From Polyangiaceae bacterium (GTDB lineage Bacteria; Myxococcota_A; Polyangia; Polyangiales; Polyangiaceae): a stretch of DNA of 51,067 nucleotides. Every line of letters begins with the position of its first letter. Position 1 is the stretch's first letter. The notes below the pieces were generated by a model, which worked only from the letters and a program-made list of their open reading frames with translations, did not search any database and was not told the origin of the DNA. Positions 1-51,067 of this stretch are shown here, in pieces. The stretch lies in the NCBI GenBank assembly GCA_016933275.1, contig JAFGBI010000050.1, forward strand, positions 1 through 51,067, given 5' to 3'. A program made the position numbers and the translations under genes.

Positions 1-578
1 CAGTCGATGTCCCCGTCACCGTCGTCGTCCACCCCGTTCTCGCAGTCCTCCCTCGGGAACGGGATGCCATACGCCGGAGCGAGCAGGCACGGTGCGGCGT
101 CCGCGCAATCGTCGTCAGCGCAGTCGACGTCTCCGTCGAGGTCATCATCCACGTCGTTGCCGCAGTCCTCCGCGAGGGGCATGGCGTAGCGCATACCCAC
201 ACAGACCGTGGCGCTCGCACAATCGTCGTCGGCGCAGTCGATGTCGCCATCGCCATCGTCGTCTGCGCGGTTCGCGCAGTCCTCCGGCTGGGGAACGCCA
301 TAGACGGGGGTTGCCTGGCAAGCCGACTCTGCCGCACAGTCGTCATCAGCGCAGTCGACGTCGCCGTCTCCATCATCGTCGACGTCGTTGGTGCAGTCCT
401 CCGCGAGAGGGACGCCGTAGAGGGCCCCACAGCCCTCGGGGCATTCGTCGGAGCACTCGCCGGGGCTACACTCCTCCTCGGCGTCGCCGTCGCCGCGATC
501 GCCGATGGGGAACTCATCACCACAGGCCACCACCGTGGAAACTCCAATCAGAAGGAACAGGGGACTCGTTCGGGCCAT
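1..578 (-). CDS. Cys/Asp-rich calcium-loop repeat lipoprotein (cassette A), C-terminus off window
   Basis: Reading leftward from an ATG at 578, preceded by a GGAGG about 9 nt upstream, the frame stays open to the window edge (192 codons seen). The N-terminus is a lipoprotein signal ending VVAC, with the lipidated Cys at residue 19. After a short acidic Cys-rich stretch come tandem units of about 39 residues, three complete and a fourth cut by the edge. Each has EDC, then DDDGDGDxDCADDDC, then a YGVP/YGIP-type spacer. Alternating Asp/Gly loops of this kind bind Ca2+ in thrombospondin type-3 and dockerin-like repeats; calcium binding here is inferred. The gene lies 60 nt after the anti-sigma-like gene and is the surface-lipoprotein member of cassette A. 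The true length and any C-terminal sorting signal are unknown. Confidence 0.85.
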   Translation of the reverse strand, partial: MARTSPLFLLIGVSTVVACGDEFPIGDRGDGDAEEECSPGECSDECPEGCGALYGVPLAEDCTNDVDDDGDGDVDCADDDCAAESACQATPVYGVPQPEDCANRADDDGDGDIDCADDDCASATVCVGMRYAMPLAEDCGNDVDDDLDGDVDCADDDCADAAPCLLAPAYGIPFPREDCENGVDDDGDGDID

Positions 579-638
579 CGCTCAACGCCTCCGTGGGGTA
601 TGTGCAGGTGGATGGGGGGATTGATCACGAAAAATGAT

Positions 639-1460
639 TCACTGGCTGGTGAGCCGCCGGACCCGCTCCGCGAGCGGGCTGGAGGGGTTCTGGGAGAGGA
701 AAGCCTGGGCCAGCGTGTGCGCGGCCGCCCGATTGCCGTCGAGGAGGTGGGCTTCCACTTCGAGCGCAACCGTCTCGGGCACGAACCGGCCCCGCGGGAA
801 GCGCTCACGGTACTGCCGCAACGTCGCCTGGGCGTTGCCGCCGTCCCGCCGGGCCAACGCCGCTCGAGCCACATCGATGAGCCGGATCTCCTCCGCGATC
901 GTCGCTTCGCGTGCCGACACCTCTGCCGCAGAGTCTGTAGGCTCCCGCGCCACCTCTTCCAACAGTGGGAAGCTCCCCGATGCGGGCTGGTCGCGCCCGA
1001 AGGCTGGTTCGGGCAGAAGCCCGGCACCCTCCGCACCCGCTCCCTCGCGAACGGCCTCGGGACTGATGGCCGTTGGCTCGGTGACCCCTGGCTCGGGTTC
1101 CTCGACAAAAACCGGTGCCGAGACGGGTTGCTGCCCCACGGCCGGCAGCGGGTTTCCTCGTATCCATGCCACGGCCGTGGCTGATGTGGTCGGGCTCGGA
1201 CCGTGGGGACCTTTGACCACCTGGACGCCGCCCGCAACCACCAGACCGGTCACCGCGCCCATCCCCAGCCATTTCACCATCAACAACCCACTGCTCGAGG
1301 CCGCAGCGGTGCCAGCCGTCATGGCGGGAGCCAAGCTCGCCGCCAGCCCCAGCACCCGGCGGGTCAGGGATCTGGTCGGGTGTTCAGCGCGTCCTGCCTC
1401 GAGGAGCTGGCGAGCCAGAGTCCTGGTTCCGCCATCGATGAGTCTCCGTGGTTCGTTCAT
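639..1460 (-). CDS. Putative atypical anti-sigma membrane protein with TPR-like tail (cassette A)
   Basis: 273 aa. A short basic N-terminus (about 35 residues, with LARQLLEAGR) is followed by one or two Ala/Gly-rich hydrophobic segments (about residues 38-85), a long Pro/Glu-rich linker, and a helical C-terminus of about 80 residues. The tail includes ALARRDGGNAQATLRQYRER and ends LAERVRRLTSQ, and looks like one or two TPR-type hairpins. The start ATG overlaps the sigma-factor stop (ATGA), implying translational coupling. That placement and the topology suggest it holds the sigma factor at the inner membrane. It has no HxxxCxxC zinc anti-sigma motif, so the role is inferred from context. Counterparts with the same layout are at 6440-7159 and 11908-12786. 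Confidence 0.75.
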   Translation of the reverse strand: MNEPRRLIDGGTRTLARQLLEAGRAEHPTRSLTRRVLGLAASLAPAMTAGTAAASSSGLLMVKWLGMGAVTGLVVAGGVQVVKGPHGPSPTTSATAVAWIRGNPLPAVGQQPVSAPVFVEEPEPGVTEPTAISPEAVREGAGAEGAGLLPEPAFGRDQPASGSFPLLEEVAREPTDSAAEVSAREATIAEEIRLIDVARAALARRDGGNAQATLRQYRERFPRGRFVPETVALEVEAHLLDGNRAAAHTLAQAFLSQNPSSPLAERVRRLTSQ

Positions 1461-2077
1461 TGCCGACCGCCTGTCTGTCGCCCTCGGGCCTCGATCCGCG
1501 CCACTCGCTGCTCGAAATCCGTGCGCCCCCTCCTCAACCTGGATGCCACCGTACCTGAGGGGATGTTGAGAACCTCAGCGATCTCGGCCATCGTGAACCC
1601 CTCGATCTCGTAGAGCACGAATACCGTGCGGAGGTCCTCGGGCATCGACGCGAGGATTCGGTCGAGCAGCGCCCGGCGTTGCCGCTGCTCCACCAAGACA
1701 TCCACCCCTGGCTCGTCGTTCTCGACCTCGGCCAAGTCCACCTCGGCTCGACGAGATCGCCGACGCAAGGCGCGGCGGGCGACGCGCAAGGCCGTTCCAA
1801 AGAGGAACGAGGCCTCGTTCCCGCGGCGGACCCCAGCGAGCTTGCGGGCGGTGATGAGGATGACCTCCTGAAGGGCGTCATCGGCGTCCTCGGGTGCCAG
1901 GCCGAGCCGGCGCAAAAATCGCCAGGTACCTGCATGGTGATCGGTGACGAGCTTGAGCAGCCGGGAGTCCTCGGCAGGCGTCCCAGTCTGGGGGGCCTCG
2001 ATGGAAACCTGGGGCACTTCCCGGCCGGGGACGGCAACCACTTCGGTGAGGTGCCGCGGGGGGTCCGTTTTGATCAC
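1457..2077 (-). CDS. ECF-like RNA polymerase sigma factor (cassette A)
   Basis: 206 aa starting at a GTG that overlaps the previous gene's stop (GTGA). Region 2 is recognisable at about residues 45-85 (APEDADDALQEVILITARKL) and region 4 at about 140-195, with MPEDLRTVFVLYEIEGFTMA and a recognition helix PSGTVASRLRRGR. There are only two sigma domains, as in ECF factors. It has a non-conserved N-terminal extension of about 35 residues, as do the two paralogues in this window (5757-6443 and 11213-11911). It probably directs transcription of its own operon or related envelope genes; the target is not visible. A 4-nt overlap with the downstream membrane protein argues for a sigma/anti-sigma pair. 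Confidence 0.92.
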   Translation of the reverse strand: MIKTDPPRHLTEVVAVPGREVPQVSIEAPQTGTPAEDSRLLKLVTDHHAGTWRFLRRLGLAPEDADDALQEVILITARKLAGVRRGNEASFLFGTALRVARRALRRRSRRAEVDLAEVENDEPGVDVLVEQRQRRALLDRILASMPEDLRTVFVLYEIEGFTMAEIAEVLNIPSGTVASRLRRGRTDFEQRVARIEARGRQTGGRQ

Positions 2078-3078
2078 GGAAAGCGCATCCCGACCGTGAG
2101 CTCGACGCTGCTACCCACCGCTTCTGGCTCGTAAACCAGTTCGCGATCCGGCAGCATGACGAAGCGATCACGAACCATCGGGAACAGCGCGCCGCCGCTC
2201 AGCGAGACCATAGCAACGCGGGTGAAGGTGATTGCTCCTCCTGCCCCGAGGGCGAACCAGGGACGGGTCTCGTGGAGCTTCTGCGGGACGCCCTCGCCCT
2301 CCACGCGCAGCGCCCCCAGGTCGGAGAGCACACACGGCCCGAGTTCGAAGCCCTCCGCGAGCACGAATGCAGGACAGATCCCGAGCCTCAGCGCCTGCCA
2401 ACGGAAGGACGCTTCCTCGGCGGACGGGCCGAACGTGCCCGTTTCGGCGAAGACCGGCTGGAAGCGCAGACCGAGCCGCCATCCTGGCTCGGTGGACAAC
2501 CCAATCTCGGCCTGCGGGGCGACGGCGAGGAGCGGTTCGGATGCCGGCCCCCAGATCGACAGGAACGAAACCCCAGCCGCGGCCTTCATCGTCCATTGTC
2601 CGGGCGATCCTGGTTCCCGCGGGGTTGGAGGTGCCGGCGCAGGCGACTCGGCACGGCCGACCGGCTCCTGGCGGTCCTCGAGGACGGCGGTTGGATCGAT
2701 CGCCAGCACCGTGACCAGGGCGAGCGCCGAGACGAGCTCGGCGCAGGAGGACTCCTCGAAACGCCGCGACGACGGCTCGGTTCCCAAGGTCATCTCGAGC
2801 CGGCCAACGAATCCCCGCTCGCTCGCCTGGATGCTCACCGTCACCGTCTTCGCGACCATCCCCGGTGTGGTGACGAACCAAGCCCGCTCGGTTCGCGAAC
2901 GCACGGCGTCCATGAAGGCAACGGCGTCGGGGCAGAGGTTCGGGGCCTCGTAGACGAGGCGGTACGGCTCCGGCGCCGTGGCGCGCGCGGGGGCTGACCC
3001 TAGTCCCAGGGCGCACACCGCCGCGCCGAGAAAGCCACGGTGACCGAGCAACGGGGAAGACACGGCGAGCGAGAGCAC
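2074..3078 (-). CDS. Exported two-domain protein, N-terminal Cys-pair domain plus barrel-like C-terminus (cassette A)
   Basis: 334 aa if the GTG at 3078 is used, 1 nt after the fibro-slime stop; a second in-frame GTG at 3063 is possible. A signal peptide ends SAPARA. The domain after it (to about residue 130) has two spaced Cys (APNLC... and ESSCAELVSALALV) and closes with AIDP. A Pro-rich linker follows, then about 170 residues of alternating polar and hydrophobic strands ending VELTVGMRFP, consistent with an outer-membrane barrel. The same layout recurs at 4169-5194 and 9986-11137; the shared pattern is Y/F...C, a GRLEL-type strand, then SC followed by ALALV. I do not recognise a named family. 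It is the first of the four core cassette genes and overlaps the sigma gene by GTGA. Confidence 0.8.
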   Translation of the reverse strand: MLSLAVSSPLLGHRGFLGAAVCALGLGSAPARATAPEPYRLVYEAPNLCPDAVAFMDAVRSRTERAWFVTTPGMVAKTVTVSIQASERGFVGRLEMTLGTEPSSRRFEESSCAELVSALALVTVLAIDPTAVLEDRQEPVGRAESPAPAPPTPREPGSPGQWTMKAAAGVSFLSIWGPASEPLLAVAPQAEIGLSTEPGWRLGLRFQPVFAETGTFGPSAEEASFRWQALRLGICPAFVLAEGFELGPCVLSDLGALRVEGEGVPQKLHETRPWFALGAGGAITFTRVAMVSLSGGALFPMVRDRFVMLPDRELVYEPEAVGSSVELTVGMRFP

Positions 3079-3079
3079 G

Positions 3080-3955
3080 TTATCGTACGACGAGATCGAC
3101 GAAGCAGGAGATGTTGGTCTCGATGCGGAAGCTCGAGTCCGTCGTGTGCCGTTCGGCGTGGAAGATGTCCATCCGATATTCCACCCCCGGCACGATGCCA
3201 AGGTACTCGGCGTCGGCGTCGAAATCGATCGTCCCCGCAGCGGGGCGGTGGAGGCCCCCGAGATCGAGGGCAAGCGAGTCGTTGACGAAGATCCAGAGGT
3301 CGTCGTCGCCGGTGAAAGTGAACTCTTGCCCAGCCTCGTAGGTGAAGGCCAGGTGGACCTCGGTCGTGAAGAGGTAGTTCGCCCCGGCCTCGTTTCCGCT
3401 GGGGGTGATCCCCCATCCCTCGGTCGGCTCGAGCGGAAAGAACTCGGCTGATTCGAACACGAAGCTGCCCGAGCCAGGTTCCGTCTCGGTCAGCGGGAGC
3501 TCCCGCTGGAAGGTCTGGTTCACGTCCGGTACGTCACGGTACCACTGGTCGAACGAGCTCTGGTCCTCGATGACATCATCGTTCGGAACCCACTGGCCGC
3601 TGCAGCTGCGTGGGGTATCGCTGTCCCAGATGCACCCCCTGGGGTCGAGGTAGACCGGCTTGCGATCGTCGCCCAGCTCGGTAGCGACGAGGCCGCGCCG
3701 AACCTCGTCACCGGGATCGACGCGCTCGAAATCCGGGTGTGTTTCGCTGAAATCGCGGACAGCGATCGGGATCACTACGTCACACCGATGCGGGTCGGCA
3801 CCACCATCGGGATCAACGAAGGTCCCTCCACCCGTCGACCCGGGCCCCGCCCCGGTGTTGAAGCCAGGATCCACCGAATGGCCTTCGGGTACCGAGCACC
3901 CCCCCAGCACGAGCGCGAAACCCACTCCCATCGAAGACGCCGTCCACCAACGCAT
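3080..3955 (-). CDS. Fibro-slime domain lipoprotein
   Basis: 291 aa. The ATG at 3955 is chosen over one 45 nt upstream because GGAGG lies 6 nt before it and a short lipoprotein signal follows directly (MRWWTASSMGVG, lipobox LGGC). A Gly/Asp linker precedes the fibro-slime domain. Diagnostic stretches are FTFTGDDDLWIFVNDS, LDLGGLH and MDIFHAERHTTDSSF, near the C-terminus (about residues 205-285). The domain is known from Dictyostelium prespore proteins, bacterial cellulosome-associated proteins and many myxobacterial surface proteins, and is thought to bind glycans or matrix. The stop codon is 1 nt from the next gene's start, so it heads the cassette A operon. Cassettes B and C have no such gene. 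Confidence 0.9.
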   Translation of the reverse strand: MRWWTASSMGVGFALVLGGCSVPEGHSVDPGFNTGAGPGSTGGGTFVDPDGGADPHRCDVVIPIAVRDFSETHPDFERVDPGDEVRRGLVATELGDDRKPVYLDPRGCIWDSDTPRSCSGQWVPNDDVIEDQSSFDQWYRDVPDVNQTFQRELPLTETEPGSGSFVFESAEFFPLEPTEGWGITPSGNEAGANYLFTTEVHLAFTYEAGQEFTFTGDDDLWIFVNDSLALDLGGLHRPAAGTIDFDADAEYLGIVPGVEYRMDIFHAERHTTDSSFRIETNISCFVDLVVR

Positions 3956-4168
3956 CGGGTTCCTCCAACCAAGCCGAAGTGCGCTCCTTTTGGGTAGCAC
4001 GTTCCACCGCGGCGGGGCAGACGTGGGTTCACGAGCGGTGATTCCGGTCGCGGGGCGGTTCCCGTCGACGAACGCGCGGGGCCATGTAAGCTACTCATCC
4101 GTCACCGGTCCCAGCGCGTCATCGATGGGCTTCGAACCAGGGAGCTTGCGGCGTCTTTGTCACACGGC
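3956..4168. promoter_or_regulatory. Divergent promoter region between cassettes A and B
   Basis: 213 nt separate the leftward fibro-slime/cassette A operon from the rightward cassette B operon, so both promoters should lie here. I see no convincing housekeeping -35/-10 pair in either direction. An ECF-type -35 candidate (GGAACC on the minus strand near 4055-4060) has no matching -10 at usual spacing. The call rests on gene orientation only. Confidence 0.4.
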
Positions 4169-5194
4169 ATGGTTCGCCTCGGGGTCGTCACCGTGGGGCT
4201 CGGGATCGCGAGCTCGAGCCTCGGCCAAGGTACGCTACGCTTCGAGCTCGCCGATGAGTGCCGGTCCGAGGAGCTCTTCTGGCGCCAGCTCGCGGCGCGA
4301 CTGGACCAGGGGGAGCCTCAAGTGCGGCTCGGTGAGGGTGCCGTGCGCGTGTTCCGCGACGGCACGACATTCGTCGGACGCCTCGAGCTCTCGGGAGCAC
4401 CCACGCGCGAGGTTCGCGGTGAGACCTGCGATGAGGTCATGGTTGCCCTCGCGCTCGTCGCGGCATGGCGGCTGCGACAATCCGAGGCGCCGGCTCGGTT
4501 GCTCGAGCCCCCATCCGATCCCCTGGCGCCCGTGCCCGAACCTCCCGCGCAGCCTCGCCCCCCCCCAGCGGACCCAACGACGACGCCGCGGCCTCCGCCC
4601 GTTCTCGAGCCAGCGCTCCCGCCCACTGGCCAGACCCGCCACCCTCGGTCCGCCCGCGTGAGCACATGGCGCGCCCACGACCGCTGGGTGGTGGGCTTGG
4701 GCGCGTTCGCGGTGTCCGGAGCCTCGCCAACCGTCCTCGGGGGACCCATCGCGTCGCTGGAGCGGGTTCGAGGCGGGCGCATCCCCTGGAGCCTGGTCGG
4801 CACCGCCGAATTCGGGGCGAGCCCTCGCTACGAGCGAGGGCCTGGCATCTCCCGATTCCGCTTCTGGGTTGGGAAAGCCGCCGCCTGTATCGAGGCGGGG
4901 ACCCTCGAGCCCTTCTCCCTGTGGCCGTGCTTCGAGCTCTCCGGTGGCGCGACCGAGGCCATTGGCGACGAGCTCGACCAGAACCGAAGGGTGCTGCAGG
5001 GCTGGCTCGCAGGTGGTCCGCTGCTGCGAGCCAGGCTGCTCCTGGGACAGCGCTTCGGCCTCGATGTGGCCGGCGGTGCGGCGCTCACCGCCCTTTGGCA
5101 CGAGACCTGGTTCGAGAACCCCGACTACCGCGTTCACCGCACGGATCCCGGGAGCCTCTCGACCGAGGTCCGGGTGACCTACCGGCTCCCCTGA
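4169..5194 (+). CDS. Exported two-domain protein (cassette B), paralogue of 2074-3078
   Basis: 341 aa from ATG 4169; a TTG at 4157 in the same frame is an alternative. The signal peptide ends about SSSLGQG. The first domain has FELADEC, TFVGRLELSG and ETCDEVMVALALV, matching the Cys-pair pattern of its paralogues. A Pro/Arg-rich linker (about residues 110-165) follows, then a strand-rich C-terminus ending EVRVTYRLP that could form an outer-membrane barrel. The substrate or signal is unknown. Unlike copies A and C, it is separated from its sigma gene by 562 nt of repeat-bearing sequence, so B may have a second promoter. Confidence 0.78.
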   Translation: MVRLGVVTVGLGIASSSLGQGTLRFELADECRSEELFWRQLAARLDQGEPQVRLGEGAVRVFRDGTTFVGRLELSGAPTREVRGETCDEVMVALALVAAWRLRQSEAPARLLEPPSDPLAPVPEPPAQPRPPPADPTTTPRPPPVLEPALPPTGQTRHPRSARVSTWRAHDRWVVGLGAFAVSGASPTVLGGPIASLERVRGGRIPWSLVGTAEFGASPRYERGPGISRFRFWVGKAAACIEAGTLEPFSLWPCFELSGGATEAIGDELDQNRRVLQGWLAGGPLLRARLLLGQRFGLDVAGGAALTALWHETWFENPDYRVHRTDPGSLSTEVRVTYRLP

Positions 5195-5260
5195 CTCTCT
5201 CCTTCCAGGAACCGGCGCGCAGGGCGCCGCAGTAGCCAGGGGTTCTGGGCGAAGGCCGCG

Positions 5261-5307
5261 CGATCCCGCCACGGGATCGGGCAGGATCGCGGGATCGCGG
5301 GATCGCG
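5261..5307 (+). repeat. Hairpin plus tandem GGGATCGC octamers
   Basis: CGATCCCG and CGGGATCG (5261-5279) form an 8-bp stem with a 3-nt loop. It is followed by three tandem copies of an octamer close to GGGATCGC (5283-5307). It lies 66 nt after the cassette B barrel gene and could act as a weak factor-independent terminator, although no T-tract follows. Confidence 0.5.
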
Positions 5308-5385
5308 TTCGGGGGATCAGCGTCACCAATACCGGCCATGATAGGTTTGGAGTCGGTCCGTTCGAATGAGCCACCCGTTCGGCCT

Positions 5386-5699
5386 AGAGCACCGATCACG
5401 TTGCCGACAGCAACGGCAGCTGGAAACGCGTCTACGCGAGGCGAGGACGAGTCTCCAGCGCTGCCTCTGGAGCAATCTGCTCCCGGTTCAGTGCTTCGGT
5501 CCCTTGGCGGTGCGATCTTGACCGGATCTGGCAGAAGATTCTTCAATGTTCTCGTGGCCATCAGCAATCAGGCGTCAACGATCCGGGTCTCCACGTTCTA
5601 CCTGACCGCTGACCGCCGATGACCTGGCCTGTTTGGTTCCGGCTCCGCCGGCTCAGGTTCTTGATTTGAGGTAGCAATCAGCCTGATTGCTGCTCTAGG
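5386..5699 (-). repeat. Palindromic intergenic repeat, copy R1 (interrupted)
   Basis: Reverse-orientation relative of the element at 24059-24216. The body (5386-5497) begins AGAGCACCGATCA and carries imperfect versions of the internal inverted repeat (GGCAGCTGGAAACGCGT and CCAGCGCTGCC). About 155 nt of unrelated sequence follows. The 44-bp arm, inverted here at about 5653-5699, then reads CCTAGAGCAGCAATCAGG on the minus strand and contains the perfect palindrome AGCAATCAGGCTGATTGCT. No ORF with coding character lies inside. Confidence 0.75.
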
Positions 5700-5756
5700 T
5701 CTCCCACCCACCGGGCGATCCACGCCCAACCCCACGCCGCAAGGAGCTCTCGGCCT

Positions 5757-6443
5757 TTGCTCCCCTTCCTGCAACCGAGCAAGCGTAGCGAGCCCTTCGT
5801 TGGCTCCGATCTGCCCGACCAGGGTTCGCCTCCTTCACCAGAACTCACCGTCGTTCCGCGGAATTGGGGGGGGCTTGCCTCGACCGAACCGAAGCCACCG
5901 GGTAACGGCCCGGCTCGCTCCGCCGCCGAGCGCCGCCTGCGCCAGACCCTCGAAACCTGTCACGACTTCTCCTGGCGAACGATGCAGCGCATGGGACTAT
6001 CGCCAGCGGACGCCGAGGACGCGGTTCAGCGGGTCTTCATCATCGTCGCGCGCAAGCTCGACGGCATCGAGGCCGGCCGCGAGGCTTCATTCGTTTTCGC
6101 CACGTCGCTGCGCGTCGCCTCGGAGACCCGGCGCACCCTGCGACGTCGCTACGAGGACCTGCCCGGGGAGCTCAACGAGGTCGCCTGTGCCCACCCGAGC
6201 CCCGAGGCCAACGCCCATCGGCGTGGGCTCCTCGGCCTGCTCGGCGTCGTCTTGGACCGGCTCCCCAACGAGCAACGCGAGGTCTTCATCCTGCATGAGC
6301 TGGAGCAGTGTACCCAGGCGGAGATCGCCGAGCTGCTCGCCGTCCCCGCGGGCACGGTGGCCTCACGGCTGCGCCGCGCGCGCCGCGCGTTCGAGAAGCA
6401 GGTCGCCCGGCTCCCCCGGTCGCTGCGAGAGGAGGCAAGGTGA
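5757..6443 (+). CDS. ECF-like RNA polymerase sigma factor (cassette B)
   Basis: 228 aa from a TTG start with AAGGAG 10 nt upstream; no ATG lies early in the frame. A variable N-terminal extension of about 60 residues precedes region 2 (SPADAEDAVQRVFIIVARKL, about residues 82-101) and region 4 (LPNEQREVFILHELEQC, then AEIAELLAVPAGTVASRLRR, about 168-210). It is closely similar to the cassette A sigma (shared xEDAxQxVxIxxARKL and GTVASRLRR). The next gene overlaps by 4 nt (GTGA). The target promoters cannot be read from the sequence. Confidence 0.92.
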   Translation: MLPFLQPSKRSEPFVGSDLPDQGSPPSPELTVVPRNWGGLASTEPKPPGNGPARSAAERRLRQTLETCHDFSWRTMQRMGLSPADAEDAVQRVFIIVARKLDGIEAGREASFVFATSLRVASETRRTLRRRYEDLPGELNEVACAHPSPEANAHRRGLLGLLGVVLDRLPNEQREVFILHELEQCTQAEIAELLAVPAGTVASRLRRARRAFEKQVARLPRSLREEAR

Positions 6444-7159
6444 CCCGTATCAAGCCATCACCCCTGGCGAGCGCCCTCGTGGACGCGGGGCGCCACCTGC
6501 CCGCACCCAGCCGAGCCGCATATGAACGCACCCGTACGAGCGCCCTCCTCGCGCTCGGGGCGGCCACCGTCGCAACCGCCGGGACCTCGGCGGTCAGCGC
6601 CGCTGCCAGCGCGACCGCACCCCCGCTGGGGCAGGCTGGGGCGAGCAGCATCGCCGCGGGGGCCGGAGCCGCGACGACGTTGGCGAAGGGCGCCTTGCCC
6701 GTTGCACCACTGGCGATCGTCAAGTTGCTCGGCGCCGGCGCGGTGGTGGGAACGCTCACCGTGGGGGCCGTCGAGGTCGGGCGCCATTGGCTCGAGCCAG
6801 GACCCGTCCTTCCCGAGACCCAACGACTCGGTCCCGCGACCTCCGCGAGAAGGATGCCACCGGTGCCGGTCGGCCGTGCCATGCCAGCCATACCCGCCCC
6901 CGCCCCGGAGGTCTTGCCAACGGCGGTTCCGCGAGACCCGGCGCCACCGCCGACCCGACAGCTGATGCTCGCGGCCGAAATCGAGTCCCTCGATTCGGCG
7001 CGGGCAGCCTTCGGGCGGGGAGAGCGCGAAGTCGCTCGTCGCCGGCTCGCGGAGTATCGCGCACGCTTTCCGAACGGACAGCTGATGCCCGAGGCCGCGT
7101 TGCTCACGCAGGCGCTCAGTGGGGATCAACGCGAGACGGAGCGGCCATCTCCAGAATGA
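6440..7159 (+). CDS. Putative atypical anti-sigma membrane protein (cassette B)
   Basis: 239 aa from a GTG overlapping the sigma stop, with GGAGG just upstream. A short N-terminus (ALVDAGRHLPAPSR) is followed by Ala/Gly/Thr-rich hydrophobic segments (about residues 35-115, probably two membrane passes). A Pro-rich linker leads to a C-terminal helical hairpin with LDSARAAFGRGEREVARRRL and YRARFPNGQL, recalling the RYRERFPRGRF stretch of the cassette A protein. No zinc-binding anti-sigma motif is present. Position and topology suggest sigma-factor control; the tail probably sits in the periplasm and may sense the partner proteins. Confidence 0.75.
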   Translation: MTRIKPSPLASALVDAGRHLPAPSRAAYERTRTSALLALGAATVATAGTSAVSAAASATAPPLGQAGASSIAAGAGAATTLAKGALPVAPLAIVKLLGAGAVVGTLTVGAVEVGRHWLEPGPVLPETQRLGPATSARRMPPVPVGRAMPAIPAPAPEVLPTAVPRDPAPPPTRQLMLAAEIESLDSARAAFGRGEREVARRRLAEYRARFPNGQLMPEAALLTQALSGDQRETERPSPE

Positions 7160-7188
7160 CACCCACTTCGATCGAGAAGGGACCTCCG

Positions 7189-8418
7189 ATGCGCACAAGC
7201 CTCATCACACTCACGCTCCTGCTCGTTCCGCTCACCCTCACGGCGACGGGTTGCGAGTACAACGAAACCATCGGCTCCGGCCTCGACGGCGAAGGGGGCG
7301 CGCCCGGTTGCACCACCGACTGCGGTGGCAAACCCGGAACGGGCGGCAGCGACCCCGGAACGGGCGGCGCGGCGGGAGCAGCTCCCCATACGTTCTGCGG
7401 CGATGGAGTGGTCCAGCCCGAGCGCGGAGAGGACTGCGACTTCGGCGACGCCAACGGCAGCGACTACGAGGGCTGTACTGACCGCTGCCAGCTCGGCCCC
7501 CGCTGCGGGGACGGCGTCATCCAGTCCGGGTACGAGCGGTGTGACGACGGGAACACCAAGGCCGGAGACGGGTGCTCCCCCACCTGCGGTGACGAGGGAG
7601 ACTGCGGTGACGCGATCGTCCAGGAGGGCGAGGAGTGTGACGACGGCGTCAACGAGACCGAATACGGCGCCTTCGGCTGCGGTCCGAATTGCAGGATTCC
7701 GGGCTATTGCGGCGATGCGCTCGTCCAGGAGGGCGAGGAGTGTGACGATGGGGAGAACGGCGGCGAAGGCGGCTGCGGTCCCGGTTGCCTCCTCGACTCG
7801 TTCTGCGGCGACGGCGACGCTCAGGGATGGGAGGAGTGCGACGAAGGACCGAACAACCGGGACGGCGTCTATGGCGCCTGCACCCTCGCTTGCGCCCTCG
7901 GGCCGCGCTGTGGGGACGGCGTCCTACAGGAGGAAGCCGGTGAGGAGTGCGACGACGGCAACAACGATGACCTCGACGGCTGTAGCTCCGTCTGCCTGAT
8001 CGAAGGCGTGTGTGGCAACGGCCTACGCGAGGGAAGCGAAGCGTGCGACAACGGCAGCGACAACGGTCAGATCGAATACGGCGGCTGCACCGTGGAGTGC
8101 GCGCTGACCCCGCGCTGCGGGGACGGCAACCTGGACGAGGTATTCGGGGAGCAGTGCGACGATGGGAATCGTACCGCCGGCGACGGCTGCTCGATCGTCT
8201 GCACTCTCGAAACCGCCTGCGGCGACGGCGTCGTGCAGACCGATTTGGGCGAGGACTGCGACGACGGCGAGAACGACGGCGGCTACGGCGAGTGCGACGA
8301 GGGTTGTGTCTTGGGCCCGCATTGCGGCGACGGCATCCTCGATCCGGAATACGAGGCGTGTGACGACGGCGGCCTCGAACCGCGCGATGGCTGCAGCCCA
8401 GAATGCCTCCTTCAGTGA
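7189..8418 (+). CDS. DUF4215-type Cys-rich repeat lipoprotein (cassette B)
   Basis: 409 aa from ATG 7189 (AAGGGA upstream). The signal ends TATGC (Cys 22), followed by a Gly-rich linker. The rest is ten Myxococcus-type Cys-rich repeats with the pattern CGDGxxQxxxGEECDDGN, then xxxDGCSxxC, matching DUF4215/TIGR02232. These repeats occur in myxobacterial surface proteins; their ligand is unknown, and the Asp/Glu-rich loops could bind metal. It lies 29 nt after the anti-sigma-like gene and ends cassette B. Confidence 0.92.
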   Translation: MRTSLITLTLLLVPLTLTATGCEYNETIGSGLDGEGGAPGCTTDCGGKPGTGGSDPGTGGAAGAAPHTFCGDGVVQPERGEDCDFGDANGSDYEGCTDRCQLGPRCGDGVIQSGYERCDDGNTKAGDGCSPTCGDEGDCGDAIVQEGEECDDGVNETEYGAFGCGPNCRIPGYCGDALVQEGEECDDGENGGEGGCGPGCLLDSFCGDGDAQGWEECDEGPNNRDGVYGACTLACALGPRCGDGVLQEEAGEECDDGNNDDLDGCSSVCLIEGVCGNGLREGSEACDNGSDNGQIEYGGCTVECALTPRCGDGNLDEVFGEQCDDGNRTAGDGCSIVCTLETACGDGVVQTDLGEDCDDGENDGGYGECDEGCVLGPHCGDGILDPEYEACDDGGLEPRDGCSPECLLQ

Positions 8419-8433
8419 GGCTCGACGAACTGG

Positions 8434-8730
8434 TCAGCGTCCGCGCTCCGGCTCGATGGTAGCCGAGAGTTCGCCGAACTTCACGCCTCACGTGCCGAGG
8501 AGCGCGTCCGCGTTCCTCGGCACCCGGGTGGCCGTGCCGCGAACAGCGATCATTTCGAGGCAGTTGTCACGACCGACGTGGGTGTGCATCGCGAATAGCA
8601 CCGCTTCGTGGTGATCGTGCTGGGTGGTCGTGAGCTCGTCGCCCAGATCGCGCCAGTGACGGTCGTGCACGAGCGTGATGGTACCGAAGCGGGGGGCAGA
8701 GCTCCGAAACGGCGCCGGGGAGAGCGCACC
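8434..8730 (-). pseudogene. nikR: Decayed nikR: C-terminal nickel-binding domain with in-frame stop
   Basis: The minus-strand frame reads GTITLVHDRHWRDL, TQHDHHEAVLFAMHTHV and DNCLEMIAVRG. This is the NikR C-terminal ACT-like domain, with all four nickel ligands of the family in register (QH, HxH and the Cys of CLE). A TGA at 8488-8490 interrupts the frame after ADALLGT; the frame then continues GVKFGELSATIEPERGR to a second stop at 8434-8436. The interrupted codon is where NikR proteins have the residue before GV. The N-terminal ribbon-helix-helix DNA-binding domain is absent, since the frame closes upstream at 8731-8733. It is therefore a remnant of a nickel-responsive repressor. No nickel transporter gene is nearby. 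Confidence 0.75.
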
Positions 8731-8897
8731 TCATGTCGCCACCCGCCCCGCAACGCGACGTGGGGCCCGGACGACGCGGGGTGTGTTTCCCGCTGCGCCA
8801 TCGCCGGACGAGGGCTCCCGTCGTTCCCCGATTGTGGAACGTCCGGGGACTTCCTACGCTGCCCAGGCGGACCAGCCCCAGGGAAAGGGAGCCACCG

Positions 8898-9860
8898 ATG
8901 AGACGCTTCGCATCCACCATGATCCTCGCCGCCGGGCTCGCCGTGCAGAGCTGCAGCGGAGCACAGCCGGCAGCCGTTGACCCGAGCACCGACTCCGGTC
9001 GGGAAGAGGCAGAGCCCGAGGCGATGGCGGAGACGGGGGACGGCGAACCCCTGACCGAGAGCCCGCCCCTCGGTGGCGAAGCCAGCGAGGTGACGGAGAA
9101 CCCCGAGGCTCGCTCCGATGTCGTCCAGGTGAATGAGGAGGGCGCCGGCGAGTGTCGCGAGAGCAAAGCCAAACTGAGGCTCTTCATCGACCGCAAGCTG
9201 GTGAGCATCGAGGACGGGCGGCTCCAGGCGGAGATGGACGGGCCCATCTGCCAGATCATGATGAAGATCACCCTCAAGGACGGGGTCACCGCGGTGGAGA
9301 AGGCGTTCCGCTACGCCGGGCCACAACGGGAGATGCGGTGGGAGCCGGTGCCTCGCGATGAGATAGAGAAGATCGAGATCCGCGTTGCGGCCGAGGATGG
9401 CGCCTATGAGAGTGTCTTTCTGGTGCCCTGGTCCGTCCGCATCGAGCACAAGGAGGTCGAGTTCGACACCAACCAGGCCCTCGTCCGTCCATCCGAGGTC
9501 CCATCCCTCGAGGACAGCTACGCGAAGATCAACGTCGTGCTCGAGAAGGTCAAGGAGAAGCAGCTCGGCAAGGTCGCCTTGTTCATCGTGGGCCACACGG
9601 ATACTCGAGGCAGCGATGAGCACAACATGACCCTGTCGAGGAATCGTGCTCGGGCGATCGCGGCCTGGTTCCTGAAGCGCGGACTCTGCATCCCAATCGC
9701 GTATGAGGGGTTCGGAGAGACCGCCCTCAAGAGAATGACGGCGGACGAGGTGGACGCGCAGGAGAACCGGCGGGCAGACTACATCCTGGCGGTAGAGCCC
9801 CCCGTCGTGACCAGCCGAGGCCGAGCGCCAGTGTGGCAGTGGATCTCCCAGGGTTGCTGA
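8898..9860 (+). CDS. OmpA-family C-terminal domain lipoprotein
   Basis: 320 aa from ATG 8898. Lipoprotein signal ends AVQSC (Cys 19). An acidic, low-complexity stretch (about residues 20-85) and a domain of about 100 residues precede a C-terminal OmpA/MotB-like peptidoglycan-binding domain. The OmpA part is marked by VEFDTNQALV, FIVGHTDTRGSDEHN, LSRNRARAIAAWF and ENRRADYILAV. It probably tethers the outer membrane to peptidoglycan. It lies between cassettes B and C and has no close equivalent near A, so membership in the cassette system is uncertain. Confidence 0.88.
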   Translation: MRRFASTMILAAGLAVQSCSGAQPAAVDPSTDSGREEAEPEAMAETGDGEPLTESPPLGGEASEVTENPEARSDVVQVNEEGAGECRESKAKLRLFIDRKLVSIEDGRLQAEMDGPICQIMMKITLKDGVTAVEKAFRYAGPQREMRWEPVPRDEIEKIEIRVAAEDGAYESVFLVPWSVRIEHKEVEFDTNQALVRPSEVPSLEDSYAKINVVLEKVKEKQLGKVALFIVGHTDTRGSDEHNMTLSRNRARAIAAWFLKRGLCIPIAYEGFGETALKRMTADEVDAQENRRADYILAVEPPVVTSRGRAPVWQWISQGC

Positions 9861-9985
9861 GACGAAGCACTGCGGTGTCGGTTCGTCCAGAACTTCGAGG
9901 TCGTAGGAGACGGTTGCCGGGCTCTCGGACCATGTCGCAAGCTCCGGGGTGGAGCGTGGCCGATGAGCGCCGGGACGATCGCACC

Positions 9986-11137
9986 GTGACAGCGGCCCAT
10001 CGAACCTTTGGTGGCGGCCTGGGCGTTTGCTCAATGCTGCTATGCCTAGCCCTGTGCAGCCACCGACCCGCCTCCGCAGAGCCATCACGGTGGTCGCTCG
10101 AGTGGAGAGCACCGGAGGGTTGTGCGAGCGCAAAGGAGATCCGCGAGGGGGTCTCGAGCCTGCTCGGAGTGCCGGTGGAGCCCCTGCTCGACGAGCCGCT
10201 CGAGGTGGTGGCCAGAGTAGAGGCCGCGGAGGGCGGCTACCGGTTGCGCCTGAGCGCATCGACGACGGGCCGCAGGGGAGAACGGGTCATCGACGTAGGC
10301 AGCTGCAGCGAGGCGATCCGCGCGGCAACGCTGCTCATTGCCCTCGCCATCGATCCGAGCTTCGAAGCCGAGCGCGCGACGGAAACCGCGGCCTCCGCGG
10401 CGTTCCCGCTGCCCTCCGTCGACGCGGAGGCTGGGACGGTCCCCTCGAGCGAGCCGCGCGGGCAGGTGGTGGACGCCGAGCCTCCCAATCCCCAAGCGAA
10501 GCCGAGTCCGGAACCCCGTCCCCATCACCCATCGCCGCCGAAGACCAGAAGGAAGACCGAGCGGGGTCGCCCGGCCCCCTCTCCCGTTCGTGGTGGGTCG
10601 GGACAAGGGCTTGGCGCCGACCTTGGTGGGGAGGCACGGCTCTCCGTCGGGGACCTGCCACGGGCAGCGGCGGGATTGGGTGTCGTGGCAGGCCTCACCC
10701 TCCCGAAGGATGCATTGCGGCTCGTCGTCGCGGGCTATCCGCTGCAGAAGGATGAGATCAGAGTCAATGGCTCCGAGGCAGGACAGTCGGTGTTCATGGG
10801 GGCGGATCTCGCTCTGTTCTGGTGCCGGGATCTAGTCCCCCGCGGAACCCGGTTCGGCCCCTGCCTGGGAGGTCACGTCGCTGTCGTCCGGGGCAATGCC
10901 AGGCGAATCGCCCAGGATATGGGCAGTGGAAATGCCCTGCTCCTCGGCCCGACCCTCGGGGCGAGCGGGAGCATCGCTACCGGGGGGCCGGTTCGAATCC
11001 TGACCGATGCGCACCTCCACTGGTTGCCAGCGGCCCCGCGGTTCGTGGTGAATCCCGAGTCCGACCAGCAGGAGGTCCACCGACCAAGTCCGATCGGAGC
11101 GGTCTTCGGCCTAGGGGCCGCCATCGACCTCCGCTGA
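9986..11137 (+). CDS. Exported two-domain protein (cassette C), paralogue of 2074-3078
   Basis: 383 aa from GTG 9986, which places the signal peptide (GVCSMLLCLALC ... RPASA) at the very N-terminus; an ATG at 9932 is the longer alternative. The first domain has APEGC, YRLRLSAS and GSCSEAIRAATLLIALAIDP, repeating the pattern of copies A and B. A Pro/Lys/Arg-rich linker (about residues 135-205) separates it from a strand-rich C-terminus ending VFGLGAAIDLR. Function unknown; outer-membrane or periplasmic location inferred. The sigma gene follows after 75 nt. Confidence 0.78.
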   Translation: MTAAHRTFGGGLGVCSMLLCLALCSHRPASAEPSRWSLEWRAPEGCASAKEIREGVSSLLGVPVEPLLDEPLEVVARVEAAEGGYRLRLSASTTGRRGERVIDVGSCSEAIRAATLLIALAIDPSFEAERATETAASAAFPLPSVDAEAGTVPSSEPRGQVVDAEPPNPQAKPSPEPRPHHPSPPKTRRKTERGRPAPSPVRGGSGQGLGADLGGEARLSVGDLPRAAAGLGVVAGLTLPKDALRLVVAGYPLQKDEIRVNGSEAGQSVFMGADLALFWCRDLVPRGTRFGPCLGGHVAVVRGNARRIAQDMGSGNALLLGPTLGASGSIATGGPVRILTDAHLHWLPAAPRFVVNPESDQQEVHRPSPIGAVFGLGAAIDLR

Positions 11138-11212
11138 GCACCTCGACCAGCGGACGCGGGCGAAGAAAGCTTCACCGATCCTGGCCGCTTCGGTCACCAA
11201 GGATCGCCAACG

Positions 11213-11911
11213 ATGCGCCCTGCCCGCTCCCCTGCCGCCGACGTGCCGGGCCTATTCGGCACCCGGTCGCTCGAGGGTGACCAGCACGCGACAGCCCGGG
11301 AACAGCGCGAGGCACCCGCGGCCGGGGACAATGCCCGTCACTGGTCGTCCAAACCGGTCGGCCCGGCGGGGAGCGGGCGGACCGCGGATGAGGAGAGCCT
11401 CGTCTTCGACAGCGTCTACGAAACCTATCTGCCCTATGTCTGGCGGACGCTCGCCCGCATGGGTGTTCCCGAGCCATCCGTGGAAGACGCGGCGCAGGAG
11501 GTCTTCATCGTGGTCCACCGGCAGCTCGGCGATTTCGAAGGTCGTTCGACGCTGAAGACCTGGCTTTTTAGCATCACCTTCCGGGTTGCCCAGGAGTGGC
11601 TGCGCCGTGCGCGGCGTACCCGATCGGCGACCCTCCCCGCAGAGGTCTCGGACGAACGCTGCCCCGGTCCGTACGAGGGCGCAGTGCGAAGCCAGGCCAT
11701 CGCTCTACTTTACCAGCTTCTTACCGCCCTCGAGCCCGAGAAGCGAGCGGTCTTCATCATGGGGGAGCTCGAGCAGATGTCGATCCCCGAAATCGCGGAG
11801 GCCCTCGGAGCCAACGCCAACACCGTAGCATCCCGACTGCGCAAGGCGCGCCGGGAGTTCGACGCAGCCGTGCGGCGACTCGCCGTACGGGAACGTGGGA
11901 GGTCCCCATGA
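11213..11911 (+). CDS. ECF-like RNA polymerase sigma factor (cassette C)
   Basis: 232 aa from ATG 11213 with AAGGA upstream. An N-terminal extension of about 60 residues precedes region 2 (PSVEDAAQEVFIVVHRQL, then STLKTWLFSITFRVAQEWLR). Region 4 follows (LEPEKRAVFIMGELEQMS, then IPEIAEALGANANTVASRLR). It is the most canonical ECF of the three: its region 2.2-2.4 resembles RpoE-type factors more than do copies A and B. The stop overlaps the next start (ATGA). Confidence 0.93.
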   Translation: MRPARSPAADVPGLFGTRSLEGDQHATAREQREAPAAGDNARHWSSKPVGPAGSGRTADEESLVFDSVYETYLPYVWRTLARMGVPEPSVEDAAQEVFIVVHRQLGDFEGRSTLKTWLFSITFRVAQEWLRRARRTRSATLPAEVSDERCPGPYEGAVRSQAIALLYQLLTALEPEKRAVFIMGELEQMSIPEIAEALGANANTVASRLRKARREFDAAVRRLAVRERGRSP

Positions 11912-12786
11912 ACGAGCCCCTCAGTCCCCGAGCGCGAGAGATCATCCGCGCCGCCATGGCCGCGGAAACCCCGCCGGCTGCGCCGCAGCGGGCCCGGGTG
12001 AAACGCGGTGTCCTCGCCGCCGCCCTAGCGCCCAGCATCGCTGCTGCAGCGAGCGGCGCGGAAGGCGGCGCGTTGAGGGCGGCAGCAGCGAAATCCACGC
12101 TCGGACTCGCCCTTGGCTCCTGGGGAGCGAAGGCCACGGCAGCAGTCGTGATCGCCATCGGAGCCGCGATCGCGGCGACGCAGGCCCCATCGGTGGAGAA
12201 GAGCCACCAGCCCGGGCTCGCGGCGAGCCCCGCCCCCCATTCGGTCCCCCAGCAGCTTGGGAACGACCCGGGCGCGGCGGCGCCGAGCCCAGCGGGGTCG
12301 AACGTCAGGATTTCGTCCGCGGCTCCGAGCGAACGCCCGCCGAACGGGATCCGGGGGCTCCCGTCCCCCGACCCGGCACCCAACCGAACAACTGTCCGGG
12401 GAACCCGGGCGGAGAACGTCACGGACCGACCCACTGCCGACGCAGCCCCGACCGGCGATCGGGGTACGGCGCCGTCCATGCACGGGCAACAGCTCCGCGC
12501 GGAGCTCGCCGCACTGGAGAGGGTGCAGGCCCAACTGCGCGCGGGTCGAGGGGATGCCGCGCTGGCGCTCCTCGACGCGCAGACCGGCGAAGGAACGCTG
12601 CTCGCGGAGGAGCGACTGGCGAGCGAGGTCTTCGCTGCCTGCCAGGCGGGACAAGAGGAACGGGCTCGACGGGCGGCCGGGGCGTTCCTCGCGCGAGCGC
12701 CGCGTTCGCTCTTGGCCGACCGGGTCCGACACTCCTGTGCCTTCGCGACAGAAGGCGACGAGCCCACCGGCATTTCGCAACACTGA
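11908..12786 (+). CDS. Putative atypical anti-sigma membrane protein (cassette C)
   Basis: 292 aa from ATG 11908, with GGGAGG close upstream and a 4-nt overlap with the sigma gene. A short basic N-terminus (SPRAREIIRAAMAAE) is followed by Ala-rich segments and one clear membrane helix (about residues 75-95, AVVIAIGAAIAAT). A long Pro/Ser-rich linker leads to a C-terminal helical repeat region of about 95 residues (LRAELAALERVQAQLRAGRG, LLAEERLASEVFAACQAGQE). That layout matches the copies in cassettes A and B. No HxxxCxxC motif. Function inferred from position. Confidence 0.75.
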   Translation: MNEPLSPRAREIIRAAMAAETPPAAPQRARVKRGVLAAALAPSIAAAASGAEGGALRAAAAKSTLGLALGSWGAKATAAVVIAIGAAIAATQAPSVEKSHQPGLAASPAPHSVPQQLGNDPGAAAPSPAGSNVRISSAAPSERPPNGIRGLPSPDPAPNRTTVRGTRAENVTDRPTADAAPTGDRGTAPSMHGQQLRAELAALERVQAQLRAGRGDAALALLDAQTGEGTLLAEERLASEVFAACQAGQEERARRAAGAFLARAPRSLLADRVRHSCAFATEGDEPTGISQH

Positions 12787-12833
12787 TCCACTGCCCTCCC
12801 GTCACTAAGGGACACGATTCACGGAGGCCCCCC

Positions 12834-14768
12834 ATGCGATTCCCATCGATCGACGCCCGTTCTTCCCTCTTCCTCGTGCTCGGTCTGTCGACCCTCGTCG
12901 CGACCGTGGGGTGCAAGTTCGGCGACGTGGAGGTGCCCCTCGGAAACACGGGGGCAGACGGGGGCGCCGGCGGGACACCGAACGCGTCGGGTGGCTCGGG
13001 TGGTGAGGCCTGCCCGGAGTATCCGATCCCGGTCTGCGAGGACGGCGAGGGGTTGGTCGCGAGCCGGGACGCCAACGGTTGCCCTCTGCCCGTTTGCCGC
13101 GTGTGTCCGGAGAATGCCCGCCTCACCTGCGGCGACGGCGAGACGCTGGTCGTGGAAACAGACGCCAACGGCTGCCCGCTCTCCGTCTGTCGGTCCTGCC
13201 CGGAATACGCAGCGCCCTCCTGTGAGGACGACGAGTCACTGGTGACCGGCAAGGACGCGAACGGCTGCCCCATGCCCATCTGCCGAGTCTGTCCCGATAG
13301 CTTCCCCGAGCTCACCTGCGACGCGGGCGAAACGCTGGTCACCGTCGCCGACGCCAACGGCTGCGCAGCACGGGCCTGCCGGAGCTGCCCCTTGGTCGAT
13401 ATCAGCTGTGACGAGGGCGAGCAGGTGGTCACCGTCGTGGACCCGAACGGCTGCCCCCTACCCCACTGCCAGGCTTGTCCCCCGGTCAGCGGGGAGATCG
13501 ACTGCGACGACGGCGAGTCGGTGGTGACAGCGACCGACAGCGACGGTTGCCCCCAGCTGGTCTGCCGTGCTTGTCCCGAATACTCCGAGCCTGATTGCAC
13601 CGAAGACGCCATCCTGGTCACGATCACCGACGGCAGTGGCTGTCCGAAGCCGATGTGCCAGAGGTGCCCTGCGATCGACATCACGTGCCAAGAGGGCACG
13701 CAGGTGGTCACCACCCCGGGCGAGAATGGCTGCCCCATCCCCTCCTGCGTGGCCTGTCCGGAATACGACAGCCCGCTCTGCGAGGACGCCCAGGTGATGA
13801 TCACCGGTGCGGACTCCCAAGGCTGCCCCATGCCGGTCTGTCACACCTGTTCGGACTACGATCCGGTCGAGTGCGGGCACGACGAAATGGCGGTCGATGG
13901 CGCGGACGAATACGGCTGCCCCATCCCCTCCTGCGAGCCTTGCCCTGACTACGCTCCCCCCGCCTGCGACGGGGAAGCGAACGAGGTCATGCTCTGGCGC
14001 GAGGACGCCGCCGGCTGCCCCATGCCGGTCTGCCAGTACTGTCCGGACTATGCGGAGTTGCGCTGCGCGGACGGTGAGGTGACGGCGTACGTCCCGGACG
14101 AGAACGGGTGCCCGATCCCGATCTGTCGAGCGGAGTGCTTCTCCCCGATGACCTTCCTGGAGAGCGGCTATCTGGACGGCGACGGTTGTGCCTGCACGGA
14201 CGAGGATCACGACCGCTGCATCGACGGAGAGGCCTTCGTATGCGCTGACGACGGCTGGCAGCTGGTCGAGGACGGCCCGTGCTACCCGTCGGTCTGCAAC
14301 GAGCCGCTCGCAGTGAACCCGAACTGCCTCATCGCGAACTGGACCGGCTTCTGGCATAACCCCGCCACGGGTCAGTGCGAGCCCTTCGTAGGCGGGTGCC
14401 CGGAGAACGACAACGCCTTTCATACCCTGGATGAATGCGTGGCCTCCTGCCAGGACCGGGTGACGACCACGGCCGTGGTCGAGTGGCCGAGCTGCGACGG
14501 CTTGGGCGAAGAGCTGAGTGGGGTGGGCACCGAATTCCCGTACGTGCGCCGGGGCGACGTGCTCGAAATCGAGCTATTCTGGGGCTGCGGCTGCCCGAGC
14601 CGGCCTGAGTTTACGATCGCCTACGAGCCAGCTTCGCCGCTGCGCCTCCGGCTGTGTCACGACGAGATGGCGGACTCCTGCGAGCTGGGTTGTGACTGGG
14701 CGCTGCCATTCGACCTTGGTCCGGCGCTCTTCGCGGCAGACGCCACGGAGTTCGAGTTCGTCGATTGA
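12834..14768 (+). CDS. Lipoprotein with twelve antistasin-like Cys repeats and a Kunitz/BPTI-like domain (cassette C)
   Basis: 644 aa from ATG 12834, with GGAGG 7 nt upstream. Lipobox VATVGC, then a Gly/Ala linker. Residues about 60-435 hold twelve repeats of about 30 residues ending in DxNGCPxPxCxxC, which resemble antistasin-type protease-inhibitor repeats. Next is a short Cys-rich segment, then a domain (nt about 14297-14453) with six Cys spaced 9-16-6-12-3, close to the BPTI pattern 8-15-7-12-3. It contains FWHNPATGQCEPF and GGC, followed by NAFHTLDEC, typical of Kunitz domains. A C-terminal domain of about 100 residues follows, with CGC and several further Cys. An exported inhibitor or adhesin is plausible; inhibition is not shown. 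It ends cassette C. Confidence 0.88.
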   Translation: MRFPSIDARSSLFLVLGLSTLVATVGCKFGDVEVPLGNTGADGGAGGTPNASGGSGGEACPEYPIPVCEDGEGLVASRDANGCPLPVCRVCPENARLTCGDGETLVVETDANGCPLSVCRSCPEYAAPSCEDDESLVTGKDANGCPMPICRVCPDSFPELTCDAGETLVTVADANGCAARACRSCPLVDISCDEGEQVVTVVDPNGCPLPHCQACPPVSGEIDCDDGESVVTATDSDGCPQLVCRACPEYSEPDCTEDAILVTITDGSGCPKPMCQRCPAIDITCQEGTQVVTTPGENGCPIPSCVACPEYDSPLCEDAQVMITGADSQGCPMPVCHTCSDYDPVECGHDEMAVDGADEYGCPIPSCEPCPDYAPPACDGEANEVMLWREDAAGCPMPVCQYCPDYAELRCADGEVTAYVPDENGCPIPICRAECFSPMTFLESGYLDGDGCACTDEDHDRCIDGEAFVCADDGWQLVEDGPCYPSVCNEPLAVNPNCLIANWTGFWHNPATGQCEPFVGGCPENDNAFHTLDECVASCQDRVTTTAVVEWPSCDGLGEELSGVGTEFPYVRRGDVLEIELFWGCGCPSRPEFTIAYEPASPLRLRLCHDEMADSCELGCDWALPFDLGPALFAADATEFEFVD

Positions 14769-15369
14769 GATCGAGGTCGAGCCAAGGGATCGAGCCTCGA
14801 GGCCGAGACGGGTAGGCTTCGGTGCGGGGACCCCGCACCGAAACCCGACGAAGCTCGTCTCCCCGGTGGTCCGTGGTTCATGCGCGGCGTAAGATCCCGC
14901 GCATGGCGAGGCGATTCCGTGTGCCGCTGGATGGTCTCGCGATGCTCGCCGAGCCGACCTCGGCTCGTGCCAAGGTAGCGCCATGCTCGGTGGTCTTAGG
15001 TGCGAACTGAGCCGCTTGGCAACGCTGGCGTGACGTACTGGACGATGTGGCGTCCGCGACGTGCTCGTCCCGACGAGGCTCCCCGTGCCCCGGCCATTGA
15101 GCCTGTCAGGGCAACGATTGGGGATCGGGGCCCGTGGTCGACCCTGGATCCTCTCGAGACGGGAGAGACACGATCACGGCCGGCGCGGGTGTCGCGCCAG
15201 CCCCTCGATCGCCGCAGTCCGGCTCCCGCGAGCGAACCCTCCTCCCGGCCGCGCACCCACGCCCGACCGTCGCCCACCCTTTGCCGTCGAGAATCCATAC
15301 GGAGTTGCTCCGGAAACCTCGCGCAAGATCCTGGTCAATCATCGAGTCAACCGTGGCAATGAAACTGGT
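14769..15369. other. Intergenic gap after cassette C
   Basis: 601 nt with no ORF of convincing codon character. It holds the hairpin listed at 14818-14842 and the upstream region of the glycoside hydrolase gene, in which I see no clear promoter. Confidence 0.5.
14818..14842 (+). terminator. Perfect hairpin after cassette C
   Basis: TTCGGTGCGGGG and CCCCGCACCGAA are exact complements separated by a single A, so the folded stem is about 10-11 bp with a tight loop. It lies 50 nt after the lipoprotein stop. No T-run follows, so it may be a processing or stability hairpin rather than an intrinsic terminator. Confidence 0.5.
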
Positions 15370-17136
15370 ATGAAACGATTTCTTCTCAATGCTTTCGTGA
15401 TGTCAATCGGCTTCTCCGCGTTGGCCGCCGGCTGTGACTCCGGCGACTCGGGGGCCATCGTTGCCGACCACGTCGCGTCGGGCGGTGCCACCACGGGAGG
15501 GGAGCCCGGCACGGGCGGTGAAGGGGTGGAGCCTCCTCTGGGCGGCGGCGGCCTGGGCGGCTCGGGAAACACCGAGCACCTGCCGCTGCCGGTCGGCGAG
15601 CAGTTCGAGGCCGAGTGCGCGCACGGGCCCAACAACGGAAGCTGTTTCGGTGAGGTCGTCGGCAGCCAAGTCGGAACCCAGCTCGAGAACCAAGGGAACC
15701 GCGTCGGGAATCTGGGCGCGACCGACTACCTCGCCTACGAGAACCTCGACTTCGCCGGCGTCAACCTGCTCCGCTTGCGGTATGCGAGCGCCTACGGCGG
15801 GGACATCGATTTTCGCCTGGACAGCCCGACAGGCACGCTGCTCGCGTCATGGCAGCCTCCGCCCACGGGGAGCGTGACGAGCTACGCCGTCGGGACCGTC
15901 CAGCTCACGCCCGCCGACGGCGTTCATGCCCTCTACGTCATCGGCGTGACCAACGCCAACATCGCGGGCTTCGACTGGTTCGTCCTGGAGTCCTGCATAC
16001 CGGACTGCGACGGCAAGGACTGCGGCGACAACGGCTGTGGGGTGCCCTGCGGCGAATGTACGGGGACGGACTCGTGCGGCGCCGAGGGCAAGTGCGAGCC
16101 GTGCATCCCCAACTGCGACGGGAAGGAATGCGGTGACGATGGCTGCGAGGGCAGCTGTGGGAGTCCATGCGCCGACGGGGAGGTCTGCACAGCCGAGCGG
16201 ACCTGCGTTCCCTACGAGGACCTGGGTGGTCCTCCACGCGTGCGCGCCGAGGGCAACGATTTCGTCGGACCTGATTCGGCCCCGGTAGTGCTGCGCGGCG
16301 TCTCCCTGATCGATGTCGCGGCCCAACACGTATGGCGGGACGGAATTCCTGCCATGATCGACACCCTGACCGGAGACGGCTGGGGCACGAAGATCCTGCG
16401 GTTCCCGGTCTACATCGAAGAGCAGCCTCAGCCCTTCTCGGTCACCGATCGCGTCTTGCGCGAGGAGTACATGGCCGAGATCCTCCGTCCCGCCGTCGAT
16501 TACGCGACCAGCAGGGGGCTCTACGTCATCATCGATCTTCATCGAATCTCCAATGTCACGGTCGACGAGGACGCCAAGGCCCAAGCGTTCTGGGGTTACA
16601 TGGCCCCGCAATTCGCAGACTACCAGAACGTGATCTACGAGCTATACAACGAGCCGATCGACAGCCAAGGAGCGTGTGTCTCCGGCGGCACCGACAGCTG
16701 CTGGCCGCCGTTCAAAGCCAAGGCGGAGGGCTGGATCGAGATCATCCGCGAAACCGCGCCCGACACGCTCATCCTCGTCGGCGGTCCATCTTGGTCCCAG
16801 GTGATCGGGCCCGCGGCGGACGATCCCGTGAGCGATCCGAACACCGGCTACGTCGCCCACATCTACCCCATGCACATGGGCAACAACGACTACGTGGAAC
16901 AGCAAATCCGTCGCTGCGCGGCCGCCCGCCCCGTGATCCTCACGGAGTGGGGTTTCGGCTTCGCTGGCGAGGACGACAAGGAACCCTACGCCACGACCCT
17001 GAAGGCCATGACGGACGAGCTCGGTCTGAGCTGGACGGCGTGGGTCGCCGACTTCGAGTGGGGTCCACCAATGTTCACGCCGACGGGGGGCGTCACGGAA
17101 TTCGGCGCCTTCGCCAAGGCCTGGCTCGCAGAGTAG
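15370..17136 (+). CDS. Exported GH5 glycoside hydrolase with CBM6-like module (lipoprotein)
   Basis: 588 aa from ATG 15370 (weak ribosome site). Lipobox ALAAGC (Cys 21), then a Gly/Thr linker. Residues about 75-200 resemble a CBM6/CBM35 carbohydrate-binding module: FEAEC, VGNLGATDYLAYENLDF, GGDIDFRLDSPTG and an aromatic end FDWFVLE. Two Cys-rich units with CDGKxCGDxGC form a linker (about 200-280). The C-terminal domain is a GH5-type (beta/alpha)8 barrel with acid/base Glu428 in YELYNEP and nucleophile Glu526 in LTEWGF; both catalytic residues are present. It probably cleaves a beta-glucan such as cellulose at the cell surface; substrate inferred. It is convergent with the thioesterase gene. 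Confidence 0.92.
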   Translation: MKRFLLNAFVMSIGFSALAAGCDSGDSGAIVADHVASGGATTGGEPGTGGEGVEPPLGGGGLGGSGNTEHLPLPVGEQFEAECAHGPNNGSCFGEVVGSQVGTQLENQGNRVGNLGATDYLAYENLDFAGVNLLRLRYASAYGGDIDFRLDSPTGTLLASWQPPPTGSVTSYAVGTVQLTPADGVHALYVIGVTNANIAGFDWFVLESCIPDCDGKDCGDNGCGVPCGECTGTDSCGAEGKCEPCIPNCDGKECGDDGCEGSCGSPCADGEVCTAERTCVPYEDLGGPPRVRAEGNDFVGPDSAPVVLRGVSLIDVAAQHVWRDGIPAMIDTLTGDGWGTKILRFPVYIEEQPQPFSVTDRVLREEYMAEILRPAVDYATSRGLYVIIDLHRISNVTVDEDAKAQAFWGYMAPQFADYQNVIYELYNEPIDSQGACVSGGTDSCWPPFKAKAEGWIEIIRETAPDTLILVGGPSWSQVIGPAADDPVSDPNTGYVAHIYPMHMGNNDYVEQQIRRCAAARPVILTEWGFGFAGEDDKEPYATTLKAMTDELGLSWTAWVADFEWGPPMFTPTGGVTEFGAFAKAWLAE

Positions 17137-17149
17137 CCGAGGGTCGAGG

Positions 17150-17629
17150 TCACCTCGCGGCTCGGCGAGCGAGCCGCTCGGCGCGCCGAGCCGCGGCGGC
17201 GCGCGCGCGCTCCTCCTCGGCCGACGTCTCGAAGACTAGGGGCGGCACCGCCGTCGGACGCCCCGCGTCGTCGAGGGCAACGTAGACGACGTGCGCAGAA
17301 TTGGTGTGGGTGCGAACCCCGGTCGTGACGTCCTCTGCCGTCACCTCCACCTCCACCTCCAGAGAGGTGCGCCCCACCGCGCTGACCGCGGCGCTGCAGC
17401 AGAGCAGCTGACCCACGTGGACCGGGGAAACGAAGGTCACCGAGTCGATGGCGACGGTCACACAAGGTCGGTGGGCGTGGCGCATGGCGCTGATGGCACC
17501 CGCCTCGTCGAGCATCTGCAGCACTACGCCACCATGCACCTTCCCGAAGGGATTCGCGTGCTCGGGGAGCATGAGCCGGTGGAGGTCAACCCGGGATCGG
17601 GCCGGAGGTTTGCCGGGTACTTCGGTCAC
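17150..17629 (-). CDS. Acyl-CoA thioesterase, hotdog fold
   Basis: 159 aa from a GTG start. Hydrolyses acyl-CoA to free acid and CoA in the cytoplasm. Family features are [20 protein letters not shown] (hotdog helix with the catalytic Asp/Glu region), [20 protein letters not shown] and [13 protein letters not shown]. The Arg/Ala-rich C-terminal tail (about 25 residues) is not conserved. The length fits YciA/BFIT-type single-hotdog enzymes. It is divergent from the macro-domain gene, and the chain-length preference cannot be read. Confidence 0.93.
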
Positions 17630-17733
17630 CAGCGGAGCGTAGCGCGGATGCCGCGGCTGTCCTCCCCGCGTCCGCCGCGCTGTTCGCCTCGGAACGAGTC
17701 GCGCGGTTCCCCCCGTTTTCTACGGAGAAGGGG

Positions 17734-17739
17734 TATACT
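17734..17739 (+). promoter_or_regulatory. Candidate -10 (TATACT) for the macro-domain/recQ operon
   Basis: TATACT, one change from TATAAT, lies 31 nt before the macro-domain ATG. I see no good -35 at 16-18 nt spacing, so support is partial. Confidence 0.35.
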
Positions 17740-17770
17740 CGACCAGCGCGGACGAGCAGCGGAGGTACGA

Positions 17771-18286
17771 ATGGACGGGCGGATCACCGTCGTCGAGGGC
17801 GACATCACCAGCCAAGACACCGACGCCATCGTGAATGCCGCCAACACCACCCTCCTCGGTGGCGGCGGGGTGGATGGCGCCATTCACCGCGCCGCCGGGC
17901 CCGAGCTCCTCGCCGAATGCCGTACCCTCGGCGGCGCACAGACCGGCGAGGCGAAGGTGACGCGGGGCCATCGACTCCCCGCGCGCTACGTCATCCATAC
18001 GCCTGGACCCGTGTGGCACGGTGGTCGGTCGAACGAGGCCGAGCTTCTGGCCAGCTGCTACCGGAACAGCTTCGCCCTAGCCCAAGATGTCGGCGCCCGC
18101 ACCATCGCGTTCCCTACGATCAGCACGGGGATCTACCGATATCCGATCGAGCAGGCAACGGCGATCGCCGTCCGCGAGGCGCGGCGTGCCCTCGCTGCCG
18201 AGCTCGTGCAGAAGGTCCGCTTCGTGTGCTTCTCGCACCGCGACGCGGAGGTCTATCGACGGGAGCTCGCAACGCGTCCGCGATGA
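17771..18286 (+). CDS. Macro-domain ADP-ribose hydrolase (YmdB/MacroD type)
   Basis: 171 aa from ATG 17771, with GGAGG 7 nt upstream. A single macro domain fills the protein. Diagnostic motifs are [20 protein letters not shown] and [21 protein letters not shown] (substrate loop), then the second loop [12 protein letters not shown]. These proteins remove ADP-ribose from O-acetyl-ADP-ribose, proteins or nucleic acids. The stop codon overlaps the recQ start (ATGA), so the two are translationally coupled; this suggests a link to DNA repair or ADP-ribosylated DNA, which is inference. Confidence 0.95.
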
Positions 18287-20049
18287 GAGGGCGCGAGGCG
18301 CGGAGCCCGGCTTCGTGCTACACGGCGCCCGTGAACGTCGTCGCCGTGGTCGACCGTCTCCGAACCGAGTGGCCGGAGCGGCAGGGGGATCCGAGCTGGC
18401 GAGCGGACACGCTCGATGCACTGGCGCAGCTGCGCGCGCATTTTCGGCGCAACCCAGCCGCGTTCCCGGCCGACGTACTCGCCGTGCTCCAAAACCTTGC
18501 TCAAGACCTACGCACGAACGAGCGGGCCCACCTCCCGGCCGACCTTACCCAACCCCTCCGCGACACCTTCGGCTACGAGGCCTTTCGGCCAGGACAGGAG
18601 GCCATCGTGCGCACCGTGCTGTCGGGCCGCGACACCGTGGGGGTGATGCCCACCGGAGCGGGCAAGTCGCTCACCTATCAACTCCCGGCTCGCCTACTCG
18701 GTGGCACCACCGTCGTCATCTCGCCACTCATCGCCCTGATGAAGGACCAGGTGGATGCGCTGGGTGAGCATGGGTTTCGCGCCACCGCCCTCAACTCGGC
18801 GCTTGACGACACCGAGCGCACGCGACGCATCGCGGGGCTCGCGGCCGGGAAATACGAGCTGGTGTACGCTGCGCCCGAGGGGCTGGAGGCGTCCGCAGGG
18901 TGGGCCTTGCGCGAAGTAGACGTGCGACTGGTCGCGGTGGACGAGGCGCACTGTATCAGCCAATGGGGTCACGACTTCCGCCCGGCGTATCGACGGCTGG
19001 TGGGGCTCAAGCGCCGTTTCCCCGGCGTCCCGGTGCTGGCACTCACCGCGACCGCCACCCCGGCGGTCACACGCGACATCATCACCGAGCTTGGGATGGC
19101 GGCCCCGGCGGTGTTCAAGAGCTCCTTCTTCCGACCAAACCTCCGCCTCGCCGCCCACCGCAAGGGGGATGGGGGCGTGAAGGACGTGCGGCGGGCGATC
19201 CGGGACGTGGCGCGGCGGCACGGTGGGGAGAGCGGGATCGTGTACTGCCTGTCGCGACGCAGCACCGAATCGGTCGCCGACTACCTCCGAGGGGAGGGGA
19301 TCCGCGCGGACTGCTACCACGCCGGACTGCTCCCAAACGCTCGCGACCGCGTCCAGGACGCGTTCCGCGACGGCACCATCGACTGCGTCGTCGCAACGAT
19401 CGCCTTCGGCATGGGGATCGACAAGCCGGATGTACGGTACGTCATCCATCGCGACATGCCACGGTCGATCGAGGGATACTACCAGGAAGTGGGACGCGCG
19501 GGGCGCGATGGCCTGCCGAGTGATTGCGTGCTCTACTACTCCTGGGCAGAGGTGAAGGCCTACGATCGCTTCGCGGGCGAGATCGAGAACGAAGGGGTGG
19601 CGACGCGGCTCTCCCAGCAGGCGCGCGCGATGTTCCGCTTCGCGGAGGCCACGGGGTGCCGCCACCAGAACCTCGTCCGCTACTTCGACGAGGGCATCCC
19701 GCCCTGTGGCACGGCCTGTGACTACTGCGGCCTGTCCGGCCAATCCTTGCCGAATCGCGATCGTACGGAGCGGGTCGGTAGCCGGCAACCCGGGCAACGC
19801 GAAATCGAGCCGCCGAGCAACGCCGATGGGGCCATCGATCCTTGGATCGAGGCGCTGCGCCTCCTCCGCCGCGAGCTCGCGGCCGAGCGGCACGTCCCCG
19901 CCTACGTCGTCTTCAACGACGCGACCCTGCTGGAGCTCGCAGCACACCGCCCGCGCAGCGCGGAGGCGTTGCTGCAAGTGAGCGGGATTGGACCGGCGAA
20001 GCTCGAGCGCTATGGCGACCGACTCCTGGCGCTCTTCTCCCGCGCGTGA
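18283..20049 (+). CDS. recQ: RecQ-type ATP-dependent DNA helicase lacking the winged-helix domain
   Basis: 588 aa from ATG 18283, chosen for its 4-nt overlap with the upstream gene; a GTG at 18331 is the alternative. An N-terminal extension of about 85 residues precedes the SF2 core: FRPGQEAIV, Walker A TGAGKS (Lys128), DEAH (Asp220), [18 protein letters not shown] and [10 protein letters not shown]. The zinc site has Cys459, 475, 479 and 482. A linker of only about 33 residues then leads straight to a C-terminal HRDC domain (about 516-588, with [16 protein letters not shown]). In E. coli RecQ a winged helix of about 100 residues lies between zinc site and HRDC; it is missing here. 3'-5' unwinding in recombination and repair is expected. 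Confidence 0.95.
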
Positions 20050-20091
20050 GCGGCGCCGACCCTTCGGGCTCCCCCTCGTTCATCCATCGGA

Positions 20092-20277
20092 CTACGGGGT
20101 GAGCTCACCCTCGGACGCCGCCTCGGGGTTGGCCGAGAAGGCAACGGTCACCACGGCTGCCGTGATCGAGAGCGCGAGCAGCACGATGGCGAAGGCACCG
20201 ACCATCTTCATGGTGCGCTGACGTCTCAGCGCACGGATGGCGTTCTCCGGGTCGAGAGTATCGAGATTCGTAGGCAT
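20092..20277 (-). CDS. Small single-pass membrane protein
   Basis: 61 aa from ATG 20277, with a purine-rich AAAGGGGGG upstream. A charged N-terminus (about 25 residues, ALRRQRTMK) leads into one membrane helix (MVGAFAIVLLALSITAAVV), then a short acidic tail. Family not recognised. It is convergent with recQ. Confidence 0.6.
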   Translation of the reverse strand: MPTNLDTLDPENAIRALRRQRTMKMVGAFAIVLLALSITAAVVTVAFSANPEAASEGELTP

Positions 20278-20448
20278 GGACTGCCCCCCTTTCCTGGCAA
20301 CGAGCATACCGCGCCGCCGGCGGGCGACCAGGGTAGTTCCCGCTGGACGGGATCTCGCGAGGGTCCGTCCGAACGATCGCTCCATTCGCCGCCGCATTTC
20401 CCTTGTCGGCGCTTCCTTCCCGCCGCCGCGCCAGAGTGAGCGTTCGCT

Positions 20449-21501
20449 CTACTTCACGGTGACCCGCTCGCGCTTCGCGTCCCCTAGGCGCGTGAGGCAG
20501 GCGTTCTCTTTTCGGTAAAGGGCCGCGAAGGAGTTGTTGAGCTGCAGGAGGAAGTACTCGCCGCGCTGCCGAGCAAACTGACGATAGGATTCCACCACGC
20601 GCGGCATGTCCTGGGCGAGCGAGACGTCGATGCAGCTCTTGGCCGTTCGCGGTGACAACGCGGCGCGCAACCGCTGCCGCTGCGCGAGCAAGTCGAACAC
20701 CTTCTCCTGCGCAGCAACGGTCTGCGAAGTCCCCCCGTAGCCCGTGAGGGTCTGGTTGAGGCAGGCGAGTTCGACAGCCGGGCAGGCAGCGGCCGCCACC
20801 GTGTGCCGGGTGAGGGCCGCGAGCACGGCCTCCTGCGAGTAGCTCCCTTCGTCGGCGGCGAGCAAAGCGTCGACTTCTTCGCCCATCGCCGCGGCTTTCG
20901 TCTCGCATGCTGCACGCTCTGGCAGCTCGGAGCAGACGCCGTCGGCGTCGGGCGGCAGGGTGCCGCGCACGTACTCGAGGCGTCCCTCCCAGAGCGTCAG
21001 CTCTTGCTGCTGTTCCGTGACCGCGGGCAGAGCCTCGATCTGCCCGCGCCGCTCGGCGATGACCCGCTGTCGTTCGTCATTCGCCGCTCGGTCCTCGAGG
21101 CGCGTGATGCACTCGGCGATCCCGGTCAGGCACCGGTTCTCGTCTTGATGGAAGGCTCGAAGCTCGCGGCTCCCGCCCGTCGAGAGCAGCCGCTCCTCGA
21201 CACATCGTTCGCTCTCTCCGCTCGGCACGGCATTGCACTCGGGGAACCGCTCCGGGTCGAGGATGGCGTCGCGCTGTTCTGCGCTGGTCAGCAGGCAGTC
21301 GCCAACTTGAAACTCGCAGGATTGGCGGAGTTTCTGGTCAGCAGCGACAAGCTTCGCCATGAGCCCGTCCCGAAGCCGCACCTGTTCGGCGATCTCGACC
21401 TGAACGGCCGGGTCCACGGTCCTGGGAGGTGGTGACGGCTTCGTGCTGCAGGCGAGAACGACGAACGGAGCGAGCAGCAGCAGCGGGGTGAGGTGACGCA
21501 C
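20449..21501 (-). CDS. Hypothetical Cys-containing helical lipoprotein
   Basis: 350 aa. A lipoprotein signal ends VVLAC (Cys 18). The mature protein is mostly alpha-helical, with Gln/Arg/Glu-rich segments and about ten Cys spread in pairs (for example CEFQVGDC and CLTGIAEC), suggesting disulfide-linked helices in the periplasm. No enzyme motif is visible and I do not recognise a family. The small membrane protein gene lies downstream on the same strand, after about 170 nt. Confidence 0.8.
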   Translation of the reverse strand: MRHLTPLLLLAPFVVLACSTKPSPPPRTVDPAVQVEIAEQVRLRDGLMAKLVAADQKLRQSCEFQVGDCLLTSAEQRDAILDPERFPECNAVPSGESERCVEERLLSTGGSRELRAFHQDENRCLTGIAECITRLEDRAANDERQRVIAERRGQIEALPAVTEQQQELTLWEGRLEYVRGTLPPDADGVCSELPERAACETKAAAMGEEVDALLAADEGSYSQEAVLAALTRHTVAAAACPAVELACLNQTLTGYGGTSQTVAAQEKVFDLLAQRQRLRAALSPRTAKSCIDVSLAQDMPRVVESYRQFARQRGEYFLLQLNNSFAALYRKENACLTRLGDAKRERVTVK

Positions 21502-21859
21502 TTTGGATCCGGTTCCTCATGTGATGGGAGGTTTGCTCGCCATGGGGCGCGAAGTCACCCCACGATGTCATGATCGTAGCACGCCCCCACCAGGCGCCAC
21601 GGACGTCACGGGCGGAACGTCGCCGTTTCAGGTCCGCAATCCCCGGGTGTTGGCGCGCCGCGCAAGGTCACGGTGCCTGCCGCGATGGCTCGTGGCATGT
21701 CGGTTGCAGTGCCTACCGAACATGGCATCACGCCCTGCCTCGCGCAGTTGTCCAGAGAGCCATCCCCAGCCTCATCCCAAGACTCGTCCGCACCATCCTC
21801 CTTCGCGACCTCCGCTACGCCTCTTGCTTGCTGGTGCCGCGTCCACGAGGTGGGCCGAG
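21502..21859. other. Intergenic gap
   Basis: 358 nt upstream of two divergent frames. Open frames here have Pro/Arg/His-rich products without gene-like composition. The last 40-50 nt may encode the start of the receiver-like protein at 21860-22168 from a non-standard start. Confidence 0.4.
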
Positions 21860-22168
21860 ATGTGGCGACTCGTCGCGCAGTGCCACCCACATTGGCGGAT
21901 CGACATGACAAGCTCCCCCGCGGCAGCTCGGCGCTACCTCGACGACCACTCCGTCGATGCCCTAATCGCGCCCCTGACAGCGCTGGACGCTGGGATGGCC
22001 GCGGTGCTGGAGGCGGCGCGTGCCGGGCACCCGGAGGTGCGACGGATCGCGGTAATCGATTGTGGGATGCGCTCCCATCCCGAAGCGCAGCATGCGAACG
22101 CCATGATCGAGGCGGCGGCTCCCGCCACCCTTCTCTTCTTGCTCGACGCCACCCTCGCACACGCATGA
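21860..22168 (+). CDS. Degenerate response-regulator receiver-like protein
   Basis: 102 aa from ATG 21860; the fold-like sequence seems to begin about 15 residues earlier (LRLLLAG), so the start is unsure. The pattern follows a receiver domain of the HD-regulator type: WRIDMTSSPAAARRYLDD, then VDALIAPLTALDAG where active receivers have DVVVSDMRMPGMDG, then ARAGHPEVRRIAVIDCG. The phospho-acceptor Asp is replaced (Pro in the aligned position), so phosphorylation is unlikely. It could be a pseudo-receiver or a decaying gene. No histidine kinase is adjacent. Confidence 0.4.
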   Translation: MWRLVAQCHPHWRIDMTSSPAAARRYLDDHSVDALIAPLTALDAGMAAVLEAARAGHPEVRRIAVIDCGMRSHPEAQHANAMIEAAAPATLLFLLDATLAHA

Positions 22169-22495
22169 CCCGCGGTGGGGGGACTCCCGCCGGTTGGATT
22201 GTCGGACAGCAGAGCAGGGTAGGGTGGCCCCTGCTAGGTTGGCGCGACCCGGGTGGGGCGGACGAGCCTGGCCGAACGTGGCTTCACCGGGCGCTGAACC
22301 GGGAGGCTTCCCGGTCGCATTCGAGCCCGGCGAAGCTCGGAGCGGGCGGGTGACCGGCAAGGACCGCCGATGCCCCTGAAGCCGTCGTGGGGTGCCGGTG
22401 TAGGTCGAGTACCCCGCCACGAGAGGGGGTTTACCCTCCCGGCCATGCCCCCCTATACTGGCGCCCGCGCTATCGCCATGAAGGGGATCACAATA
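22169..22495. other. Intergenic gap with promoter
   Basis: 327 nt without a supported gene. The promoter listed at 22430-22459 lies near its right end. Confidence 0.5.
22430..22459 (+). promoter_or_regulatory. Sigma-70-like promoter for the DUF4398/OmpA operon
   Basis: TTTACC (22430-22435), an 18-nt spacer and TATACT (22454-22459) resemble a housekeeping promoter. Transcription would start about 30 nt before the ATG at 22496, leaving a short leader. Confidence 0.5.
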
Positions 22496-22873
22496 ATGAT
22501 GCGAAACACCTGGCCTCTGCTACTCCCGCTCTTGGTCGCATGCGGCGGGGCGCCCCCGCCCAACGACCAAATGGCCAAGACCGAAGCCGAGATTCGGGCT
22601 GCCCAGGTCAAGCTCGACGAGCTGCGCCAGGCAGGCCCGAGCGACGGCACACCGAAGGTGGAGCTTCACCTGAAGCTCGCGAGTGACCAGGTCGCCGAAG
22701 CGAAGAAGCTCATCGCCGACAAGGACATGGACCGGGCCGAGCTGGTCTTGCTCCGCGCAGAGAAAGACGCCCAATACGCCCTCAACCTTGCCCAGGAGTG
22801 GGAGGCGAGGGCGCGCGCCGAGGCGAAGGTGCAGGAGGTGAACGAGCTCCGCGAGAAGATGGTGAAGCCATGA
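22496..22873 (+). CDS. DUF4398-type helical lipoprotein
   Basis: 125 aa from ATG 22496 (ATG 22478 or 22499 also possible). The signal ends LLVAC, followed by a Gly/Pro stretch. The rest is a long amphipathic helix pair (KTEAEIRAAQVKLDELRQ, KLASDQVAEAKKLIADKDMD, RAELVLLRAEKDAQYALNLA), the pattern of DUF4398 periplasmic lipoproteins. Its stop overlaps the start of the OmpA protein (ATGA). In other Gram-negatives DUF4398 proteins pair with or fuse to OmpA domains, suggesting a shared role in anchoring the outer membrane. Confidence 0.85.
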   Translation: MMRNTWPLLLPLLVACGGAPPPNDQMAKTEAEIRAAQVKLDELRQAGPSDGTPKVELHLKLASDQVAEAKKLIADKDMDRAELVLLRAEKDAQYALNLAQEWEARARAEAKVQEVNELREKMVKP

Positions 22874-23853
22874 AGCAGCCGTCAGCGATGAGGAGGACGA
22901 CCGTGACGACGCATCGATTCCAGGCGTTCGGACCGCGCGGCGTGCTCGCGCCGGCCCCCGTTCATTCATTTTGGCCCCGTGCCGCCCTGACCGGCTTAAT
23001 CCTACTGGCGTTCGGTGGGCTCTCCGCCTGCGGCAAGGCAGTCGCCCCGAAGGAGCTCAAGAGCGCGCGCGACGCCTTCGTCGCAGCCAAGGCAGGCCCG
23101 CCGGCTGAGCTCGCCCCCGCCCAGCTCGAGGAGGGTCGCCAGGCCCTCGACCGGGCAGAGGAGAGCTTCGAGAAGAACAAGGACAAGCCAGAGACGGTGG
23201 ATCTCGCCTACGTGGCCCTCCGCCAGATCGAGCTCGCCCAGAGCGCAGCGGCGACCGAAGCCGCCCGGCGCGACCAGGTCGCGGCCGAAAGGGACGTGGA
23301 CCTGCTCGAGAAGAAGTTTCAAGAGGCGACCGAGGCCCGTCTCGACAAGACCGAAGCGCAGCTCGCGAAGGAACGGTCCACGGCCGAACGCACGGCGGCG
23401 GAGCTCGAGAAGGAGCGCAAGGCTCGCGAAGACGTCGAGAAGAAGCTCTCCGCGGCCCTGATGAGCCTCGAGAAGATCGCCCAGGTCAAGGAGGAAGCCC
23501 GCGGCGTGGTCATCACCCTCTCCGGATCGGTCCTCTTCGCGAGTGGCAAGAGCGAGCTCCTGCCGATCGCTCAATCGAAGCTTGACGACGTGGCCAAGGC
23601 GGTCAAGGACCAGGGATACAAGAAGATCATCGTCGAGGGCCACACGGACAACATCGGCACCGAATCCAACAACATCGCGCTCTCACAGCGGCGCGCCGAG
23701 GCCGTGCGCTCCTATCTCATCACCCGCGGCATCGAATCAGCGAAGACGACGGCGATCGGGATCGGGGAGTCCCGTCCCGTTGCCGACAACAGCACGGCGG
23801 AAGGCCGCGCGAACAACCGCCGAGTCGAGCTGGTCGTCACTCCCGAGTCGTGA
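22870..23853 (+). CDS. DUF4398/OmpA-domain lipoprotein
   Basis: 327 aa from ATG 22870. Lipobox GLSAC (near residue 53) after an unusually long n-region, so an internal start is possible. A DUF4398-like helical region (about 55-135) and a Glu/Lys/Ala coiled coil (about 140-205) lead to a C-terminal OmpA/Pal domain: VLFASGKSELLPIAQSKLDD, IIVEGHTDNIGTESNN, LSQRRAEAVRSYL, NNRRVELVV. It should bind peptidoglycan non-covalently. The 4-nt overlap with the preceding lipoprotein argues for co-translation. Confidence 0.92.
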   Translation: MKQPSAMRRTTVTTHRFQAFGPRGVLAPAPVHSFWPRAALTGLILLAFGGLSACGKAVAPKELKSARDAFVAAKAGPPAELAPAQLEEGRQALDRAEESFEKNKDKPETVDLAYVALRQIELAQSAAATEAARRDQVAAERDVDLLEKKFQEATEARLDKTEAQLAKERSTAERTAAELEKERKAREDVEKKLSAALMSLEKIAQVKEEARGVVITLSGSVLFASGKSELLPIAQSKLDDVAKAVKDQGYKKIIVEGHTDNIGTESNNIALSQRRAEAVRSYLITRGIESAKTTAIGIGESRPVADNSTAEGRANNRRVELVVTPES

Positions 23854-23899
23854 GTCCGCACCATCGGCGCGCCGATCGCTCCGCCGCCCTGGTATCCCG

Positions 23900-23939
23900 C
23901 CTCGAACGAGCTTCATCCTGGTGATGGGCTCGTTCGAGG
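23900..23939 (+). terminator. 12-bp stem hairpin after the OmpA lipoprotein
   Basis: CCTCGAACGAGC and GCTCGTTCGAGG are exact complements around a 16-nt loop, 46 nt after the stop. A T/C-rich stretch (TCTTTCTTCT) follows after about 8 nt. A factor-independent terminator is likely, though the T-tract is offset. Confidence 0.6.
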
Positions 23940-24058
23940 GGGTCGGTCTTTCTTCTCGCGGATCGACCGGTGATCGAACGGCTCGCCACGATGGGTCCGT
24001 GGGCAAGGCGCCGCGGGCTGGCCTCCATTCGATCCGGTAGCGGCGGGCCTGTCCTGCG

Positions 24059-24216
24059 CTAGAGCAGCAATCAGGTTGGTTGCTGCCTCAAATCAACAAC
24101 CTAGAGCACCGAACCGGCAGCAGACCTCTCCAGAGGCAGCGCTGGAAACGCGTCCTCACCTCGCACAAACGCGTTTCCAGCGCTGCCGTTGCTGTTGGCA
24201 ACCTGATCGGTGCTCT
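24059..24216 (+). repeat. Palindromic intergenic repeat, copy R2 (intact)
   Basis: The arm (24059-24100) starts CTAGAGCAGCAATC and contains a short AGCAATC/GGTTGCT hairpin. The body (24103-24216) is bounded by AGAGCACCGA and TCGGTGCTCT, which are exact inverted repeats. Inside, GGCAGCGCTGGAAACGCGT (24135-24153) and its exact complement (24169-24187) form a 19-bp stem with a 15-nt loop. No coding capacity. It lies between the convergent OmpA-lipoprotein and Asp-rich lipoprotein genes. The structure suggests a non-autonomous element mobilised in trans, or an RNA hairpin. Confidence 0.85.
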
Positions 24217-24305
24217 GAAGCCAGATACTCCTGGCGTCCTCTCACGCCAGCGCGGCAGGCAAGCCGAAGGCCGTGGGTCTTGCCTGCTCTCGCCAGATCT
24301 CGCGG

Positions 24306-25001
24306 TCAGTAGTCGGTGTCGCCGTCGTCACCCGACTTGGATGAGCTTCCCTTGTCCTTGTCCTTGTCCTTGTCCTTGTCCTTGTCCTCGTCCTCGTCCT
24401 CGTCCTCGTCCTCATCCTCTTCCTCGTCGCTGCCACTCGAACGCTCGACGGGACCAGATTCCCCGGAGTCGTCCCAGCCGCCCCCCACGCCGCGCTGCTC
24501 AAGCTCGTCGGGCATCACGCTGTCGAGATTGGGAACGACATTGGCCTGCTTGACAGCCTTCCACTTCTGACCGAGCTCATCCTGGTCGAGGCCGCGCTCT
24601 CCCTCGATGTAGTCAGGATCCTTCTCACCCGGCGCATCCTTGTAGACGAAGTAGCCCTTCCCCTTCGTCTTCGCCGAGGGACCGACCATCCCGATTCGGG
24701 TTTCCTCCCAAATGTAGTGGAGAACGGTCCCGTCAACGGTGCCGGTCAACTCTCCCCAGGACTCGCCGCTGTCCCGGCGCCAACGCCCAGTGGCCTCGTC
24801 GCCCTGCAAGACGAGGTGGAGATTGCCGTACAGCTGGTCATAGTAGACGCCCGTCCAATCGCCGCCGATGGGCATCTCGCCAGGCGTGACGTGCGCCACC
24901 TTGGGACCGTTCTGTTTGCCCCCACACCCCATCGTGGCAAGCGGAAGGGCCAGCAGCCCCGTGCAAGCGAGCATCCATACGGTGCGTGTCGTCGTCGCCA
25001 T
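24306..25001 (-). CDS. Hypothetical lipoprotein with (K/E)D hexanucleotide-repeat tail
   Basis: 231 aa from ATG 25001. The signal ends TMGC, then GGKQ. A central domain of about 90 residues (GDWTGVYYDQLYGNLHLVLQ, GRWRRDSGESWGELTG, GTVLHYIWEET) looks like a small beta-barrel of the lipocalin-like kind seen in myxobacterial exported proteins. The last 45 residues are almost only Glu, Asp, Lys and Ser, encoded by 13 near-identical hexamers (24351-24428). Changes in hexamer number keep frame but alter tail length. Function unknown. Confidence 0.82.
   Translation of the reverse strand: MATTTRTVWMLACTGLLALPLATMGCGGKQNGPKVAHVTPGEMPIGGDWTGVYYDQLYGNLHLVLQGDEATGRWRRDSGESWGELTGTVDGTVLHYIWEETRIGMVGPSAKTKGKGYFVYKDAPGEKDPDYIEGERGLDQDELGQKWKAVKQANVVPNLDSVMPDELEQRGVGGGWDDSGESGPVERSSGSDEEEDEDEDEDEDEDKDKDKDKDKDKGSSSKSGDDGDTDY
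24351..24428 (-). repeat. Hexanucleotide microsatellite in coding sequence
   Basis: Thirteen tandem hexamers on the plus strand: six exact CTTGTC, four CTCGTC, then CTCATC, CTCTTC and CTCGTC. On the coding strand they give Lys-Asp, Glu-Asp and related acidic pairs. The exact repetition of six copies suggests recent slippage. Confidence 0.9.
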
Positions 25002-25111
25002 GGAGGCGACTCTACCACCGAACCGGCGGGATTTTTCAAGCGCGCTGGGGACGAGCCCAGGGGGCAGGTAGAAAAATACCGTATGAGCGGCCGCCTCACG
25101 AGGGTCGCGGC

Positions 25112-26020
25112 TCAACCGAACCGGAGCTCCGCGCCCAGCGCCCGTCCCACGGCCTCGGCGGCCGCGGCATCACCGGGCCAGGCTACGGAGACCGCGCGAC
25201 GCCGGGTCCACCGCGCCTCGAGATCGGAGAGGAACGCACGCAGCAGCAGGGTCTCGCCCCTGCGTTCGGCGAAAGCGGCCAAGGGCACCTGGCAACTCCC
25301 CTCGACGGCGCGCATCACGCCTCGCTCCGCTGCCACCGCGGTCGCCGTGTCCGGGTCGTCCAGCACCGCGACCAAGGCGCGCGCCTCGCCGTCGTCGGCG
25401 CGGGTCTCGAGCGCCAGGGCTCCCTGCCCCACCGCCGGCAGGCACAGCTCGGGGTCGATGCGTTCGACCACCCGCCCCGACAGGCCAAGACGATCGAGCC
25501 CCGCGCAGGCCAGTACGAGCGCGTCCACCTCGCCGCGCTCGCACCTGCCCAGCCGCGTATCGACGTTGCCGCGCAGCGGAACGATCGCGAGATCGGGACG
25601 GGCAGCACCGAGCTGCCGGGCACGCCGCAGCGATGAGGTCCCGACGCGACTCCCGCTCGGAAGATCCATAAACCCCTTGCCCGTTCGCGAGATCCACGCG
25701 TCCCGCGGGTCCTCACGGCGCGGGTACGCGGCGAGCACCAGACCGGGGGCCGTATCCGCAGGAACGTCCTTCGCGGAGTGGATCGCGAGACGCGCCGTCC
25801 CATCGAGCAGGGCCTGCTCGATCTCCTTGATGAAGAGCCCTTTGCCGCCGATCGCAGCGAGCGAGCGATCCTGGATTCGGTCTCCGGTCGTCGTCACCAG
25901 AAGCTCGGTGAAGGTAACCGTGGGATGCCGAGCACCGAGCGCCGCGATGGTCGCGTGGGTCTGCGCGAGCGCGAGCGCGCTGCGCCGAGTCGCGACGACA
26001 ATGGTGGCGGGCTGCCTCAC
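25112..26020 (-). CDS. hemC: Porphobilinogen deaminase (hydroxymethylbilane synthase)
   Basis: 302 aa from GTG 26020, overlapping the hemA stop (GTGA). Joins four porphobilinogens into hydroxymethylbilane in the C5 haem pathway, in the cytoplasm. Seen: VVATRRSALALAQ (N-terminal substrate site), GDRIQDRSLAAIGGKGLFIK, HSAKDVPAD (catalytic Asp), SSLRRARQL, and Cys243 in VEGSCQVPLAAFA for the dipyrromethane cofactor. Length is normal for the family (about 300-315). Last gene of the hemX-hemA-hemC run. Confidence 0.97.
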   Translation of the reverse strand: MRQPATIVVATRRSALALAQTHATIAALGARHPTVTFTELLVTTTGDRIQDRSLAAIGGKGLFIKEIEQALLDGTARLAIHSAKDVPADTAPGLVLAAYPRREDPRDAWISRTGKGFMDLPSGSRVGTSSLRRARQLGAARPDLAIVPLRGNVDTRLGRCERGEVDALVLACAGLDRLGLSGRVVERIDPELCLPAVGQGALALETRADDGEARALVAVLDDPDTATAVAAERGVMRAVEGSCQVPLAAFAERRGETLLLRAFLSDLEARWTRRRAVSVAWPGDAAAAEAVGRALGAELRFG

Positions 26021-27462
26021 GGGCTCCTGCCTCGCGCTCCGCCAGTCCGCGCCGAGGCGGAGGAATGGGGGCGCACGTCATCGATGTCCACCCCGCTCGG
26101 TCGCGACCGTGGGGGACTCGTCTCGCCATGATCTCGGCGGCTGGTTGGCACCGCCGAATCGCCGGTCCCCTCCTCGTCCGCCAGTACCGCAGACTCGAGG
26201 TCGAAGAGTTCGACCAGCGCGTCGGAGAGCACGTCAACGCGATCCCCATCCACGACCCGCTCGACCGCGAGCTCGCGCAGCTTGAGAGTTGGCGCGTGGC
26301 AGAGCCGCTTGGTCGCGGCGTTCAGCATGACCCGAAGTTGTTCGCGTTCGGTCACGCCGAGGTGCTTCAGCCTTCCAGCGAGCGATCGCTCGAGCTCGAG
26401 TTCGAGCATCGCGCGCACGCGCCGACGCAGCGCGACGGAGACGGGCGTCGCCCGCTGACCGACGAACCATCGTTCGAGCCGCTCGACCTCCTCCTTCACG
26501 ATACGCTCCGCGGCCTCCGTCTCGCGCACCCGCGCCGACTTCGACTCGGAGACGACCCGGGCCAGATCGTCCACGTTGTAGCAGAAGACGCCGTCGAGTT
26601 GATCGACCCGGGGGTCGATATCGCGAGGCACCGCGAGATCGATGAAGAACAGACTCCGACCTCGCCGCCGCCGCCGGATCTGATGCACCAGCTCCAGGTC
26701 GATGACATGATGGGGAGCAGCGGTGCTCGAAACGACCACGTCGGCCTCGACCAGCGACGGAGCGAGCGCCTCCCAGGAACGGAGCTCGCCACCAACCGAC
26801 CGTGCCACCTCGGCGACGCGCTGCGCGTTGCGCCCCACCACGAGGACCCGGGCTCGCTCCGTGCGGAGGAAGCGCGCGACGGCTTCCGCGACCTCACCGG
26901 AGCCGATGAGGAGGACCGTTCGTCCCGCGAGCTCGTCGAAGATCCGCCGCGCGAGTTCGAGGGCGACGCACGGCACGCTGACCTGACCCGCTCCGAGCGC
27001 GGTCTCCGTACGGACCCGCTTGGCGGCGCGGATAGCACGCGCCACGGTCCGGTCGATTCGCGCACCCACTGCCCCCAAACGCCGCGCCAGGGCCAACGAC
27101 GCCTTGACCTGGCCCAGGATTTGCGGCTCGCCGACCACCAACGAGTCGAGCGAGGCGGCGACCCGGAAGAGGTGCACAAACGCCGCCGTATTGTAGTGGG
27201 TGTGAAGGTAGGGCTCGATCCCGGGGGCGCGCGCCAGCATCGCGTCCCGGGCGCGGCTCACCGCCACGACAGCGTCAAGACCGACGGCAGGAGCCACCAG
27301 GAGCTCGGCACGGTTGCACGTCGAGATGAGCATTGCCTCGGCGACCTCGGGCTGCGCGACCAGAGCCTCGAGCAGCCTCGGCACGTGGTCGACCGGAACT
27401 GCGAGCCGCTCCCGAACCTCGATCGGTGCGGTGGCGTGCGACAGCCCCACGATCCCGATCAC
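26017..27462 (-). CDS. hemA: Glutamyl-tRNA reductase
   Basis: 481 aa from GTG 27462, which overlaps the preceding stop (GTGA). Reduces Glu-tRNA to glutamate-1-semialdehyde with NADPH, the first committed step of C5 haem synthesis. Seen: GLSHATAPIEVRERL, the catalytic Cys in LISTCNRAELLV, SLDSLVVGEPQILGQVK, NADPH motif LIGSGEVAEAVARFL, and the dimerisation helices at the C-terminus. The last 55 residues (from about 427) are a disordered Ser/Arg/Pro tail beyond the usual end. The next pathway enzyme, hemL, lies about 15 kb away. Confidence 0.97.
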   Translation of the reverse strand: MIGIVGLSHATAPIEVRERLAVPVDHVPRLLEALVAQPEVAEAMLISTCNRAELLVAPAVGLDAVVAVSRARDAMLARAPGIEPYLHTHYNTAAFVHLFRVAASLDSLVVGEPQILGQVKASLALARRLGAVGARIDRTVARAIRAAKRVRTETALGAGQVSVPCVALELARRIFDELAGRTVLLIGSGEVAEAVARFLRTERARVLVVGRNAQRVAEVARSVGGELRSWEALAPSLVEADVVVSSTAAPHHVIDLELVHQIRRRRRGRSLFFIDLAVPRDIDPRVDQLDGVFCYNVDDLARVVSESKSARVRETEAAERIVKEEVERLERWFVGQRATPVSVALRRRVRAMLELELERSLAGRLKHLGVTEREQLRVMLNAATKRLCHAPTLKLRELAVERVVDGDRVDVLSDALVELFDLESAVLADEEGTGDSAVPTSRRDHGETSPPRSRPSGVDIDDVRPHSSASARTGGARGRSP

Positions 27463-28274
27463 GAGTATCCCCCGAGGAGGGGATGCACCACGTAGGCCGC
27501 CACGACCAGCAGGATGCACCCGGCACCGATCACTGCCGCCCAAGCGGCACGTCGTCCCCGCCATCCGGCGACGGACCGCAGGAGCAGGCCAGCGGCCACC
27601 ACACACCAGGCCAGAAACGCAAGCGCCGTTCGTGCCACCTCGAACGGTTCCCCGGTCACCAGCCGCGCGGAGAACATCGCCCCGCTGACGATGCCCACCG
27701 TGAGTAGCGGAAAGCCCACCAGGACGAGCCGATGCGCCACCGTGTCGAGCACATCGAGCGGGGGCAGCCGCACTTGGGCGAGCCGGGCACGCTTGGACTT
27801 GAGTCGTCGCTCCTCGACGATGAAGAGCGCCCCCATCGCGCCCGCCATCAGGAACACCCCTAGCCCACCGAGGTTCGATGCGACGTGGATGGCGAGCAGG
27901 CTCCATCGGTCGGGGGTCGCCGGTTCGTGCGAGACGAACTCCGCGCCGACCAGGAAGGTGAGCGCCATGGGAGCCGCAAAGGCACCGAGCGCCTGGAGCC
28001 GACGGCGACCCACCAGGAGGTACGTGATGACCATGGCCACCGCGACGAGACCGAGGGCAGCATCCAGGGCGTACAGCGAGCACTGCCCACGCTCAATGCC
28101 AAGCGTGACCGTGTAGGCCAGGTGCAACACGGCGCCGGCGCCGAGCAGCCACGGGGCGGCCGGGGTCGCCCGCGTGGTCGCGCGGTGACCAACCAGACGC
28201 AGAAAATACAGCCCGGTGGCCGCCCCGTAGGCTACCACTCCCAGGACGAACTCCACGTGGCTAGGGCCTTCCAT
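27459..28274 (-). CDS. CcsA/HemX-like integral membrane protein
   Basis: 271 aa from ATG 28274, with GGAG upstream. About eight membrane segments with conserved-looking His in EFVSHEP, AIHVASNLGG, AHRLVLVGFPL and YVVHPLLGG, matching the CcsA/ResC/HemX superfamily (cytochrome c assembly). In Bacillus and many myxobacteria such a gene precedes hemA and is called hemX, where it influences HemA level; that role is inferred from position. The stop overlaps the hemA start. Confidence 0.88.
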   Translation of the reverse strand: MEGPSHVEFVLGVVAYGAATGLYFLRLVGHRATTRATPAAPWLLGAGAVLHLAYTVTLGIERGQCSLYALDAALGLVAVAMVITYLLVGRRRLQALGAFAAPMALTFLVGAEFVSHEPATPDRWSLLAIHVASNLGGLGVFLMAGAMGALFIVEERRLKSKRARLAQVRLPPLDVLDTVAHRLVLVGFPLLTVGIVSGAMFSARLVTGEPFEVARTALAFLAWCVVAAGLLLRSVAGWRGRRAAWAAVIGAGCILLVVAAYVVHPLLGGYS

Positions 28275-28332
28275 GCCGGGTCTCCGTGCGATTCGGCGCT
28301 CGCTCGAGCGCCTCGACCGTACGCCACTCGTC

Positions 28333-28731
28333 TCAGTCGCGCACGAGGAACCGCGCCAGGAACTCCTCGTCCGGCACCGCCACCTCGACGTCCACTCCCG
28401 GCGCGACCGGTTGCGCGCCAAGGTCATCGGTCGGAGCGCCCATGAAGCCCGGCACGACGTCGTAGGCGCAGTCTCCGATCAGCATCGACGTGCCGAGCAC
28501 CTCTGCCCCTAGCTCCGTGAGGAAGTTCAGGCTCTTTACCTTCCCGACGATGGCGTAGAGGTCCTGACCGTCGGTCACCTCGCGCAGCACCCGGATCCCG
28601 TCCACGACTCGGTACTTCCGCCCCTCCGGCTTAAGGGTCAGCTCCTTCCCGTTGAGCTCGACCCGATCGCCTGCCAGCCAGGCGTCGAGCACGGTCTGCG
28701 GGAAGAACACGCGATTGTGCATCCAGATCAT
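28333..28731 (-). CDS. Conserved hypothetical protein
   Basis: 132 aa from ATG 28731; a second ATG three codons on is possible. No signal peptide or membrane helix. The N-terminus (MHNRVFFPQTVLDAWLAGDR, then VELNGKELTL) is followed by VVDGIRVLREVTDGQDLYAI and a region ending FLARFLVRD. It has the composition of a soluble globular protein. I do not recognise a family. It lies 58 nt before the hemX-like gene on the same strand. Confidence 0.75.
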   Translation of the reverse strand: MIWMHNRVFFPQTVLDAWLAGDRVELNGKELTLKPEGRKYRVVDGIRVLREVTDGQDLYAIVGKVKSLNFLTELGAEVLGTSMLIGDCAYDVVPGFMGAPTDDLGAQPVAPGVDVEVAVPDEEFLARFLVRD

Positions 28732-28789
28732 TCCAGCACGGGGGGCCACACGGCGGCGAGGACCCAACGGTCGGTGCCTAAACGCGCGC

Positions 28790-30148
28790 TCAGTATCCAA
28801 CCCGGGCGACGGCTCGATCCCCGGGCTCGAGCTCAAGCTTCGATTCCATGACCAGCGCCACGGCGGTTTCCTTCTGCGTCCGAATGACCCGAAGCTCCCC
28901 TACGACCTGCTCGGGGAAGTCCTCGTCGTTGCCAGGGGTCGGCACGGGTTCCGCTCGGACCCATTCCGGATCCTCCACCCGCATCCGCTGGCGCCCAATC
29001 CGCTTGGTCACCTTCATCGAGCTACGCCAGGTGTCACCCCGACGGATGACGAAGAGCCGGTTTCCGGGCGCGAGCCCATCCTTCGAGCCTTTGTCGAGGA
29101 AGAGCACCTGCTGTCCGCCGAAGAAGACGTTGGGATAGAAGCTATCGATGATGACCGCCCACAGGTCGACCTCCGAAGGGCGAGGCCGAACGACGTCCAG
29201 CGGCTCCGCCCGGGGGCCGACGCTCACCCCACGCTCGACGAGGTTCTTCGCGCCAACGACCTCGCCCTGGGCCACCCGAGTCTCGGGATCGAAACCATCG
29301 ACCCTCAACGTGCCGACGATCTCGACGATTTCCCCGCTCGGGTGGCGCGCCCCCTCGACGCGGCGCGGATGCCGCCGCCTCACGAAGAGGGAGAGGTCCT
29401 GTCCCGGCCGTACCTCCACCCCGGGGCGAAGAATGGCGTAGATCCGCATCCCGTTGGAGAACAGCTGGACCTCCTCGACGCCACCAGCGACCGTGCCCCA
29501 CACGTCACGCCTGGGATCACCGATATAGCCGCGATTATGGAGGAAGGCCGTCCCTGGGACGACCGTGGCGCTCTTCGAGCCCCAGGCGGCACCCCGACTG
29601 GCACCTGGGCCTGCCATGCCCGCTCCCGACCGCAGCCTCAGCTGGTCTCCCGGATAGATCCAATGTGGGTTCTGAAGCTGCGGGTTATGGCTCCACACCT
29701 CCGGCCATTTCCATGGGCTCTTGTAGTACTGGTCGCAGATGTCCCACAGGGTATCGCCCTTCTTCACCGTGTGGATGGACGGTGCGTTGTGGGTTCGACT
29801 GACGATGATCCCCTCGGCATCCTTGCCACCGTGAAGGGGGTCACCCGAGTTCGTCCCCGCGAAATCGAAGCCATCGCGCGCTCCACCAACGGTCGTGGGA
29901 CGCGAGCTCGAGGGCAGCCCCGCGTTGATATCGGTACCTGGCGCTGGCAGCCCCCAAGCCGGCGTGTAGGTCGTCGTCGTCACCTGAGTCGGCGCGGCAC
30001 TGCCGCCATTGGGAGCTAGATTGGACTCGGTGGGCTCGGACACCTCCGAGGCTTCCCCCGCGGCGCTCCCTTCCTGAGCCTGAGCCGCCCCCGTGACCAA
30101 CGCGACCATCCCGGCGAGCACCGCTGCCTCTCGCGAACCCTGCCGCAT
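28790..30148 (-). CDS. LysM domain exported protein
   Basis: 452 aa from ATG 30148, which has GGAGG at 8-nt spacing; an ATG at 30154 overlaps the previous stop (ATGA) but sits too close to that site. Signal peptide ends AAQAQ. A low-complexity region precedes one LysM domain (about residues 120-175: HTVKKGDTLWDICDQYYKSP, WSHNPQLQNPHWIYPGDQLR) for peptidoglycan binding. The remaining 275 residues are strand-rich, including SEVDLWAVIIDSFYPNVFFG and GSKDGLAPGNRLFVIRRGD, and may form a second cell-wall-associated domain. It is paired with the upstream lipoprotein. Confidence 0.92.
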   Translation of the reverse strand: MRQGSREAAVLAGMVALVTGAAQAQEGSAAGEASEVSEPTESNLAPNGGSAAPTQVTTTTYTPAWGLPAPGTDINAGLPSSSRPTTVGGARDGFDFAGTNSGDPLHGGKDAEGIIVSRTHNAPSIHTVKKGDTLWDICDQYYKSPWKWPEVWSHNPQLQNPHWIYPGDQLRLRSGAGMAGPGASRGAAWGSKSATVVPGTAFLHNRGYIGDPRRDVWGTVAGGVEEVQLFSNGMRIYAILRPGVEVRPGQDLSLFVRRRHPRRVEGARHPSGEIVEIVGTLRVDGFDPETRVAQGEVVGAKNLVERGVSVGPRAEPLDVVRPRPSEVDLWAVIIDSFYPNVFFGGQQVLFLDKGSKDGLAPGNRLFVIRRGDTWRSSMKVTKRIGRQRMRVEDPEWVRAEPVPTPGNDEDFPEQVVGELRVIRTQKETAVALVMESKLELEPGDRAVARVGY

Positions 30149-30150
30149 GG

Positions 30151-30729
30151 TCATGCCCTCCTCGCGTCGCTCGGCCGTTCTCGGCTCGTGCCCCCAAGCC
30201 ATGACGACCTTCGCATATTCTGGCGCAGAATGCCCCGCTCTGCCGAGACCTCGGGCCGCGTGGGAGAAAGCAAGCTCGTCGGACCCGGCTCGTTCGCCTC
30301 GAGGCGGTCACCCGTGCCGTGGATGAGGAGTCGGGGCGGGCCCTCCTCCGCCGTTGGATCTGGCTTCGACGGCGCGGTCTTCGTTCCCGCCGCCGCGGAT
30401 CCTGGCGTCTCCGTCGGACCGTCGAGAGATGGCTCCAGCTTGAGCACGTCGAGGGGGGGACGCTCGGTTCGCTCCGCGCGTGTCGGGTTGGCGGCCGGGG
30501 TGGTGCCGGCTCGGCGGGAGGCCAGTTCCAGCGCCCCTATTCGGGCTTCGAGACGGTCATTGGCACCCCGCAGTAGGTCCAATTCGTCCTCGAGAGCGCG
30601 AAGATGGTGCTCCGCGGCCTCGCGACGGGCCTGACATCCGAGAAGGGACGGCAAGGCGACCAGGGCAACGATGCCGACGCCAGCCAGGGGGCGAGTTCGT
30701 TCGGCCGAGAAGAGCGGAAATCGGCGCAT
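30151..30729 (-). CDS. Coiled-coil lipoprotein upstream of the LysM protein
   Basis: 192 aa from ATG 30729. The signal ends SLLGC (lipidated Cys near residue 32). A coiled coil follows (about 33-70: REAAEHHLRALEDELDLLRG, ANDRLEARIGALEL), then a long Pro/Thr/Ala-rich disordered tail. The stop reaches into the LysM gene's start region, so the two are probably co-translated. It could anchor the LysM partner at the membrane; inferred. Confidence 0.8.
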   Translation of the reverse strand: MRRFPLFSAERTRPLAGVGIVALVALPSLLGCQARREAAEHHLRALEDELDLLRGANDRLEARIGALELASRRAGTTPAANPTRAERTERPPLDVLKLEPSLDGPTETPGSAAAGTKTAPSKPDPTAEEGPPRLLIHGTGDRLEANEPGPTSLLSPTRPEVSAERGILRQNMRRSSWLGGTSRERPSDARRA

Positions 30730-30850
30730 GGCGAGCCGATCGTAGGGGGAGGCAAGAAAGGCGGCCAAGGTTCTGGCGCTTGCTGGACGGCGAGCCTGGA
30801 CGCCCCCGCCCGTTGGGCCTAACCTGGTTCGAGTGTCAAGACGTCGCGCG

Positions 30851-31675
30851 ATGTTGCCGCGGAGCCTTCCGCGCCGGGTGGATCTGGGCAAGGTCCTGTT
30901 CGTGCTCCCCAACGCGGTCACGCTGGGCAGCGTCTACTGTGGATTTTCGGCCATCATGCTGGTGTCCAGGGACCAACCCACCCTGGAGAATTTCCACTCC
31001 GCTGCCGTGCTCCTGGTCTTCGCGATGCTCTTCGACGTGCTCGATGGTCGCATCGCGCGAATGACGCGTACGCAGAGCGCGTTTGGCCTACAGCTCGACT
31101 CACTCGCCGACGTGATCTCCTTCGGGATAGCGCCCGCTCTCCTGGTACACAAGTGGGTCCTCCACCGGCAACCCGTGCTGGGCGCGCTCGCCGCGTTCGT
31201 CTTCGTGGCGTGTGGCGTCATCCGCCTCGCCCGGTTCAACGTGCAGAATTCCGACGCGAAGACCAAAGCCCCGGGGCGTTACACGGTGGGCCTGCCGATC
31301 CCACCTGCCGCGGGCATCCTCGTCTCGTTGTTGGTCGTGAACCAGTGGCTCGAAGGCGCGCTCGGAGACGAGCAGTACACCATCCCCCTCATCGCGATCA
31401 CGCTCGCCTTGAGCGCGCTCATGGTGTCCACCGCACGATTCCGGTCCTTCAAGGACCTCCGCTTCAACCGGGGCACGAAGGTCCTCGTCCTGCTCGGTAT
31501 CGGCTCGAGCCTGATCATCTGGATCTGGTCCCGGCAACCCCAATACGTGCTGGCGTGGTTGCCGTTCCTCTACCTCGTCATCGGCCTCGTGGAGTCCGCT
31601 CGGGAGGTCGCGCAACGCCTCCTCGGCTGGTCGAGTCCCGAGAGCGACCCCCCCCCGACCAGCGAGCACCACTGA
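30851..31675 (+). CDS. pssA: CDP-diacylglycerol-serine O-phosphatidyltransferase
   Basis: 274 aa from ATG 30851; GTG 30833 is the longer alternative. Makes phosphatidylserine from CDP-diacylglycerol and serine at the inner membrane, the precursor of phosphatidylethanolamine. The CDP-alcohol phosphotransferase signature is complete: DGRIAR, eight residues, then G, LQLDSLAD (pattern DGxxAR-x8-GxxxDxxxD). NAVTLGSVYCGFSAI and about seven further hydrophobic segments follow. No psd gene is adjacent. Confidence 0.93.
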   Translation: MLPRSLPRRVDLGKVLFVLPNAVTLGSVYCGFSAIMLVSRDQPTLENFHSAAVLLVFAMLFDVLDGRIARMTRTQSAFGLQLDSLADVISFGIAPALLVHKWVLHRQPVLGALAAFVFVACGVIRLARFNVQNSDAKTKAPGRYTVGLPIPPAAGILVSLLVVNQWLEGALGDEQYTIPLIAITLALSALMVSTARFRSFKDLRFNRGTKVLVLLGIGSSLIIWIWSRQPQYVLAWLPFLYLVIGLVESAREVAQRLLGWSSPESDPPPTSEHH

Positions 31676-31776
31676 GCCGCTGAACTCGGAACGCCCACCG
31701 ACATGCGGCCGAGGACCCGAGCCCGGTCGTCGAACCGCGTGCTCCGTCCGAGCCCCGATGGTATGGCTCCGCCGCC

Positions 31777-33687
31777 GTGGCCCTGCTCGACGTAGCCAAC
31801 CTCTCCTTCGGATTCGCCAGCGTTCCTCTGATCCAGGAGGTCACGTTTCGTCTCGAAGCAGGGGACCGAATCGCCCTGGTGGCCCCAAACGGAACCGGGA
31901 AGACCACGCTGCTCCGTCTGCTCGCAGGGGAGCTTTCGCCCGACGCGGGCACGGTGGTCCGTGCGAAGGGTTCGTCGCTAGGCTACTACCGTCAATCCGA
32001 CGATCTCGGCTCGGGCGGCACCGTTCGGGAAGCCCTGCGCCAGGGCTTCGCGCCGCTCGTCGCCCTCGAGACGGAGCTCACCGAGGCCGAAGCCGCCGCC
32101 GCGAGCGGCGAGGCCTCTGCCATCGAACGACTCAGCGAGGTAACGGATCGGTACCTCCACTCCGGAGCCGACCAGCTCGACCGACGCCTGGAGACCATCG
32201 CGACGAAGCTCGGCTTCTCGCCGACGGGCCTCGAACGCGAGACGGGCAGTCTCTCGGGAGGTGAACGGGGACGGCTCTCGCTCGGGGCGGTGCTAGCAGG
32301 GGAGCCCGACGTTCTCCTCCTCGACGAGCCGACCAACCACCTGGATCTCGACACGATCCGGTGGCTCGAGAGCTTCCTCGTCGGCTGGCGCGGAGCCGTG
32401 CTGGTCGTCTCCCATGATCGGGCGTTCCTGGACGGGGTGTGCCCGGTGACGCTCGAACTCGGGCGGCGGTCGCTACGTCGCTACGAAGCGTCCTTCACCG
32501 GGTATCAGACGCTCCGCCGTGAGGAGCTCGAGCGAGAGCGCGACGCCGTCGCCGACCAGGCCGCCGAGATCGCGCGCACGGAGGAGTTCATTCGCAGGAA
32601 CCTCGCCGGCCAGAAGACGAAACAGGCGCAGGCGCGCCGCACTCGTCTGGAGAAGCTCGAACGGCTCGATCGCCCCGAGGATGTCTGGGGGAAGGCGGAA
32701 CGGGTTCGCTTCCGCTTCGTCGACGCGCCCCGGAGCGGCGACATCGTACTCAGTGCGGAGAAGCTGTGGGCCGATCGCGGTGGACGCACCCTGTTCGATC
32801 GGTTCGATCTCCTGGTGCGTCGGGGTGATCGCATCGGCATCATCGGCTCGAACGGCTGCGGGAAGACCACACTGTTGTCCCTCCTCGCCGGACGGGGAGC
32901 ACCCCAGGATCGCGGAAGCGTGCGCCGGGGCACGAACCTGGTCGATGGGTTCTTCGACCAGCACCTGGGCAGCCTGGACTCGACCCGAACCGGAGTGGAG
33001 GAGATCCGGTCGGTGCGTGCCGACCTCAACGTGGACGCGGCCCGCGAGTACCTGGCGCGCTTTCGCCTGGTCGGTGACGACCCCCTGCGGAGCGTCAGCA
33101 GCCTCTCTGGCGGGGAGCGTACGCGGGTCGCGCTGGCGAAGCTCCTCCTCGAACCGAAGAACCTGCTCTTCCTGGACGAACCGACGAACCACCTCGACAT
33201 CCCCGCCGCCGAGATCCTCGAGGAGGCGCTGGTGGGCTTCCCCGGAACCGTTCTCTTCGTATCCCATGATCGGCGGTTCCTCGAGAACGTCTCGACCCGG
33301 ATCATCGCCTTTGGCGCGGCGGGGCTCGACACCTACGAGGGCAGTTTCGGCGACTACCTCGCCATGCTCGAGCGGCGAGCGCGGGTCCTGGGTGACGCCC
33401 CCGTCGAGACTGGGCCGACACGCGCGGACGGGGCAGAACGGCACCGGGAGCGACGGGCGGCGTCCCGTGAGCTCGAGCGGAAGCACCGCCGCCTCCGGGA
33501 CCTGGAGGCGGACATCACCCTGCGGGAGGCCGAGCTCGCTACCTTGCGGAAGGAGCTCGCCGAAGCACCGGGCGACCGGTGGGAGGCTCTGCACGAGCTG
33601 GCTGAGCGGGAGCGGTCCCTGGGAGCGGAGCTCGAACGGCGGATGACGGAGTGGTTGATGCTGTCCGAGGAGCTCGCGGCAGGGTAG
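31777..33687 (+). CDS. ABC-F family ATPase (Uup/EttA-like)
   Basis: 636 aa from GTG 31777. Two ABC domains with no membrane part: Walker A APNGTGKTT and GSNGCGKTT, signatures LSGGERGRLSLG and LSGGERTRVALA, Walker B LLLDEPTNHLDLD and LFLDEPTNHLDIP. The inter-domain linker (about 250-305, ERERDAVADQAAEIARTEEF) and a C-terminal coiled coil (about 550-635) fit Uup-type members that act on ribosomes or DNA junctions. A role in antibiotic resistance cannot be judged. Confidence 0.95.
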   Translation: MALLDVANLSFGFASVPLIQEVTFRLEAGDRIALVAPNGTGKTTLLRLLAGELSPDAGTVVRAKGSSLGYYRQSDDLGSGGTVREALRQGFAPLVALETELTEAEAAAASGEASAIERLSEVTDRYLHSGADQLDRRLETIATKLGFSPTGLERETGSLSGGERGRLSLGAVLAGEPDVLLLDEPTNHLDLDTIRWLESFLVGWRGAVLVVSHDRAFLDGVCPVTLELGRRSLRRYEASFTGYQTLRREELERERDAVADQAAEIARTEEFIRRNLAGQKTKQAQARRTRLEKLERLDRPEDVWGKAERVRFRFVDAPRSGDIVLSAEKLWADRGGRTLFDRFDLLVRRGDRIGIIGSNGCGKTTLLSLLAGRGAPQDRGSVRRGTNLVDGFFDQHLGSLDSTRTGVEEIRSVRADLNVDAAREYLARFRLVGDDPLRSVSSLSGGERTRVALAKLLLEPKNLLFLDEPTNHLDIPAAEILEEALVGFPGTVLFVSHDRRFLENVSTRIIAFGAAGLDTYEGSFGDYLAMLERRARVLGDAPVETGPTRADGAERHRERRAASRELERKHRRLRDLEADITLREAELATLRKELAEAPGDRWEALHELAERERSLGAELERRMTEWLMLSEELAAG

Positions 33688-33732
33688 CCCCCCCGTTCAC
33701 CCGCCGCGTTGCGCACGCTGGATCGCGCGACT

Positions 33733-34473
33733 ATGAACCCCGAGATGCCACGCCGGTTGCTCATTGCGTTCCTGGCGTCTGTGTGCCTCGGGCTCCCCGC
33801 CTGCCCGCGACCCACGGACGACCCGCAGGACACAAGCGCTTCGACGCCGGCGGCCAACGAGCTCGAGCCGTTCGTCCTCCGTGACGACACGCCTGCACTC
33901 CTCCTCACCTGGGTTGATAGCCAAGGAGAATTCCACGTAGCGCAGCGGATCGCGGACGTGCCCATCGAGGGGCGACGCGAGGTCCGGGTCGTGCAAACGA
34001 CCCGCGAAGCCGGCACCGGCGACCTGGTGTACGTCGCGGACCTGGCACAGAAGCGTGCCGATGGCACCTACCACGTCGCCACCCGAACCCGGGCCCAATG
34101 GGACGAGATCGGAGCCTCCCGCCGCCAGGCCCGGATGGAAGCGCTGGCCCCGAGCGCGGCGCCGACGGTGGGCCCGTCCGCCTCCGCGGCGCCCTCCAGC
34201 GCGCTGGTCGTCGTCGTCTACGGTGCCAACTGGTGCAAGGCCTGCAAGGACGCGGAACGCTACCTCAAACAGCGCGGAGCGAAGGTGGAGCACAGGGACA
34301 TCGAGAGAGATGCTCTCGCGCGCGCTGAGCTCGATCGGAAGCTCAAGGCCTCCAACCTGCCAGCGACGGCTCAGATCCCGATCATCGACGTCGGCGGTCG
34401 CCTCCTCGTGGGCTTCAGTCCAAGCGCGCTCGATGGGGCGATCAAGGCGGCGGAAGAGGCGAGGAAGCTCTAG
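33733..34473 (+). CDS. Glutaredoxin/thioredoxin-like lipoprotein
   Basis: 246 aa from ATG 33733. Lipobox GLPAC (Cys 24). Residues about 45-135 form an unfamiliar domain (FVLRDDTPALLLTWVDSQGE, GRREVRVVQTTREAG). An Ala/Pro/Ser linker leads to a glutaredoxin-like domain (about 155-246) with active site NWCKACK (Cys168, Cys171) and a cis-Pro segment QIPIIDVGGRLLVGF. It probably handles disulfides in the periplasm, which suits an organism with many Cys-rich lipoproteins. Its TAG stop is part of repeat R3. Confidence 0.9.
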   Translation: MNPEMPRRLLIAFLASVCLGLPACPRPTDDPQDTSASTPAANELEPFVLRDDTPALLLTWVDSQGEFHVAQRIADVPIEGRREVRVVQTTREAGTGDLVYVADLAQKRADGTYHVATRTRAQWDEIGASRRQARMEALAPSAAPTVGPSASAAPSSALVVVVYGANWCKACKDAERYLKQRGAKVEHRDIERDALARAELDRKLKASNLPATAQIPIIDVGGRLLVGFSPSALDGAIKAAEEARKL

Positions 34474-34513
34474 AGCAGCAATCGGGTCAATTGCTGCGTC
34501 AAGTCAATGACCC
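34471..34513 (+). repeat. 44-bp intergenic repeat arm, copy R3
   Basis: CTAGAGCAGCAATCGGGTCA with TTGCTGCGTCAAGTCAATGA following, matching the arms of R1 and R2. It begins inside the stop codon of the glutaredoxin-like gene and lies between convergent genes. The longer palindromic body seen in R2 is absent. Confidence 0.75.
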
Positions 34514-34701
34514 TACCCGGCGGCGCCGGAACCAAGCCAACCCCCACGCAGCCCGACGTCGCTGCCAAGCCAGGTCCATCATGTACGCTCGCTACCGTTC
34601 GCGCCGATCGTAGGCAATGTGGCCTCGTCCGTGGCAGCCGGATCCAACGATGGATCCGGGAGCGGTGAACCCGCGTCTCGAGACGACCCGTGCTCGCCGG
34701 G

Positions 34702-36144
34702 TCACCGCACGCGAGAGCGCTCGTATTTGCCGCTGCGCCAAATGAGAAGGTGGCCTGCCACTGGCTGGTCCGAACCACCCGCTTCCGCGGCGGCAGCCTG
34801 GAGGACCTCCATTCCCGCCGTGTTGTTGGCCCCGGTCACCAGGAGCGTGTCCTGGTCCGGCACCGCAACCACACGGTCACCTGCGAGCAGAGGGTCGACC
34901 TCCGCCCAGACCTCGGGAACCAGAAGGAGACTCGCGTCGAAGAACCCCGCGGTCGAGATGATGTAGACGCCGCGGCCCACGTCGATGCGATAGATCGGCC
35001 CCATCGATTCGTAGAGATTCTTCGCCGCCAACCGGGACAGGGCGGCGCGACCAACGCCGAGGCCCGAGAGCTCGCCCGCGCTTATCACGGAGACGCTACC
35101 CGGCTGGTAGGCGACATAGACACACACGATGCCGGGAGCGACGGTTTCCCACAGCAGCGACTCCCGCTCGGCCCTTGAGAGCGCGCTGAAGGGTCCCTCG
35201 GGCCTGAGCGCACAGAGCACCGAGCCTGCCTTCCCGAGCGGGGCTGCCGCCTCGGAGCTCTGTGGCTCGGAGTTCGTACCTCCAGAGCTTGCCGCCTCGG
35301 GGCTCGCCGCCTCTGGACTCGCCGCCTCGGGGCTCGCCGCCTCGGGGCTCGCCGCCTCGGAGCCCGCGCCGGTCCCTCCTTCGACTGCAAAACGCGCCAA
35401 CTCCGCCAGGCGGTGAACGACCATCCGCGCCTGTCCTTGCCCGGTGACCTCAACGAGCGACTGGAGGTCGACGAAAGTTTCGCGACCGCCATGGGTCACC
35501 TTGAACCCGTTTGGCGTCTCCTGGATTGCAGCGGCCGGGAGCTCCTGCGCCATCGCAGCGTGAAACTCCGCCTTGACCGTGGCAAGGTCGTACAAGCGAT
35601 CGCGAGCGTCCGCGCGCACGAGCGGCTTCCCGAACCGCCGGAACCAACGGCCACGATCCTGCCACCCCACCGTCATGATCTCTGCAGGGACCACCCTGGT
35701 CGAAGCGTCACGCTGCGCGACCGTCAGGAGCATCGTCGTGGCTCGCCCCGCCTTCTCGAACGGCGACACGTCGATGACGTCGAGGGTCCGGTCGCCAAGC
35801 ACCATGGTGCCTTCGACGAGCCCCTCTTGCCGGAGATCGAGGGAGAACTTGCCGACACTGCCCACCTGGGTTTCCTCGACCAGGACCTGGAGGTGGGGCG
35901 GCGAATTGCCGAATGCGGCGCGGGTGTGGGCGCCACGTGAAGCGTGGAACTCCTCCTTGTAGACCACACCGACCGCGACCGTCCCCTCCTCCACGCGAGG
36001 CTCCAGCGAGGCTTTGCACCCACCGTTCAGCAGGGCAACCGCGACGGAGCCCGCCGTCACCAGGCCCACCGTGGCAGACCGCTTGAAACCCCACCAACTC
36101 TCGGCTCTCGCCATCACCCGCTCGGAGACTCTCTTGGCCACCAT
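34702..36144 (-). CDS. Lipoprotein with ASPEA repeats and a DUF1444-like C-terminus
   Basis: 480 aa from ATG 36144 (GAGG 5 nt upstream). A long n-region leads to lipobox LLNGGC (Cys near residue 33). Residues about 40-260 are a strand-rich domain (GTVAVGVVYKEEFHASRG, LRQEGLVEGTMVLGDRTL). Five tandem ASPEA-type pentapeptides, encoded by a 15-bp minisatellite, form a linker. The C-terminal 170 residues (VCVYVAYQPGSVSVISAGEL, DVGRGVYIISTAGFFDASLL, DQDTLLVTGANN) faintly recall DUF1444/YtpQ; weak. Function unknown. Convergent with the glutaredoxin gene and divergent from the kinase. Confidence 0.8.
   Translation of the reverse strand: MVAKRVSERVMARAESWWGFKRSATVGLVTAGSVAVALLNGGCKASLEPRVEEGTVAVGVVYKEEFHASRGAHTRAAFGNSPPHLQVLVEETQVGSVGKFSLDLRQEGLVEGTMVLGDRTLDVIDVSPFEKAGRATTMLLTVAQRDASTRVVPAEIMTVGWQDRGRWFRRFGKPLVRADARDRLYDLATVKAEFHAAMAQELPAAAIQETPNGFKVTHGGRETFVDLQSLVEVTGQGQARMVVHRLAELARFAVEGGTGAGSEAASPEAASPEAASPEAASPEAASSGGTNSEPQSSEAAAPLGKAGSVLCALRPEGPFSALSRAERESLLWETVAPGIVCVYVAYQPGSVSVISAGELSGLGVGRAALSRLAAKNLYESMGPIYRIDVGRGVYIISTAGFFDASLLLVPEVWAEVDPLLAGDRVVAVPDQDTLLVTGANNTAGMEVLQAAAAEAGGSDQPVAGHLLIWRSGKYERSRVR
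35291..35365 (-). repeat. 15-bp coding minisatellite
   Basis: Five tandem 15-mers close to GCCGCCTCGGGGCTC on the plus strand; three are exact, and the second and fifth carry substitutions. They encode the ASPEA repeats of the lipoprotein at 34702-36144. Confidence 0.9.
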
Positions 36145-36233
36145 CCGAACCTCGCCTTCGCTGCTGCGCCAGGAACCCTCGTTCTGCCGCCCATCGTGCA
36201 AGAGCGGCACCGGGGCGCGTCTCACGATAGCAG

Positions 36234-37193
36234 GTGAGCTCGCACACGCCCACATCTGGGCCGTTCGCAGCGGCGTCCGCCGCCACGACGTCGGCAGAGC
36301 CAGGAGCGCCGAACGATGCTACGCCTCCTGCAGTAGCGGTGTCCAAGCTCCCGACGGCGATCGGCCAAGATGCTCGGTTCATCGTCGATGGCCTCCTCGG
36401 CACCGGCGACTGGGCGCAGGTCTACCGGGCGCGGGACCGACGCACGGGGATGCGGGTCGCCGTAAAGGTGTCCAAGGGTCGGTCGCACGGTCACCGACAG
36501 CGACTGGAGGAGGAGTTCTCGGTCCTGCAGCGCCTCGACCATCCCAACCTGACTCGGCATTTCGACCTCTACCTGGAACGATCCGAAGCGTTCTTCACGC
36601 TCGAACTCGTCGAAGGCGAGGATCTCGTGTCTGCGATTCGGGCGGGAGCGAAGCGCCGCCAGTCGGCCGATGGCTCCGAGTTTTCGCCCCTGCCACAGGC
36701 GGGCCTCCTACGCCTGAGCCGCGCTTTTCCCCAGCTCGTGTCAGCAGTCGAGACACTCCACGGCGCGGGGCTCGTGCATCGTGACCTCACCCGCGAGAAC
36801 GTTCGCCTCGCCTTCGACGGGCGGGTCGTGGTCCTCGACTACGGCCTCGTCGAGCGCCCACGGGTCGGGGGGCGCGGCCCGAGCGCGCTGGCAGGGGTGC
36901 CGGCGTACATGGCCCCAGAGCAGCACGATGCGCTCGAGCGCGGCCCCGCCAGCGATTGGTACTCTGTCGGGGTCCTGCTCTTCGAATCGCTGACCGGCGC
37001 GCTGCCCTTCGCCGGCGATGATTTCGATGTCGTGGTGCGAAAGCGCACGCTGGATCCACCACGAGCAGGGACGCTGGTGGTCGGTGTCCCGCCCGGTCTC
37101 GACGCCCTGGCGTGGGATCTGCTCCAGCGCGCTCCCGAGCGCCGCCCCACCGGACGGGAGATCATCCACCGCCTCGCACTCGATACGACGTAA
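36234..37193 (+). CDS. Hanks-type Ser/Thr protein kinase, stand-alone
   Basis: 319 aa from GTG 36234 (no strong ribosome site). After about 45 disordered residues comes one kinase domain: GTGDWAQVYRARD (Gly loop), VAVKVS (Lys), HRDLTRENV (catalytic Asp), DYG in place of DFG, and MAPEQ. All catalytic residues are present, with Tyr for Phe in DFG. No membrane helix or sensor domain follows. The kinase has the flavour of PknK-type N-terminal domains but ends after the kinase fold, so it may be a shortened member. Substrate unknown. Confidence 0.93.
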   Translation: MSSHTPTSGPFAAASAATTSAEPGAPNDATPPAVAVSKLPTAIGQDARFIVDGLLGTGDWAQVYRARDRRTGMRVAVKVSKGRSHGHRQRLEEEFSVLQRLDHPNLTRHFDLYLERSEAFFTLELVEGEDLVSAIRAGAKRRQSADGSEFSPLPQAGLLRLSRAFPQLVSAVETLHGAGLVHRDLTRENVRLAFDGRVVVLDYGLVERPRVGGRGPSALAGVPAYMAPEQHDALERGPASDWYSVGVLLFESLTGALPFAGDDFDVVVRKRTLDPPRAGTLVVGVPPGLDALAWDLLQRAPERRPTGREIIHRLALDTT

Positions 37194-37220
37194 CCCGGCA
37201 CGCGGAACCGTCTTCGACCC

Positions 37221-37453
37221 GAGCACCGATCAGGATGCCACGAGCGCCGGAAGCGCGCCCCAATTCTGGGCTTGCCCACTCGGCGCTGCGGAGCGGGCAA
37301 ACCTGGAGCCCCTGACTTCGGATCCCTGCGCAGGGCGAGGGACCCGCGATCTCAGGGTGCCAACCCCCGGCCGCCGGGTGGGTCAGGGAATGGGATGCCG
37401 AACCGACCGAGGATCTCCGCTCGGGCCCCGCGGTCGACAACCCGATCGGTGCG
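37221..37453. repeat. Possible remnant of the palindromic repeat (R4)
   Basis: GAGCACCGATCAGGATGCCA (37221-37240) closely matches one end of the R1/R2 body in reverse orientation. GATCGGTGC (37444-37452) is an exact inverted copy of GCACCGATC. The sequence between is not related to R2. Weak, short matches. Confidence 0.35.
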
Positions 37454-37484
37454 CTGGCACCGTCCGAACGGAAGGCGCCAGCGC
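37451..37484. terminator. Imperfect hairpin between convergent kinase and glyA genes
   Basis: GCGCTGGCACCGTCC and GGAAGGCGCCAGCGC pair with a GAAC loop and a few mismatches. It is 6 nt from the glyA stop. It could stop transcription from both sides, though no T-run follows. Confidence 0.45.
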
Positions 37485-37489
37485 GTGGC

Positions 37490-38752
37490 TCAACCGACCA
37501 CGATCCCGGGCGGGGGGAAACTGGCGCAGAGCTCCTGGACCTCACCCGCAATGCGGGCGAGTAGAGCGGAGTCGGTCGGGCTGGCGACGGCTTGGTCGAT
37601 CCAGGCGGCGAGCCGCGCCATCTCGTCTTTGCCCATGCCCCGGGACGAGACCGCCGCGGTGCCGACGCGGATCCCCGAGGGATCGAAGGGCTTCCGGGGA
37701 TCGAACGGGATCGCGTTGCAGTTGCAGACGATGCCGGCAGCATCGAGTGCCCTCGCGGCGGGGCGGCCGCTGATGCTCTTGCGGGTGAGGTCGACGAGGA
37801 GCAGGTGGTTGTCGGTGCCTCCCGTAATGAGGTCGAAACCCCGACCGAGCAGCCCCTCCGCCAGTGCCTTCGCGTTGTCGACGATTCGGCGCGCGTAGGC
37901 CTTGAATTCGGGCTGACTCGCCTCGCGGGCCGCGACGGCGATGGCGGCGGTGGTGTGGTTGTGCGGTCCCCCCTGGACCCCGGGAAACACTGCCTTGTCG
38001 ATGGCCTTGGCGTGCTCCTCGTCGCACATGATCATGCCGCCGCGCGGACCCCGCAGCGTCTTGTGGGTGGTCGTGGTGATGACCTGAGCGACCTTGACCG
38101 GGCTCGGGTGCACGCCCCCCGCGACCAGCCCCGCGATGTGCGCGATGTCGGCGCACAGGATGGCCCCCACCTCGTCGGCGATCGCCCGGAACTCGCCGAA
38201 GTCGACGACCCGCGGGTAGGCGGAGAGCCCACACCAAATGAGCCTCGGTCGGTGCTCCTTGGCGAGAGCGCGCACCTGATCGAAGTCGATCCGGTGATCA
38301 GAAGGCCTCAGTCCGTACGGATGACTCTGGAAGTACCGCCCGGTGATGCTGACGTTCCACCCGTGCGTGAGGTGCCCGCCAAACGGAAGCCCCATACCCA
38401 TGATCGAGTCGCCGGGCTCACAGAAGGCGAGGTATACTGCCAGGTTGGCGGGGCTCCCGCTGTAGGGCTGGACGTTGACGTGATCGACGCCGAAGAGGGC
38501 CTTGACTCGGTCGCAGGCGAGCGTTTCGACTTGGTCGATGAGCTGCTGCCCCTCGTAGTACCGCTTGCCCGAATAGCCCTCCGAGTACTTGTTCGTGAGC
38601 ACCGAGCCGGACGCCTCGAGGACGGCTCGCGACACGTAATTCTCGCTGGCAATGAGACGGATCTTGTGCGTCTCACGCCGCTCCTCTTGCTGGATCAGGG
38701 AGGCGATGTCGGGGTCGACGACGGCGAGCGGAGGATCGGAGAGCATCGGCAT
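37490..38752 (-). CDS. glyA: Serine hydroxymethyltransferase
   Basis: 420 aa from ATG 38752. PLP enzyme that interconverts serine and glycine, moving a one-carbon unit to tetrahydrofolate in the cytoplasm. Seen: RLIASENYVS, NKYSEGYSGKRYYEG, NVQPYSGSPANLAVY, CADIAHIAGLVA and the PLP Lys231 in TTTTHKTLRGPRGG. Length and motifs are normal. Divergent from the large kinase gene. Confidence 0.97.
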   Translation of the reverse strand: MPMLSDPPLAVVDPDIASLIQQEERRETHKIRLIASENYVSRAVLEASGSVLTNKYSEGYSGKRYYEGQQLIDQVETLACDRVKALFGVDHVNVQPYSGSPANLAVYLAFCEPGDSIMGMGLPFGGHLTHGWNVSITGRYFQSHPYGLRPSDHRIDFDQVRALAKEHRPRLIWCGLSAYPRVVDFGEFRAIADEVGAILCADIAHIAGLVAGGVHPSPVKVAQVITTTTHKTLRGPRGGMIMCDEEHAKAIDKAVFPGVQGGPHNHTTAAIAVAAREASQPEFKAYARRIVDNAKALAEGLLGRGFDLITGGTDNHLLLVDLTRKSISGRPAARALDAAGIVCNCNAIPFDPRKPFDPSGIRVGTAAVSSRGMGKDEMARLAAWIDQAVASPTDSALLARIAGEVQELCASFPPPGIVVG

Positions 38753-38916
38753 GGGCGGAGACTACCTTCGCGAGATGGGAGAGACCAGCCGCGGGAGGGC
38801 CCCAGAGACCAGAACGAAACCGGGTCCCCTCACTCGTTCCGCCTGGGCCGGCCAGCGGTCCGCGCAGCATACGGTTCCTCGACGCGGGGCCGCGGGTGGA
38901 TACACTCCGCCGGTGA
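38753..38916. promoter_or_regulatory. Divergent promoter region glyA / large kinase
   Basis: 164 nt between divergent starts. On the plus strand TACACT lies about 15 nt before the kinase ATG, a poor -10 position. Orientation is the main support. Confidence 0.35.
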
Positions 38917-41900
38917 ATGACCAATCCGGCCGACAAGACGTCCGCTCCCGACCCGCCACGTGACACGGCAGGGTCGGCTGACGTGGATCCTGAGGTCGCG
39001 ACACCCCAGAACCCCGCCGACGCCACCACCCGTGTCTCCTCCGTCGCAGCCATCCATGGCTTCGGTTCGTTCGCGGGCGGACAGATGCCCGAAATCGGCG
39101 TCGCCTACCAACCCACCTTGCGTGAACGACCGCCGGACGGGATGCGACGGCCAATCAGTGTCCCACCCCCGCCAGCGGCGCCGAGCCTGGATCAGCACCC
39201 CTCGGACCCCAAGCAGGTCCTACCTGGCCACGTCATCGCAGACCGCTACGAGGTGCTCGACGTCATCGGCGAGGGTGGCATGGGCATCGTCTACCGATGC
39301 CACGATCTGGCCACGGACAATCGCGTCGCCCTCAAGCGCGTGATCGTGCCCGACAGCAATCTCGCCACCGAGTACCTGATGTGGTTCTACAAGGAGGCGC
39401 GCGCGCTGGCGGCGCTCAACCACCCGGGGATCGTCGCCGCACGAGACTACGGACAACTCGAGGATGGAACGCCGTACCTCGTGATGGATCTGGCAACGGG
39501 AGTGTCGCTCCACGACCTGACCCAGAGCCGTTTGCCGTTTCCCCTGATCTGGTCGGTGGTAGACCAGATCCTCGGCGCCCTCGCCCACGCCCACGCGCGT
39601 GGGATCGTCCACGGCGACCTCAAGCCGTCCAACGTCCTGGTCCAAGAGATCGCAGACCACCCGCCGAGCTTGAGCATCCTCGACTTCGGGCTCGCGTGGC
39701 TCAAGCAGGACTTCCACGACGAGCGGCTCGACGGGGCCAAATCGGTGACTATCGCTCCGCACGCTGGCGCTGGCACCCCGGGCTACATGGCCCCGGAGCA
39801 GATCCAGCACGAGATGCATCACGTCTGCGGAGCCACCGATCTCTATTCTCTCGGCTGCGTCCTCTACAAGCTCCTCTCGGGCACGGCTCCCTTCGTGGGA
39901 GAATCGAAGGACCTCCTGCGGATGCACGCTTACGACGCGCCGCCACCGCTCGAGCCCTCGATCTCCATCCCGACGGGTGTCGCCGAGTTCGTCATGCGCT
40001 TGCTCGCGAAGCGACCGTGGGAACGGTGGGAGTACGCCGCCGAGGCACGGTCGGTCTGGGCGGCGTGGCGCGCAGGCCCGGACGTACCTCCGGACGTGTA
40101 CCTGCTCCCAGCCGCCGTGAAGAATCGGCTCGAGGTGCACGTATCCGCGAGCAAGGACGCCACTCCGGCCACCCCCATCGAACGTACGTCACACGCGGCG
40201 GGCCTGCTCCGCATGCGTCCGAGTCCATTCGTTGGGCGAGAGGACGTGTGCCAGCGGCTTCGCGACCTCTGCGACGAGGTGATCGATGGCGAAGGCCAGC
40301 CGCACCGGCTCGTGATCCTCGTGGGTCCCGCCGGTGTGGGGAAGAGTCGCACGGCGGAGTGGCTGTGCGAGGTGGCCCACGAGGAAGCGACGATGGTGCC
40401 GCTTCGCGCACGGTACCGGAAGGTGCCGTCGAGCCTCGATGGGATGATGGGCGCGGTCAGCTACTACCTCAACTTCGAGCGGGCAGATCGCGACACCATC
40501 GAGCGATCACTCATGACCCGGTGGGGGATCAAGCCCTCGGACAAGAAGGGTTGCACCTGGGTGGCGGGGGTGGCCGCGTGGCTTCGGCCCGCCCCGCCGG
40601 GTGCCGAGGCTCCGGTCGGTCCGAGTGGGATCCGCTTCACCCTCGACACGCTGGAAACCCGCCGCCTCGTCATCCGCTTCGCCTTGAAACGCATCGCGCG
40701 CGAACGCCCCCTGCTCTTCTGGTTGGACGACCTCCACCACGCTCCCGCTCACTCCATCGAGGGCTTGCACCTCATCCTCGCGGAGGAGCCCAGTCTCCGC
40801 ATCGTCATGGTCGCCACGGTCCGGTCGGAGGACGTGAACATCGATCCGGAAGCTACGGAACGGCTGCGCCAGCTTCGCGAAGCGCACGACGGAGAGGTCA
40901 TCTCCATCAAGGCGATGGACGCCGAGACGACATCTTCCCTCGTGCGCGCCTCCCTGCCCCTCGACGGCGAGGCGGTCACCGAAGCCGTGCGGCGCTCGCG
41001 GGGCAACCCCCTCTTCGCGCTGCAGCAACTCCACGCATGGGCGCTCGCCGGCAACCTCGAGTTCTTCAATGGCGTCTACCACGTCCCCTCGGCGGTCCTG
41101 GCGGTGCGCCCCCAGACGACGGCGGATCTCTGGGACAGCCGGGTGGAGGGCCTGCGCGCCGAGCATCGGCTCGCCGCCTACGCGGTCGCGGCGCTCGGAT
41201 CGGACGTGCGGCGGAGCGTGCTGGTTCCGCTGCTCAGGGCCGTCGGCCTGCAGCCGCAAGAGGCCATCGTCAGCCTCCAGAATGCGGAGATCATCCTGCC
41301 CCGCGGTCCGGGGCGATACACCTTTCCCCACGCACTCCTGCAGGAGCACCTCCTCGGCCGTCTCCGTGAGCGCCCGGACTCCAAGCGGGTGTTCGGGGCG
41401 GCTGCCGAGGCCCTCACCGGACACCCCCTCGCGAACACGCGACGTCTCATCCGCCTCCGCGTGACCAACCTGCTGGCGGCAGGCCAACCCGACCACGCCG
41501 CGGAGCTCCTCTTCCGGTTCCTCCAGCAGGCGTGGAACGGGGCACGGGAACCCCTCGCCACGCTGGCGGATCTCGAGTTCTTGCGCGGACACCTGACGGG
41601 GCGCTCACTGGCCTTGCGGCACCGCTGGCAGGCCGAGGCCCTGCGCCACGTGGGCCGTATCGACGACGCCGCAACCCACGTGGAGATCGCCCGCAAGATC
41701 TTCGTCGAGGTCGGCGACCAGGAGAGCTACGCGCACACCCTCCGCCAGCTCGGCCACCTGGCGAGCGAGCGCGGCAACAGCGCAGAGGGGCTGGCGCTGG
41801 TGCGCCAGGGCCACGCCATCTTCGGCGAGATGGACCACACGCTCGGGATGGCGCAGTGCGAGTCGACCATCGGCGAAATCGAGTACCTGCTCGGGAACTA

Positions 41901-42678
41901 CGAGTCCGCTCGTGAGAACGTGCAGCTCGCCGAACGCCACTTCGCCAAGCTGAGCCAGCCTCTCGGCCGCGGCCAGTGCCTTCTGCTCCTGAGCTGGCTC
42001 GACCACTCGGAGGGCGCGACCGAGCGTTCACGACGCCTTACTCTCGAGGCGCGCAACGAGTTCGAGCGGGCTGGCTACCGGCTCGGGATCGCCCAGGCGA
42101 ACACCTCGCTAGCCCACGTCGAGCACCGCCTCATGAACTTCAACAGCGCAGAGCGCGGAGCGCAGGAAGCGCTCGCCGCCTTCGAGACTCTCCGAACGCC
42201 GCGCGGGCAGGCCGCGTGTGAACGGTTGCTGGCCATGATCGCCATCGACACCGACGACGTTGACGTGGCGGAGATGCACGCCGAGCGGGCGCTCTCGATC
42301 TACGGCGGGATGGGCGACCCTTGGGGCGTCCTCGAGTCGCGACTCCTGCTCTGCCAGGTTCTGCTCGCCCACTACGAGCTGGAACGCGCGGGCGAACTCC
42401 TCGAGGAGTGCGCCACCATCAAGCTGCAAGAGGCCGAGCCCCGCCAGCACCTGCTCCTCACCCGAGCCTGGTGGGCGCTGCTCATTGGCGACGGTGACCG
42501 TGCCTTCGAGTCGCTCAACGCGGCGGCCGAGGTGTTCGGCCAACGTTCCCGAGCGGGCGACCACACGCCGCACCTGCTCTCCCGACTCTCCCGACTGGAG
42601 TGGCCCGAGCACGCCCGGGAGCGCATCGCTGCGTGGATGGCGCTTCTGAACGATCGAGCGCGCCGCGTGCAGGAGTGA
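38917..42678 (+). CDS. PknK-like Ser/Thr kinase with AAA ATPase and TPR regions
   Basis: 1253 aa from ATG 38917. Disordered N-terminus (about 1-105), then a kinase domain (about 110-375) with GEGGMGIVYR, VALKRV, VHGDLKPSNV (Gly replaces the Arg of HRD), DFGLAW and MAPEQ. The AAA/NACHT-like ATPase (about 430-700) has Walker A GPAGVGKS and Walker B LLFWLDDLHH. About 550 residues of TPR-like helices follow (for example HVEIARKIFVEVGDQESYAH, SAERGAQEALAAFETL). The architecture is typical of large myxobacterial signalling kinases that sense through the TPR part. hemL begins 7 nt after the stop, so the two are probably in one operon. Confidence 0.94.
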   Translation: MTNPADKTSAPDPPRDTAGSADVDPEVATPQNPADATTRVSSVAAIHGFGSFAGGQMPEIGVAYQPTLRERPPDGMRRPISVPPPPAAPSLDQHPSDPKQVLPGHVIADRYEVLDVIGEGGMGIVYRCHDLATDNRVALKRVIVPDSNLATEYLMWFYKEARALAALNHPGIVAARDYGQLEDGTPYLVMDLATGVSLHDLTQSRLPFPLIWSVVDQILGALAHAHARGIVHGDLKPSNVLVQEIADHPPSLSILDFGLAWLKQDFHDERLDGAKSVTIAPHAGAGTPGYMAPEQIQHEMHHVCGATDLYSLGCVLYKLLSGTAPFVGESKDLLRMHAYDAPPPLEPSISIPTGVAEFVMRLLAKRPWERWEYAAEARSVWAAWRAGPDVPPDVYLLPAAVKNRLEVHVSASKDATPATPIERTSHAAGLLRMRPSPFVGREDVCQRLRDLCDEVIDGEGQPHRLVILVGPAGVGKSRTAEWLCEVAHEEATMVPLRARYRKVPSSLDGMMGAVSYYLNFERADRDTIERSLMTRWGIKPSDKKGCTWVAGVAAWLRPAPPGAEAPVGPSGIRFTLDTLETRRLVIRFALKRIARERPLLFWLDDLHHAPAHSIEGLHLILAEEPSLRIVMVATVRSEDVNIDPEATERLRQLREAHDGEVISIKAMDAETTSSLVRASLPLDGEAVTEAVRRSRGNPLFALQQLHAWALAGNLEFFNGVYHVPSAVLAVRPQTTADLWDSRVEGLRAEHRLAAYAVAALGSDVRRSVLVPLLRAVGLQPQEAIVSLQNAEIILPRGPGRYTFPHALLQEHLLGRLRERPDSKRVFGAAAEALTGHPLANTRRLIRLRVTNLLAAGQPDHAAELLFRFLQQAWNGAREPLATLADLEFLRGHLTGRSLALRHRWQAEALRHVGRIDDAATHVEIARKIFVEVGDQESYAHTLRQLGHLASERGNSAEGLALVRQGHAIFGEMDHTLGMAQCESTIGEIEYLLGNYESARENVQLAERHFAKLSQPLGRGQCLLLLSWLDHSEGATERSRRLTLEARNEFERAGYRLGIAQANTSLAHVEHRLMNFNSAERGAQEALAAFETLRTPRGQAACERLLAMIAIDTDDVDVAEMHAERALSIYGGMGDPWGVLESRLLLCQVLLAHYELERAGELLEECATIKLQEAEPRQHLLLTRAWWALLIGDGDRAFESLNAAAEVFGQRSRAGDHTPHLLSRLSRLEWPEHARERIAAWMALLNDRARRVQE

Positions 42679-42685
42679 GACCAGG

Positions 42686-43963
42686 ATGACGGATCTGGTA
42701 TCGATGTCCCTCATGGCCCGCGCCGAAGCGCTGATGCCCGGCGGAGTAAACAGCCCCGTCCGCGCCTTCGCGGCCGTCGGTGGGGGACCGGTCTTCATCC
42801 TGCGCGGTCGCGGCGCCCGGATCGTCGGAGCCGACGGCACCGAGTACCTCGACTACGTGGGCTCCTGGGGGCCCGCGATCCTCGGCCATGCGCACCCGGC
42901 AGTGGTCGAGGCGGTGCAGCGCGCAGCTGCGGACGGGCTTTCCTTCGGTGCGCCAACGGCCCTCGAGGTCGAGATCGCGGAGCTGTTACAGGAGCGGTAC
43001 CCCTCGCTCGAGATGCTGCGTTGCGTGTCGAGCGGCACCGAGGCAACGATGAGCGCGCTCCGCGTGGCCCGCGGCTTCACGGGACGAGACGCGATCGTCA
43101 AGTTCGAGGGCGCCTACCACGGCCACGCCGATCCGCTCCTGGTCCGGGCCGGGAGCGGATCGGCCACCTTCGGAGTCCCGGACTCGGCGGGTGTGCCACT
43201 CGGGATGGTTGCCGCGACGGCGACCATCCCCTACAACGACGTCGCCGCCCTCAGGAACCTCTTCGCGCGTGAAGGGCAGCGCATCGCCGCGGTCATCGTC
43301 GAACCGGTCGCGGGGAACATGGGCGTCGTGCCACCAGCACCGGGTTTCCTGGCAGCGATCGTGGAGAGCTGCCGTAAGCACGGCGCGCTCTCGATCTTCG
43401 ACGAGGTGATGACGGGGAGTCGGGTCGGGCTAGGGGGGGCCCAGGGACTTTTTGGCATCACGCCGGATCTCACCTGTCTCGGCAAGGTGATCGGCGGCGG
43501 CTTGCCGCTCGCGGTGTACGGGGGCCGTCGCGACGTGATGTCGCGGGTGGCACCGCTGGGCCCGGTCTACCAGGCTGGCACGCTCGCCGGAAACCCCGTC
43601 GCGGTGAGCGCGGGCCTGGCCACGCTGCGGGCCCTCGACCAGGAAGCCTACGCGGTCTTGGAAGCACGCGGCGCTGCTCTGCAGGAAGGGCTCACGCGCG
43701 CGCTCCGCGATCACCGAACCGTGGGAACCGTGCAACGCGTCGGCTCGATGCTCACCCTGTTCTTCAGCGCGGGGCCCATCCGCTCTTGGACTGACGCCGA
43801 GGGCGCCGACCGCGGCCGATTCGCCAGCTTCCACCAGGCCCTCCTCGCGCGGGGCGTCTATTGGCCGCCTTCCCAGTTCGAAGCCGCATTCATCAGCGTG
43901 GCGCACTCGACCGATGACATCGCCCTCACGATCGCGGCCGCGAACGAAGCCCTGCGGGGTTGA
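42686..43963 (+). CDS. hemL: Glutamate-1-semialdehyde 2,1-aminomutase
   Basis: 425 aa from ATG 42686. PLP-dependent conversion of glutamate-1-semialdehyde to 5-aminolevulinate, the step after HemA. Seen: MPGGVNSPVRAF, YLDYVGSWGPAILGHAHP, VSSGTEATMSALR, the Asp of FDEVMTGSR and the PLP Lys267 in TCLGKVIGGGLP. Length is normal. Located 7 nt downstream of the large kinase, about 15 kb from hemA and hemC. Confidence 0.97.
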   Translation: MTDLVSMSLMARAEALMPGGVNSPVRAFAAVGGGPVFILRGRGARIVGADGTEYLDYVGSWGPAILGHAHPAVVEAVQRAAADGLSFGAPTALEVEIAELLQERYPSLEMLRCVSSGTEATMSALRVARGFTGRDAIVKFEGAYHGHADPLLVRAGSGSATFGVPDSAGVPLGMVAATATIPYNDVAALRNLFAREGQRIAAVIVEPVAGNMGVVPPAPGFLAAIVESCRKHGALSIFDEVMTGSRVGLGGAQGLFGITPDLTCLGKVIGGGLPLAVYGGRRDVMSRVAPLGPVYQAGTLAGNPVAVSAGLATLRALDQEAYAVLEARGAALQEGLTRALRDHRTVGTVQRVGSMLTLFFSAGPIRSWTDAEGADRGRFASFHQALLARGVYWPPSQFEAAFISVAHSTDDIALTIAAANEALRG

Positions 43964-44131
43964 CCCGGCAGCGCCGGGTCCGCGAGACGGACTCCGGACC
44001 GACAATCGGGCCAAGGAGAGCCTCTGCCACTTTGGCGCAATCGAACCGCGACCAACGACGTCCTGGCGTGAATGGTGGTCAAGTGGGCTGGCGAACACCT
44101 CCTGGTCCGGCGCTTTGGCACGATGGCGTCG

Positions 44132-44148
44132 TTGGCCCGGCGCTTGCA
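44132..44148 (+). promoter_or_regulatory. Sigma-54 (-24/-12) promoter candidate
   Basis: TTGGCCCG-N4-TTGCA. The -24 GG (44134-44135) and -12 GC (44146-44147) have the required 10-nt spacing; a single base differs from the TTGGCACG-N4-TTGCA consensus. A second -24-like TTGGCACG lies 17 nt upstream but has no partner. Transcription would begin near 44159. Confidence 0.6.
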
Positions 44149-44158
44149 GTGGTCCTCT

Positions 44159-44455
44159 CCGTCCCTCAACCGCAATCTCCGAGTGCCGCCGCTCGGCGTC
44201 GGGCCTTCCGAAGGAAGGCCCTGAAAGGAGGTGAAGCGAAGCTAGCGTCCCTGAAGCACCCTGACCTGCGAAGCGAGCTCTGCCAAGCCCAGCAGCCCCA
44301 GGACTTGACCCCTCCGTTCTCCTCCCTCTTCGTGCGGCCACCCACTGCATCGGCCTCCCCGGTGCTGGCCGCACCGTCTCTCATTCGAAACTCGAGTTCG
44401 CGTCGTCGGTCGAAAGGGGCGTATCCCATCGGGTACGCCCCTTTCTTTGATTTCT
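44159..44455 (+). ncRNA. Candidate sigma-54-dependent small RNA
   Basis: Bounded by the sigma-54 promoter candidate and the strong terminator at 44412-44455, this stretch of about 297 nt has no gene-like ORF. It contains stem CCGAG/CTCGG (44179-44196) and perfect hairpin GGGCCTTCC-GAA-GGAAGGCCC (44201-44221). Then follows AAAGGAGGTGA (44224-44234), an extended match to the anti-Shine-Dalgarno, with no start codon at usable spacing: the GTG inside it hits TAG after three codons. A C/T-rich tract (44309-44332) could pair with it. It matches no RNA family I recognise. Start site and length are inferred. Confidence 0.5.
44412..44455 (+). terminator. Strong intrinsic terminator
   Basis: GAAAGGGGCGTATCCC and GGGTACGCCCCTTTC form a 15-bp stem with one bulged T and an ATC loop, followed at once by TTTGATTTCT. 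It ends the candidate RNA and, failing that, hemL transcription. The T-rich side shows it works for the plus strand. Confidence 0.85.
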
Positions 44456-44615
44456 CGGTCCGTCACCGAGGCATCGCTCCGTGCAGGGTGGCCGAACGGT
44501 TACACGACTACCTCATTCGTGCGTCGCGTCGCGAGGCGACCGAGTTGCCCACGGTCTCCGCGGGGAGTACTTTTCGGACTTGCGACACAGTTGGGCGCAC
44601 GGAGAGGAAATCGTT

Positions 44616-45434
44616 ATGCAGACTTGGAAATGGCTGGTGGTGGTGGCGATGCTCATCGGTGGCACTGCCGGGGCAGGTTGCTCGAAGGATCACGATGACG
44701 ACGGTGACAACGAAGATGGGGGCACGGGCGGGAGTGCCTTCAACACCGGAGGAACGGCTTCGAACCTCTGCCCGAGCGCGACGCCAGCCAATGGTACGAC
44801 CTGCACGGTGAGCTCGGCCCAGGTCTGCACGTACGCGAGCGGGACCACGGTCTGTACCTGCCGGAGCGGCCTCTGGAGCTGCAACACGGGGACGAGCACG
44901 GGAGGAAGAGCCGGCACGGGTGGCTTCGGGTCGTTCACGGGTGGACGTGGTTCGTTGACTGGTGGCTTCGGCCCGTCAACCGGGGGAACGGATGATGGCG
45001 GCACTGGCCCCGACACCGGTGGCTCGAGACCGGACACGGGCGGCACCGAGACAGGCGGAGGAGGTGGCGCGCCGAACGTGGAATGCCCTGACTCGCTTCC
45101 GGACGACGGCGAGGATTGCCCCCAGGGAGCCGAGTGCACGTATGACGATGCCGTGTGCGTGTGCCCTCGCCGCGGTGGGTGGCAGTGCGATGCGATCGGA
45201 GACGGTGGCGCGGGCCCGGGTGGCGCAGGAAACGGCGGCGAACCGAGCGGTGGGGCAGGCGGTGCCACCAACGGTGGGGTGCCGGCGGACGGTGGCGATG
45301 GCCCGGTCGCGGGTGGTGGCGGTGACGGACCAACGGTGGCGGGAGCCGGCGGCGAGGGAAATACCTCGGGCGGTGCGGCTGGCTCGTCAGCGGGCGAGGT
45401 CGCGGTGAGCGGCGCGGCAGGTCTGAGCGGCTGA
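44616..45434 (+). CDS. Gly/Thr-linker Cys-containing lipoprotein
   Basis: 272 aa from ATG 44616 with GGAGAGG upstream. The signal ends TAGAGC (Cys 23). The mature protein alternates two short Cys-containing modules (about 45-90: TCTVSSAQVCTYASG, TTVCTCRSGLWSC; about 150-190: CPDSLPDDGEDC, ECTYDDAVCVC, WQC) with very long Gly/Thr/Ser/Ala stretches. The modules resemble each other, which suggests an internal duplication. The flexible Gly-rich parts probably extend it from the cell surface. Function unknown. Confidence 0.85.
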   Translation: MQTWKWLVVVAMLIGGTAGAGCSKDHDDDGDNEDGGTGGSAFNTGGTASNLCPSATPANGTTCTVSSAQVCTYASGTTVCTCRSGLWSCNTGTSTGGRAGTGGFGSFTGGRGSLTGGFGPSTGGTDDGGTGPDTGGSRPDTGGTETGGGGGAPNVECPDSLPDDGEDCPQGAECTYDDAVCVCPRRGGWQCDAIGDGGAGPGGAGNGGEPSGGAGGATNGGVPADGGDGPVAGGGGDGPTVAGAGGEGNTSGGAAGSSAGEVAVSGAAGLSG

Positions 45435-45624
45435 GGAGAGATCCCCGACAGACCCGGGATCACGACCGCGGCTTGGCGCTGAAGAGGGCAGGCCGCGGTT
45501 GGCGTTCGGACCATCGCGGGCAGATCGAGGGAGAAGCCACGCGTCACGGCGCCAGGGTCGATGCCCGACCTTGGCGCCGCGATACCGAGCGCGCACTGGC
45601 TCGCCCCGCCTGCGATGTCACGGA

Positions 45625-46893
45625 TCAGAGGATCGGTGGCAGCGGTTTGCAGTCGAACATCGCCTCGACACGGCCCGCGCCGAGCCTCGAGCAGGAGCAG
45701 GGGCACATGATCACCTGGGTGGGATTGCTGGGGTTGTCATAGTACCACCCACCCGTGGAGCAGTTCATCGGGGATCCGGCGGCGGGGATCTCCATCGGCT
45801 CGCCGACGAATGGTGTATAGACGATGGTGACTTCACTAAAGTCGACCTCCTCTAGATCCGAGGGAGGAGGGGGCACCGAGTACTCGCAGGGCACGAAGGA
45901 GTTGGTGATGTTGAGGAGCGCGGAGAGGAATCCCTCGGTCACGCCCGACTCATCCGTCATCACAGCCTCGTTGGTGCCCCCCGCGCGCGCGTAGTTGTCG
46001 AGGTTGAGCTCCGAGGAGGCGCCAACACCGATCGCGTAGGTCCGAACCGGTGGATCAGTGGTCCAACCGGAGGCGATCAGGTCCGCGACGGCGGAAGGGG
46101 AGGTCTCTTCACAGATGGTCGGATAACCATCGCCCACGAGGATCAGCACCGTAATCCGGTCGGGGTTGGCCGCCTGCCATTGCTTCGCATAATCCATCGC
46201 CCCCTGAACGGCCGGGACCAGCGGGGTCATGCCGTTCGGCTGGAGGTTCTGCATCGCCTCGATGATAAGGGGGCCCGCCTGGGGCATGGGCTGCATCTCC
46301 ACAACCGGAGTCGCGTAGTCCGCTGGGTTGCACTCCCTGTCTTCGTTTCCGGTGCCGTACTTGTTCTGGAACACGATCCCCGCGTTCACCGAGGCCGCCT
46401 CGTCCGACCGGGAGAACTGCTCCACGGCCGAGAGCATCGCTTCCCAGCGGGAGATGCTGGTGCCTTCGACGAAGTAGCTCTGCGAAATCGTACGATCCAT
46501 CAGGATGAACATGTCCACCGGAGAGCCCTCGACCTCGAAGGCGACCCCGGTGCAGATCCCGCGATCGTCGGTCCCATCGGGTCCCGACTCGGGGTCGTAG
46601 GGCAGGCCGTCGCAGGGCTCGACATCACCCCTTCCCCCAACGGTGGAGCGATTCCCAGTGCCGCCAAGGTTGCTGTTCCCCCCGAGGGAGGCGCTATTGC
46701 CGGACCCGCCGGTGTTGGTCGCCCCCGTGTTGCCAACGCCACCCGTAGGGCGATTCCCAGTCGCGGCCGTGGAACTGCCACCGTTGTCCTCGTCGCCCTC
46801 GTCCTCCTCATCCGCGCAGGAGATGGCAACGAGCCCGAGCACCGCGGTCATCGCACCGCGAAACAGGATGCGAACTGGCTTTCTGAGCGTCAT
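45625..46893 (-). CDS. von Willebrand factor A domain lipoprotein, altered MIDAS
   Basis: 422 aa from ATG 46893. The signal ends VAISC (Cys 26), followed by an acidic, then Gly/Asn/Thr-rich linker. A VWA domain fills about residues 125-315: VDMFILMDRTIS, with DRTIS in place of the usual MIDAS DxSxS; the Thr of GMTPLVPAV; and LILVGDGYPT. The C-terminal 100 residues contain five Cys and end FDCKPLPPIL. VWA domains bind protein partners through a divalent metal. It is a paralogue of 47239-48513, separated by 345 nt. Confidence 0.92.
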   Translation of the reverse strand: MTLRKPVRILFRGAMTAVLGLVAISCADEEDEGDEDNGGSSTAATGNRPTGGVGNTGATNTGGSGNSASLGGNSNLGGTGNRSTVGGRGDVEPCDGLPYDPESGPDGTDDRGICTGVAFEVEGSPVDMFILMDRTISQSYFVEGTSISRWEAMLSAVEQFSRSDEAASVNAGIVFQNKYGTGNEDRECNPADYATPVVEMQPMPQAGPLIIEAMQNLQPNGMTPLVPAVQGAMDYAKQWQAANPDRITVLILVGDGYPTICEETSPSAVADLIASGWTTDPPVRTYAIGVGASSELNLDNYARAGGTNEAVMTDESGVTEGFLSALLNITNSFVPCEYSVPPPPSDLEEVDFSEVTIVYTPFVGEPMEIPAAGSPMNCSTGGWYYDNPSNPTQVIMCPCSCSRLGAGRVEAMFDCKPLPPIL

Positions 46894-47238
46894 GGCACAA
46901 GGGTCCTCTCACCTTGGGGTTGATGGTCCCACCGCGGCGGTGTCCCACCACGAACGGGAGAGCAGTGGCGTCACGCCTGGCCACGGCTCGCGAGAGGCGA
47001 CTCTGGAACGGTTCCGGCCACCGACCCAGCCGCCGAGGTCGACACCCCAAGCGGGCGCCGACCCAAAAGTGAACATCCGTGTGTATGGGTTGGTCGTCCG
47101 AGACCGTCTTGGGGAGGCAGCCGACGCTCGCATTGGCTGGCAGGCGCCGTCGAGCGGAGGCCCGCTCCCCACCCCCTCGAGGCGCTCGCTGCCATGGCCG
47201 CATCACTCCCTGGTTGGCGCCCACGCGGCCCCGACCGA
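46894..47238. other. Intergenic gap between the VWA lipoprotein genes
   Basis: 345 nt with no supported gene and no clear promoter or hairpin. Confidence 0.4.
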
Positions 47239-48513
47239 TCAGAGGATCGGCGCGCAACCGTAGAGCACATCAACGCGCTCTGCACCCTCGTTCAGGATGT
47301 AGTCGCAGTCATCACCCGTGATTTCGATCTCGAGCGGGTCGAGCCGGATCTCCCACCCGGTGTCGTCGCCGTACTGGGGAACGGGATCGCAGTCGATGAA
47401 GACGTTGATCTTGCCCATGTCGGAGGGCGCAAGCTCCAGCGGCAGGACGCAGGTCTTGACCAGCTGAGTGCTGATGTCCCGGAACGTCTGGGTGAGTCCC
47501 GTGACGCCCTCGTCACCAGAGACGGCGTAGTATTCTGGGGAACTCCCCTTGCCCCGACCACCGGCGACCGCAAACTCGTCCAGGTACTCGTAGTAGATGT
47601 CGGTGCCGGGCAAGCCCACGACGAAAGTGGGGATATTCGCGATCTTGAGCCGCTCGATCTCGTCCGTCACCTCATCGTTGTCGAGGCAGCCCTCGCCGCG
47701 TGGTGCTCCAGTAGCGGTTTCGCAGCAGTTGCCGGATGGGCACAGCCCGTCCATGTTGACCGTACAGGTCGCTTCAGGGCAGGAGAGCGTGGAGTTGCAG
47801 TTCGGACCGCCGTCGGTGGCCAGGAGGACATACTTCTCGCCCACCAGGGACGCCCCGTCACCGTTGGTGAAGTATTCGTAGGCGCGTCGGAGCGCCTCCG
47901 CGGTGGGCGTGCCGCCGCCTGGCGCCGTGCCTCGGAGCGCACCGGTGATGGCGTTCACTGCCGTCCGCGCTTCCTGCATCTCGACCACGACCGCAGCCGA
48001 GCCTTCCGGCACCTCGCACGTCACCTCCACGGAGCTGTCCTCGTTGTAGGGGTAGAGGATCATGCCGAAGTTCATGTCGTCGGCGACGTCCTCGAGCGCG
48101 GCGTTGAGAGCCTCATCGAGGGCCTCCCACCGAGACGGCTCGCTCTCTGGGCTGCCAAAGCCAAGGTCCATGCTCCCCGACTTGTCGACGACGAGCATGA
48201 TGTTCGGCTTGCGATAGTCCGCGGATTGGGTGTTCGTTCCGCACTCCACGAGCTCCGCCGACCAATCCTCGCACGGCGGCGGAACGTACGGGTTGCCCCC
48301 GGTGGCGGTCTCCCCAGCCCCTCCGTCGTTGGTTCCACCGCTCCCCTGTTCGTCGCCACCCGAGCCGTCTCCGCCCGTCCCGATCACCACCCCACCGGTG
48401 CCACCGGTGTCGTCCGGCTCGTCGACGCCGTTGTCTTCGTCGGCACAGCTGGCAACCGCACCGAAGACGAGGCCCGAGATGATCACGGAACCGAGTACTG
48501 AACCTAGCCGCAT
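47239..48513 (-). CDS. von Willebrand factor A domain lipoprotein
   Basis: 424 aa from ATG 48513. The signal ends AVASC (Cys 23), then a Gly/Thr-rich linker. The VWA domain (about 100-330) has a perfect MIDAS DKSGSM, the Thr in GGTPTAEAL and LLATDGGPNC. A Cys-rich insert (CPEATCTVNMDGLCPSGNCC) interrupts it. The C-terminus (INVFIDCDPVPQYGDDTG ... LYGCAPIL) echoes the CKPLPPIL ending of its neighbour. Surface binding or adhesion is likely; the ligand is unknown. Confidence 0.93.
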   Translation of the reverse strand: MRLGSVLGSVIISGLVFGAVASCADEDNGVDEPDDTGGTGGVVIGTGGDGSGGDEQGSGGTNDGGAGETATGGNPYVPPPCEDWSAELVECGTNTQSADYRKPNIMLVVDKSGSMDLGFGSPESEPSRWEALDEALNAALEDVADDMNFGMILYPYNEDSSVEVTCEVPEGSAAVVVEMQEARTAVNAITGALRGTAPGGGTPTAEALRRAYEYFTNGDGASLVGEKYVLLATDGGPNCNSTLSCPEATCTVNMDGLCPSGNCCETATGAPRGEGCLDNDEVTDEIERLKIANIPTFVVGLPGTDIYYEYLDEFAVAGGRGKGSSPEYYAVSGDEGVTGLTQTFRDISTQLVKTCVLPLELAPSDMGKINVFIDCDPVPQYGDDTGWEIRLDPLEIEITGDDCDYILNEGAERVDVLYGCAPIL

Positions 48514-49093
48514 GGTGTCCCTACTTCCTCACTGAGCGTCATGACGGGCGGGGGCCAAGCCCCGCGATCGTGGCGACCACGCCGACGGCCATTTCCCCCC
48601 CGATCGCGGCAGCACCGCTTCGAAGAGCGCAGGCAAGCTTCGGCCTCGTGAGCCGGATCGATTCCCCTACCGCCATAATCCTGCATTCTCGACCAACGAA
48701 CACCGAGTCTCGGCGCCCGCAACGAGGAAGGCTAGCGCAATTCGAGCGGTCAGCAAAGCCCCGACTGTACGCGCTCGGGCCCGATCCTGTCGGGAGCATA
48801 GCGGTTCAGTCGGGGCGCTGTCGGCACAGTCTCCGCGCGACCTCGCTTCCTCGCAGAACGCGACGTCGCGTTGAGCTGGGATCCTCCGCTCTTCGGCGTC
48901 GATGGCCGTTCACCTCAAGGGGAAACTTCCGCCCATGCGACCCGGCAACCCAGCGACCCAGCGACCCGGCGACCGAAGCGGCGTCGCCGAACCCAACGGT
49001 ACGGCTCGTCGTCGCGCGGCGTCGCCGCGCGTTGCCACGGCGAAGAGAGGCTTTGGCCGTCGAACACCAGGAGCGAAGCGACCCTGGCCGCCG
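48514..49093. other. Intergenic gap
   Basis: 580 nt without a supported gene. It contains short tandem GCGACCC units near 48951-48972 and the hairpin at 49013-49031. Confidence 0.4.
49013..49031 (-). terminator. GC-rich hairpin after glyS
   Basis: CGCGCGGCG and CGCCGCGCG are exact complements around one T. It lies about 60 nt past the glyS stop on the minus strand. No T-run is visible. Confidence 0.4.
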
Positions 49094-50620
49094 TCAGCGC
49101 ACGAGCTCCGCGGCGAGCCAGTCACTCACGCGATCGAGCGCAATCCGCTCCTGCAGCTGGGTGTCTCGATGACGCACCGTCACCGCCTGGTCACCCGGGG
49201 TTTCGCCGTCGATGGTGAAGCAGAAGGGACACCCGGACTCATCCATCCGCGCATAGCGTTTCCCAATGCTCTGCTTGGCGTCGTACTCGATGAAGCCGAA
49301 GCGGCGGTTGAGCTCGCGGTAGAGGTGTTCGGCGATCTCCGGCATCCCGTCCTTGTTGACGAGCGGATAGACGGCGGCCTTGAGCGGCGAGACGCGCGGC
49401 GCAAACCTCATGTAGACCTTGCTCGGCCGCGTGGGATCCGGCGTGAAGGCCTCGCAGAGGATGGCGAGCACGCCGCGATCCGCGCCCGCCGAGGGCTCGA
49501 TGACGTGCGGCACCACGCGCTCGCCGTGCTCGGGATCGAAGTACTCTAGTTTGACCTTCGAGTGCTCGCGGTGTTGCGTAAGATCGAAGTTCGAGCGGTC
49601 GGCGATCCCCTCGAGTTCTCCGTAGCCCGGGTGGGTGAAGGGGAAGCGGTACTCGATGTCGCTCGTCCCCGCGCCAGACTTGGCGTAGTGGGCGAGCTCG
49701 TCCTGGTCGTGCTCGCGGAGCTGCATGTTCTCGCTCAACAGCCCCATGCTCCGCCACCACGCGACGCGCAGATCGCGCCAGTACGCGTACCACTCGCGCG
49801 TCGCGTTGGGGTGGCAGAAGAACTCAATCTCCATCTGCTCGAACTCGCGCGAGCGGAAGGTGAAGTTGCGCGGGGTCACCTCGTTGCGGAACGCCTTGCC
49901 CGTCTGGGCGATGCCGAACGGCAATTTGACCCGCGACGTGTCGAGCACGTTCTTGAAGTTGACGAAGATCCCCTGGGCGGTCTCCGGCCGAAGGTACGCG
50001 ACGTCGTCCTCGTTCGCGGTCGCCCCCACGTAGGTCTTGAACATCAGGTTGAAGGCGCGTGGTTCGGTGAGCGTCCCCGGCTCCTTCGCGTCCGGGCCGA
50101 CCGCGGTGGCCAGGCAGTCCTTCGAAAGGGAAGGGAGGGGTGCCACCGTGACGTCCGCAAGAACGAGGGTCCGGCGGGCGTGCTTGCCGAGCTGTTTCAG
50201 CGCCTTGTCGCGACCGGCATCGTCGCCCTCGACGAAGGCGTAGGCGCGATCCGCACCCTCGGTGGTCATGATCTGGACGTGGTCGGCGCGGTAGCGGCGC
50301 TTCGACTCCTTGCAGTCCACCATGGGGTCGTTGAAGCCGCCAACGTGGCCCGACGCCACCCAGACGCGTGGGTTCTGAATGATGCAAGAGTCCAACCCCA
50401 CCATGGAAACGTCGCTCCCGTCCGGACCGGTCGGGGGGTGGACCACCATGTCGTTCCACCACGCATCCTTCAGGTTCTTCTTCAGCTGGGCGCCGAGCGG
50501 ACCGTAGTCCCAGAAGCCGTTGAGCCCGCCATAGATCTCGGATGCCTGGAAGATGAAGCCGCGGCGCTTGCAGAGCGCCATGATCTCGTCCATTGACTTC
50601 TTCGCACTGGGTTCTGACAT
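49094..50620 (-). CDS. glyS: Glycyl-tRNA synthetase, single-chain (alpha2) type
   Basis: 508 aa from ATG 50620. Charges tRNA-Gly; class II enzyme. Seen: the N-terminal signature KRRGFIFQASEIYGGLNGFW then DYGPLG, catalytic motif 2 region FRNEVTPRNFTFRSREFEQM, motif 3 region IEPSAGADRGVLAIL, and a C-terminal anticodon-binding domain (about 410-508: PLKAAVYPLVN, GFIEYDAKQSIGKRYARMDE). It is the eukaryote/archaeal-like dimeric form, not the alpha2-beta2 GlyQ/GlyS form of E. coli. Confidence 0.97.
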   Translation of the reverse strand: MSEPSAKKSMDEIMALCKRRGFIFQASEIYGGLNGFWDYGPLGAQLKKNLKDAWWNDMVVHPPTGPDGSDVSMVGLDSCIIQNPRVWVASGHVGGFNDPMVDCKESKRRYRADHVQIMTTEGADRAYAFVEGDDAGRDKALKQLGKHARRTLVLADVTVAPLPSLSKDCLATAVGPDAKEPGTLTEPRAFNLMFKTYVGATANEDDVAYLRPETAQGIFVNFKNVLDTSRVKLPFGIAQTGKAFRNEVTPRNFTFRSREFEQMEIEFFCHPNATREWYAYWRDLRVAWWRSMGLLSENMQLREHDQDELAHYAKSGAGTSDIEYRFPFTHPGYGELEGIADRSNFDLTQHREHSKVKLEYFDPEHGERVVPHVIEPSAGADRGVLAILCEAFTPDPTRPSKVYMRFAPRVSPLKAAVYPLVNKDGMPEIAEHLYRELNRRFGFIEYDAKQSIGKRYARMDESGCPFCFTIDGETPGDQAVTVRHRDTQLQERIALDRVSDWLAAELVR

Positions 50621-51067
50621 ATCGGTCTGGACCTAATTGCTTTTTGGGAAGGTGCTCGGCGCGACACGCGGAGCCGCCCTCGGGGGCTGACCCTGGTTCG
50701 ACCTCCGAATTGGACGCCAGCCAGCACGGGTGCGGGTGAAGGCCATCGATCGAGAGGACGGATGTTCAGGTCGAGGGGCACGGGGGCAGGGATGCTAGAG
50801 CGGAGAACGGGCCGCCGCCAGGCGAGCAGTCGTTGATCGCCAAACCATTGGTATGTCCGGGACTATCGGCGATCGAACCTCGGCCACCGGATCCGAATCG
50901 GCACCCCGCCGACCGTACGCCGCGGCAGGCCGAACGCCGAGGATGCGCGTCCCTCGACCGAGCGCCATGGCTTCGGCGCCGCTAGACCTCGAACAAGCGA
51001 TACGCCAGAGGTCGGCTGAGGGCAACCGGGCGAACGACTGACGCCGGACAGCGCGGGTGCAGCTCTC
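50621..51067. other. Right-edge sequence, nothing recognised
   Basis: 447 nt upstream of glyS. Short open frames exist on both strands but none has a family match I can see or a good ribosome site. The glyS promoter should lie in the first 100-150 nt; I cannot place it. Confidence 0.4.

Follow-up and report, generated by a model that had tools for sequence, protein, structure and literature searches.

The window, the whole 51,067-nucleotide stretch of Polyangiaceae DNA analysed here (contig JAFGBI010000050.1), carries three cassettes composed of the genes for an exported protein (EXP), an ECF sigma factor (SIG), a membrane protein (MEM) and a lipoprotein, and the three lipoproteins share a short tag behind the lipid-bearing cysteine. 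As this gene set is recurrent and often ends in a lipoprotein with the same tag, it is likely a surface-to-gene relay. Gene order, gene overlap, sigma family, the single branch of cassette sigmas, the partnership of EXP and MEM and the lipoprotein tag are established from sequence. Beyond the first-pass annotation of this DNA, the analysis adds the shared tag, a predicted TolB-N-like fold, the copy number and a lipoprotein slot that is often empty.

Table. Genes and tags of cassettes A, B and C in the window.
Feature	Position	Strand	Description
EXP A	2074-3078	minus	predicted TolB-N-like domain and 8-stranded barrel
SIG A	1457-2077	minus	ECF sigma regions 2 and 4 (PF08281, 4e-17; PF04542, 4.9e-7); 4-nt MEM overlap
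MEM A	639-1460	minus	predicted N-terminal two-helix segment, membrane helix, Pro-rich stalk and TPR tip (AlphaFold and family alignment)
Lipoprotein A	3-578	minus	acidic DDDGDGD repeats; 18 Cys in sequenced part; no Pfam match
Lipoprotein A tag	501..524	minus	lipid Cys then GDEFPIG
EXP B	4169-5194	plus	EXP profile E 2.5e-79 (EXP B itself a profile row)
SIG B	5757-6443	plus	PF08281, 3.6e-17; start uncertain, gene caller favours ATG 5982
MEM B	6440-7159	plus	last helical repeat absent (family alignment, MEM profile)
Lipoprotein B	7189-8418	plus	DUF4215 repeats (PF13948, 1.7e-33)
Lipoprotein B tag	7252..7275	plus	Cys then EYNETIG
EXP C	10034-11137	plus	EXP profile E 4.2e-84 (EXP C itself a profile row); start possibly farther upstream
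SIG C	11213-11911	plus	PF08281, 7.1e-13; PF04542, 1.1e-11
MEM C	11908-12786	plus	MEM profile E 7.5e-43 (MEM C itself a profile row)
Lipoprotein C	12834-14768	plus	Cys-rich repeats and Kunitz domain (PF00014, 2.4e-8)
Lipoprotein C tag	12912..12944	plus	Cys then KFGDVEVPLG

Genes were called with a purpose-written codon-usage script and lipoproteins with a purpose-written lipobox rule. The first-pass annotation had described three cassettes of the same gene order, A on the minus and B and C on the plus strand, with a 4-nucleotide overlap of sigma and membrane genes in each; the genes are as described, and the overlap reads ATGA in A, GTGA in B and ATGA in C. In cassette A, EXP also overlaps SIG by 4 nt, a fibro-slime lipoprotein gene stops 1 nt upstream of EXP, and the cassette's own lipoprotein gene is truncated, its 3' end lying beyond the contig start. 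Cassette B is atypical, with about 560 nt between the EXP stop and the first possible SIG start and a shortened MEM. Among the triads of EXP, SIG and MEM in the source genome and its relatives, an exact 4-nt SIG/MEM overlap is possible from a start codon in 74 of 83, the script having taken the start nearest to such an overlap.

By their sequence the SIG proteins of the window are ECF sigma factors, with sigma-70 regions 2 and 4 only; region 4 exceeds the Pfam cut-off in all three and region 2 in SIG A and C, SIG B remaining under it (20.0 of 24 bits). Profile-level similarity among the three sets had been set beforehand as a test, and it was detected. The earlier view that the first three proteins are paralogues thus holds, pairwise for the sigmas (E 1e-16 to 1e-33) and at profile level for EXP and MEM. 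Pairwise EXP similarity is 1.5e-5 for A-C, 0.002 for B-A and 0.004 for B-C; pairwise MEM similarity is partly weak (A-B 5e-7, C-A only 0.07, no B-C match listed), and one MEM profile matches all three. In the sigma tree, from which the sigmas of L019 and L069 are absent because the gene caller did not pick them up, the cassette sigmas form one branch, SIG A and SIG B being sisters (SH-aLRT 85) and SIG C grouping with copies elsewhere in the genome. A tandem duplication of three in a row was rejected in part, since SIG C clusters with these distant copies and not with A and B. A promoter common to the copies was not found: in the 230 nt upstream of 140 EXP matches, no bipartite motif count rose above the shuffle maximum. 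Some rare motif pairs before EXP genes exceeded their own expectation.

No Pfam or NCBIfam family exceeded its cut-off in the EXP and MEM proteins of the window; in Pfam, EXP A and B gave no match and EXP C one insignificant match. The folds of both proteins are predicted from models: structure prediction as proposed in the first-pass annotation, run for each protein singly, yielded a TolB-N-like domain with a barrel for EXP and a TPR-tipped MEM. Residues 35-131 of EXP A are predicted to adopt the fold of the TolB N-terminal domain, the alignment beginning near residue 35, shortly past the signal peptide, and residues 160-334 are predicted as an eight-stranded barrel, not a beta-propeller. The barrel is predicted to sit in the outer membrane, with the N-terminal domain of EXP in the periplasm. 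An STN-type signalling domain was not matched by Pfam in EXP, TolB appearing for the N-terminal domain among the listed folds. Kinship of EXP to ten exported proteins encoded next to sigmas of other ECF clades was rejected, with no profile match and an hhalign probability of 8. Of the 7995 best candidates scored against the EXP profile in a protein search, 16 proved to be relatives, all named only as hypothetical proteins and none with a Pfam domain.

The predicted MEM begins with a short helical segment, followed by a membrane helix, a stalk rich in Pro and a tip of TPR fold. In MEM A two N-terminal helices (14-24 and 30-48) are predicted before the likely membrane helix; the AlphaFold model has a mean pLDDT of 72.8, with 94-98 in the tip blocks and about 50 around the membrane helix. 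The FecR domain (PF04773), which a different ECF partner in the genome (L053) does contain, was not matched in the MEMs of the window with an E limit of 0.5, nor did Pfam, which presumably holds the RsgI N-terminal domain, match that domain in them. The tip as a special relative of YbgF was rejected: Foldseek ranks YbgF first at E 0.0095, with none at 0.001 or better, and VIA-align ties it with many TPR folds. By sequence, the nearest relative of the tip is BamD (1.6e-5). The class I anti-sigma domain is described as a bundle of helices 1-3 plus helix 4 (PMC7406223).

The cassettes had been counted as three; they stand as seen, but the genome holds 20 triads (EXP-profile search, best 150 of 311 candidates scored; another search scored the best 150 of 175). 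MEM genes at E 1e-25 also number 20, with at most the best 88 candidates scored. An invariable tie of EXP to a sigma factor was rejected, as three of the 23 places in the genome (C126, C350 and C226) have neither sigma nor MEM. Triads occur in relatives too, including Minicystis rosea and Sorangium cellulosum, and the complete chromosomes of M. rosea and S. cellulosum So0157-2 have the same gene order, SIG-MEM and EXP-MEM adjacency being judged by eye from the listed places. These chromosomes carry 17 and 12 MEM genes, respectively, at E 1e-20 or better; in M. rosea two of 17 EXP places (E 1e-17 or better) appear by eye to have no nearby MEM. EXP and MEM are jointly present or jointly absent in 29 of 29 relatives at the cut-offs used, with at most the best 71 and 88 candidates scored per genome, and their match numbers also track one another. 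The profile search across relatives that the first-pass annotation had called for places EXP usually beside a sigma: at 49 of 60 sampled EXP loci an ECF sigma follows downstream on that strand within 600 nt, and 45 have the complete triad, the 11 loci with no such sigma including two of SIG-MEM-EXP order. A further count, in which the best 15 candidates per genome were scored, gives at least 18 of 140. Among the papers listed from the open PMC library, several listings being limited to 8-12 hits, none has a title or abstract opening that covers the cassette or the tag.

The lipoproteins had been called unrelated, which they otherwise are, but a common tag follows the lipobox. The tag approximates V-x-[LIV]-G and lies at +5 to +9, counted from the lipid-bearing Cys; its position is nearly fixed, the Gly mostly at +8 or +9. 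Of 27 cassette lipoproteins 22 carry it, against 4 of the 45 others in sigma-found loci; this control excludes lipoproteins that start less than 3.5 kb from the sigma. In another comparison lipoproteins up to 6 kb away, counted apart, match in 11 of 60 cases. The pattern ^C.{2,8}[LIV]G dates from after our inspection of the genome's own cargos and the first ones from relatives (24 of 35 tagged), and the fairer test lies in the later cargos (9 + 27). The 44 cargo calls retain two likely false lipoproteins (L105, L131), and the cargo set three whose lipid Cys may be misplaced (L088, L090, L097). Tag letters follow the cassette's own SIG; no tracking with EXP was found. Behind the tag many cargos have Gly/Ser/Thr-rich stretches, and Pfam assigns some to GH3, GH8, pectate lyase or glucuronoyl esterase, other types being lectin-like proteins, protease inhibitors and Cys-rich repeats; 8 of 21 cargos examined had no Pfam match (L095, L105 and L131 left out, L019, L015 and L173 added). 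Of the four-gene set described earlier the triad recurs, but the lipoprotein slot is vacant or displaced in many copies: a lipoprotein lies directly downstream in 39 of 73 EXP-positive pairs, so the fourth gene is not universal.

A relay by surface signalling, as first proposed, fits the predicted topology of an outer-membrane barrel with periplasmic N-terminal domain, a MEM with periplasmic tip and a cytoplasmic SIG; release of the sigma by MEM and sensing by EXP or the lipoprotein are what we infer. The best reading is a Fec-like trans-envelope relay of unrelated parts, with sigma binding, tag reading and surface display as putative steps. We put just under an even chance on a switch that would keep the ECF sigma bound to MEM at the inner membrane, probably through MEM's short N-terminal helical segment, and free it on a signal from EXP concerning the tagged lipoprotein. 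The TPR tip, whose Pro-rich stalk measures about 90 residues, would reach the TolB-N-like domain hanging off the EXP barrel, and the tag may be the part recognised by the EXP/MEM pair, the remainder (glycanase, lectin-like, protease inhibitor or Cys-rich repeats) acting at or beyond the surface. Freed SIG would transcribe its own operon, so that each copy would match the supply of one lipoprotein to demand. A bolder and distinctly less probable version is a plug-and-play operon in Polyangia, in which the tag would dock any passenger lipoprotein on a private receiver made of barrel, TPR protein and sigma, giving about twenty insulated surface-to-gene channels in one genome, and the MEM family would form a large class of anti-sigma factors so far unrecognised. 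Such a class would help to explain the annotation of S. cellulosum So0157-2, which lists 109 sigma factors and only 6 anti-sigma factors. Large myxobacterial genomes have over 100 sigma region-4 matches (113 in So0157-2), and some of these sigmas have a candidate partner in MEM; through the tag it can be traced in sequence how surface-type proteins of unrelated kinds, glycanases and protease inhibitors among them, may be tied to one signalling design.

The cassettes may instead be ordinary ECF/anti-sigma operons, with MEM an unusual anti-sigma factor, SIG controlling the lipoprotein gene, EXP a co-regulated structural outer-membrane protein without signalling role, and the tag a general lipoprotein sorting signal of these bacteria. 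The operon layout with 4-nt overlaps, the SIG-MEM pairs that have no EXP (L034, L052, L192 and L215) and a loose tag in 4 of 30 lipoproteins from elsewhere in this genome speak for this account, but the co-tracking of EXP and MEM, the concentration of the tag in cassette lipoproteins and the agreement of its letters with the cassette's own SIG argue against it, and we consider it rather doubtful. Less probable still is that EXP is a dedicated gate placing the tagged lipoprotein on the surface, with SIG-MEM adjusting only the amount and the tag an export signal like the lipoprotein export signal (LES) of Bacteroidetes. The predicted barrel with periplasmic domain, the LES-like constancy of the tag position and the Gly/Ser/Thr-rich stretches would suit a gate; an eight-stranded barrel, however, normally has no open channel, PMC7553776 argues against threading for OmpA-RcsF, the tag letters do not track EXP, and many EXP-positive sets have no directly adjacent lipoprotein. 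Chance clustering or an assembly artefact might be suspected in a draft of 464 contigs with 3.58% contamination and a lipoprotein A cut by the contig end, but is extremely improbable and already refuted by the recurrence of the order in other genomes, complete chromosomes among them.

In its working, the proposed trans-envelope switch would resemble FecA-FecR-FecI, the cell-surface signalling system reviewed in PMC9249621, the sigma family alone being common by the tests made here. Both have an ECF sigma and a regulator, here predicted, with a single membrane pass, cytoplasmic N-terminus and periplasmic C-terminus, and EXP is, like FecA, a predicted outer-membrane barrel with N-terminal periplasmic domain (PMC9249621). 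Unlike FecR, the window MEMs lack a FecR match and have a predicted TPR tip; unlike FecA, EXP is a predicted eight-stranded barrel with TolB-N-like fold and no Pfam match, not a plugged TonB-dependent receptor, and a tagged lipoprotein is added.

The predicted fold of EXP residues 35-131 recalls TolB, whose N-terminal TolA-binding segment has about 12 residues; MEM, for which a membrane anchor, a long stalk and a globular tip are predicted, recalls TolA, and a lipoprotein often completes the cassette as in Tol-Pal (PMC7391070). The tip resembles CpoB/YbgF in its first Foldseek rank, though at E 0.0095 and with VIA-align not singling YbgF out. EXP differs from TolB in having neither a Pfam TolB match nor the C-terminal beta-propeller that binds Pal, and the cassettes differ from Tol-Pal in having a sigma factor and no TolQR-like genes seen. 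Several sigma/anti-sigma pairs in parallel, with ties to polysaccharide-active proteins, are known from Clostridium thermocellum, as SigI-RsgI, and from the ECF systems of Bacteroides (PMC10766802), and the GH3, GH8, pectate lyase and glucuronoyl esterase cargos recall them; here the sigma partner is another one, a predicted outer-membrane barrel is added, and the cargo also includes protease inhibitors and Cys-rich repeats.

As in the Bacteroidetes LES (K-(D/E)2 or Q-A-(D/E)2 near +2 to +6; PMC5080379) and the +7 Ala rule of Myxococcus xanthus extracellular-matrix lipoproteins (PMC3222651), a short motif stands at near-constant distance behind the lipid-bearing Cys of otherwise unrelated lipoproteins. 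The tag, known here from sequence, is V-x-[LIV]-G and not K-(D/E)2 or Ala, and unlike both it is enriched in lipoproteins adjoining one regulator family. The arrangement of a lipoprotein and a small outer-membrane barrel opposite an inner-membrane regulator is also that of OmpA-RcsF, where Rcs is a phosphorelay (PMC7553776), in contrast to the sigma factor, predicted TPR tip and tag of the cassettes.

Each of the three cassettes in the window contains the claimed four-part set: an exported protein (EXP; predicted TolB-N-like domain and eight-stranded barrel), an ECF sigma factor (SIG), a single-pass membrane protein with a predicted TPR tip (MEM) and a lipoprotein. The 4-nt SIG/MEM overlap noticed in the first-pass annotation was found in all three. 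No Pfam or NCBIfam family matches the window's EXP and MEM above cut-off; a TPR match in MEM A lies slightly under it. In cassette B, 560 nt separate EXP from SIG and MEM has lost its last helical repeat; given this shortened MEM and distant EXP, cassette B may be decaying. The fibro-slime lipoprotein gene may be the head of the A operon.

Cassettes and further features, numbered within the window or within the locus named
Feature	Position	Strand	Remarks
Cassette A	3-3078	-	tag CGDEFPIG
Fibro-slime-domain lipoprotein	3080-4000	-	TIGR02148, 1.6e-28; stop 1 nt upstream of EXP A; untagged
Cassette B	4169-8418	+	tag CEYNETIG
MEM B	6440-7159	+	
OmpA-family protein	8919-9860	+	directly upstream of EXP C
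Cassette C	10034-14768	+	tag CKFGDVEVPLG
GH5 cellulase + CBM6 lipoprotein-like protein	15370-17136	+	about 600 nt past cassette C; untagged
Three adjoining lipoprotein-like genes	44616-48486		acidic N-termini; untagged; VWA domain in one
Membrane protein, locus L027	4493-5458	+	
Lipoprotein, locus L153	12793-13536	+	tag CTIRIG

The cassette is real, conserved and recurrent within the window's class, taken to be Polyangia from the names of the genomes with named loci. Matches to sigma region 4 (E 0.001 or better) lie at no fewer than 63 places of the window's own genome (best 150 of 175 candidates scored); the surroundings of these places were read and supplied the first 18 EXP rows. A profile of these rows found at least 23 EXP places in the whole genome (best 150 of 311 candidates scored), and 20 of them are one-strand EXP/SIG/MEM triads (all 18 profile rows and two of the five new places). 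Two SIG-MEM pairs, L034 and L052, have no EXP. In relatives, EXP (E 1e-8) occurs in 23 of 29 genomes and MEM (E 1e-25) in the identical 23. The proposed adjacency of EXP and sigma genes holds at 49 of 60 sampled EXP loci of relatives, where an ECF sigma follows downstream at no more than 600 nt; complete triads occur at 45 of these 60 and at 17 of 20 additional loci. Starting from the sigma only, 73 independent loci in named genomes (from 109 sigma relatives, the best 80 minus 7 overlaps) have MEM next in 69 cases and EXP before in 58. By eye, a listed sigma region 4 lies within 250 nt upstream of 16 of 17 MEM genes (E 1e-20 or better) in Minicystis rosea, the seventeenth having none among the sigma matches listed, and of 8 of 12 in Sorangium cellulosum So0157-2. 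At a strict, under-sampled cut-off at least 18 of 140 phylum genomes are positive, 15 (own included) in the window's class and three outside.

The lipoproteins had been called unrelated, which is true of their very mixed domains; their mature N-termini are alike, with a common tag ending in [LIV]-G after the lipobox Cys. The cargo includes DUF4215, Kunitz, Kazal, serpin, GH3, GH8, pectate lyase, glucuronoyl esterase, RCC1 and PD40 propellers, laminin-G-like domains and, under the Pfam cut-off, a polysaccharide lyase; many gave no domain in the Pfam scan. Of the 73 SIG-MEM pairs with EXP in own and named loci, 34 have no lipoprotein directly downstream; in a few of these it is placed elsewhere, being divergent in L015 and between EXP and SIG in L019, one of the twenty triads.

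The tag is present in 53 of 71 cargo lipoproteins (own 10/13, first relatives 14/22, hold-out 7/9, named 22/27), with Gly at +8 or +9 in 40 of the 53; in 22, Val precedes the Gly by three positions, which is six times the background. Among controls it was found in 4/30 lipoproteins encoded elsewhere in the own genome (20 stretches of 20 kb), 6/39 of own loci away from cassettes, 11/60 near cassettes yet outside the slot and 4/45 others in named loci. The tagged lipoprotein of L153, with no cassette within the fetched 20-kb stretch, is possibly a remote regulon member.

In a quick tree, the cassette sigmas fall together with that of L027 on a single branch (SH-aLRT 98). The membrane protein partnering the L027 sigma has a different periplasmic part, with no Pfam match, and is a possible sensor swap. 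Four other ECF loci of the own genome (L053, L058, L059 and L031) have the order SIG, membrane protein, exported protein, lipoprotein; the membrane protein carries FecR and TPR in L053 and TPR in L058 and L059, and no kinship of the exported proteins to EXP was detectable.

According to PMC7391070, the TolB N-terminal domain meets inner-membrane TolA, so that a barrel bearing a TolB-N-like domain would pair naturally with an inner-membrane protein on a stalk; by this likeness we propose that EXP may contact MEM. The tag letters showed weak tracking with SIG, less sure tracking with MEM and none with EXP; on this weak signal we slightly favour MEM over EXP as the putative tag reader. Autoregulation is assumed from the operon structure, with median gaps (39 nt from EXP stop to sigma domain, 57 nt from MEM stop to lipoprotein); a search of the stretches before EXP matches gave no promoter support for it.

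By its inferred function, the cassette would be ECF surface signalling in a new form, set apart by two families without Pfam or NCBIfam match (EXP and MEM) and by the lipoprotein tag. Fec-type signalling, as described in PMC9249621, combines a barrel in the outer membrane, which bears a periplasmic domain at its N-terminus, with a single-pass regulator and an ECF sigma; the cassette is predicted to have this topology, built of different parts.
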